Shown: positions 1 through 32,045 of the stretch, one piece after another | Numbering within the stretch: position 1 is the first letter of the stretch | Layout: each line of letters opens with the position of its first letter | Virus record (IMG/VR): IMGVR_UViG_3300036945_000763 | Coordinates: 1 to 32,045 of that record | Reading direction: 5' to 3' (one strand) | DNA from: a virus | Length of the DNA stretch: 32,045 nucleotides | Notes under the pieces: model-generated | The model's input: the letters and a program-made list of their open reading frames with translations, nothing else | What the model was told of the DNA's origin: nothing | The model's database searches: none | Made by a program: the position numbers and the translations under genes

Positions 1-45
1 AAACATCCCGAACGAATAATCCGCCAACTTCTTTCCCACACGCTC

Positions 46-183
46 ATGGAACACGTCATCATCATCGGTGCAGGCTGCGCCGGCTACCGTAACGCCGCTG
101 ACGATCTGCTAAAAATCCGCAGAGAGTTGAGAAATTTGCAATTCGCCGGCAGTCAGTCGGCAACGGCATTGCAAGCCCGCTGA
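46..183 (+). pseudogene. trxB: 5' fragment of host thioredoxin reductase gene, interrupted by the phage
   Basis: The frame from the ATG at 46 begins MEHVIIIGAGCAGY, a Rossmann-type FAD-binding start (GxGxxG) that closely matches the N-terminus of bacterial thioredoxin reductase. In that family it is normally followed by TAAIYTAR or similar. Here the next residues are RNAADDLLK, unrelated to the family, and a TGA follows at 181. The sensible reading is that only about 46-87 is host gene and the rest is phage end DNA, which contains an end repeat at 117-137. The remaining ~300 codons of trxB are not in the window. It could instead be another FAD/NAD oxidoreductase, because only 14 residues are available. 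Confidence 0.6.
117..137 (-). repeat. Left-end repeat, candidate transposase-binding site
   Basis: Read on the minus strand this is AAATTTCTCA, four bases, then TCTGCGG. It matches the copy at 31865-31885 on the plus strand at 18 of 21 positions, so the two form terminal inverted repeats, with the TCTGCGG side facing outward at both ends. Mu-type phages carry several MuA sites at each end. Only one clear copy is seen on this side, about 18 bases inside the TG at 99-100, a possible phage terminus. Confidence 0.6.
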
Positions 184-878
184 AGGTCAGCTGCGGCGGT
201 CACCAGAATCTTCATCATTGCCGCCATTTGGCGAGGGCGATCTTTCCACCCACCTTCGGGGCGATTGCCAACGGTCAGCACGTCGAAGCGCTGCACGGCC
301 TCGTCCGGATCTGCTCCGAGAGGGAAGGCGGACCATCCGCCGCCGGTTAGTTGAAATGGCACTTCCGCCCAGGTGCCGAACTGCTTGGCTGCGTGCCAGA
401 CGGTGAGATCCTCGGGTGCGTCTGTCGTCAGCTCTGAGGCCTCCAGATGCTTGGCCGCTGCCTCTGCGGTCTCGCGGCTCAGGCAATAGGCGAGGCCGTA
501 GGCACCCGGCCTGCCAGCGGTCCATGTGAGCCCCACCGCTCCGCTTGGAAGGTGCTGTGTGAAGACCTGCCGGCGAACGATCAGCGTGTCGTCATCCAGC
601 TTGATCGCATGGGTGCTGCCGTGGCGATTGCACGCCCTCGCCAGCTCCCGGCAGATGCCCGCCGCGCAGTCGGTTCCGTTGAGGTTTCCGCGCCTGGGAA
701 ATGCGGTCGTTCTGACCTCCACTCCCTCGCCCGCCAGCCACCCGAGGACGTGCGGCGGAAGCGGGTCGGCGATGTCCTGACACACCACAGGCACCAGTCC
801 CGCAAGCAGCGCCCCACGGACCGCCCACGGCAGCCTAAGCGCCGCGCCGGAGTAAGTGAAAATGCAGGCCGGAATCAT
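153..878 (-). CDS. Glycosyltransferase-like protein (GT-A fold, DxD)
   Basis: 241 residues, the last gene of the leftward late operon, ending about 50 bases from the phage end. Residues 95-97 are DDD inside IKLDDDTLIV, the look of a metal- and sugar-nucleotide-binding DxD motif after a beta strand. Residues 155-157 (PED, before LTVWHAA) resemble the acidic motif seen later in GT-A enzymes of the GT31 type. There is no signal peptide or membrane segment. The ATG at 878 overlaps the upstream stop as ATGA and is preferred; a GTG at 887 is possible. Mu has its DNA-modification gene (mom) at the corresponding end of its late region, so this may be a modification or surface-glycan gene. The substrate cannot be inferred. 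Confidence 0.5.
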   Translation of the reverse strand: MIPACIFTYSGAALRLPWAVRGALLAGLVPVVCQDIADPLPPHVLGWLAGEGVEVRTTAFPRRGNLNGTDCAAGICRELARACNRHGSTHAIKLDDDTLIVRRQVFTQHLPSGAVGLTWTAGRPGAYGLAYCLSRETAEAAAKHLEASELTTDAPEDLTVWHAAKQFGTWAEVPFQLTGGGWSAFPLGADPDEAVQRFDVLTVGNRPEGGWKDRPRQMAAMMKILVTAAADLQRACNAVAD

Positions 879-1855
879 GGCGTCCACACCGCTCTGACCC
901 GGCCAAACTGCTTCAGCACGTTCGTGCGGATGCCGTCCTCATTGACATAGATACCCGAAAAGGACGCCTGCCCCACGCTGTTGACGAGATCCCCGAAACT
1001 GTTCTCGACCAGGTAGGGGGTCCACTCGACTCGGTGCGCAACATTGTAGTCGGTTGAGGACTCCACGTTGGGGATTTCGATCTCGTATCCGCCCTGGAAA
1101 ACGATGGCCACGTCCGTCCATCCGAGATCCTCAAGATCCGCTATCAGCTGCGCCTCATCACCGGGAATCGCGTAGGGGAAATTCGGCAAGTCCTGCTCCG
1201 TGTTGTCGATCAGAATTCGGTTCACAGGAGAGGCTGGAAGCGGTGCCGCGTAGTCGGTGACCGTGACCCAATAAGCACCGGCAGAGAGGTCCGTCACCGT
1301 CGCGCCGGTGAACCCCTCAGCGATCAGATCCGCCTGCAAAGTGGCGGCATCAGCTGGCATGTCGTAGGGGTAGTTCGGCAGCGTCAATTCCACGTCCGCG
1401 ATCGTGATGGAAGTGAGCGGATTCGACCGGGGATCAGGCCTCGGTCTGGAGAGCGTCAGTTGCCCCGTTTTGGTCACCGATCCGACCAGCATTGGCGAGC
1501 GTGCCTTGTAGAGCCAAGTGCCGTCCATCTGGTCCTCGGGAGCGGCCACGTTCAGGAAATCCGGGGTCCATGTTTCCAGGTCTTCAGAGCGCTCCACCAC
1601 GAAGGTCAGACGGCTGTCTTCTGGGTGCGTGAAACCATCCTCCACGCTGCCTGTCATTTCCTCATCCATCAGCCAATGGAGCTCGAAAAACTTGTTCTCC
1701 GTGTCATCAATGCGGACCGAAAGGCCCTCCCCAATGTCCTCATCGAAAGTGCCCCTGCGATAGTAAAGGAGCTGGGTTCCTTGCAGCAGGAAATCCACCC
1801 GGTCAGATCCGAGCCGGACGTCATCAACGAGAGTGCTTCCCTGATGGAGAATCAT
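875..1855 (-). CDS. Tail tip or fibre-associated protein with a duplicated domain
   Basis: 326 residues with no family I can name. It carries an internal duplication: about residues 150-199 (LPNYPYDMPADAATLQADL...) and 214-261 (LPNFPYAIPGDEAQLIADL...) share the pattern of a beta strand, LPN-aromatic-PY, an acidic helix, then two strands. The N-terminal 110 residues are beta-rich and acidic. It starts with an ATGA overlap to the preceding gene, which suggests translational coupling, and lies at the distal end of the tail module. Position and repeat structure suggest a tail-tip or host-contact protein. This is inference from context only. Confidence 0.5.
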   Translation of the reverse strand: MILHQGSTLVDDVRLGSDRVDFLLQGTQLLYYRRGTFDEDIGEGLSVRIDDTENKFFELHWLMDEEMTGSVEDGFTHPEDSRLTFVVERSEDLETWTPDFLNVAAPEDQMDGTWLYKARSPMLVGSVTKTGQLTLSRPRPDPRSNPLTSITIADVELTLPNYPYDMPADAATLQADLIAEGFTGATVTDLSAGAYWVTVTDYAAPLPASPVNRILIDNTEQDLPNFPYAIPGDEAQLIADLEDLGWTDVAIVFQGGYEIEIPNVESSTDYNVAHRVEWTPYLVENSFGDLVNSVGQASFSGIYVNEDGIRTNVLKQFGRVRAVWTP

Positions 1856-2967
1856 GGCCCTGTGATCGCGTAAAGTGTGTCTGGATCAGGCGGCGAGAGC
1901 GCCTCAAAATCCGCCAGCCCGATCTGGACGATTGAGCTACCGCCGCCGCCTCCAGCCCACAGGATTGCCCCCTCCTGCACCTGGTCGATGCCTCCCGCAC
2001 CGTCCGAGTAGGCAATCGGCACGTAGTAAATCGGGTCAGCATTCGTGGGCATCGCAGTCGTGAAGAATGGCCCCTCCACCGTGCTCGGCTCACCCGGCGC
2101 GGACTCGGTCACTTTCAGGTAGATCCAGCCCTCGATTGGAGAGGCCACAGAGCGGTTGATCAGGATCGTGAAATCCGCGCCTGAGTCTCCCCAGGTGGCA
2201 GCTCCATAGACGGTCGAAGCATAGACTCCTGTGGGGTCGGAAAGCAGGTCGCCGGCGGCCCGCTCAGCCACGTCATCGGTGCCATCGCTGATCAGGGCAG
2301 AACCGTCCCCTGCGATGGTGAGCGTCCAGCCTGTGAGGACGTCCCCTTCGTAGGCCTGAGTGGTCGTTGCGGTCAGTGTGTCCGGATCGATCAAGGAGGT
2401 GGTCGCCTCCAGCATTGCTCCGGGAATCGGCGCTCCGCCTTCCCAGTCCGTCGTCACGGTGAAAGGGTCGCCGCCGTTGTATTCATCTTCTCCGTAGGTG
2501 GTGGACGTGAAAGTGCCCACAGGTGCCGTTGTGAAGCTCGCCGCCGGTGCGGTCGCCACGTCATTCGTGCCATCGTTGATCACCGCTGAGCCGTCGCCCT
2601 CGTCGAAGATCACCTTCAGGTCCGAGTTGAAAAGCCCGCTCCATTCGCCGTCGATTCCGGGCCGCAGGAATCCCGGTGGAAGGTCAGAGCCATCCACGTC
2701 CGCGATCACCAGATTGCGGCCGCTACCACCCACGAAAATCGAGCCCGGTTGAGGCGTCCATGTCGCGCCGAATTCACCATTGGAAAGCAACGTCGCCCCC
2801 GGCCCGCCGATCTGGATTTGCACCCCTGCGCGGGTCGCCAGTAGCCAGCCAGATGACATCACCAGATCCCCGTCACGCGTTTGGTAAACCGAGAACATTT
2901 TCCCCGATCCCCCGGCACCCACAAAGGCACCGGCTTCGGCCACGGTCGTTGATGGAGTCAGAGGCAT
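1852..2967 (-). CDS. Tail fibre-like protein
   Basis: 371 residues, rich in Gly, Thr, Ser and Asp. It has two related segments, about 123-170 and 219-267, each beginning with a DGSA and then a DGT(N/D)DVA motif followed by a strand-rich stretch with TYGE or VYGA. The C-terminus holds IGLADFEALSPPDPDTLYAI, the short A-(D/E)(F/Y)-x-AL..(K/P)DPDTLY pattern common in phage tail fibres and upper-fibre collars. Glycine runs (AGGGGGSS, 338-345) precede it. It sits between the hub-like gene and the duplicated-domain gene, with an ATGA overlap downstream and a 4-base gap upstream. Likely role: receptor-contacting fibre or its adaptor. Confidence 0.6.
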   Translation of the reverse strand: MPLTPSTTVAEAGAFVGAGGSGKMFSVYQTRDGDLVMSSGWLLATRAGVQIQIGGPGATLLSNGEFGATWTPQPGSIFVGGSGRNLVIADVDGSDLPPGFLRPGIDGEWSGLFNSDLKVIFDEGDGSAVINDGTNDVATAPAASFTTAPVGTFTSTTYGEDEYNGGDPFTVTTDWEGGAPIPGAMLEATTSLIDPDTLTATTTQAYEGDVLTGWTLTIAGDGSALISDGTDDVAERAAGDLLSDPTGVYASTVYGAATWGDSGADFTILINRSVASPIEGWIYLKVTESAPGEPSTVEGPFFTTAMPTNADPIYYVPIAYSDGAGGIDQVQEGAILWAGGGGGSSIVQIGLADFEALSPPDPDTLYAITGP

Positions 2968-2971
2968 GGGT

Positions 2972-4912
2972 TCAGAGATAAATCACGTTGTTCGACCCAC
3001 GGCTGCGGATACGGTCCATGAAGTTCTGGTAGGACGAAAAGCGCGGCGGCGCTCCGAGGGTCAGCGTCGTGGTGCCGCTGTCCAGATCCAGCGTCTCCCC
3101 ACGCACGCAGGCCAGCATCGTCTCATATTCTGTCCGATGGCCGGTCACGTTCACCACGGATCCCCGGTAGCGGGTGGCACCGGGCAGAGCGGAGCGGAAG
3201 GAGATCGTGCCGGTGTAAACATCGAAGCCGTTGCTCTCCTGCATGCCGCTGGCAAACCCTGCCGGCGGGTTCAGATAGGTGTAGTCCTGCGGACGATAGA
3301 TCGTCGTCACCGTGGGCGCGCTGGTGTTGATTAGGTAGCCGCTGACCTCGACGTCCTTGCGATAGAAAGTGACGGAGGAATTCTTGGTTGAGGTGCCCAC
3401 CGAGCCGATGACCACCGTGCCCGCACTGACCTGTTCGAGAGTCCAGTTGATTTCAGCCAGCCATGCAGGCTTAGGGCGCAACACCACAGATCCGTTCGCC
3501 AGTTCAGCGACCTGGAAGAGGTAATACAAAGAGACCTTCACCTTAACCTCTTCCACCGTGTATTGGGTTGCCCACTCTGGCGGTTTTTCGGAAAGCACCA
3601 GCGTTTTTCCGGTCAGTGTCGATGCTGTGCCGTCCGGCTTGGTGAAGCTCGGAGCGCCCATGCCGTTCAGCACAGTGACGCTCTGGCCAGATGTCCCCAC
3701 GGGGAGAGTGCTTCCAACAGTAGTGAGCAGAGTCAGCGGCAACTGCCCATATTTCTTGAGCACCGCCGAAAGCTCCGGCGTCTTCGCGATCAGCCAGGAA
3801 AGGAAGGGCGAGCCGGAAGTCGTCGCCGTCTGGAGCGGGAAGTTGTCGAAGTAGTTTTTCGGCAGGTAGGTGTCCAGTTCCTCGCCTGCCACTGGATGCA
3901 CCTGCCGCGTGCCGGTGGTGCCGAGCCCGCCGCCGATCTGGTAGACGCTCGTGGCATTCGGGTTCGTGGTCCAGGCCGTGGAAACGGTCGCCACCTTCGT
4001 GGTGCCGTTGTAGCTGCTGATCCTCCGGGTCTGACCGCTGCCGGTGCCGCTGGTGATCAGGATCGTCGCACCGACATAGCTGCCATTGTTCGTGCTGGCT
4101 CCGCTGCGCAGGGTGATCGTCGTGGAGGCCCCGGCCTGCGCCGTGCCGGCATCTCCGGATTCCTGCCGGGTCCAGATCGCTCCACCATCGGTTGCCCTGG
4201 TCACACCCACCACTGCGAGGTGGTCGATCTTGAAGCGGATCTCCCTTTTCAGCCGGATCTTCGTGTTTCCACCGGCTGCGATGGTCCGAACCGTCGCGCT
4301 GCTGCGCCGTGCCGTGTTGTAGGTCGGAGTCGTCGGACTGTGATCCACCCAGGCCATCACGTCCGGAGTCAGTCGGATGATCTCCGCCGCGGCTTGTGCG
4401 CAGGTCATCTGCTTGAGGGTGATCTCGGGGGCCGAGAAGGTCGCCGCCAGAGATCCCACCGCAATGTCGATTCCCTTATCCGCGCTGCGCTCGATCACCG
4501 TTTCCAACGAGGTCGTCAGCGACTGGCTCTCGAAGGCGTAGGAAGGCCGCTCGGCACTTGTCGATGCCGTGTCCGTCTGCTCGCTCGTAAAGGGCTCCAT
4601 CTCCATGTCCCACACCACATCCTCCACCGTGATATCGACGGTGAAATCATCCTGCTCACACACCGTGCAACGGCCCTGAAAGAACCTTGCACCGCTCCGG
4701 AAAACGGAAACTTTCTGACCCTCTTCCGGGTAGAGTTCGGCCCCGCCCGCGCCGAGGCCCGCCAGCATGATCGAGAACCGCAGGCTGCTCGGAGACAGGT
4801 CGGAATGGTCGATGGTGACGCCGTAGGCATTCAGCTCGGCGAAAGTCCGGGAGGTGGCGTTCAGCCGTTTTCCAGCCTCTCCCACGATGGTCCATTGAGG
4901 GGAAATGCTCAT
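2972..4912 (-). CDS. Tail hub / baseplate-like protein
   Basis: 646 residues, directly downstream of the tape measure gene (ATGA overlap), where hub or distal-tail proteins are encoded in siphoviruses. The N-terminal ~110 residues (GQKVSVFRSGARFFQGRC, then DITVEDVVWDME) look like the start of hub proteins that resemble T4 gp27 or Mu P. About residues 259-327 form an inserted beta module (GSYVGATILITSGTGSGQ, then ISSYNGTTKVATV, then TSVYQI) that recurs in many phage tail and fibre proteins. No lysozyme or peptidase motif is evident. The hub assignment rests on position and fold-like pattern, not on a clear family match. Confidence 0.55.
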   Translation of the reverse strand: MSISPQWTIVGEAGKRLNATSRTFAELNAYGVTIDHSDLSPSSLRFSIMLAGLGAGGAELYPEEGQKVSVFRSGARFFQGRCTVCEQDDFTVDITVEDVVWDMEMEPFTSEQTDTASTSAERPSYAFESQSLTTSLETVIERSADKGIDIAVGSLAATFSAPEITLKQMTCAQAAAEIIRLTPDVMAWVDHSPTTPTYNTARRSSATVRTIAAGGNTKIRLKREIRFKIDHLAVVGVTRATDGGAIWTRQESGDAGTAQAGASTTITLRSGASTNNGSYVGATILITSGTGSGQTRRISSYNGTTKVATVSTAWTTNPNATSVYQIGGGLGTTGTRQVHPVAGEELDTYLPKNYFDNFPLQTATTSGSPFLSWLIAKTPELSAVLKKYGQLPLTLLTTVGSTLPVGTSGQSVTVLNGMGAPSFTKPDGTASTLTGKTLVLSEKPPEWATQYTVEEVKVKVSLYYLFQVAELANGSVVLRPKPAWLAEINWTLEQVSAGTVVIGSVGTSTKNSSVTFYRKDVEVSGYLINTSAPTVTTIYRPQDYTYLNPPAGFASGMQESNGFDVYTGTISFRSALPGATRYRGSVVNVTGHRTEYETMLACVRGETLDLDSGTTTLTLGAPPRFSSYQNFMDRIRSRGSNNVIYL

Positions 4913-6507
4913 GGGGTTCCTGCTCCTCGGTTCGCTGCTTGCCGCTTGAGATTCGCCACCTCACGCTCCAGTTGAGCCGTCCGGGTGACAGTCGTGTTGG
5001 ACGCCTCGATCACGCCAGTGAGCAACGACTGGAGCTGCTGAACATCGCCCCTGTAGGTGCCGATGAGCTGCTGCACTAGGCCCGGCACTTTCTTGAGTTC
5101 ATCGGAAGTAAGGCCATCCGCCAGCAGAGTTTGGATCTGCTTCGCGGCACCGTCCACAACGCCGACCTGTTCCTTGGCAAGATCCACTGCCGAGGTGAGT
5201 TGGCCGGCGATGGCAGAGGTGGCGGTCTGGATGCCCACCGCCGTGTCCGCAGCCGCCTGCACACCCTGCTGCTGCATGATGGTCTCCACGTTCTGCGCAC
5301 TCGCGGCCTCCTGCCGTTCCAGTGCCTGGGCGGCTCCTGCGATCACATCGTCGTAGCGCGAGAGCGTCGTCACGAGCTTATCGGCGGCACTGCTGAAATT
5401 GTTGGCCTTTACCGCCGCCGCATTGAGGTCGTTCTCCACGTTCTGGAGTTGACCTTCTGCTTGCTCCGCCGCTGCGGTCTTTTGACCTGGCAGCACTCCA
5501 CCCATCGCCAGCGCCTCACCGAGACCCACCCTCTGCTTCGATGTCTCTTCCAGCAGATCGCGCTTCTGCCGCAGCTTCTCCACCTCGGTCTGCAAGGCCT
5601 TCGCATTGAGTTGAGCCAGGGCGAGTGCCTGCTCTTTCGTGTCACGGTCGATCTCGGCGGTCTTGAGCGCATTGGCTGCGGCCTCCACCTTCTTGTTTTC
5701 CGCTGCGATGGCTTCCTCCGCCGCGATCTTCCGTGCGGCCGCACTGGCCCGCTCGGTTTCCGCGATGGACTCCAGAGCGGTGGTTTGCCGACCGAGGATC
5801 TGGTTGAGCTGTTCCGTGACAGTGGCGATGGTCTTGAGCTGCTCTTCACGGGCTTTCGCCGCTTTTGACGTAGCCTCGTCACCAGCCGTGTCAGGAGTCA
5901 GTGCCAGCTTTGCTTTCTTCGCTTGGTCTTCCAGGGCTCCCTTCTGTTTTTCCAGCACGTTGAGAACCCCGTTGGCCGCGTTGGTCAGCACATCCTCGGA
6001 GGTTTCCTTGAGAGTCGCCGCGCCATCGCTGGCCTTGCCGAACATGGAGATCAGCTGGCTGATGGCCAGCACAGCGATGGAAACCCCGCCGGCCAGTCCA
6101 GCGGTGCCACCCAGCCCGATCACCAGCCCTGGAATGTTGTTGAGGATTCCCCGGATTCCATACTGCACGTCGTCGGCGGCATAGGCCACCTGAAGGAGTC
6201 CATCGGCCCCCATTTTCGACTTCCTGCCGACAGCCTCCACTCCTGTGCCCAGCTCCTCTGCCGTGTTTTTGGTGCGGGTCTGCGCGGCATCCAGATCATA
6301 GAAGGCGATCTCGTTCACCCGCGCCTTGTCAGCGGAATCCGACAGTGACCGCTCCAGCAGGTCGCGGCTGACTTTGCCTTCGGCGGTGGTCTTGTTGAGC
6401 TTCTGCGTGGCATTCACCACGTCATTGATCGCATCTGCCGTCTGCTTCGCGCCGGAGCCCTCGGAGGTGGTCTTGAACTTGACCGTGTATTGAAGTTCTT
6501 CAGCCAT
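4909..6507 (-). CDS. Tape measure protein
   Basis: 532 residues. About residues 118-158 (GIRGILNNIPGLVIGLGG, then GVSIAVLAISQLISMFG) form the hydrophobic membrane-like patch typical of tape measure proteins. The rest is long alpha-helical and coiled-coil sequence rich in Ala, Glu, Lys and Gln, especially 175-400. The N-terminal VKFKTTSEGSGAKQTADAI also resembles tape measure starts. At roughly 1.5 angstrom per residue the tail would be about 80 nm, which is short. The gene lies between a small tail protein and the hub-like gene. It is the best anchor for the tail module and, with no sheath gene present, supports a non-contractile tail. Confidence 0.8.
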   Translation of the reverse strand: MAEELQYTVKFKTTSEGSGAKQTADAINDVVNATQKLNKTTAEGKVSRDLLERSLSDSADKARVNEIAFYDLDAAQTRTKNTAEELGTGVEAVGRKSKMGADGLLQVAYAADDVQYGIRGILNNIPGLVIGLGGTAGLAGGVSIAVLAISQLISMFGKASDGAATLKETSEDVLTNAANGVLNVLEKQKGALEDQAKKAKLALTPDTAGDEATSKAAKAREEQLKTIATVTEQLNQILGRQTTALESIAETERASAAARKIAAEEAIAAENKKVEAAANALKTAEIDRDTKEQALALAQLNAKALQTEVEKLRQKRDLLEETSKQRVGLGEALAMGGVLPGQKTAAAEQAEGQLQNVENDLNAAAVKANNFSSAADKLVTTLSRYDDVIAGAAQALERQEAASAQNVETIMQQQGVQAAADTAVGIQTATSAIAGQLTSAVDLAKEQVGVVDGAAKQIQTLLADGLTSDELKKVPGLVQQLIGTYRGDVQQLQSLLTGVIEASNTTVTRTAQLEREVANLKRQAANRGAGTP

Positions 6508-6519
6508 CGGGGGAAAGGG

Positions 6520-6948
6520 TTAGACCACGGTGGCCTTGCCGCACTTCAGTCGGAATTCGGTCAGGGTTTGGAAGGTGTTGCCGCGCACGATGCTGGTGCT
6601 CCAGTTCACGAAGGCCGCGCTGGCGTAGGTCGTGGTGCCTCCGCCCTCGACCTCCACCTTGAGCAGTGCCGCTGTGCTGAGGGGCAGGATGCTGTCGATC
6701 TGCTCGGCATAGTCCGCTGCCGCCACGAAGGTGGCGTGGTCCTTGAAGACGCTGATCGTCTTTTCCCGGCTGACCTGGTCACGCGGGTAGTTGACGATGC
6801 TCTCGCCTTCCAGCGGCTCGGCGGTGTCCACTCGGTTGCTGCCGGTGGTCTTCAGCGCTTCCACCAGAAAGTCGCCATAGTCGCACAGCACCAGCGGCGT
6901 GCCGGCGGGATCGAAGGTGATCTTCCAGATGGATTTCAGGCGGGACAT
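6520..6948 (-). CDS. Small tail protein upstream of the tape measure
   Basis: 142 residues, not recognised. It has alternating hydrophobic strands (WKITFDPAGTPLVLCDYG, VEVEGGGTTTYASAAFV) and looks beta-rich, like a tail tube-type or tail-tip beta-sandwich protein. Its place, between the repeat-rich tail protein and the tape measure gene, is where lambda-type phages encode the G/GT tail chaperones, but it is not helical and no frameshifted partner is visible. The start is the ATG at 6948. Its leader (6949-6984) is made of GATC-centred words and has no Shine-Dalgarno. Confidence 0.55.
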   Translation of the reverse strand: MSRLKSIWKITFDPAGTPLVLCDYGDFLVEALKTTGSNRVDTAEPLEGESIVNYPRDQVSREKTISVFKDHATFVAAADYAEQIDSILPLSTAALLKVEVEGGGTTTYASAAFVNWSTSIVRGNTFQTLTEFRLKCGKATVV

Positions 6949-6984
6949 GAAGAAGGGATCGGTGAACGGTGATCAGAGATCGGA
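6949..6984 (-). repeat. Short-word 5' leader (GATC/CACCG words)
   Basis: Between a stop codon and the next ATG. On the sense strand it contains GATCCGATCTCTGATCACC and then TTCACCGATCC, near-repeats of GATC and CACCG. No G-rich ribosome-binding site is present. It is one of a set of such leaders in this genome. Confidence 0.4.
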
Positions 6985-7734
6985 TCAGGCGACGATGCCA
7001 CCAGGGGCGGATGGCGAGAGGTTGCCACCAGCGACAGCCGTAGATCGTCCGGGCGCGGCGGGCAAAAGATCGCCAGCCGCTTCAGTCATTTTGGATTCAG
7101 CTTGCAGATTGTTGTCAAACATCAGGGAGAAGGTGCCGGTCGCTGCGGTCGATCCGAGCGGGGTCCATTCCTGGATCTGGTCGGGAGCGGTGTTCGGAAA
7201 CGTGGAGGAGCCATCCGTGGCGATCCACGTTGCATAGATTTCACCATCGACCCACCATTCCCAATACCACGCATCGACGGTCAGCCAGTGAAGAAAGAGC
7301 CAATCGCCGGTCGCGGCGGCGGTCATATTTCCATCAGTGGACCACGCCATCACGCCCATTGATTCCGGAACCGTTGTTCCGGCCTCTACGAGCGTATCTC
7401 CCACCATGCCGTATGCCACCAAGGTGCCGCCCGTGACGGTCAAGGGGGGGCCGGTCGCTGCGCCTGAAAGCTGAATCAGCTCGGGGGCCGTGGGGGAAAG
7501 ATTTCCACCTGCCACCGCACCAGTCAGCCCTGGAGCAGTCGGCGAGAGATTCCCGCCCGCAGCGCTGGAGCTTAGCCCTGGAGCGGTCGGCGAGAGATTC
7601 CCGCCCGCTGCCGCGCCACTGCCACCCGGAGCCGTTGGCGCGAGGTTCCCACCCGCCGCAGCGGAGCTGAGCCCCGGAGCGGTGGGTGATAGGTTTCCCC
7701 CGGCATTGGAAACGGTGGCAGTGACGGTCGGCAT
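6985..7734 (-). CDS. Repeat-rich tail protein (GGNLSPTAPG repeats)
   Basis: 249 residues. Residues 12-91 are five tandem 16-residue units of the form GGNLSPTAPGLSSAAA. Two further units, one degenerate, close the protein at 220-249. The centre (about 92-219) is a non-repetitive, Trp-rich domain (FLHWLTVDAWYWEWWVDG) that looks like a beta-sandwich carbohydrate- or surface-binding module. It sits between the tube-like protein and a small tail protein. The repeats may be a flexible low-complexity linker displayed on the tail. The family is not recognised. Repeat copy number could vary by slippage or recombination. Confidence 0.55.
   Translation of the reverse strand: MPTVTATVSNAGGNLSPTAPGLSSAAAGGNLAPTAPGGSGAAAGGNLSPTAPGLSSSAAGGNLSPTAPGLTGAVAGGNLSPTAPELIQLSGAATGPPLTVTGGTLVAYGMVGDTLVEAGTTVPESMGVMAWSTDGNMTAAATGDWLFLHWLTVDAWYWEWWVDGEIYATWIATDGSSTFPNTAPDQIQEWTPLGSTAATGTFSLMFDNNLQAESKMTEAAGDLLPAAPGRSTAVAGGNLSPSAPGGIVA
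7462..7701 (-). repeat. Five tandem 48-bp coding repeats
   Basis: Five in-frame units encode GGNLSPTAPG plus six variable residues. The units remain recognisable at DNA level but have diverged. Two related units recur at 6988-7077 at the 3' end of the same gene. Confidence 0.8.
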
Positions 7735-7767
7735 GGCTGTGATGGTTCGAACTTGTCTCTTGGAACT
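7735..7767 (-). repeat. Short-word 5' leader (AAGTTC words)
   Basis: On the sense strand it reads AAAGTTCCAAGAGACAAG followed by TTCGAACCATCACAGCC before the ATG at 7734. The word AAGTTC is nearly repeated. No Shine-Dalgarno is seen. Confidence 0.4.
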
Positions 7768-8304
7768 TTACGCCGGCAGATTGTAGGCGTTCAGCGTGGA
7801 GAGCGGACGGATCACGCGGCAGATCAGCTTGAATTCCTGCACAGCCTTGGAGATTTCCGGGCTTTCCATCACGCGGATCTGCACCCAGGCATCCATCAGG
7901 CTGTGGTCGGTGCCGGTGTGCTTGCGCTCCTGGATCTTCAGCCAGGCGTTCAGCTTCCGGTCGGTCTTCACGAAGGGCGACTGAGCAGTGCCGTGCGTGA
8001 TCGCTCCGCTGAGACCCATCTGGATCTGGCGGAAGAGGTCCGTGGCACGCTTGGCGGTGATCTCGAATTCATCTCCCACGGTGAATTCGTTCAGTTCCTT
8101 GCCCCAGCCGTTGGCGTCCACGATGTCATCGTCAGACGTCTCCTTGATCGGGTTGTGCTTGAAGGTCTGCACCGCGAAAAGCTCCTTCCAGGAAGCAGCA
8201 TCGGCAGCGGGCTTGGTGGCGGCATCCGAAGTCGAAGAGACTTCAGGATTCAGGTAAACAATGGCTCCTGCGAAGAGGAGTTCAGATCCGGCGAGTTGGG
8301 CCAT
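7768..8304 (-). CDS. Probable major tail tube protein
   Basis: 178 residues. It has the size and gene position expected of a siphovirus tail tube protein: after the tail-terminator-like gene and ahead of the tape measure. Strand-rich segments (NEFTVGDEFEITAKRATDLFRQ, split by short loops; LNAWLKIQER; DAWVQIRVM; FKLICRVIRPL) are consistent with a tube beta-sandwich. The motif GDEFEITAKRATDLFRQI recalls the helix that packs between tube subunits. No sequence family is recognised with certainty. The start is the ATG at 8304, with a CTCAA-word leader upstream. Confidence 0.6.
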   Translation of the reverse strand: MAQLAGSELLFAGAIVYLNPEVSSTSDAATKPAADAASWKELFAVQTFKHNPIKETSDDDIVDANGWGKELNEFTVGDEFEITAKRATDLFRQIQMGLSGAITHGTAQSPFVKTDRKLNAWLKIQERKHTGTDHSLMDAWVQIRVMESPEISKAVQEFKLICRVIRPLSTLNAYNLPA

Positions 8305-8345
8305 CTTGGTGGTGTGTTAGAGTTGAGAGTTCAGGATTGAGAGGA
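8305..8345 (-). repeat. Short-word 5' leader (CTCAA words)
   Basis: The sense strand carries CTCTCAATCCTGAA, then CTCTCAACTCTAACAC, then CACCACCAAG before the ATG at 8304. This is an imperfect repeat of CTCTCAA. No Shine-Dalgarno is seen. Confidence 0.4.
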
Positions 8346-8549
8346 TCAGGCCACTCCGTCGATCCGGACACCCGGAGGAGTGAGGGCTTCGAGGGCTTTG
8401 GCCTTGGCTTGCGGAAGGTGCATGACCTTCCCCGCAGCGTGATGGGCTCCGTCGATGAGGATGCCGTTCACGAGCACCGTGCAGACGAGCTGCACGGACG
8501 ATTCAGGTGCAGTTTCAGCAGGTGCGGCTGCGGTTGTTGTCTTTTTCAT
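8346..8549 (-). CDS. Small head-tail region protein
   Basis: 67 residues. After a low-complexity Ala/Thr start (MKKTTTAAAPAETAPESS), residues 19-67 read as a compact domain (LVCTVLVNGILIDGAHH, then GKVMHLPQAKAKALEAL). The pattern, a strand, a G-x-x-x-x-G turn, a leucine-ended strand and a short helix, resembles the small proteins often found between head and tail genes, and recalls the protein at 10334-10594. Function unknown. The coding call rests on compact spacing, strand and a plausible domain. Confidence 0.5.
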   Translation of the reverse strand: MKKTTTAAAPAETAPESSVQLVCTVLVNGILIDGAHHAAGKVMHLPQAKAKALEALTPPGVRIDGVA

Positions 8550-8593
8550 GGAGAGTCTTTTGTGGATTCTGGTCTCTGGTTTCTGGCCTCTGG
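8550..8593 (-). repeat. Short-word 5' leader (CCAGA words)
   Basis: The sense strand holds three imperfect copies of a CCAGAAA/CCAGAGA word (CCAGAGGCCAGAAACCAGAG, then ACCAGAATCC) and then AGACTCTCC before the ATG at 8549. No Shine-Dalgarno is seen. Confidence 0.45.
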
Positions 8594-9094
8594 TTAGAAC
8601 TGCATCTCCCGCTCGAAGGTCATCGAGTAGGCGGTGAAATCGGGGTCTGGCAGTGGGGAGAAGGCGTTGGCGGTGATGCGCTCGAACCAGCCGTATCCGG
8701 CGATGTCCACCTGGGCACCGTGCAGGAGGCGCATGATTTCCAGCATTAGGACGAGAGGGGTGCGGGCGTTATTGGCCCGGAGCACGGGGTGGCTGAAAAG
8801 CTGGATCTCGAAGTCCACCTTGAACCGTGGCTGATCCAGATCCTTCTCCACGTTCTGACCGCCCCCGGCGATGATCACCACCGAGAGCCCCTTGGCCTTC
8901 GCCATGTGGCCTTGGATCATCTTGTCGATCTCCTCGGCGGAGGTTTCCGGAGCGATCACCGTGACGTTCTTGTTCGTCAGTTCTGGCAGCTCGGTGTTGG
9001 CGTTGATCAGGATGTTCGCGATCACCACGAGCATGTCGTCCAGTCCGCCAGGATAGCCGGTGGCAGCGCCTTCGATGGGAGTGACGGTGGGCAT
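8594..9094 (-). CDS. Tail terminator-like protein
   Basis: 166 residues with an alternating alpha/beta pattern: a helix (DMLVVIANILINANTELP), strand (VTVIAP), helix (SAEEIDKMIQGHMAKA), strand (LSVVIIAGG), a strand pair (RFKVDFEIQLFSH) and a helix (PLVLMLEIMRLLHG), ending in an aromatic-rich strand (FTAYSMTFEREM). This resembles the fold order of tail terminator proteins such as lambda gpU or Mu gp37-like proteins. It lies directly after the minor virion protein and before the tube gene, which fits. Assigned by pattern and synteny. Confidence 0.55.
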   Translation of the reverse strand: MPTVTPIEGAATGYPGGLDDMLVVIANILINANTELPELTNKNVTVIAPETSAEEIDKMIQGHMAKAKGLSVVIIAGGGQNVEKDLDQPRFKVDFEIQLFSHPVLRANNARTPLVLMLEIMRLLHGAQVDIAGYGWFERITANAFSPLPDPDFTAYSMTFEREMQF

Positions 9095-9097
9095 GGG

Positions 9098-9691
9098 TCA
9101 GGAAAGTCGGGAGTTCCGGATCACGGCGGCGAGCTCGCTGCCGATGCGGTCGTTGAAAAGGTTGTTGGTGCGGATGCCGCGAAGCACGGTGCCGAGAGGG
9201 GCACGGGCCGGGATGTCCACTTTGCGGCCATGCGGCTTTACGTTGGCAGTGGTCTTGCCGCCGCGTTGCAGGACGCTCTTGAGCTTGTTGCTGCTGGTCT
9301 TCGTCAGCTTGCCCCGGCGGAAGGTCTGGGTGCCGGTCAGCTTCCGGACGTGGCCCTTGACCTGCTGAGTCCCGGTGAAGCCGAACTCATGCACGCCGAA
9401 GTAGCGGACATTGGAGCCGAAGCTCACGTTGATCTCGCCGGTGGTAGGATTCAGAGCGGCCAAAGTGGCGCGGATGGATTTCCGCAGGCGTCCGGTCACG
9501 ACTCCCAGCCGATGCTGGGACACTGGAAACGGACCCTTGCCGGTGAAGGATTCCTTCACCGCGATGCCGACGATCTCCTGCGAGGCCCGATTGATCCCAC
9601 GAGCACACGCCCTGGCGAAACGGACGTTGCCGTTCTTCATCGCCAGCACCTCGGAGGATGCCTGGTCATTGATGATCACGTCCACGTTCAT
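9098..9691 (-). CDS. Phage virion morphogenesis / HK97 gp10-like tail completion protein
   Basis: 197 residues. The segment VTGRLRKSIRATL, then INVSFGSNVRYFGVHEFG, has the T-G-x-L-R-x-S-I and Y-x-x-x-H-E-F-G signatures of HK97 gp10-like and Mu G-like proteins, which act at the head-tail junction. The C-terminal half is basic (RRGKLTKTSSNKLKSVLQRG) and ends in IRTNNLFNDRIGSEL. It overlaps the upstream connector gene as ATGA and is followed after 3 bases by the terminator-like gene. The family placement is good. The longer basic insert is unusual. Confidence 0.7.
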   Translation of the reverse strand: MNVDVIINDQASSEVLAMKNGNVRFARACARGINRASQEIVGIAVKESFTGKGPFPVSQHRLGVVTGRLRKSIRATLAALNPTTGEINVSFGSNVRYFGVHEFGFTGTQQVKGHVRKLTGTQTFRRGKLTKTSSNKLKSVLQRGGKTTANVKPHGRKVDIPARAPLGTVLRGIRTNNLFNDRIGSELAAVIRNSRLS

Positions 9692-10299
9692 GAGCCTGCG
9701 AACCTCCGGAAGGGTAAGAGGGTTTCAACGACTTCAGGGATCAGCCTCAGATCCGGGAGCTTTGCCTCGGACGCTGTGCGATCCTCCTTCCGCAGCGCGA
9801 TGGTGCGGAAGATTTCCCGGTGTTCGCACACCGCCTGCACCTGCATGACGAATGCCTGGAGCAGATCGTCCGGCATCGGAGTGGCTCCACTCGGCATCGT
9901 CTCGCCATCGTCCAGCCAATAGCCGCCGGTGTAGGTGACGACGACGGATTCCAGTCGCGTGCCGGCACTGCCGTTGATCTCGATCAGGCCGCTCTTTTTC
10001 GAGAGCCGCCAGTCTCCAGCGGTCAGGGCCGAGACGCTCCCGTCCGTGTCCTTCACGACGATTCCGGAAACGGTCTCCACCGGGTAGCGGGAAAGCACCC
10101 AGGCGAAGGCCAGCGCATCGAACTCCTCGGTCACCGCCGCTGCCCGTTCCAGGCTGCGGGAGGTGTGCCGGTTCATCCTCCCCGCCACGGCTTTCCCGAT
10201 GGCGGCGATCTGCTCATCGTAGTCCGTGTCATCCTGCATGGCGGCAGGGAGGACTTGGGCCTTCAGGGCAGTCAGGAGGATGAATCCGGCGTCGAGCAT
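9688..10299 (-). CDS. Head-tail connector protein (gp6-like)
   Basis: 203 residues. Helical N-terminus (about 25-60), then SRYPVETVSGIVVKD, a strand run, WRLSKKSGLIEINGS, and VVVTYTGGYWLDD followed by PMPDDLLQAFVMQVQAVCEHRE. The Y-P-V-x-x-V-x-x-I and V-x-Y-x-A/G-G-Y patterns followed by P-x-D-L-x-x-A are hallmarks of gp6/gp15-type head-tail connectors. It comes shortly after the capsid gene, as expected. The leader at 10300-10333 consists of GAAATC words. Confidence 0.7.
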   Translation of the reverse strand: MLDAGFILLTALKAQVLPAAMQDDTDYDEQIAAIGKAVAGRMNRHTSRSLERAAAVTEEFDALAFAWVLSRYPVETVSGIVVKDTDGSVSALTAGDWRLSKKSGLIEINGSAGTRLESVVVTYTGGYWLDDGETMPSGATPMPDDLLQAFVMQVQAVCEHREIFRTIALRKEDRTASEAKLPDLRLIPEVVETLLPFRRFAGS

Positions 10300-10333
10300 G
10301 GTGTTTAGAATTTCAGATTTCGGATTTCGGATT
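10300..10333 (-). repeat. Short-word 5' leader (GAAATCC words)
   Basis: The sense strand has three near-tandem words, GAAATCCGAAATCC then GAAATCTGAAATTC, followed by TAAACACC and the ATG at 10299. The same word type precedes the gene starting at 19092. The first bases adjoin the upstream stop. No Shine-Dalgarno is present. Confidence 0.5.
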
Positions 10334-10594
10334 TCAGTGCGTCACGATCTCCACCAGTCCGGCGAGCGCGGCGGCACGATCGGCAGTGGTCTCAAAGGTT
10401 TCGCCCTTCGCGTAGCCCTCGCCATCCTCGGAAACCCGCTGGCCGATCACGCGGACCGTGACGAGTTCAGGAGTGGTCTCGGTCAGGTCCACGTTGTTGG
10501 CAGCAGCCAGTTCAGTGAGCACAGCGATGGTGGCGTTGGCCGCGAAAGTGACGCCCGCAGCGGTCAATCGTTCGGCAATTTTTGCTTTGGTCAT
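10334..10594 (-). CDS. Small head-region protein
   Basis: 86 residues, beginning MTKAKIAERLTAAGVTF. Residues 1-30 look helical. Residues 44-86 (LVTVRVIGQRVSEDGEGYAK, then GETFETT and AALAGLVEIV) form a strand-turn-strand unit with a terminal helix, similar to small proteins after the capsid gene in Mu-like and lambda-like phages (compare Mu gp35 and the FluMu N-terminal domain). A faint resemblance to the 8346-8549 protein is visible. Function unknown, probably virion or connector-associated. Start chosen at the ATG at 10594. Confidence 0.55.
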   Translation of the reverse strand: MTKAKIAERLTAAGVTFAANATIAVLTELAAANNVDLTETTPELVTVRVIGQRVSEDGEGYAKGETFETTADRAAALAGLVEIVTH

Positions 10595-10631
10595 GGTCTT
10601 GAATTCTTCGTTTAGAATTTCGTGCTTTCTC
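10595..10631 (-). repeat. Short-word 5' leader (GAATTC words)
   Basis: Sense strand: AGAAAGCACGAAATTC, then TAAACGAAGAATTC, AAGACC and the ATG at 10594. The word AGAGAAAGCACGAA also begins the leader at 19093-19131, about 8.5 kb away. Confidence 0.45.
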
Positions 10632-10644
10632 TGACCCCGGTGAT

Positions 10645-10680
10645 GCCGCCCGCTGGGAAACCCATTAACCAGCGAGCGGC
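10645..10680 (-). other. Hairpin after the major capsid gene
   Basis: 10645-10656 and 10669-10680 are 12-base inverted repeats with one mismatch that becomes G-U in the leftward mRNA, around a 12-base loop. It lies 32 bases past the capsid stop. No U-run follows, so mRNA 3'-end protection or partial attenuation is likelier than intrinsic termination. Confidence 0.55.
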
Positions 10681-10712
10681 ACGGACCGGAGGCAGCAAGC
10701 CCCGGAGGTTGG

Positions 10713-12122
10713 TTAGCTGGCAGGGAGGGTAAAGGTCGCCAGGGCGGAGGCCTTGACACCCACTGCATCAGCGCGGAGGTGACCACGGAACGAGCGCTCC
10801 AAGGTGTTCCAGCGGAACTGATCGGAGGCCTCGAAGGTGAACTGCTTGCGCAGGCCGACTGCGAAGGCGCGAGGATCACCGAAGACGGCCACCTTGGCGG
10901 AGGTCGTGTTCGTGGAAGGAGCGGCACCCACCATGCTGACCGGGAAGCCGAAGACGTTCATGATGCCACCGGCTGGAGCTTCCATTGCCGTCTGGAAGAT
11001 CGGGCGACCGTTGGAGTCCTGCACACCCACCGCAGCGGCCAGAAGGGTCGGGTGAATCCACCAACGGGCCGGGCGCTGAAGGACAGCGGCGTCCACGGTG
11101 GTGAGGCACTTCAACCAGTCGTCATACTTCGTGGCAGCGATGGTCGTGCGGCCAGTGGTGGCAGTCGCTGCCGTGCCGAAGTTGAAGAGGCCGGTGCAGC
11201 CGCCGTTGGTGGCGTCCGCCGTGCCATCGCCACGGAATGCGGCGTAGTCCAGGCGGAGGTTCACCGCTTCGATGAAATCATCGAGCACGTCGGCAACGAT
11301 GTCGATTTCACCGTCCTCGATCAACTGGAGGGACACGTGAAGCATGACGGCGATGACCTCGGCTTCCAGGGTCACAGTCGTGCCAGCCTTGGCCGTATCG
11401 TCCGAGATGGTGCCGCCTTCCGAGAGGATGAAGTTGGCAGTCGGGCGGGCGGTCTTGATCGGCACCTTGGTGTTCTTGGTCCCCACCGGACGGACGCCGA
11501 GCGTGCCCCATGAACCGTAGCGGAGCAGGGAGTCGTAGATGTCCGTGCTGAGCTGGTCGTTGATCAGGGTGGAACCAGGAGAAGAATCTTCACCCAGGGC
11601 CTTGGCCGCGATCTCGGGCTTGCCGATGGCGCAGCAGATGGAGGCGAAGACCTGCTTGGCCTGCTCCTTGTTCTGGATCGTGCGCTGACCGAGGGTCATG
11701 GCGGTGCCGCCATTGGCGAGGCGCTGTTCCAGAGTCATCTGGAGCTGCACCTTCTTGATGAGCAGATCGAGCTGCTTCTGATGATCGGAAAGGCCAGTGA
11801 AGTCGTTCTTCACCTTGGTCAGTTCCTCGAAGGCTTTCTTCGTGTCCTTGTCCAGGTTGTCGAAGTTCTTCAGCATGTCCTCCTGAGACGTGCGGACCTT
11901 TTCGATGGTGCCGAGCACCTTGCCCTGGAACTCCGCAGCGGAGAGTCCGCCGCCGTTGTCTCCTTCACCGGCTTCACGGCGCTTCGGCGCAGCGAGGGTC
12001 AGGAAAGGCATCAAGGCGCAGGTTCCGAGCTGGTCCTTGGCCGGGGCGAAGAAGATGCAGGCGAGGGCGATGATCGCGGCGAAAATGCGGGCGATCCCAA
12101 CAGTGTGTTTAGTCGATTTCAT
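10713..12122 (-). CDS. Major capsid protein, HK97 fold
   Basis: 469 residues. Residues 60-135 are a charged coiled coil (TIEKVRTSQEDMLKNFDNLD, then FEELTKVKNDF), the scaffolding delta domain removed by the upstream protease in HK97-type phages. The mature part shows family features: a long N-arm, TLGVRPVGTKNTKVPIKT, ILSEGGTISDDTAKAGT, a spine helix region (DDFIEAVNLRLDYAAFRGDG) and a C-terminal FRGHLRADAVGVK. The first 37 residues are odd: basic and then hydrophobic (IARIFAAIIALACIFFA), like a signal peptide. An internal ATG at 12011 would remove them. I keep 12122 because it follows a low-G leader like those of other genes. Confidence 0.85.
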   Translation of the reverse strand: MKSTKHTVGIARIFAAIIALACIFFAPAKDQLGTCALMPFLTLAAPKRREAGEGDNGGGLSAAEFQGKVLGTIEKVRTSQEDMLKNFDNLDKDTKKAFEELTKVKNDFTGLSDHQKQLDLLIKKVQLQMTLEQRLANGGTAMTLGQRTIQNKEQAKQVFASICCAIGKPEIAAKALGEDSSPGSTLINDQLSTDIYDSLLRYGSWGTLGVRPVGTKNTKVPIKTARPTANFILSEGGTISDDTAKAGTTVTLEAEVIAVMLHVSLQLIEDGEIDIVADVLDDFIEAVNLRLDYAAFRGDGTADATNGGCTGLFNFGTAATATTGRTTIAATKYDDWLKCLTTVDAAVLQRPARWWIHPTLLAAAVGVQDSNGRPIFQTAMEAPAGGIMNVFGFPVSMVGAAPSTNTTSAKVAVFGDPRAFAVGLRKQFTFEASDQFRWNTLERSFRGHLRADAVGVKASALATFTLPAS

Positions 12123-12157
12123 GAGTAGAGTGTGATGAGTCCAGTCTGTGCAATGTC

Positions 12158-12970
12158 TCAGCCCGACACGCGGGTGAGGGTTTCCAGGAAGGCTTTTCGC
12201 TCCGCCGCCAGACGCTCAGCTTGCTCGGCACCGTCTGGCGTGTTGGCCGGGCTTGCAGGGGCGGGAGAAGGGTCTCCCTTGAAAGTCTTCTGGCGTCCGG
12301 TGATCCGGCGCATCTCGCGGGCGATCAGCAGGCGCGTGATCTCCTCGGTGTCGCTCTTCTCCATGACCTTCGAGGCCGCATGGAGGAAGGTCATGTCTTC
12401 ATCGGCGAAGCCGCAGGCCGCGAGGTCGGCGTCCTTGACGCATCCGTCCTTGTGAGCCTTCGCCAAGGCATTCGGGTTTGCCCCGATGATGCAGGCGGAA
12501 AGCTCGATCTGATCCTGCTCCAGGAAGATCCTGCGGACGTTCGGCGCGATGTCGGCGATGCCCATTTCGTTCACGGTCTTCGCCCAGTCCGCATCCCCCT
12601 GGCGGATCGAGCGCAGAGGGAAGAATCCCACGCTGACCGCCTTGAGGAATCCGCCGAGGGTCATCTTCCAGCCGAGCTGCGCCAGACTGTTTTCCTGAAC
12701 GTCCTTCGCCCACTTCACTCGCTCGACGAGCTGCTTGCCGACCACCTTGGCGCTGGTGACGATGCCGAGCTGGTCCTTGATGCTCTCATACTGGTGAGAG
12801 TCCACGAACGGCGCGTTCTTGGCGAAGCGGTTGAAGCGCCAGCCTTTCGCACTGATCACTTCGTCGTAGCAGTCCAGCGTTTCATCGCTGGCGATGTAAT
12901 CGACCAGGCCGTCCGCTTCGGAGATGACGCGGACTTCGGGGTGGATCGTGCGGGTGAGGGTGTCTTTCAT
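12158..12970 (-). CDS. Prohead protease, HK97 family
   Basis: 270 residues, immediately upstream of the capsid gene, as usual. SDETLDCYDEVISAKGW (about 28-44) followed by NAPFVDSHQY with His59, and FLKAVSVGFFP with Ser113, match the prohead protease core (a His and a Ser in a herpes-type assemblin fold). The C-terminal third is helical and Ala/Pro-rich, as in self-cleaved tails. Its job is to cut the capsid delta domain during head maturation. ATG start at 12970, 3 bases after the previous stop. Confidence 0.8.
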   Translation of the reverse strand: MKDTLTRTIHPEVRVISEADGLVDYIASDETLDCYDEVISAKGWRFNRFAKNAPFVDSHQYESIKDQLGIVTSAKVVGKQLVERVKWAKDVQENSLAQLGWKMTLGGFLKAVSVGFFPLRSIRQGDADWAKTVNEMGIADIAPNVRRIFLEQDQIELSACIIGANPNALAKAHKDGCVKDADLAACGFADEDMTFLHAASKVMEKSDTEEITRLLIAREMRRITGRQKTFKGDPSPAPASPANTPDGAEQAERLAAERKAFLETLTRVSG

Positions 12971-12973
12971 GAG

Positions 12974-13297
12974 TCAGGCGGTCGGGGATTTGCCGAGGTG
13001 TGTCTCCAGGCGAAGCAGCGCGGTTTCGAGAGAGGTGATGGAAAGGGAAAGGTGGCGGCTGGCGTGTGTGTGGCGGCCCAGCGTGCGGAGGTGGTCAGTG
13101 ATGGCATTCCGAAGGATCACGCATTCCTCGATCTCATGGCGCAGGGTCTGGATGTCCCGGTCTGCCTGCTCGCGCAGGAGCTTCGCCTGGTGATTCTCAT
13201 TCGGGTCTTTGCGCTCCGAGGTCTCCACCGCGAGTTCATGCTCGCGCTGAGTGCGCGTGGCATGGAGTCGTTCATGGAGGCCGGTCGGATTGTGCAT
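12974..13297 (-). CDS. Small coiled-coil protein between portal and protease
   Basis: 107 residues beginning MHNPTGLHERLHATRTQREH. It is almost entirely predicted helical and charged, with heptad-like spacing (LREQADRDIQTLRHEIEECV, then ITSLETALLRLETHLG). It has no recognised family and no membrane segment. Its position between portal/minor head and protease suggests a head-assembly or scaffold-associated role. The ATG at 13297 lies 20 bases after the portal stop. A longer in-frame reading would overlap the portal gene deeply and is unlikely. Confidence 0.55.
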   Translation of the reverse strand: MHNPTGLHERLHATRTQREHELAVETSERKDPNENHQAKLLREQADRDIQTLRHEIEECVILRNAITDHLRTLGRHTHASRHLSLSITSLETALLRLETHLGKSPTA

Positions 13298-13316
13298 CTT
13301 CGTTGAAGCTTGGACG

Positions 13317-15440
13317 TTAGTAAGGCACCGAGGGATCGTTGTTGATGTCGCTGCCATCAGGTCCGGCCACCGCGATTCGGACGCAGTTGCAGTTGATGAC
13401 CTCGCGTGGTGGTGCCGTGGGATCTCCGGGAAAGTGGAGCTGGAAGCCGCCGACATCGAAGGGCGTGCCCATCTCGCGGATCTGCTTGTCAGCCGCCTGA
13501 TGGGAGTCGCGGGAGTTGCCCAGGCCAGAGACCAGCCACTGGGTCCACTGCACACCCGCCGCCTTGAAGGTCATGTCCCGTCCGACCTCGTAGGCCACGG
13601 TCGTTTCCGTGGTGGCGATGGTCATGGAGCGGCTTTCGTCAATGCCCTTGAAGCTGCTGCGGATTCGCTTCGCCAGCTCGTCCATCGTGTCGCCGTTGTC
13701 GATACCGGCTTGGAGTTCGCTGCGGACTTCTTCCCAGACCTTCGTGCCGGCACCAGCGAGCAGGTTCTCGCGCTGTTGCAGTGCGAGCAGCGTCTGCGCG
13801 GCGGGCATCGTCAGCGCATCGTCGCGCAGCAGTTCGTCGGTCCAGAGTTCCAGGCCTGCCGCTTCCATCGCGGCGCGGCTGATGTCCCGCATGCCTGGCA
13901 CGAATTCGGCGAGCCAAGGGGCAAGGTCGAAGATCAGATCCAGCGCTCCAGCCTTCGCTGCGGCACCCATTGGATTGGAGGCCGCGCCGATCTTGGCGAG
14001 CGTGCGGTTCCGCGCATCGTTCAGATGACGACGGAAGCGGCTGGCGAACTTCTTTTCCCACGGAGCACGCCGCTGATGGACCTTCTGCCAAGCCTCCGCT
14101 GCCCGCGTCTGCACGGGCGGTTCAGCAGTCTTGCAAGCGGCCTGCGGAGCATTCCGGAAAAGCTGGAAAAGTTCCTCCACCGGATCACTGGTGGCAGGCT
14201 CCGCCACCGGATCGACTGGGGCCTTGCCTTCGATGGGCGTGAGGTTGAATGGAATCCGGCCCACCTCATCCCCGGCGAAGCGCGGGAGATCCAGACGGAA
14301 ATACTGACCGGCCACCTGCCAGGGCATGCCACGGTCCACGCCCTTTGTGGCGCTCTCGAAGCGCTCGCGGCGGACCTGCTGCATGGTGCTGTGATCGTCG
14401 AAGTCGAACTCCACGAAGATCGTCTTGCCGGAGCCAGTAAAACGAGCGGTCACCACCTCCATCGCATCCGCGATCTTCGCAGCCAGCGGCATGCAGGTTT
14501 CCTCGATCAGCTTGAAGCGGTCAGACGCTGAGCCCACCGAGTAGGACGCCACGACATCCGCGAAAGATGGCGGCACGCCGAATGCCAGGAAGATCTCATG
14601 GCGATTCTCAAGGCGCTGGGAAACGTAGGCCGCGTCCACCGCCTGGAGGCCCGGCTCCTTGACCTCCACGTCTCCAGAGAGGAAGACCGGCCGGAAGTCA
14701 CCACGGCGGGAGAGGTCACGCTTCTGCCGGAGCATGGCCGTGATCTGCTCGATCTGCGGATCGGAGGGCTGACCACCCTTGGCGATGACGTAGGGTCCAC
14801 GGTCGCCGTTGTTGGCCATCAGGTTCTTCGCGAACACGCCGGCGGCGTAGTCGGAGTCTGCCGCGATCTTCGCCGCCTCCCATTCGGAAAGCCCTCGGAT
14901 CTCGTCATAAGGATTCCACATCTTCAGCTGCTGCACCTGTTCCGGCAGCAGCACGTGAGAGCCCTTTGCCGCGTCGAGGAAGCGCCAACCGACCAAAGAT
15001 TGATCGCCAGCCAGAATCGGCTGCATGTCCTGCGGACGTGCCAGGATCAGCGGTGACTTGATGCCCCGGCGGTCCAGCCAGGTGTCATCCATGATCCAGA
15101 AGCACTCGCCGCGCAGCTTCAGCCAGCCAACCGTCGCCTCCAAAAAGTCGGAACGGTTCAGACGTCCACCGCGATTCACCGCTGGCTTTTCCCAGAACGC
15201 TGTTAGAGCCGGGTCTTCGATCACCAGATCTCCTCCTCGGCGGTCCTGCTTGAAGATGAGCGGCACCGAGGAAATCGGATTGGAGATATAGGCGACGGCC
15301 CGGTGAACCCACACCGACTGAGCATAGGGACGGCTCAGATCCGCACCGGGTGTTCCGCCATCCACTGGCAGCACATTGAACGACTGCTCCCAGCCCTTCG
15401 ACTTCGCCCAGGCGAATGCCTTTTTGAGCCAAGGGTTCAC
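13317..15440 (-). CDS. Portal protein fused to Mu F-like minor head protein
   Basis: 707 residues, about the sum of two normal proteins. Residues ~1-400 look like an HK97-type portal (VWVHRAVAYISNPISSVPL; FWEKPAVN; EAAKIAADSDYAAGVFAKNL; QAVDAAYVSQRLENRHEIFL; AFGVPPSFADV). After a Pro/Ala linker (~400-470), the C-terminal ~230 residues are an Mu F-like head morphogenesis domain: TTETTVAYEVGRDMTFKAAG, then NSRDSHQAADKQ, and PREVINCNCVRI, the R-x-x-H and N-C-x-C features of the family. The start is GTG at 15440 behind a perfect Shine-Dalgarno. Most related phages encode these as two genes, so this is a natural fusion. Confidence 0.85.
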   Translation of the reverse strand: MNPWLKKAFAWAKSKGWEQSFNVLPVDGGTPGADLSRPYAQSVWVHRAVAYISNPISSVPLIFKQDRRGGDLVIEDPALTAFWEKPAVNRGGRLNRSDFLEATVGWLKLRGECFWIMDDTWLDRRGIKSPLILARPQDMQPILAGDQSLVGWRFLDAAKGSHVLLPEQVQQLKMWNPYDEIRGLSEWEAAKIAADSDYAAGVFAKNLMANNGDRGPYVIAKGGQPSDPQIEQITAMLRQKRDLSRRGDFRPVFLSGDVEVKEPGLQAVDAAYVSQRLENRHEIFLAFGVPPSFADVVASYSVGSASDRFKLIEETCMPLAAKIADAMEVVTARFTGSGKTIFVEFDFDDHSTMQQVRRERFESATKGVDRGMPWQVAGQYFRLDLPRFAGDEVGRIPFNLTPIEGKAPVDPVAEPATSDPVEELFQLFRNAPQAACKTAEPPVQTRAAEAWQKVHQRRAPWEKKFASRFRRHLNDARNRTLAKIGAASNPMGAAAKAGALDLIFDLAPWLAEFVPGMRDISRAAMEAAGLELWTDELLRDDALTMPAAQTLLALQQRENLLAGAGTKVWEEVRSELQAGIDNGDTMDELAKRIRSSFKGIDESRSMTIATTETTVAYEVGRDMTFKAAGVQWTQWLVSGLGNSRDSHQAADKQIREMGTPFDVGGFQLHFPGDPTAPPREVINCNCVRIAVAGPDGSDINNDPSVPY

Positions 15441-15616
15441 TTCCGCACCTCCTTGTTCGTCCGGTTAGATCCAGACCCCGTTGCAAACCCGTTGCAAACG
15501 GACGAGGCCGCGTTTTTGGCCGATTCCCGCGTCTTTGTGCGCAAAACAGGCACACCCCCCTTAGAATCGCTCTGAGGGCCACAAATCATCCGGTGGTTGT
15601 TAGGCAGGGAAATCAT
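15437..15616 (-). CDS. Small unknown protein between large terminase and portal
   Basis: 59 residues, beginning MISLPNNHRM. Hydrophilic, rich in Ser, Asn, Lys and Arg, with no recognisable domain. It is linked on both sides: its ATG overlaps the terminase stop as TGATG, and its TGA overlaps the portal GTG as GTGA. It contains an 11-bp tandem duplication (CCGTTGCAAAC on the plus strand, 15478-15499) that changes its length. The tight coupling favours a translated frame. It could instead be only a spacer that carries ribosomes to the portal start. Confidence 0.4.
   Translation of the reverse strand: MISLPNNHRMICGPQSDSKGGVPVLRTKTRESAKNAASSVCNGFATGSGSNRTNKEVRK
15446..15454 (-). promoter_or_regulatory. 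Strong Shine-Dalgarno of the portal gene
   Basis: The sense strand reads AAGGAGGTG five bases before the GTG at 15440. It fixes the portal start at a GTG and is the clearest canonical ribosome-binding site in the window, in contrast to the low-G leaders of most other genes. Confidence 0.85.
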
Positions 15617-16989
15617 CAGCAAAGGGTGGCGAGATAGTTGGAGGTGGAGGTCTTCGCGGCATGGAGTGCCAGGGCGAGTCCCCAGAAGCGGTCCGCGTGT
15701 CCGTTCACGCCGCGATCCGCAGCGAAGCGGACGTTTCCGCTGGCGGTCGTCTCCTTGCGGATGGCACGCAGGTCGGACTTCAGCTTGTCGTCATCGAAAG
15801 GGATACGGATCGTGCGATCCTCGAAGGCAGCGCGGACCGGATAGGCGAGCTGTTCCTTGACCGGGCCGGTGAAGGTCACACCCTCGATCTTGTATTTTCC
15901 GAAGCGCTCGGTGGCCCGCTCCGCGAACTGCATGCCGAGGCCGGTGGCGTCGATGCAGACCCGCTTGCAGTGCTCGAACCACGGATAGAGAATCGCCTCC
16001 TGCTGCGAGAAGGTCAGCCCCTGAAGGTCGATCCGCTTCCGCACCGGGCGCATGCCGGCCATTTTCTCCACCGCCGTGAAGCTGGTAAGGTCGTGGTGGC
16101 GTCCGATGTCCAGACCCCCATAGATGCCGTTGCTGTTAGCCTCCGCCTGTTCCAGGGAAATCTCCCACTCTTCACCGGTGGCGAAGGTGCAGGCGTCGAT
16201 CATGCCGAACTCGATGAACGCGCTGGCATCATCTGCCGGCACACACATGTATTCCTGGAGGAAAGACTCCTCGTCCGGCGCACCCTTCCGGATAAAGTCG
16301 AAGTAGGCAGCTTCATCCATGCCCTGCCGCTCGTCATCTTCGGGCAGCTTGGACTGGAGCTTGAAAAGGAATCCCTGATCGAGCGCATCCTGGAGAGTCA
16401 CCCGGTGCAGGCTCCAGCCCTTCGGATTGCCCTTCTCCTTGATCTCGCGGATCAGTCCGTTGAAGTAGTTTCCGCTGCCGCGATGCGTGCTGAAGATTTC
16501 CAGCGAGCCACCCCATGTGATGCCTGGATAGGCGATGGCGTAGAGCTTCCGAGGATCAGGATGCAGGGCAAACTCATCGAGCACACGGTCGCCTCGCTTG
16601 CCGGCTTGCGCGTCCGGGTTGGACGACATCGAGTGAATCCGCAGGCCGTTGGCCATGGCCATGACGAAGGCCGTGTTGCCTTTCTCATCAATCGCCTTCT
16701 CGCCGAGATCCTGCGCACCGATCTGGAGGATCTTCGCGAAGCTCTTGCAGTCCTCCAGGAACAACCGCGCCTGAATGTCATCGCGGGAGCTGATCCACGC
16801 ATCGGTCTTCGCCTGGATGGAATCGAGTGCCAGGGACTTCCGCTTCGTGAGTCCGTAGGCCGTGGCCCATGTCCAGCCGATCTGACGAGACTTCTCCGCG
16901 ATCTTGAGTCGCGAGGAGTCATTCACCCACGCCGCCTGATAGGGCAGCAGGATGGCCTTCTTCGCTGGAATGACCTTTGCGTTTCCCAT
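15616..16989 (-). CDS. Terminase large subunit (Mu Gp28-like)
   Basis: 457 residues. The ATPase half shows the terminase adenine/Walker A variant KSRQIGWTWA (33-42), and Walker B RVLDEFA with D138-E139 after SNPDAQAGKRGD. The nuclease half has three spaced acidic residues in family positions: D294 in GGLDIGRHHD, D347 in VCIDATGLGMQ and D433 in GHADRFWGLAL. It is the motor and headful nuclease that packages phage DNA, in Mu with flanking host DNA. The ATG at 16989 lies 5 bases after the small-terminase stop. A longer in-frame extension upstream would run through that gene and is rejected. Confidence 0.9.
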   Translation of the reverse strand: MGNAKVIPAKKAILLPYQAAWVNDSSRLKIAEKSRQIGWTWATAYGLTKRKSLALDSIQAKTDAWISSRDDIQARLFLEDCKSFAKILQIGAQDLGEKAIDEKGNTAFVMAMANGLRIHSMSSNPDAQAGKRGDRVLDEFALHPDPRKLYAIAYPGITWGGSLEIFSTHRGSGNYFNGLIREIKEKGNPKGWSLHRVTLQDALDQGFLFKLQSKLPEDDERQGMDEAAYFDFIRKGAPDEESFLQEYMCVPADDASAFIEFGMIDACTFATGEEWEISLEQAEANSNGIYGGLDIGRHHDLTSFTAVEKMAGMRPVRKRIDLQGLTFSQQEAILYPWFEHCKRVCIDATGLGMQFAERATERFGKYKIEGVTFTGPVKEQLAYPVRAAFEDRTIRIPFDDDKLKSDLRAIRKETTASGNVRFAADRGVNGHADRFWGLALALHAAKTSTSNYLATLC

Positions 16990-16994
16990 GTCGG

Positions 16995-17537
16995 TTAGAG
17001 CAGGCCCGCAGCCTCCTCGATCTGCTTGAGGGTTTCCGGCGTGAGTCCGCCGCGTGATTGCGCCGAGCTGGTCAGGGCAAGGAGCTTCGCCTTGGCCTCC
17101 GCTGCGGAGTCTTCCAGCAGCTTCAGCTTCCGCGCATTGATCTCCAGCGCCTGCGCCTGGAGCTGGAGCTTCACCAGCTCCACGAAGGCCTTCACATCCC
17201 CGCCCTCGATCATCTCCGAGGTGAAGATCATCTGGCCGACCTTGCGCAGGCCTTCCGGCGTCATGTCCGGATCTTTGGCCAGTTGCAGCCGGGCTTGGGA
17301 GGCCCGCTCGGCAGCCGCCTCCACACGCTTTTTCTGACGCAACCAGGAGTAAAATTCCGAGAGCGTAGAGAGCGAGACGGTGAAGCCATACCGCAGTGGG
17401 ATCTCCACGGCGATCTCCTCCAGCGGCAGCTTCGTGCCACCTTCCTCCGGATTGCGGAAGCGCCACAGATCCTCCAGCGCCTCGGCTGGCAGGTTCTTCA
17501 GTTTCGCATCGCTGCGGATCTCCTTGTCGTCTGGCAT
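16995..17537 (-). CDS. Small terminase subunit (DUF3486 / Mu Gp27-like)
   Basis: 180 residues. An N-terminal acidic helix and HTH-like region (LPLEEIAVEIPLRYGFTVSL, then STLSEFYSWLR) is followed by a long helical coil (RVEAAAERASQARLQLAKDP, then VKAFVELVKLQLQAQALEIN) and a short C-terminal helix. This is the layout of the DUF3486 small terminase of Mu-like phages, and it sits directly ahead of the large terminase. In transposable phages it recognises the phage end for packaging. ATG at 17537. Confidence 0.8.
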   Translation of the reverse strand: MPDDKEIRSDAKLKNLPAEALEDLWRFRNPEEGGTKLPLEEIAVEIPLRYGFTVSLSTLSEFYSWLRQKKRVEAAAERASQARLQLAKDPDMTPEGLRKVGQMIFTSEMIEGGDVKAFVELVKLQLQAQALEINARKLKLLEDSAAEAKAKLLALTSSAQSRGGLTPETLKQIEEAAGLL

Positions 17538-17549
17538 TCACGGGATCGG

Positions 17550-17813
17550 TTAGAGGGTTTGGAGGGCCACCCGGCCACGCTCGGTGATGGAGTGCTGCTT
17601 CAGATCCGGATCGAGGTCGGAGTCCACGCAGACGGTCATCGTGTTCGTTTCCAGCCAGTCCATGGACAGCTTCCACTCGTCATCGGTCGTCGGCGGACGC
17701 AGCAGGCTGTCCACCATGGAGCGCAGCGTGTCATCGGGCAGGGCGTAGCCTTGCGCGTGCTTGAGCTGTTCCAGGATCGTGAGGCGCAGGGCCTTGGTGC
17801 GGGCGGGGTTCAT
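17550..17813 (-). CDS. Winged-helix phage protein (VpaChn25_0724-like)
   Basis: 87 residues. TILEQLKHAQGYALPDDTLR, then MDWLETNTM and HSITERGRVAL, match the short winged-helix proteins that precede the DUF3486 gene in many Mu-like phages (L-x-x-L...G-Y-x-L-x-x-x-x-L...L-x-W-L...L-T-x-R-G). The ATG at 17813 overlaps the previous stop as ATGA. The family's function is unknown. Its conserved place between the lysis or Gp25-like genes and the terminase suggests a packaging-related or regulatory role. Confidence 0.65.
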   Translation of the reverse strand: MNPARTKALRLTILEQLKHAQGYALPDDTLRSMVDSLLRPPTTDDEWKLSMDWLETNTMTVCVDSDLDPDLKQHSITERGRVALQTL

Positions 17814-18241
17814 CGGCGGGAAGGGGGGCGGGTAGTGGCAAGGCCATCCAGGCGGGCATGCACCTCGCGGAGTCCGTGGTTGATCACCTCGGTCATGCGC
17901 AGCTCGCGCTCAGAACCGGCTTCGAGGATCTGCCGATACTGCATCGCCTGATCGCGCTGGATCGTGTCCAGGTGCGTCTCGATCCGGGCCACGCGGGCTT
18001 CCAGCGAGGTGTGCTGATCGAAGGACACCGGGCGGTCCACCTTTCGGAACGGCACCTCGGGGACTGGAGCTTCCAGCGCGAACCTCTGGGCGGACTTGCC
18101 CTTGGCGTGGCCGTAGAATCCGGCAGCCAGCGTGCCGAGGGCTCCGAGCACGGCGAGAATCCAGTTCCCGGAGATCTGAGGGTCTGCCGGCGCGGCCTCC
18201 GCCATCATCGGCCACCACCACGGGAGCGCATTGAATGCCAT
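17810..18241 (-). CDS. Membrane-anchored coiled-coil protein (DUF2730/Mu Gp25-like)
   Basis: 143 residues. After a Trp/Met-rich start and an Ala/Pro segment there is one transmembrane helix (WILAVLGALGTLAAGFYG, about 27-44) followed by a basic HAKGKS. Residues 70-135 are a charged helix of coiled-coil type (LEARVARIETHLDTIQRDQA, then LREVHARLDGL). One membrane span plus a coiled coil, directly upstream of the winged-helix and terminase genes, is the pattern of Mu Gp25 (DUF2730). An inner-membrane spanin-like role is an alternative given the nearby lysis genes. ATG at 18241, 5 bases after the previous stop. Confidence 0.6.
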   Translation of the reverse strand: MAFNALPWWWPMMAEAAPADPQISGNWILAVLGALGTLAAGFYGHAKGKSAQRFALEAPVPEVPFRKVDRPVSFDQHTSLEARVARIETHLDTIQRDQAMQYRQILEAGSERELRMTEVINHGLREVHARLDGLATTRPPSRR

Positions 18242-18246
18242 GGAAA

Positions 18247-18444
18247 TCACTGGCCACCTCCTTGCCAACGGTCCGCCGCTTCCAGAGTGGCCACCAGCGA
18301 CATCATCGCAGGCACGCCGTTCGTGGGCTTCAGCTTCGCCAGGCACTCCCGCAGGTCATGCAGGCGCTGATCCGGCAGCTCCTTGATTGCCTCTCCCAGA
18401 TCGTGCTCACGGCAGAGCAGATCGAATGTCTCCCAGCCGCTCAT
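18247..18444 (-). CDS. Small unknown protein downstream of the endolysin
   Basis: 65 residues beginning MSGWETFDLLCREHDLGEAI. Amphipathic helices, no membrane span, no known motif. The ATG overlaps the endolysin stop as ATGA, and the next gene follows after 5 bases, so translation is likely coupled. It may modulate lysis or belong with the Gp25-like protein. Function unknown. Confidence 0.5.
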   Translation of the reverse strand: MSGWETFDLLCREHDLGEAIKELPDQRLHDLRECLAKLKPTNGVPAMMSLVATLEAADRWQGGGQ

Positions 18445-18968
18445 GGTTTACCCTCCTCGGTGAAGCGGATGCGGCTGCGGATCTCGGAAAGCTTTCGGGT
18501 CCGGGCATAGACGCCATCACCTTCGCGGCCTCCGCTGTCGTTCGTGTTGCCTTCCACGGTCTTCACCGCTCCGGAGAAGTTCGCGTCCGACACGGCAATG
18601 CCGATGTGCGAGTGCTTGAAGACGAGGATGTCGCCTCGCTTGATGTCGCCACCGTGCGGAGCCCGCAGGCGGACGCTGGAGTCTTGCTCGCGTGCCCACC
18701 GTTCAAAGTCCCAGGCTCCGGGAGTCGTGGGCCGCTTGAAGCTGACCCGGCGATCCTTCACCGCCTGATAGACCGCCCAGCACACAAAGGCCGCACACCA
18801 GGCGTAGCCGTCATCCCCTGGCTTCGGTCCGTTCGGGTCGTAGTTGTCGGCATCGAAAAACTCCTGAAGGCGCGGGCCTTTGTTGGCTCCGCCGCTTTCA
18901 CGCACCCCGACCCGGCTTTCCGCCAGACGTGCCACCGCTTCCGGGATCGTGCATTTACTCGTGTCCAT
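18441..18968 (-). CDS. Endolysin, CHAP/NlpC-P60-type amidase or endopeptidase
   Basis: 175 residues. The catalytic layout of papain-like cell-wall hydrolases is visible: Cys58 in YAWCAAFVCWA, His121 in KHSHIGIAV, and a polar third residue in VEGNTND (Glu139 or Asn141). RGDILVF before the His is also typical. The N-terminus (IPEAVARLAESRVGVRESGG) is the usual entry helix with the V-G-x-x-E-S-G-G-x-N turn. It has no signal peptide, so release needs a holin. The ATG at 18968 is chosen. It overlaps the end of the 45-residue membrane protein gene by 14 bases; a TTG at 18977 is less likely. Confidence 0.8.
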   Translation of the reverse strand: MDTSKCTIPEAVARLAESRVGVRESGGANKGPRLQEFFDADNYDPNGPKPGDDGYAWCAAFVCWAVYQAVKDRRVSFKRPTTPGAWDFERWAREQDSSVRLRAPHGGDIKRGDILVFKHSHIGIAVSDANFSGAVKTVEGNTNDSGGREGDGVYARTRKLSEIRSRIRFTEEGKP

Positions 18969-19092
18969 GACTGTCAAATTGCTTCCGGCGTGCCTGCTTG
19001 TGTTCCTGGCTCAGTGCCCGATCAGATCGCACCACGCACACCGCCAGCAGCAGGAGAGTGGTGGCCACCAGGGCGATGATCTTCGGGTCCAT
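18955..19092 (-). CDS. Small single-span membrane protein, possible lysis protein
   Basis: 45 residues, beginning MDPKIIALVATTLLLLAVCV and continuing with a basic, hydrophilic tail (VRSDRALSQEHKQARRKQ). One transmembrane helix covers about residues 5-21 with the charged tail after it. It overlaps the endolysin start and follows the holin-like gene, so a role in lysis (second holin, antiholin or spanin-like) is plausible. The preceding leader has the GAAATC-word style seen at other real starts, which supports this start. No homologue is recognised. Confidence 0.55.
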   Translation of the reverse strand: MDPKIIALVATTLLLLAVCVVRSDRALSQEHKQARRKQFDSHGHE

Positions 19093-19131
19093 GCGTTTCG
19101 GATTTCAGATTTCGAGCTTCGTGCTTTCTCT
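19093..19131 (-). repeat. Short-word 5' leader (GAAATC words)
   Basis: Sense strand: AGAGAAAGCACGAAGC, then TCGAAATCTGAAATCC, then GAAACGC and the ATG at 19092. It shares AGAGAAAGCACGAA with the leader at 10595-10631 and the GAAATC(T/C) words with that at 10300-10333. Confidence 0.5.
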
Positions 19132-19147
19132 TGAAAAGTCGCGGCGT

Positions 19148-19197
19148 GCGGACTTCACAGGCGCTTGCCACAGGCAGGCCTCGGTCCGCTAAGCGCC
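19148..19197 (-). other. Interleaved inverted repeats after the holin-like gene
   Basis: Two inverted repeats cross each other: 19148-19153 with 19184-19189 (GCGGAC/GTCCGC), and 19160-19166 with 19191-19197 (GGCGCTT/AAGCGCC). They start 6 bases past the holin-like stop codon. In RNA they could form alternative hairpins or an H-type pseudoknot. There is no U-run. Confidence 0.4.
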
Positions 19198-19202
19198 GGA
19201 GG

Positions 19203-19406
19203 TTACTTCGCGGCGTAGATCGGGCGGGCCTTCGGTGCCTGGTAGCGGCTGGCCTCGTTCCCGACTGTGAGCGATGCCTTCGCTCCACTGCCGGCATCTC
19301 GAAAGGAAAGGGTGCCGGTGATCGGCAGATTCGCCAGGGAAGCGCACGACGGCAGGCTTGTCATGAGCGCTGCCGCCGTGCCCCCCAGCATCATCAAACG
19401 CGCCAT
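19203..19406 (-). CDS. Possible nested lipoprotein frame (Rz1/o-spanin-like)
   Basis: In-frame internal start within the holin-like gene. The 67-residue product would begin MARLMMLGGTAAALMTSLPS with Cys21 as the lipidated residue, a textbook short lipoprotein signal. It lies in the lysis module and could be an outer-membrane spanin partner. AGGG immediately before the ATG is too close to be a good ribosome-binding site, so independent translation is uncertain. The alternative is one bifunctional membrane protein. Confidence 0.3.
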   Translation of the reverse strand: MARLMMLGGTAAALMTSLPSCASLANLPITGTLSFRDAGSGAKASLTVGNEASRYQAPKARPIYAAK

Positions 19407-19604
19407 CCCTGTCGCATCATCAGAAATCAGTGAGACCTTCCCGCTGGTCACGAAGCGCACGATCACGTTCAGCGCTGCCCAGACCGCAACGAATTGCTCC
19501 GGGTTCTTATGCACCCACACATCGACCGCCGGAATCAGCAGCGAGAGCAGGGTGATCACCTGGAGCCAGAAGGTCTTGGAAAGGAGGATCGTTTTCGTGT
19601 TCAT
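19203..19604 (-). CDS. Holin-like membrane protein with lipoprotein-like C-terminal half
   Basis: 133 residues from the ATG at 19604. Residues 1-60 fit a common phage holin pattern: SKTFWLQVITLLSLLIPAV followed by a second hydrophobic segment ending NVIVRFVTSGKVSL (the N-I-x-x-R-x-x-T motif). Residues 67-133 look like a separate product: Met67-Ala-Arg, a hydrophobic core (LMMLGGTAAALMTS) and a lipobox LPSC at 84-87, then a Gly/Ser-rich tail. An in-frame ATG at 19406 could therefore give a small outer-membrane lipoprotein. The upstream gap (19605-19749, 145 bases) has no gene and no clear promoter. Confidence 0.65.
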   Translation of the reverse strand: MNTKTILLSKTFWLQVITLLSLLIPAVDVWVHKNPEQFVAVWAALNVIVRFVTSGKVSLISDDATGMARLMMLGGTAAALMTSLPSCASLANLPITGTLSFRDAGSGAKASLTVGNEASRYQAPKARPIYAAK

Positions 19605-19749
19605 CGGGAGGTGAAGTGGAGTGCTTCGTTGAAGGTGAAACCACCCTCCCACAGCCCCGGAAACCTCCTACCGCACCTGATTCACACGGCACAGCTTCCC
19701 TCCTTTTGTGCCACTTTCCGGGCTCCTGAACGCCACTTGCAAGGCCCTT

Positions 19750-20073
19750 TCAGGCCATGCGCCTGCGGCATTCCTCACGATACTGAAGAACGCTCTCCAT
19801 ATCGAGGATCAACTTCGCGTTGGAGGTCTTCCCATCCTTCCGCTTTGCAATGGCTCCCGGCTTCGATCCCTTCAGGACACCCGCCCGGTAGAGTCGGTAA
19901 ACCACCGCCACGCTCTCCTTCGGCAGGCCGAGGATCGCCCGCGCCTTCGCCACGCTGCAATCCTTCACCAGCCGCCGCGCCGTCACCGTCGCACGGCCAT
20001 CGCCTGCGGTCGTGATGTCACTCTCCCACAGCAAGAGAGTCGTCTGGCGGAGGGATGGGTCCGGCTGGCTCAT
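19750..20073 (-). CDS. Helix-turn-helix protein (excisionase/HTH_17-like)
   Basis: 107 residues. CSVAKARAILGLPKESVAVV then YRLYRAGVLKGSKPGA and SVLQYREECRR follow the pattern of the HTH_17/excisionase winged-helix fold (A-x-x-x-L-G-(I/L)...V-Y-R-L-x-x-x-G-x-L...). It lies in the first part of the leftward operon, ahead of the lysis genes, where a late-gene activator would be useful. No Mor/C-type protein is otherwise recognised. The ATG at 20073 is preferred; a GTG lies at 20088. Regulation of late genes is inference. Confidence 0.55.
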   Translation of the reverse strand: MSQPDPSLRQTTLLLWESDITTAGDGRATVTARRLVKDCSVAKARAILGLPKESVAVVYRLYRAGVLKGSKPGAIAKRKDGKTSNAKLILDMESVLQYREECRRRMA

Positions 20074-20126
20074 GCCGGAGTGTAGCACGAGGGCTCACCA
20101 CCTTTTTCCTGACGCCGGGGAAATGG

Positions 20127-20483
20127 TCAGCGTTCGCCTTTGATCTGCTTGATTTGACGTTCCACGGATTGAATCTGCCGCAGTTGGCTGTCATTCATGA
20201 GTCGATCCATTAGGTCCGCGTGATCCTTTAGAATCTGCATCTCTTGTGCCACGCTAGCCCTGATCCCATCCCTCTGATCTTTGGCTTTGATCAACTCGGC
20301 ATTCAATCGCGTGATCTCTGCTTCTTGCCGGGCTGACATTCTTGCGGATTCCTTTTTTAGCTTCAAGAAAGCCTCCGATTCCTCCGGTTTCTCGCAGCCG
20401 AAAAGCATCAGCCCAATCAGCCCCACGACTATTGCACCACATCTTTTCCGGGCGCTCTCTAACAGGAAATTTGATTTCAGCAT
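20127..20483 (-). CDS. Lipoprotein with coiled coil
   Basis: 118 residues. The N-terminus MLKSNFLLESARKRCGAIVV continues into GLIGLMLFGC with a lipobox (LFGC, Cys at 30), then a helical, charged tail (SEAFLKLKKESARMSARQEA, ITRLNAELIKAKDQ) typical of a periplasmic coiled coil. The ATG at 20483 has AGGA close upstream and gives a normal signal length. A start at 20555 (ATGA overlap with the RHH gene) would add 24 residues and bury the signal. It could be a spanin-type or superinfection-exclusion lipoprotein. Expressed from the head of the leftward operon, it may be made in the lysogen. Confidence 0.6.
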   Translation of the reverse strand: MLKSNFLLESARKRCGAIVVGLIGLMLFGCEKPEESEAFLKLKKESARMSARQEAEITRLNAELIKAKDQRDGIRASVAQEMQILKDHADLMDRLMNDSQLRQIQSVERQIKQIKGER

Positions 20484-20497
20484 GAATCCTGTTAGAG
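20457..20497 (-). promoter_or_regulatory. Inverted repeat enclosing the lipoprotein start codon
   Basis: 20457-20467 (CTCTAACAGGA) and 20487-20497 (TCCTGTTAGAG) are perfect 11-bp inverted repeats with a 19-base loop that contains the ATG at 20483. The AGGA ribosome-binding bases lie in the upstream arm, so folding would hide them. Confidence 0.6.
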
Positions 20498-20551
20498 CTT
20501 TCCGATTCAACCTCGGAAACCGTGGGCACGTCCTTAGATGGCTGGTTCGTT

Positions 20552-20881
20552 TCATGGAGTCTTCGGCTTCTTAATTGGAGCCGGATAGATCACCGCTTTG
20601 CGGGGAAGGTCCGCAGCAGGCGAGTTTTCTTTTGTTTCAGCCGCGATCATTCGTGGCTCCCCCCACGGCGACCGGGCATCTGCCCCATTCAGCTTTGCCT
20701 TCCAGTTCAGATCCAGAGCCATGCTGCCGGTGGCCTCGATCTCGGAAAGGAAGGTTTCAGTGAGGTGCCGCACCAGGGCGCTTTTTGTCGTGCCCAGCTT
20801 CTTAGCTGCCGCCACGAGCTGCGCATCGGTCGCTTCATCGAAGCGGACGTTGATCTGGGAGTCTTTGGAGCCCTTGGCCAT
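20552..20881 (-). CDS. Ribbon-helix-helix DNA-binding protein, leftward operon
   Basis: 109 residues from the ATG at 20881 (a GTG lies at 20890). SQINVRFDEATDAQLVAAAK then KLGTTKSALVRHLTETFLSE is a ribbon-helix-helix: a DNA-contacting strand (INVRF), helix A, the turn LGTTKSAL and helix B. The C-terminal 50 residues are Pro-rich and unstructured-looking. It is the first gene of the leftward operon and faces a second RHH gene across 92 bases. This suggests a pair of opposing regulators, functionally like Cro and CI. No Mu-type c repressor is seen. Confidence 0.7.
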   Translation of the reverse strand: MAKGSKDSQINVRFDEATDAQLVAAAKKLGTTKSALVRHLTETFLSEIEATGSMALDLNWKAKLNGADARSPWGEPRMIAAETKENSPAADLPRKAVIYPAPIKKPKTP

Positions 20882-20973
20882 CTGCACCACAATTCGACGA
20901 ATTTACATTGCTATACAATTTTTTATTGCCTCACGTATATCAACGCTATACAACCCCAACAGTAACGAACGCC
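20882..20973. promoter_or_regulatory. Divergent control region with direct-repeat operators
   Basis: AT-rich gap in an otherwise GC-rich genome, between two outward-facing RHH genes. GCTATACAA occurs at 20910-20918 and again at 20945-20953, 35 bases apart (start to start). The first lies in TTGCTATACAA (20908-20918), a near palindrome. Promoter-like hexamers overlap them: TATACA at 20947-20952 with TTGCCT 15 bases upstream for the rightward direction, and TTGTAT (reverse of 20913-20918) with TTGATA (reverse of 20938-20943) at 19-base spacing for the leftward. Likely the lysis-lysogeny switch. Confidence 0.6.
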
Positions 20974-21177
20974 ATGTCCCGCCCCAAACAATCCCTTGGA
21001 GATCCAGTGATGGTCCGCTTTGCATCCGCTTCAAAGGAGGCCCTGCAATCGGTCGCTGAAGCCAACGGTCTTTCGCTTTCCGCGATCATCCGGCTCGCAG
21101 TGGAACGCCAGCTTCCAGCACTCCGATCCGGCGGCACCTCCCTGCGCCCGGCTAGGTCTGCCCGCTCCTCCTCCTGA
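20974..21177 (+). CDS. Ribbon-helix-helix DNA-binding protein, rightward operon
   Basis: 67 residues from the ATG at 20974. DPVMVRFASASKEALQSVAE then ANGLSLSAIIRLAVERQLPA has the RHH order: strand (VMVRF), helix A, the turn NGLSLSAI, helix B. The tail is short, basic and Ser-rich. It is the first gene of the early operon and probably regulates the divergent promoters at 20882-20973. An upstream in-frame ATG at 20908 would place the operator inside the coding region and is rejected. Confidence 0.7.
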   Translation: MSRPKQSLGDPVMVRFASASKEALQSVAEANGLSLSAIIRLAVERQLPALRSGGTSLRPARSARSSS

Positions 21178-21210
21178 TCCTCCATCAGCCCCCTCCACCA
21201 TCCCCATCCC

Positions 21211-21426
21211 ATGAACTCCGCCGAAACGTCCGCCCTGATCGCCCATTTCGAGGCCCGTGCCGAAAAGGCCCGTAAGGCCGGTGACACCATCGCCTGGCTG
21301 TCCTGGTCCTCTGCCGCCGAGCTGCTCTCAGACGCCGCTCACGCCGCCACCCTCCGCAAACTCGACAAGCAAACCAACGCTCGCGTCCGCCGCGTCCAGC
21401 GCCAGCTCCAAGGTGCGAAACGCTGA
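21211..21426 (+). CDS. Small helical early protein
   Basis: 71 residues beginning MNSAETSALIAHFEARAEKA. Mostly amphipathic helix with a basic C-terminus (NARVRRVQRQLQGAKR). No family recognised. It has a pyrimidine-rich leader ending CATCCC before the ATG and is followed directly by the first copy of the 34-base early leader. Coding is supported by spacing and strand within a compact early operon. Confidence 0.5.
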   Translation: MNSAETSALIAHFEARAEKARKAGDTIAWLSWSSAAELLSDAAHAATLRKLDKQTNARVRRVQRQLQGAKR

Positions 21427-21430
21427 TCCC

Positions 21431-21464
21431 TTCGTCATTCGGAAATTCCTCATTCGTCATTCTC
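21431..21464 (+). repeat. 34-base early leader, copy 1
   Basis: Two TTCGTCATTC words flank the palindrome GGAAATTCC and TCA. It begins 4 bases past a TGA stop and ends 9 bases before the ATG at 21474. Confidence 0.8.
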
Positions 21465-21473
21465 TTCCTCCGC

Positions 21474-21686
21474 ATGGACCACCCCCTCTCAGACCTCCCA
21501 GCTACCGTGCGCATCGACCTCACGCTCGCCGTGCTCAGCTCCATGGAGGTTCAGGCCGCAGGCGGATGGTCCATCGCTGATCTCGCCGATCTCTGCGGAT
21601 GCAGCGAGGCCGCCATCGTGGCCCGCCAGACCGCCGCTCTCCAGAAAGCCCGCGCCCAGGCACAAGCCTGCGGCCTCCTCGACTAA
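21474..21686 (+). CDS. Small HTH-like early protein
   Basis: 70 residues. The C-terminal half, WSIADLADLCGCSEAAIVAR then QTAALQKARAQAQ, has the spacing of a sigma-region-4 or MarR-type helix-turn-helix (A-D-L-x-G-x-S-x-x-x-I). The N-terminal half (MDHPLSDLPATVRIDLTLAV) is helical. It may be a Ner-like early regulator. No close family is recognised. It is preceded by copy 1 of the 34-base leader. Confidence 0.5.
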   Translation: MDHPLSDLPATVRIDLTLAVLSSMEVQAAGGWSIADLADLCGCSEAAIVARQTAALQKARAQAQACGLLD

Positions 21687-21701
21687 ACCCAGCAACCCAC
21701 C

Positions 21702-21893
21702 ATGAAAGCCGTCTCCTTCTTCACCCCAGAACACGCCGTCGCCCGCTTCCGCGCCGCCCGTGCCGCCGATGCCAACGGCACGCCGCGTGTCCGCATCAAA
21801 CCAATCGGACCGATCCGACCAATCCCCCTGATCAGACGGATCTCCGCCCTCTTCCAATCCGCAATCCGCAATCCGCAATCTCCACTCCCATGA
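21702..21893 (+). CDS. Small early protein with repeat-derived C-terminus
   Basis: 63 residues beginning MKAVSFFTPEHAVARFRAAR. Only the first ~32 residues look like ordinary protein. From about residue 33 the DNA is made of short repeated words (ATCGGACCGATCCGACCAATC-like at about 21802-21823, then three AATCCGC words), giving KPIGPIRPIPLIR and then QSAIRNPQSPLP. The stop overlaps the next start as ATGA. Either the repeats extended the frame or a short gene has lost its original stop. Confidence 0.35.
   Translation: MKAVSFFTPEHAVARFRAARAADANGTPRVRIKPIGPIRPIPLIRRISALFQSAIRNPQSPLP
21856..21889 (+). repeat. Short-word 5' leader (AATCCGC words)
   Basis: AATCCGCAATCCGCAATCC then GCAATCTCCACTCCC before the ATG at 21890: three tandem AATCCGC words with no Shine-Dalgarno. 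It also forms the end of the preceding reading frame. Confidence 0.5.
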
Positions 21894-22054
21894 ATCCGCT
21901 CGCCACCGTCCTCGCCGCCGCCACCTCGGTCTATGCGCCTCTGCTGGTCGCCTTCGCCGTCATCCACATCCGGAACCGCCGCCGCGACCGCCAGCGCCTC
22001 ACTCGCCGCCCCATCGGCCCCACCGGCAACCCCGTCCCGGATCTCCACCTCTGA
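21890..22054 (+). CDS. Small single-span membrane protein
   Basis: 54 residues beginning MNPLATVLAAATSVYAPLLV. One transmembrane helix (about 4-25) is followed by a strongly basic tail (RNRRRDRQRLTRRP). The ATG overlaps the preceding stop. Its early-operon position and the basic cytoplasmic tail suggest a host-interaction or Kil-like role, but nothing is recognised. Confidence 0.5.
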   Translation: MNPLATVLAAATSVYAPLLVAFAVIHIRNRRRDRQRLTRRPIGPTGNPVPDLHL

Positions 22055-22058
22055 TCCA

Positions 22059-22092
22059 TTCGTCATTCGGAAATCCCTCATTCGTCATCCTC
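22059..22092 (+). repeat. 34-base early leader, copy 2
   Basis: The same two TTCGTCAT words around GGAAATCCC (one base off the palindrome). It starts 4 bases after a TGA stop and ends 2 bases before the ATG at 22095. Confidence 0.8.
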
Positions 22093-22094
22093 CC

Positions 22095-22391
22095 ATGGCC
22101 CACATGCACACCATCCGAAAAGGCCCTCCCACAGGCCCAGTGATCAACCTGAACGGCGGTGGGAAGAACCCCCACACCAGCGGCATCAAGGAGGCCCCTC
22201 CCGTGGCCGTCGATTGCTCCTTCGCCGATGTCCGCCGTGCCTGCACGCGCTGGCTCCTCAAGAACGATCCCGGCTACCGCCGCCAGCACGACATCGCCAT
22301 GGAGGCCGTCAGCCGCCGCCGAGATCGCAAGGCAGGGAAGCCCGTCGAAGAAGACGGCACCGCCGAAACCATCAAGCGCTTCCTCTTCTAA
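22095..22391 (+). CDS. Unknown early protein
   Basis: 98 residues. The first ~35 are Gly/Pro-rich (PPTGPVINLNGGGKNPHTSG) and the rest helical with a basic stretch (ACTRWLLKNDPGYRRQHDIA, VSRRRDRKAGKP). No family is recognised. It is flanked on both sides by copies of the 34-base leader and lies upstream of the DUF3102-like gene. A second in-frame Met at codon 4 is possible. Probably an early accessory protein. Confidence 0.5.
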   Translation: MAHMHTIRKGPPTGPVINLNGGGKNPHTSGIKEAPPVAVDCSFADVRRACTRWLLKNDPGYRRQHDIAMEAVSRRRDRKAGKPVEEDGTAETIKRFLF

Positions 22392-22396
22392 CCCCC

Positions 22397-22430
22397 GTCG
22401 TCATTCAGAAATCCCTCATTCGTCATTCTC
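22397..22430 (+). repeat. 34-base early leader, copy 3
   Basis: Variant copy (GTCGTCATTC first word, AGAAATCCC centre) that abuts the ATG at 22431 with no gap. Confidence 0.75.
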
Positions 22431-23219
22431 ATGAACACCATCCAACCCGCTGAAATCATCGCCCCCGACTGGTCCCGTGCCCGCGCCATCATGGACGGCA
22501 TCAAGACCGCCGCCCGCCTCTCCATCGCTGGCCAAGTCCTCCTCGGTCACGAGCTTCTGACCCTCAAGTCCGACCTCGGATTCCTCGGCAGGGGAGGCGA
22601 CCGCCGATCAAACCGCCAAATTGGCGATTTGAATTTCCCGGACCGCACATGGGCCGAATGGGTCAAGCAAGAGCTGGAGATTCCAGACCGCACCGCCGAC
22701 CGCCTGATCGAGACCTACCAAGCCGCCAAGGCGCGTCTCAACAAGATCGGAGGCGATCAACTGTTGATCACCCTCTTCGATACACGCCCCACGGATCTTA
22801 CCCCGGAGGACCGGGCCAACCTCGCCACCATCGTGGATCGTCTCGTCTGGGGAGAAACCCAGTCCTCTCTCCTGGAGGAATGGCACATCGTCAAGCGTGC
22901 CAAGAACCTTGAAGGCGGAGACACCTCTTCCCACCGCAAGGAGGTCGATCCGGCCACCCCCGCCCAGCAGCTTGCCTTCGCCTTCTTCTCTCCCATCCCC
23001 AGCACCCTCGTGAAGCTGGAGAAGACCCTCGGCAACCTTCGCCATCATAGCGACTACCAAGGATTCCTCCACGTCCTGCCACTGACCAGCAGCACGCCCG
23101 AGCAGGTCAGCCTCACCAGCCTGGAGGCTACCCTCCAGACCGCCCTCGAAGGCGATCTCGTCAAAGCCCTCGACGACATCCGCGCCGCCAAGTCCGCCCG
23201 CATGATGGCGAACCGCTGA
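22431..23219 (+). CDS. DUF3102-like early protein
   Basis: 262 residues. AGQVLLGHELLTLKSDLGFL, then the loop GRGGDRRSN, then WAEWVKQELEIPDRTADRLI is the pattern of DUF3102/ParB-associated phage proteins (L-G-x-E-L-x-x-L-K...G-G-D-R-(K/R)-S...W...fS-x-R-T-A-x-R). The C-terminal half (~120-262) is helical with no recognised domain. It sits directly upstream of the transposase, and proteins of this type are often found beside phage replication or recombination genes. A DNA-binding helper or regulator for transposition is possible. Inference only. Confidence 0.55.
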   Translation: MNTIQPAEIIAPDWSRARAIMDGIKTAARLSIAGQVLLGHELLTLKSDLGFLGRGGDRRSNRQIGDLNFPDRTWAEWVKQELEIPDRTADRLIETYQAAKARLNKIGGDQLLITLFDTRPTDLTPEDRANLATIVDRLVWGETQSSLLEEWHIVKRAKNLEGGDTSSHRKEVDPATPAQQLAFAFFSPIPSTLVKLEKTLGNLRHHSDYQGFLHVLPLTSSTPEQVSLTSLEATLQTALEGDLVKALDDIRAAKSARMMANR

Positions 23220-23223
23220 GCCC

Positions 23224-23257
23224 TTCGTCATTCGGAAATTCCTCATTCGTCATTCTC
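23224..23257 (+). repeat. 34-base early leader, copy 4
   Basis: Identical in its first 34 bases to copy 1. It precedes the transposase start at 23266 by 8 bases. Confidence 0.8.
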
Positions 23258-23265
23258 TCCACCCC

Positions 23266-25413
23266 ATGCACCTCGGCACCTCCACTCTCGGCGCTCTGCG
23301 CCTGATCGACAGTCACGCGGAATTCGTCCGCCTCCCGGAAACGGTGCAGGCAGACGTGCTCCAGCGACTGGAGTGGATGACCGCCCTGACGAATGCCGGC
23401 CACCGCCGGAAGGGAAGCATCGTCACCGCCGCCGCCATGGCCCTGAATGTGGACGAGTCCAGCGTGAACCGCTACCTCGCCCGGTTCCGGAGCCGTGGCT
23501 GGCGCGGGCTTGTCGATGGCCGCGCCATGGCAAACGCCGCCAAGGGTCTGCCGGAAGCCTTCAAGGATTTCGTCCGCACCCTCCACCTTCAGAACCAACG
23601 CAGCACCACCGGAAGGGAAGTGCATCGCATCGTCTGCGAGCGGGTCAGCAAGTGGCGCAGGACTGGGGACGCGAGTTACGCCATCCCCGGCTACTCCACC
23701 CCACCGCCAGCAGGACCGAAGGGGTATCCCGCCGGCTGGTCCGTGGACACCATCGTCCGACTGCGCCCCGAGGCCTACGCCCTCGCCGCCGCCCGCCAGG
23801 GAGCGAAGGCCGCTGACTTCTTCCTCCCATCCATTCTCAAGACCCGCGCCTCGGTGGACTTTGGCCGCGTCGTCTTCTTCGATGACCAGGACTACGACAA
23901 CAAGGTCGTCGCCCCCGGACTCTCCCAGAGGGCTCTCCGCCCGCAGGGATTCAACGCTCTCGAATACCGCAGCGCCTGCTTCATGGACTACTCCATCCGG
24001 CTCCGCTGGTGGGACATGGATCAGGGCCAATACAAGACCCTTACCGGAGTGGAGGCCACCTGGTTCATCATCGGCTACCTCCAGAACCACGGATTCCGGA
24101 ACGATGCCGAGGGCACCACGCTCGTCGTGGAGCACGGCACCATGAACGGCTACGACAACCAGTCGCTCTACACCCCGGACGGGCACCACTCCCTTGCCGA
24201 TGCCCTCCTCGCAGTGACCGGTGGCAAGGTCCGCACCGAGCGCTCCGGACTCTTCAACAAGCCCGCCTTCGCCGGAATGCTCTTCCGTCCGCAGTCCTCC
24301 GGAAATCCGAACTTCAAGGCCCCACTGGAAGGCATCTTCAACCTCGTCCGCAACCGCTTCGCCGCCCTTCCGGGTGCAGTCGGTCGCAATCGCGACATCA
24401 AGCCCGCCGAGCAATACGGCCAGGACAAATACGCCGAGCAGATGCTGAAGGTCTGGAGCCGCCTGGATGATCGCCACCGCGAGGTTCTCCAGTTCCCGAT
24501 CCTCACTGCCTCACAATTCGGCATCGCCGCCATGGCCGTCTATGATGCCATCAACGCCCGCCGCGATCACGACCTGGAAGGCTGGGTGCGCTGCGGGCAC
24601 GTGGTGCCGCAGTTCCGCTTCACTCCGGATGACCGCAGCCCATGGCTGTCCCAGCACGATCTGCTGGCCCTCCCGGAACAGACCCGTGCCGCCGCCGAGG
24701 GCCTCATGACTCTCCCTGGCTACGTCCGCCAGGTGAACCTCGCCCCCATCGAAGTCGCCGACCTCTACCGCCGGGAACTCACCAAGCTCCCGGATCATCT
24801 GATCCCACTCCTGATCCCAGTCGCCTGGAGCCACGAGGCCACCGTCGCCAGTGATCGCACCATTTCGATTTCCGACCAGATGATGGGACCGGAGCCCATG
24901 CGCTACGTCGCCCGCTTCACGACCTCGGACAGCGCCACCACGCTGGCCACCGGCACGAAGGTCCGCTGCTACCTGAACCCGCACAACCCAGCCAAGCTCT
25001 ACGTCTGCCGCACCGATGGCTCATGGCTCGGCGTCCTCCACCAGATGGGACGTGCTGGCTTCCTCGATCACGAGGCCATCGTCGGCCAGCTCCAGGAGCG
25101 TGCCGAACTGAAGGCCGATCTGGACGCCGCCGTCCGCCCGCACCTGGAAGGTCTCATGCAGGACCGGAAGGCGATGAAGCGCACCAACGATCGCCTCGCC
25201 GCCGGTCAGCCAGTCCTTCCGGAAGAGATTGCCGAAGCCCGCCACGAAGCAGGCCTGAAGGGAGTCCGCACCGCCGCTGCAAACCGCCTGCAAGACCGTG
25301 GCACCAGCCGTGACTGGGACATCGAAGCCACCTCCGACATCGGCCCGGAGCCGGTCACCGACCCCTTTGCCGGCCTGCCTGAAGAAAGCCCGCTGCCGCC
25401 CTCCTTCCACTGA
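23266..25413 (+). CDS. Mu-type DDE transposase (MuA-like)
   Basis: 715 residues. An N-terminal HTH (about 51-86, SIVTAAAMALNVDESSVNRY) is followed by a second helical DNA-binding region. The RNase H-like core gives candidate catalytic acids D206 or D207 (RVVFFDDQDYDN), E289 (TLVVEHGT) and E355 (FKAPLEGIFN), spaced 83 and 66, compatible with MuA (67 and 56). The second position is Asp in MuA, so this is a D-E-E arrangement or the true Asp lies elsewhere. A beta-barrel-like domain (~525-590) and a helical tail ending in a disordered acidic segment follow, as in MuA. It joins phage ends to target DNA. Confidence 0.85.
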   Translation: MHLGTSTLGALRLIDSHAEFVRLPETVQADVLQRLEWMTALTNAGHRRKGSIVTAAAMALNVDESSVNRYLARFRSRGWRGLVDGRAMANAAKGLPEAFKDFVRTLHLQNQRSTTGREVHRIVCERVSKWRRTGDASYAIPGYSTPPPAGPKGYPAGWSVDTIVRLRPEAYALAAARQGAKAADFFLPSILKTRASVDFGRVVFFDDQDYDNKVVAPGLSQRALRPQGFNALEYRSACFMDYSIRLRWWDMDQGQYKTLTGVEATWFIIGYLQNHGFRNDAEGTTLVVEHGTMNGYDNQSLYTPDGHHSLADALLAVTGGKVRTERSGLFNKPAFAGMLFRPQSSGNPNFKAPLEGIFNLVRNRFAALPGAVGRNRDIKPAEQYGQDKYAEQMLKVWSRLDDRHREVLQFPILTASQFGIAAMAVYDAINARRDHDLEGWVRCGHVVPQFRFTPDDRSPWLSQHDLLALPEQTRAAAEGLMTLPGYVRQVNLAPIEVADLYRRELTKLPDHLIPLLIPVAWSHEATVASDRTISISDQMMGPEPMRYVARFTTSDSATTLATGTKVRCYLNPHNPAKLYVCRTDGSWLGVLHQMGRAGFLDHEAIVGQLQERAELKADLDAAVRPHLEGLMQDRKAMKRTNDRLAAGQPVLPEEIAEARHEAGLKGVRTAAANRLQDRGTSRDWDIEATSDIGPEPVTDPFAGLPEESPLPPSFH

Positions 25414-25431
25414 TTCTCACCACACCATCCC

Positions 25432-26478
25432 ATGTCAGAAGACAATAACACCCTGAAGCACGTCAACACCGGCGCGAACTACAACATCAGCCCGGATCAG
25501 TTCGAGAAAGTCATCGCCGAACTCCCCGAAGAGCAAGCGGACATCCTCCGCTGGTGGTATTTCCACGGAAAGGAAAACAACTACTCCCTTTCACAGCTCG
25601 CCACCTCCTGCGGCACCAGCTCGACCACGCTCTCCAGGATCTTCCGTGGCAACTACGGAGCCGAGCTGACCAGCATCTGCGAAAAGCTGACCAAGGCCCG
25701 CGAGACGATGGGCCTGCGCGTGGACAATCCGGATTTCATCGAGACGTCCCTTTCTCGGAAGATGTTCGGGATCTTCGACCGCACCCGCGCCCTCTCCACC
25801 GTCTCCCTGATGTGGGGCGACATGGGCGGAGGAAAGACCACCTGCTCGGAAGAGTATCGGAGGCAGAACAATCATGGCCGCACCTGCTACGTCCGCTGCG
25901 GTTCCCGCATGACCTTCGCGCAGTTCGTGGTCCATGTCGCCAAGGCCATCGGAGTCACCACGAAGAACCGAGGCCAGGCCGAAGTCCGCTACAAGATCCA
26001 GTCCCTGCTCCGTGCCGGTCAACGCCTGCTCATCATTGACGAGCTGCACCTGCTCTTCATCGCCACCCGTGGCAACACCGCCGTGGACATCTGCGAATTC
26101 CTCCGCGAGTGCTACGACGTCAGCGGCTGCGGCATGGTGCTGATCGGCACCAAGGTGCTAAAGAAGGAGTTCCTTTCCGGCGTCCACAAGGAAGCCCTCG
26201 CGCAGCTTCTGGATCGCGGCACCATCCAAGTGGATCTTCCATCCAAGCCCACCGCTGCTGATGCCAGGGCTTTCGTAAAACGCTACGGCCTCCCACCTCT
26301 TGACGAGTCCGAGCCCGAAGCCTGCACGATCATCGCCGACCTCCTAAAAACCTCCGGCCTGCGCAAGCTGACTCTCCATCTCCGCGATGGTGCCGCCTAC
26401 GCCCTCGCACGGAGACAGCCCTTCGCCTGGTCCCACTTTGTCCAGGCATTCGACGACATCCAGTCCCTCACCAAGTGA
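25432..26478 (+). CDS. MuB-like AAA+ ATPase, transposition target selector
   Basis: 348 residues, 18 bases after the transposase stop. An N-terminal HTH (about 51-75, YSLSQLATSCGTSSTTLSRI) is followed by an AAA+ domain with Walker A WGDMGGGKTT (128-137) and Walker B RLLIIDELHLL (198-208). The C-terminal ~80 residues are a helical lid. HTH plus AAA+ beside a DDE transposase is the MuB arrangement; TniB/IstB lack the HTH or differ in layout. The protein should bind DNA non-specifically as an ATP-filament, choose targets and protect the phage from self-insertion. Confidence 0.85.
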   Translation: MSEDNNTLKHVNTGANYNISPDQFEKVIAELPEEQADILRWWYFHGKENNYSLSQLATSCGTSSTTLSRIFRGNYGAELTSICEKLTKARETMGLRVDNPDFIETSLSRKMFGIFDRTRALSTVSLMWGDMGGGKTTCSEEYRRQNNHGRTCYVRCGSRMTFAQFVVHVAKAIGVTTKNRGQAEVRYKIQSLLRAGQRLLIIDELHLLFIATRGNTAVDICEFLRECYDVSGCGMVLIGTKVLKKEFLSGVHKEALAQLLDRGTIQVDLPSKPTAADARAFVKRYGLPPLDESEPEACTIIADLLKTSGLRKLTLHLRDGAAYALARRQPFAWSHFVQAFDDIQSLTK

Positions 26479-26482
26479 TCCC

Positions 26483-26671
26483 ATGGACCCACTCGAACTA
26501 ACCTCCATCTGGCACGAAGTGAACCTCGCCGGCGGATGCCTCGCCGATGCCGTCAAAAAGCAACGCGGCCCGGTGTTCCCCATTCGCGATGACCTCGCCG
26601 AGGCCCTCGTTCGCCTGGAGAAATCCCGCCTCCGCATCCGCCAGCTCCTCGCTAATCGCGATCTCCAATAG
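26483..26671 (+). CDS. Small helical protein after the ATPase
   Basis: 62 residues beginning MDPLELTSIWHEVNLAGGCL. Amphipathic helices with a charged C-terminus (ALVRLEKSRLRIRQLLANRD). No family is recognised. It starts 5 bases after the ATPase stop with only GATCCC between, so it is probably translated with it. Confidence 0.45.
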   Translation: MDPLELTSIWHEVNLAGGCLADAVKKQRGPVFPIRDDLAEALVRLEKSRLRIRQLLANRDLQ

Positions 26672-26697
26672 CTCCCATCCCTCACGTCATCCATCCC

Positions 26698-26997
26698 ATG
26701 ACACCCGAACACATCATCGACGCCGTCGCCCGCGTCACCAGCGTCAAAGCATCCGCTATCTGCGGTGACCGGCGCACCACTTCTGCTGTCTATGCACGCA
26801 CGCTGGCCATGGGACTGCTGCGTGAGAGCTTCCCGGATTGGAGCAATCAGGACTTGGCCCTCACGCTCGGTCTGATCCACCCGTCCAGCGCTGCATGCTG
26901 CTTCAAGCGCATCGAAAAGTGGAAAGGGAAAGACTCATTCCGAGCCCACTGGCGTGCCGCCGTCCGCATCCTCTGCGGTCCTCCTGCAACCGTGTGA
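26698..26997 (+). CDS. Stand-alone DnaA domain IV-like protein
   Basis: 99 residues. IIDAVARVTSVKASAICGDR, then SAVYARTLAMGLLRESFPDW, then LALTLGLIHPSSAACCFKRI aligns by eye with the C-terminal DNA-binding domain of DnaA: the basic loop (GDRRT), the long helix with A-R-x-x-A, and the HTH with the signature H-(T/P)-(T/S) followed by K-x-I. Position 64 of the signature is Ser instead of an aliphatic residue. It lacks the AAA+ and DnaB-binding domains. It could bind DnaA-box-like sites to recruit or exclude host replication proteins during transposition. Confidence 0.6.
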   Translation: MTPEHIIDAVARVTSVKASAICGDRRTTSAVYARTLAMGLLRESFPDWSNQDLALTLGLIHPSSAACCFKRIEKWKGKDSFRAHWRAAVRILCGPPATV

Positions 26998-27000
26998 TCT

Positions 27001-27034
27001 CTCGTCATTCGGAAATTTCTCATTCGTCATTCAT
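27001..27034 (+). repeat. 34-base early leader, copy 5
   Basis: Same layout (CTCGTCATTC, GGAAATTTC, TTCGTCATTC). It begins 3 bases after a TGA stop and ends 3 bases before the ATG at 27038, 3.7 kb from the nearest other copy. Confidence 0.75.
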
Positions 27035-27037
27035 CCC

Positions 27038-27328
27038 ATGATCCCCGACCTCATCACCGCCGACGAGCTGGCCCGCATCGAAGCCAAGGCAGACTCCCTG
27101 ATTTCCACCGCACGCGGCACCATCGCCCTCGATCCTGAAGACACCACCATCGCGGTCTTCATCCGCACGATCCAGATGCTCGAAGAACTCCACGCCACCC
27201 ACGACGTGACGGCTGATCGCCTCCGGGCCACAGGTGCCGTCGCCCCTGCCGCGCACCACGTAAAGCTCGCGAACTACGCCCGCCAGATCCGCGCCGAGCG
27301 CCTGCTCATGCTCGAATTCCTCCTCTGA
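27038..27328 (+). CDS. Small helical early protein
   Basis: 96 residues beginning MIPDLITADELARIEAKADS. Helical throughout, with a His/Ala-rich hinge (TGAVAPAAHHVKLANYA). It resembles the short "ead/ea22-like" helical proteins of phage accessory regions in general character only. It carries copy 5 of the early leader. Function unknown. Confidence 0.45.
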   Translation: MIPDLITADELARIEAKADSLISTARGTIALDPEDTTIAVFIRTIQMLEELHATHDVTADRLRATGAVAPAAHHVKLANYARQIRAERLLMLEFLL

Positions 27329-27347
27329 TCCCAACCATCCCACCACC

Positions 27348-27635
27348 ATGGCCACCACCACCAAAGACCCCGTCCTCCAGGAACGTGCCCGCCTCGTTCG
27401 CCTGGTTGAATCGAACCTGAAAGTGTCCTTCCTGGACGCGCAGGAACTCCGCTTCCGTGGCTCGCTGCTCCGCAAGGCAGCCGCCGAACTCCCAGGCATG
27501 AACGGCACCCAGGTGACCCGGCTCTACGAAGCCGCCTGCGACGTGAAGTTCCCCAGTGATGAAGTCACCACCTTCCGCGCCACCCTCCAACGCCGCATCG
27601 GCACCGACCTGAACCTCAAGGAATTCAAGGCATGA
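27348..27635 (+). CDS. Small unknown early protein
   Basis: 95 residues beginning MATTTKDPVLQERARLVRLV. Helical, with LVESNLKVSFLDAQELRFRG and VTRLYEAACDVKFPSD. No recognised family; not Gam-like by length or pattern. The ATG follows CCACCACC, and the gene ends in an ATGA overlap with the DUF551-like gene. Confidence 0.5.
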   Translation: MATTTKDPVLQERARLVRLVESNLKVSFLDAQELRFRGSLLRKAAAELPGMNGTQVTRLYEAACDVKFPSDEVTTFRATLQRRIGTDLNLKEFKA

Positions 27636-27871
27636 TCACGACCGCAATCAACTGGATCTCGGTCGCTGACCAGCTGCCCGACGACGACATGACCGTCCTG
27701 GTCGCCGACGTGGAAAACGACGTCTGGATGGGCTTTCACGACGGGGATTCCGGCTGGCGATATGCCAACGCCACCCTCGTCGGCGATCCAGTCACCCACT
27801 GGGCCGAGCTGCCCGATGGTCCGAACGATCAAAGGAATGGCGCGGCTGATAGCGGCCCACCCCAACAATAA
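27632..27871 (+). CDS. DUF551-like protein
   Basis: 79 residues. INWISVADQLPDDDMTVLVA, then WMGFHDGDSGWRYANA, then DPVTHWAELPDGP matches the DUF551 pattern (W-I-x-V-x-x-x-L-P...V-L-(V/A)...G-x-W...V-T-H-W-x-x-L-P). This is a short domain common in phage accessory regions, of unknown function. The start overlaps the previous stop (ATGA). A simple acidic C-terminal extension follows. Confidence 0.7.
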   Translation: MITTAINWISVADQLPDDDMTVLVADVENDVWMGFHDGDSGWRYANATLVGDPVTHWAELPDGPNDQRNGAADSGPPQQ

Positions 27872-27938
27872 AGCTTATAGCCGTCGCCATCTCCGACTTG
27901 TTCGTGGGCGGCTGACTGGCACGAAAGACGCCCAAACC

Positions 27939-28175
27939 ATGATAACAATCTCGGAATCCTACATGTTCCTAAGCTGCGGAAAGTGCGGGCACGAAGCCGA
28001 CTTCTTCGACTTCTGCCACACGCCGATCACCGGCGATCTGCCAAGCGGAACCCACCAATGTCCAAAGTGCCGCAAGGCATGGCGCATGGAGGTGATCGAG
28101 CCTGGCCGGTGGGTCGGCTCCGACTACTACATCCCGCCAACCCGCCGCGCCGTCTCAATTCCAACAATCCTATGA
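27939..28175 (+). CDS. Small zinc-ribbon protein
   Basis: 78 residues from the ATG at 27939. LSCGKCGHEADFF, then TGDLPSGTHQCPKCRKAWRM contains two Cys pairs (C-x-x-C ... C-x-x-C) of a zinc ribbon. The rest is a short basic tail (GRWVGSDYYIPPTRR). It may bind nucleic acid or act as a small adaptor. Its stop overlaps the next gene (ATGA). It begins the accessory block in which leaders lose the 34-base and CATCCC style. Confidence 0.55.
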   Translation: MITISESYMFLSCGKCGHEADFFDFCHTPITGDLPSGTHQCPKCRKAWRMEVIEPGRWVGSDYYIPPTRRAVSIPTIL

Positions 28176-28450
28176 AAACAATCGAAGAACTATCCGCCCG
28201 CTTGGTGGCGTGCATGAATATCCAAAACGCGAAAAACGAAGGCACCGACGAGTGCGCGGCGTGGATCGCTCAAGATCGGGAGTCGGCTCTCAAAACCGCG
28301 CTCAACCAAGTGACCAGTGGAATCGGAATCATGGTGATTGCCGGTGTCGATCCGGTGGAAGTGCTGAACCGCTGGATGGATGCCGTGGAGCGCCACAATT
28401 CAAGTCCCACGAACGCCACAAGTGAGGCAGCCCCACCCGAACCACGATAA
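28172..28450 (+). CDS. Unknown small protein upstream of methyltransferase
   Basis: 92 residues beginning MKTIEELSARLVACMNIQNA. Amphipathic helices (ESALKTALNQVTSGIGIMVI, GVDPVEVLNRWMDAVERHNS) and a Thr/Ala/Pro tail. No family is recognised. It is coupled to the zinc-ribbon gene by ATGA and followed after 6 bases by a methyltransferase, so it probably belongs with that cassette. Confidence 0.5.
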   Translation: MKTIEELSARLVACMNIQNAKNEGTDECAAWIAQDRESALKTALNQVTSGIGIMVIAGVDPVEVLNRWMDAVERHNSSPTNATSEAAPPEPR

Positions 28451-28456
28451 AACTTT

Positions 28457-29281
28457 ATGACATCACCCGACATCGAATATCCAGAAACGCCCGCCGAAGC
28501 TCTCAGCTTGGTGGGGATTGCCTCCACTGACTTGTTAGCCTCTTTCTATTCGGACGAGCTGGCGACGGTGTATCTAGGGGAAGCCTGCGCCGTGCTGCGC
28601 CAACTCCCATCCGCAAGCGTGGACGTGGTCATCACCGATCCGCCATACTCAAGCGGCGGGATGATGCGCGGCGATAGAGCGGGAGCGGACTGCCGCTCCA
28701 AGTATCAGCAAAGCCAGACGGAAAAGGTCTACGACGAGTTCAGCGGCGACAACCGCGACCAGCGGAGCTTCATCGTGTGGTGCTCAATCTGGATGGACGA
28801 ACTTCGCCGCGTGACAAAGCCCGGCGCGGTCATCGGATGCTTCACGGACTGGCGGCAAATGCCTGCCATGACGGACGCGCTGCAAGTGGCGGGGCTGGTG
28901 TGGCGCGGCGTGGTGCCATGGGTGAAGCCATCCTATCGCCCGTGCAAAGGTCGCTGGGCAAGCCAGTGCGAATATCTGGTGTGGGCAACGAATGGCCCGC
29001 GTGCGCTGGATGGCCCGTGCTTCCCTGGCTCCTTCAGATACTCGGTGGCGAGCGACAAGCGCCACATGACGGAAAAGCCCGTCGACCTCATGCACGAACT
29101 CTGCCGGATCGCCTATGAACCGGACGCCGTAATCCTCGACCCATTCATGGGGAGCGGAACCACCCTCAAGGCCGCGAAACAGCACGGGAAACGCTGCATC
29201 GGAATCGAACTCACGCGCTCGATCTGCGAGACGGCGTGCGAACGTCTCCGCGAGCCAGTGCAGCACGACCTCTTAGGCTAA
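28457..29281 (+). CDS. DNA methyltransferase, beta-class (N6-adenine or N4-cytosine)
   Basis: 274 residues. Motif IV DPPY at 61-64 (VVITDPPYSSGG) near the N-terminus and the SAM-binding motif I DPFMGSGTT at 228-236 near the C-terminus give the beta-class order; the target-recognition region lies between. SGGMMRGDR after DPPY is typical of phage enzymes. No restriction endonuclease is beside it, so it is an orphan enzyme. Likely roles are protection of phage DNA from host restriction or control of transposition. The methylated sequence cannot be inferred. Confidence 0.8.
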   Translation: MTSPDIEYPETPAEALSLVGIASTDLLASFYSDELATVYLGEACAVLRQLPSASVDVVITDPPYSSGGMMRGDRAGADCRSKYQQSQTEKVYDEFSGDNRDQRSFIVWCSIWMDELRRVTKPGAVIGCFTDWRQMPAMTDALQVAGLVWRGVVPWVKPSYRPCKGRWASQCEYLVWATNGPRALDGPCFPGSFRYSVASDKRHMTEKPVDLMHELCRIAYEPDAVILDPFMGSGTTLKAAKQHGKRCIGIELTRSICETACERLREPVQHDLLG

Positions 29282-29296
29282 CGCTAGGCTATGCGG

Positions 29297-29353
29297 CGAG
29301 GATGGCGCATGATAGACTACCGATATGAAAAAAGACATCGCGCGCCATCCTCG
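29297..29353 (+). promoter_or_regulatory. Inverted repeat enclosing the second methyltransferase start
   Basis: 29297-29308 (CGAGGATGGCGC) and 29342-29353 (GCGCCATCCTCG) are perfect 12-bp inverted repeats. The 33-base loop contains the ATG at 29325. The second arm lies in codons 6-10. Folding would enclose the start codon and could down-regulate translation, or the DNA palindrome could be an operator. Confidence 0.6.
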
Positions 29354-30032
29354 TTCGCATCAGCCTCTTGTTGGGCTTCTTCCGTATTACGCGGATGACC
29401 ACGTGACTCTCTACAACGCCGACGCTGAAAAGATCGGAAACCACATCGGGTTCTTCGACCTCCTGCTAACTGATCCTCCCTACGGAATCAACGCCGACAA
29501 AGCCGCTGCGAAGAACAAGGGGAAGTGGGGGTGGAAAGACTACGGGATGACCGAGTGGGACAAGCAACCGCCCGCAAGATGGGTGCTCGAAATGCTGATC
29601 GCGCAAACCCGCTGGCAGATCATCTGGGGCGGCAACTACTTCGGCGCGTGCCTGCCTCCAAGCATGGGCTGGCTTGTCTGGAATAAAGGCCAGCGCAACT
29701 TCTCGCTCGCCGACGGCGAGCTGGCATGGACGAGCTTCAACCGCGCCCTGCGGATCTGCGACGTGAGCCGCGCCAAGGCGATGCGCGACGGCAAGGTGCA
29801 TCCCACGCAAAAGAGCCTCGAAGTGATGCTCTGGTCTATCGCCTACGCGCAAAAGGGAAGCAAGGGGCGCGTCGCCACGATCTTCGATCCCTACGCCGGA
29901 AGCGGCACCAGTCTCGTCGCCGCAAAGCAGATGGGACTCCGCGCCATCGGCATCGAACGCTCGCCTGAATACTGCGCCCTCGCCGCCGAGCGACTGCGCC
30001 AATGTCTGCCCAACAGTGAATTAAACCCCTGA
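29325..30032 (+). CDS. DNA methyltransferase, beta-class, probably N6-adenine
   Basis: 235 residues. Motif IV DPPY at 50-53 (LLLTDPPYGIN) and motif I DPYAGSGTSL at 188-197; HPTQKSLEVMLW before motif I is typical of Dam-like and phage beta-class adenine enzymes. The centre (IIWGGNYFGACLPPSMGWLV) also matches that group. No nuclease partner is present. Clearly different from its neighbour at 28457 and not a recent duplicate. The start codon lies inside an inverted repeat (29297-29353). Two orphan methyltransferases together suggest broad anti-restriction. Confidence 0.8.
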   Translation: MKKDIARHPRSHQPLVGLLPYYADDHVTLYNADAEKIGNHIGFFDLLLTDPPYGINADKAAAKNKGKWGWKDYGMTEWDKQPPARWVLEMLIAQTRWQIIWGGNYFGACLPPSMGWLVWNKGQRNFSLADGELAWTSFNRALRICDVSRAKAMRDGKVHPTQKSLEVMLWSIAYAQKGSKGRVATIFDPYAGSGTSLVAAKQMGLRAIGIERSPEYCALAAERLRQCLPNSELNP

Positions 30033-30057
30033 AAAGTGCCCATAATCAATTCCCCCC

Positions 30058-31020
30058 ATGAAGACCGTCGAAGAAGTCCTTGTCGCATTTGAGACCGCCG
30101 ACTTGAAGGCGGGTCTGGCACGGAACACGCGCAAGACCTATGCCCCAATCATTGCCGAGTTCGTGGCCATGCTGAAGGCCGGAAAGATCTCAGGAGTGCA
30201 AGGTTATCAGGACCACCTTTCCACAGTTAAAAAACTGTCATCGAACAGCGTCTGGCATGCGCTGAATCCACTGAAATTCCTTTACGAGAAAGTACTCGGG
30301 AAAGAGTTCGGCCAGTTCGATCTTCCGATCCGGAATCGCTGTAAGCCGATGCGCTCGGTCCTCTCAATGTCCGATGTCATCAGCATGCTTCAGATCATGC
30401 CTCGTCTGCCCCGTTTACAAGCCGGATTATTGGCCGGAGCTGGCCTTAGAATTGAGAGCGACATGCTCACTCTGCGGATGAAGGACATTCACCTCGCAGA
30501 CCGTGTGATCACGATCTACGAGGCCAAGGGAAACAAGTCGCGAGCTGTCAAAATTCCCGAGTTCTTGGTCGCTGACTTAGACCTTCAAATCAATGCCTGC
30601 CGTCGCCAGTGGGAACTGGATCGAACCAATGGGATTATCTGCCCTCACCCGCAGGAATCACTCATGCGGAAACTCGGAAAACGCACCTTTGGAAGTCTCC
30701 CCTGGTATTGGCTTTTCCCATCGCAAAAAGTCCATGGTGACGAGCGATGGTTCGCCTCCGACAAGAAGCTCGTTTCGGCGCTTCGGGAAGCTGCTCGGAC
30801 GCTCAATATCACCCAGCGAGTCAATCCACACGCCCTCCGCCATTCGTTCGCCACCGGCCTGCTCCGTGATGGCGTCGATGTCCGGGTCATTCAGGAGCAA
30901 ATGGGCCACACCAGCTTGCAGACGACAGAGATCTATCTCCACACCGCAGGCCTCAAAACCGTGGCCAGCCCCCTGGACACAGCAGCAGCGAAAATCACTC
31001 AGTTTCCAAAATCCGCCTGA
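30058..31020 (+). CDS. Tyrosine recombinase (XerC/D- or integron-integrase-like)
   Basis: 320 residues. N-terminal SAM-like core-binding domain (~1-90). The catalytic set is complete: R131 (GAGLRIES), a Lys near 158-160 (EAKGNKSR), H258 and R261 (HALRHSFATGLL), H284 (MGHTSL), nucleophile Y293 (TEIYLHT). FGSLPWYWLFPSQK resembles the integron-integrase and XerD-like segment before the second active-site box. It should cut and join DNA through a 3'-phosphotyrosine. The phage already has a DDE transposase, so it may resolve multimers, shuffle a cassette or be cargo. Codons are less GC-biased (TTA, TTG). Confidence 0.85.
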   Translation: MKTVEEVLVAFETADLKAGLARNTRKTYAPIIAEFVAMLKAGKISGVQGYQDHLSTVKKLSSNSVWHALNPLKFLYEKVLGKEFGQFDLPIRNRCKPMRSVLSMSDVISMLQIMPRLPRLQAGLLAGAGLRIESDMLTLRMKDIHLADRVITIYEAKGNKSRAVKIPEFLVADLDLQINACRRQWELDRTNGIICPHPQESLMRKLGKRTFGSLPWYWLFPSQKVHGDERWFASDKKLVSALREAARTLNITQRVNPHALRHSFATGLLRDGVDVRVIQEQMGHTSLQTTEIYLHTAGLKTVASPLDTAAAKITQFPKSA

Positions 31021-31022
31021 CC

Positions 31023-31445
31023 ATGACACCCAACCAAAAAGGCCGCTACTGGAGGGACTGGGCACGGGTCCGCAAGATCCTCACCGATATGGGGGAATTC
31101 TCCGCCAAGGAAGCTGACGAGCAGCGCCACCAGATCCACCTGGAAGCCCTCGGCGTGAACAAGTCCTCCAAGGACTTCACGGCCCGCGATCTGGACAAGA
31201 TCTTCGCCGCTTTCGAGGCCTATCTCGTCTTGGAAAATGGCCCCCGAAAAGGCCCCGCCGAGAACCAGCCGGTGAAGCGGCTGATCTACTCCATCGAAGC
31301 CCTCGGCCTGCCCGAGCCCTACATCCAAAGCATCGCCCGCGACAAGGAAGGCACCAGCGACTGGAAGGCTCTTCCGGAGGCTAATCTCCGCCGCCTCTGC
31401 ATCACCCTTCACGCCCGCGCCAGGGCACGGAAAGCCACCTCCTGA
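31023..31445 (+). CDS. gemA: GemA/Gp16-family phage protein
   Basis: 140 residues. MTPNQKGRYWRDWARVRKIL, then HQIHLEALGVNKSSKDFTAR, LDKIFAAFEAYL and ARDKEGTSDWKAL match the Mu Gp16/GemA family (R-x-x-x-H-x-x-A-L-G...S-S-K-D-(L/F)-T-x-x-(D/E)). In Mu, GemA modulates host gene expression and gyrase-linked supercoiling. It overlaps the next gene as TGATG. Its presence supports the Mu-like nature of the early operon, though here it lies at its far right end. Confidence 0.75.
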   Translation: MTPNQKGRYWRDWARVRKILTDMGEFSAKEADEQRHQIHLEALGVNKSSKDFTARDLDKIFAAFEAYLVLENGPRKGPAENQPVKRLIYSIEALGLPEPYIQSIARDKEGTSDWKALPEANLRRLCITLHARARARKATS

Positions 31446-31780
31446 TGCAGCTCGAACTTTCATTCCGTGCCCCAGAGCAGCCAGATCTGGAAGAGGTCGC
31501 CAAGCTCGCAGTCTGGCTCTACCAGACCGGCGACGAGTGGGTGACCGCCCGACGCATAACCGCCGCCCTGGAACTCACCGACCGCCAGATCCGCCACCTC
31601 GCCGCCGCGTCAGGTGGCGTGATTGTTTCCGGCCCTGGCTGCCCCGGCTACAAGCACGTGCGCCACTGTGATCCGGACGAGCTGCGTACCGTCGCATCCC
31701 GCCTGGAACACCAGGCGAAGCTCATGGGCGAGCGTGCAGCTGCCATCCGCCGGCAGTTCCATCAAGCGGTGACGCGATGA
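31445..31780 (+). CDS. Winged-helix protein after GemA
   Basis: 111 residues. EWVTARRITAALELTDRQIR then HLAAASGGVIVSGPGCPGYK has the helix-turn-helix, wing pattern (V-T-A-x-x-(I/L)...L-x-x-R-x-I-R-x-L-(A)...S-G-x-(V/I)-(I/V)-S), followed by a helix (RTVASRLEHQAKLMGERAAA). Such proteins are frequent beside GemA in phages and may regulate late genes. It is the last gene before the right end and overlaps gemA by 1 base. Confidence 0.55.
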   Translation: MQLELSFRAPEQPDLEEVAKLAVWLYQTGDEWVTARRITAALELTDRQIRHLAAASGGVIVSGPGCPGYKHVRHCDPDELRTVASRLEHQAKLMGERAAAIRRQFHQAVTR

Positions 31781-31864
31781 CTGACAGCGTCATTTTTCAG
31801 CCCTTCTGAAGGGCCTCTGCACTGCCGTTGCAGCCGCGATTCCAAGTGGCTGCGGGTGCCTCTC

Positions 31865-31885
31865 AAATTTCTCAGTTGTCTGCGG
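31865..31885 (+). repeat. Right-end repeat 1, candidate transposase site
   Basis: AAATTTCTCAGTTG then TCTGCGG; inverse partner of the left-end repeat at 117-137 (18 of 21). Confidence 0.65.
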
Positions 31886-31907
31886 TTCCGCCCTTTTCCC
31901 GGACCGT

Positions 31908-31927
31908 CTTTCTCAGAAGCCCTCCGG
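31908..31927 (+). repeat. Right-end repeat 2, candidate transposase site
   Basis: CTTTCTCAG then AAGCCCTCCGG. It shares TTTCTCAG with the other right-end copies and has a similar C-rich right half. Confidence 0.5.
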
Positions 31928-31988
31928 ATCACCGGATCTCTGAATCCTTGATTTCGGGCTGTTTCGGCCTGCTACGGGTTCCTTCGGG

Positions 31989-32010
31989 ATTTCTCAGTTG
32001 CCCTGCCTGC
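31989..32010 (+). repeat. Right-end repeat 3, outermost
   Basis: ATTTCTCAGTTG then CCCTGCCTGC. It shares the first 12 bases with repeat 1 (31867-31878) and lies 122 bases further out. A CGTCA at 32017-32021 just beyond it could be the right terminus. The remainder to 32045 is unassigned. From 31781 to the first repeat I see no gene, only a weak 6-bp hairpin (31800-31814). Confidence 0.55.
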
Positions 32011-32045
32011 TTGCGGCGTCAGCCCTTGGACTGCGTGCAGCCTGC

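Follow-up and report, generated by a model that had tools for sequence, protein, structure and literature searches.

Why should a phage carry, ahead of so many of its genes, a short stretch built from repeated words, and why should the words differ from gene to gene? The window considered here, by which we mean the whole stretch of DNA that was analysed, is the complete 32,045-base IMG/VR record IMGVR_UViG_3300036945_000763, which consists of the virus contig only. It encodes a transposase (PHROG 310) and a TniB/MuB-like ATPase (PHROG 296, Pfam TniB), together with a tyrosine integrase, a terminase, a portal/head-morphogenesis protein, an HK97-type capsid and DNA methylases, a gene set whose resemblances mark it as apparently that of a temperate, Mu-like transposable phage. 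Because relatives of its transposase sit in Verrucomicrobiaceae genomes (best 60% identity; 43% in Luteolibacter marinus), the host probably belongs to that family. Among 50,697 annotated phage records the leader region had no match, and the best matches to the capsid in the same records reached only ~23%. A sequence-only reading of the window had described leaders of imperfect tandem words of assorted lengths between stop codons and ATGs, low in G, usually ending in CC and standing instead of Shine-Dalgarno (SD) sites, and had proposed that one mechanism yields the differing sequences or that they are traces of a repeat-generating process. Such leaders were found at every place that it named:

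6949..6984, minus strand: heptad leader of gene 6520-6948, reading CCGATCT CTGATCA CCGTTCA CCGATCC (lag-7 match 0.66, z 4.2)
7735..7767, minus strand: weak heptad leader of gene 6985-7734, reading AAGTTCC AAGAGAC AAGTTCG (best lag 7, p 0.25)
8305..8345, minus strand: heptad leader of gene 7768-8304, reading CTCTCAA TCCTGAA CTCTCAA CTCTAAC (best lag 7, p 0.054)
8550..8593, minus strand: heptad leader of gene 8346-8549 in CCAGAAA words (lag-7 match 0.62, z 4.2; TRF period 7/14)
10300..10333, minus strand: heptad leader of gene 9688-10299 in GAAATCC words (lag-7 match 0.74, z 5.2)
10595..10640, minus strand: leader of gene 10334-10594, made of AGAGAAAGCACGAAATTCTAAACGAAG, which lies dispersed in host intergenic DNA (lag 7 not significant, p 0.18)
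19094..19140, minus strand: GAAATCC/GAAAGCACGAAG heptad words upstream of an uncertain start (lag-7 z 3.6)
21427..21473, plus strand: leader with the exact 32-mer TTCGTCATTCGGAAATTCCTCATTCGTCATTC before gene 21474-21686 (exact copies also in host genomes G006, G002 and G007)
21840..21889, plus strand: AATCCGC heptad array before ATG 21890 (TRF period 7, 3.7 copies, 100% match; z 4.7)
22055..22094, plus strand: 32-mer leader with 2 mismatches before gene 22095-22391 (pattern match, lag test)
22392..22430, plus strand: 32-mer leader with 3 mismatches before gene 22431-23219 (the L153 homologue has CTGAAAA words instead)
23220..23265, plus strand: exact 32-mer leader before transposase gene 23266-25413 (pattern match, lag test)
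26998..27037, plus strand: 32-mer leader with 2 mismatches before gene 27038-27328 (pattern match, lag test)

Two of these do not simply fit the placement between a stop codon and an ATG that had been described: the AATCCGC array (21856-21880) is contained in the 3'-terminal part of ORF 21702-21893, which lies upstream, and therefore is not between a stop codon and an ATG, and the start at 19093 looks doubtful because ORF 19022-19297 stays open through it. The phage is compact and nonetheless retains leaders of 33-47 nt, a point against their being mere passengers. Five of them carry near-identical 32-nt copies of TTCGTCATTCGGAAATTCCTCATTCGTCATTC, at 21431, 22059, 22397, 23224 and 27001, all in sense orientation, and a reversed control pattern had no match in the window.

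The common property of all the leaders is a 7-base period, one period with many words. The best lag among 4-12 was 7 for 13/13 named leaders, three of which are individually non-significant (7735, 8305 and 10595; p 0.25, 0.054 and 0.18), so that the assorted word lengths originally proposed give way to a single one: GATC/CACCG, AAGTTC, GAATTC and TTCGTCATTC likewise fall on the 7-nt period, TTCGTCATTC being TTCGTCA + TTC. Eight other window gaps gave a best lag of 7 in just one case. Since the 13 leaders had been picked for their repetitive look, all 21 window gaps of 25-130 nt were then taken regardless of repeats, and 10/21 peaked at lag 7 against ~2.3 expected. Self-match of the intergenic DNA of the window exceeded dinucleotide shuffles only at lag 7 (z = 9), apart from a weak excess at lag 15, and six period-7 arrays were present against 0.3 in shuffles. 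Coding DNA showed period 3 in the hosts and was not raised at lag 7 in the window. The repeat-word leaders thus stand above chance, and their periodicity relative to shuffled controls is an intergenic property.

The phage leaders are the same kind of 7-base arrays as occur in the intergenic DNA of Verrucomicrobiaceae. A search of genome contigs with the five-copy leader pattern returned 20 matching places, of which 18 belong to records from Verrucomicrobia (17 of these being of Verrucomicrobiaceae, Verrucomicrobiales or Prosthecobacter type) and the remaining two in one Phycisphaerae and one Planctomycetaceae record. Twelve such genomes held the 32-mer in 1 to 20 copies each, with none for the reversed control; in G006 it lies dispersed at 20 places with <=3 mismatches, and its places in host contigs are intergenic, among other heptad words. 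Phage leader 12-mers recur in host intergenic DNA (11/23 for the leader at 10300..10333, 16/35 for 10595..10640, 15/36 for 19094..19140) without occurring in host coding DNA, the count there for 10595..10640 being 0. The host sample comprised ~1.25 Mb, mostly from metagenome-assembled genomes (MAGs), with genes called by a home-made gene finder. Within it, G006 carried 49 period-7 arrays against 0.7 in shuffles, and of the remaining periods only its multiple 14 was elevated, the rest giving 0-6; the density per 10 kb was 12.7 in intergenic and 0.63 in coding DNA. Contigs taken by number and contigs taken by element content did not differ in this respect, with 13.0 and 12.7 arrays per 10 kb. 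Thirty-one strict arrays in this genome comprised 24 distinct heptamers, and one 203-bp array passes through five related words with its register kept. Genomes differ widely in what they carry: TTCGTCATTCGTCATTC, a 17-mer, is present as an exact match in 17/388 genomes of the phylum, at 1 to 49 copies, so that its distribution is patchy. A literature search for such repeats in Verrucomicrobia found no paper, though one may exist.

How the arrays change is visible among G006, G002 and G007, sister species whose junction genes are about 91-98% identical, and among related phages, whose junctions were compared through gene-level BLASTP. Across 73 orthologous host junctions aligned via BLAST anchors, those with arrays were more diverged than those without (median identity 0.86 vs 0.95, p 0.003), and exact 7-bp length changes accounted for 5/13 length-changed array junctions vs 0/16 others (p 0.011), numbers that are small and in part non-independent, as some junction pairs share one G006 allele. 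At L102:19714 one extra 7-base unit is present in G002; at L092:8681 G007 is one 7-bp unit shorter and its middle stretch has gone from CAGTGTT to CAGTGGT words. At L102:702-833 TTCG has become TTAG in both inverted arms, in concert. Elsewhere whole arrays differ: a 110-nt junction of TTCGTCA words (L102:2640-2749) corresponds to 109 nt of TTCGATG words in both sisters, and at L092:11609 G002 matches G006 (0.99) where G007 carries 111 nt of different words. The replacement words are drawn from the genome's own word pool, as novel 11-mers of the replacement alleles occur at other junctions 40, 23 and 80 times vs 7.4, 6.4 and 25 in shuffles, whereas diverged junctions without arrays had no excess of pool 11-mers (12 vs 12.7, 18 vs 17.3). 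Among the phages, TTCGTCA words separate the 22431-type gene from the transposase in the window, L007 has CACTGAT words at this junction and L153 has no more than 3 nt there, and homologous genes can lack a leader altogether (the transposase in L153, the 22431-homologue in L154). This combination of one period, many words, 7-bp steps and word replacement supports the earlier proposal of one mechanism with differing products, or of repeat-generating traces.

These comparisons bear on the idea that the leaders are regulatory sites of the phage itself, such as operators, stoperators or start-associated sequences (SAS). Five near-identical sense copies a few bases before early-gene starts do recall the SAS of cluster K mycobacteriophages, which are likewise a repeated phage sequence in one orientation shortly upstream of starts. 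The SAS, however, are a single sequence of 13 bp whose AGGAG core pairs with 16S rRNA, are not tandem and are (nearly) absent from hosts (PMC3203893); the leaders here have no SD core, the same sequence is scattered across host intergenic DNA, and orthologous phage junctions carry different words, which makes phage regulatory sites very improbable.

The position of the arrays relative to gene ends is equally informative. Of 77 arrays in co-directional gaps, 40 were nearer the start and 37 nearer the stop, and a further 14 arrays lay between convergent genes. Stop-side arrays began 0-3 nt past the stop codon in 16/37 cases; start-side arrays ended 4-13 nt short of the start in 23/40. Shared 14-mers tended to have the same orientation when read outward from the gene end (start-start 49:7, stop-stop 36:17, start-stop 66:40), and the outward strand was the G-rich one within 50 nt of both starts (26:8) and stops (21:7), a bias that was gone beyond 50 nt (20:14) and that ran the opposite way in control stop flanks without arrays (204:261, Fisher p 0.0015). 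The 4-13 nt clustering at starts, and the orientation that is strongest there (49:7 vs 36:17 at stops), could mean selection.

The suggestion that leaders stand instead of SD sites is not supported by these data. SD motifs occurred at 7-12% of starts vs 10-14% in shuffled sequence across three host genomes, the window and related phages, in agreement with a report that some Verrucomicrobia are SD-scarce (PMC10783764); as SD frequency was at chance for all starts sampled, its absence is not specific to the leaders, and arrays occur at stops too, in mirrored orientation. The survey of upstream bases that the sequence-only reading had called for did bear out the lack of SD and the C-richness before ATG, which is general, and G declines toward the start in most sets; the low G and terminal CC are not peculiar to the leaders, and starts without arrays across Verrucomicrobiaceae and their phages show equal SD absence and a similar, weaker G depletion.

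The same data weigh on the reading of the arrays as selected mRNA leaders, whether as sites for RNA-binding proteins (S1-, Csp- or CsrA-like) or as unstructured landing zones replacing SD. Every window leader precedes a start in one orientation, more than half of the start-side arrays stop at the 4-13 nt distance, short array gaps tend to be unstructured, the lineage is without SD, and the same has been proposed for Beggiatoaceae (MacGregor 2015, PMC4679880). We nonetheless regard it as unlikely: stop-side arrays are equally many (37 vs 40) and mirrored, with 14 between convergent genes, words are swapped wholesale between sister species, leaderless homologues exist, and array-less starts share the SD absence and much of the G depletion. 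The TAACTGA direct repeats on which that proposal was built, known from Beggiatoaceae, Cyanobacteria and Bacteroidetes, resemble the present arrays in being direct repeats of a heptamer, for the most part standing a few nt ahead of starts in place of SD sites, and in their patchy taxonomy. They lie toward starts in 132 sets vs 12 toward stops (PMC4679880) and favour a single word, related heptamers being rarely or never repeated, while here more than 20 words stand at both gene ends.

Short array gaps were a little less folded than their shuffled versions, the median z being +0.9 for seven gaps in hosts and +0.55 for four in the window, much like window gaps without arrays (median z +0.51, n=11); these figures weigh neither for nor against the spacers keeping start sites unstructured that the sequence-only reading had given as an example. 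Near-perfect long hairpins do occur at some junctions (L102:702-833, z -8.3; L108:13937-14025, z -7.4), but just 15% of array junctions of 100-350 nt had z below -2; the hairpin was considered as the general form of the arrays and rejected, since it holds for few junctions only. A role as transcription terminators, or as 3'-end hairpins of some other sort, might be suggested by this folded minority but is hard to credit: the short leaders between co-directional phage genes are unfolded, and Rfam at gathering score returned no match in the window, L102, L092 or L178.

Alternatively, the arrays could be mobile elements of very small size that depend on an enzyme of their own for movement, akin to REP/REPIN sequences with their RAYT Y1 transposases or to cyanobacterial small dispersed repeats. 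The dispersal of the 32-mer through G006, the long hairpins and the RAYT-family genes present in the host genomes speak for such elements, and REP/REPIN sequences are likewise small dispersed intergenic repeats. They are, however, palindromes of a fixed kind, 20-40 bp long and marked by a tetranucleotide tag (PMC3733652), whereas the arrays share a single period but have many changing words and lack a fixed palindrome. Most array junctions do not form hairpins, and the short leaders are neither palindromic nor structured. RAYT copy number does not track word abundance (exact TTCGTCATTCGTCATTC 0 in G553 with 28 RAYTs vs 22 in G006 with 7), and no case of insertion into an empty site with duplication of the target came to light. 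Mobile elements of this kind we consider rather improbable.

The explanation we favour, with moderate confidence, is that the arrays are passengers of a DNA-level heptad-repeat process that would both produce and rewrite them. An origin at the DNA level is indicated because the words vary, shift by seven bases and swap even between sister species; a constant period and geometry combined with free words argues for such a process and against a factor that reads the word. Under this explanation, replication slippage by 7 bases would add or remove whole 7-bp units, and copying or template switching between arrays, inverted ones included, would give rise to concerted arms, dispersed exact 32-mers and swaps. 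Slippage alone does not account for the exact recurrence of an irregular 32-mer or for the outward orientation. The arrays would fill unconstrained intergenic space, starting right after the stop and typically ending short of the ATG by a few bases rich in pyrimidines; they would be tolerated before start codons because the lineage uses no SD pairing, and the phage would carry them because the DNA, or the process, is shared with its host. Selection may add a modest effect of its own, for example by holding the start open. A stronger version, in which an active Verrucomicrobiaceae machinery starts at gene ends and writes and rewrites 7-base words in the outward direction, has a templated mode that converts both inverted arms of a junction together, and acts on phage DNA in the cell too, would amount to a multi-word system undescribed before, and we hold it to be improbable.

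The nearest known relatives are the heptameric repeats of Xanthomonas and Nostoc, GGGAATC or GGGGA(C/T)T, which are intergenic, lie 0-50 bp from ORF ends and have their G-rich strand on the non-coding strand upstream and the coding strand downstream, that is, outward from the ORF (Rehm et al. 2015, PMC4692102). The arrays here share with them the 7-nt unit, the intergenic position near ORF ends, the outward-G rule at both ends and a length that varies between related strains. They differ where one word family per genome is concerned: the heptamers of Xanthomonas and Nostoc are G-quadruplex-capable and not reported in phages, whereas the arrays have many words per genome (no single favoured one among the G006 heptamers), are mostly not G4-capable and are present in phages. 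The STRR repeats of cyanobacteria (Calothrix PCC 7601), as far as they are summarised in PMC4692102, are also short tandem heptanucleotides, with three words. As judged from the sequences compared, what is new relative to known heptad repeats is the many words per genome and the presence in phages.

Earlier heptamer reports appeared as single-word curiosities in a few unrelated bacteria; here dozens of interchangeable words occur in one family, and comparison of its sister species catches them growing by 7, changing together and replacing one another. That the constant period and geometry are split from the free word points away from word-specific regulators, and such phage leaders are not to be taken for promoters, operators or ribosome sites. 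What makes 7-base repeats, an old question, can now be put to a direct test with Luteolibacter-type strains, which are cultivable, and with their phages.

Leftward and rightward genes are separated at 20880-20975 of the window by an A-T rich divergent control region within which GCTATACAA-like sites are repeated (TTGCTATACAATTTTTTATTGCC...AACGCTATACAAC), and the region is likely to be a phage operator/promoter. The portal gene is preceded by a gap of 175 nt that holds a direct repeat, CCCGTTGCAAA CCCGTTGCAAA (15477-15499), and the similar TTTTGCAATGGCTTTGCA precedes the terminase homologue of the related phage sequence L007. Repetition also extends into coding sequence: a tandem repeat at 7526-7683 (unit 48 nt, 3.3 copies) lies within the minus-strand gene 6985-7734, the product of which is a repeat protein.

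A transposase/TniB pair (23266-26478) and a tyrosine integrase (30058-31020) occur together in this single phage genome, a combination found also in the related phage sequences L153 and L154. Near the record end (31830-32045), repeated TTTCTCAGTTG / CGGGCTGTTTCGGCCTG motifs may be the end sites at which the transposase of a transposable phage binds; comparable TTTCAGG repeats are present in L156.

Among the sister species of the likely host family Verrucomicrobiaceae, the G007 orthologue of the G006 junction L102:702-833 carries ~325 bp between inverted heptad arms that is absent in G006; with its mirrored arms, this extra stretch, possibly a small ORF, has the appearance of a flanked cassette. 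At L178:3036-3204 there are long inverted CACGAATGGACACGAATC words with a 7/14 period; here G002 shows a deletion of 10 bp, and the G007 variant is longer.

In other viral contigs, CGAAATCC heptad arrays gave 23 matches (L028-L050), several of them directly 5' of start codons (e.g. L028:2921), and heptad leaders in phages are therefore not confined to the window's phage.
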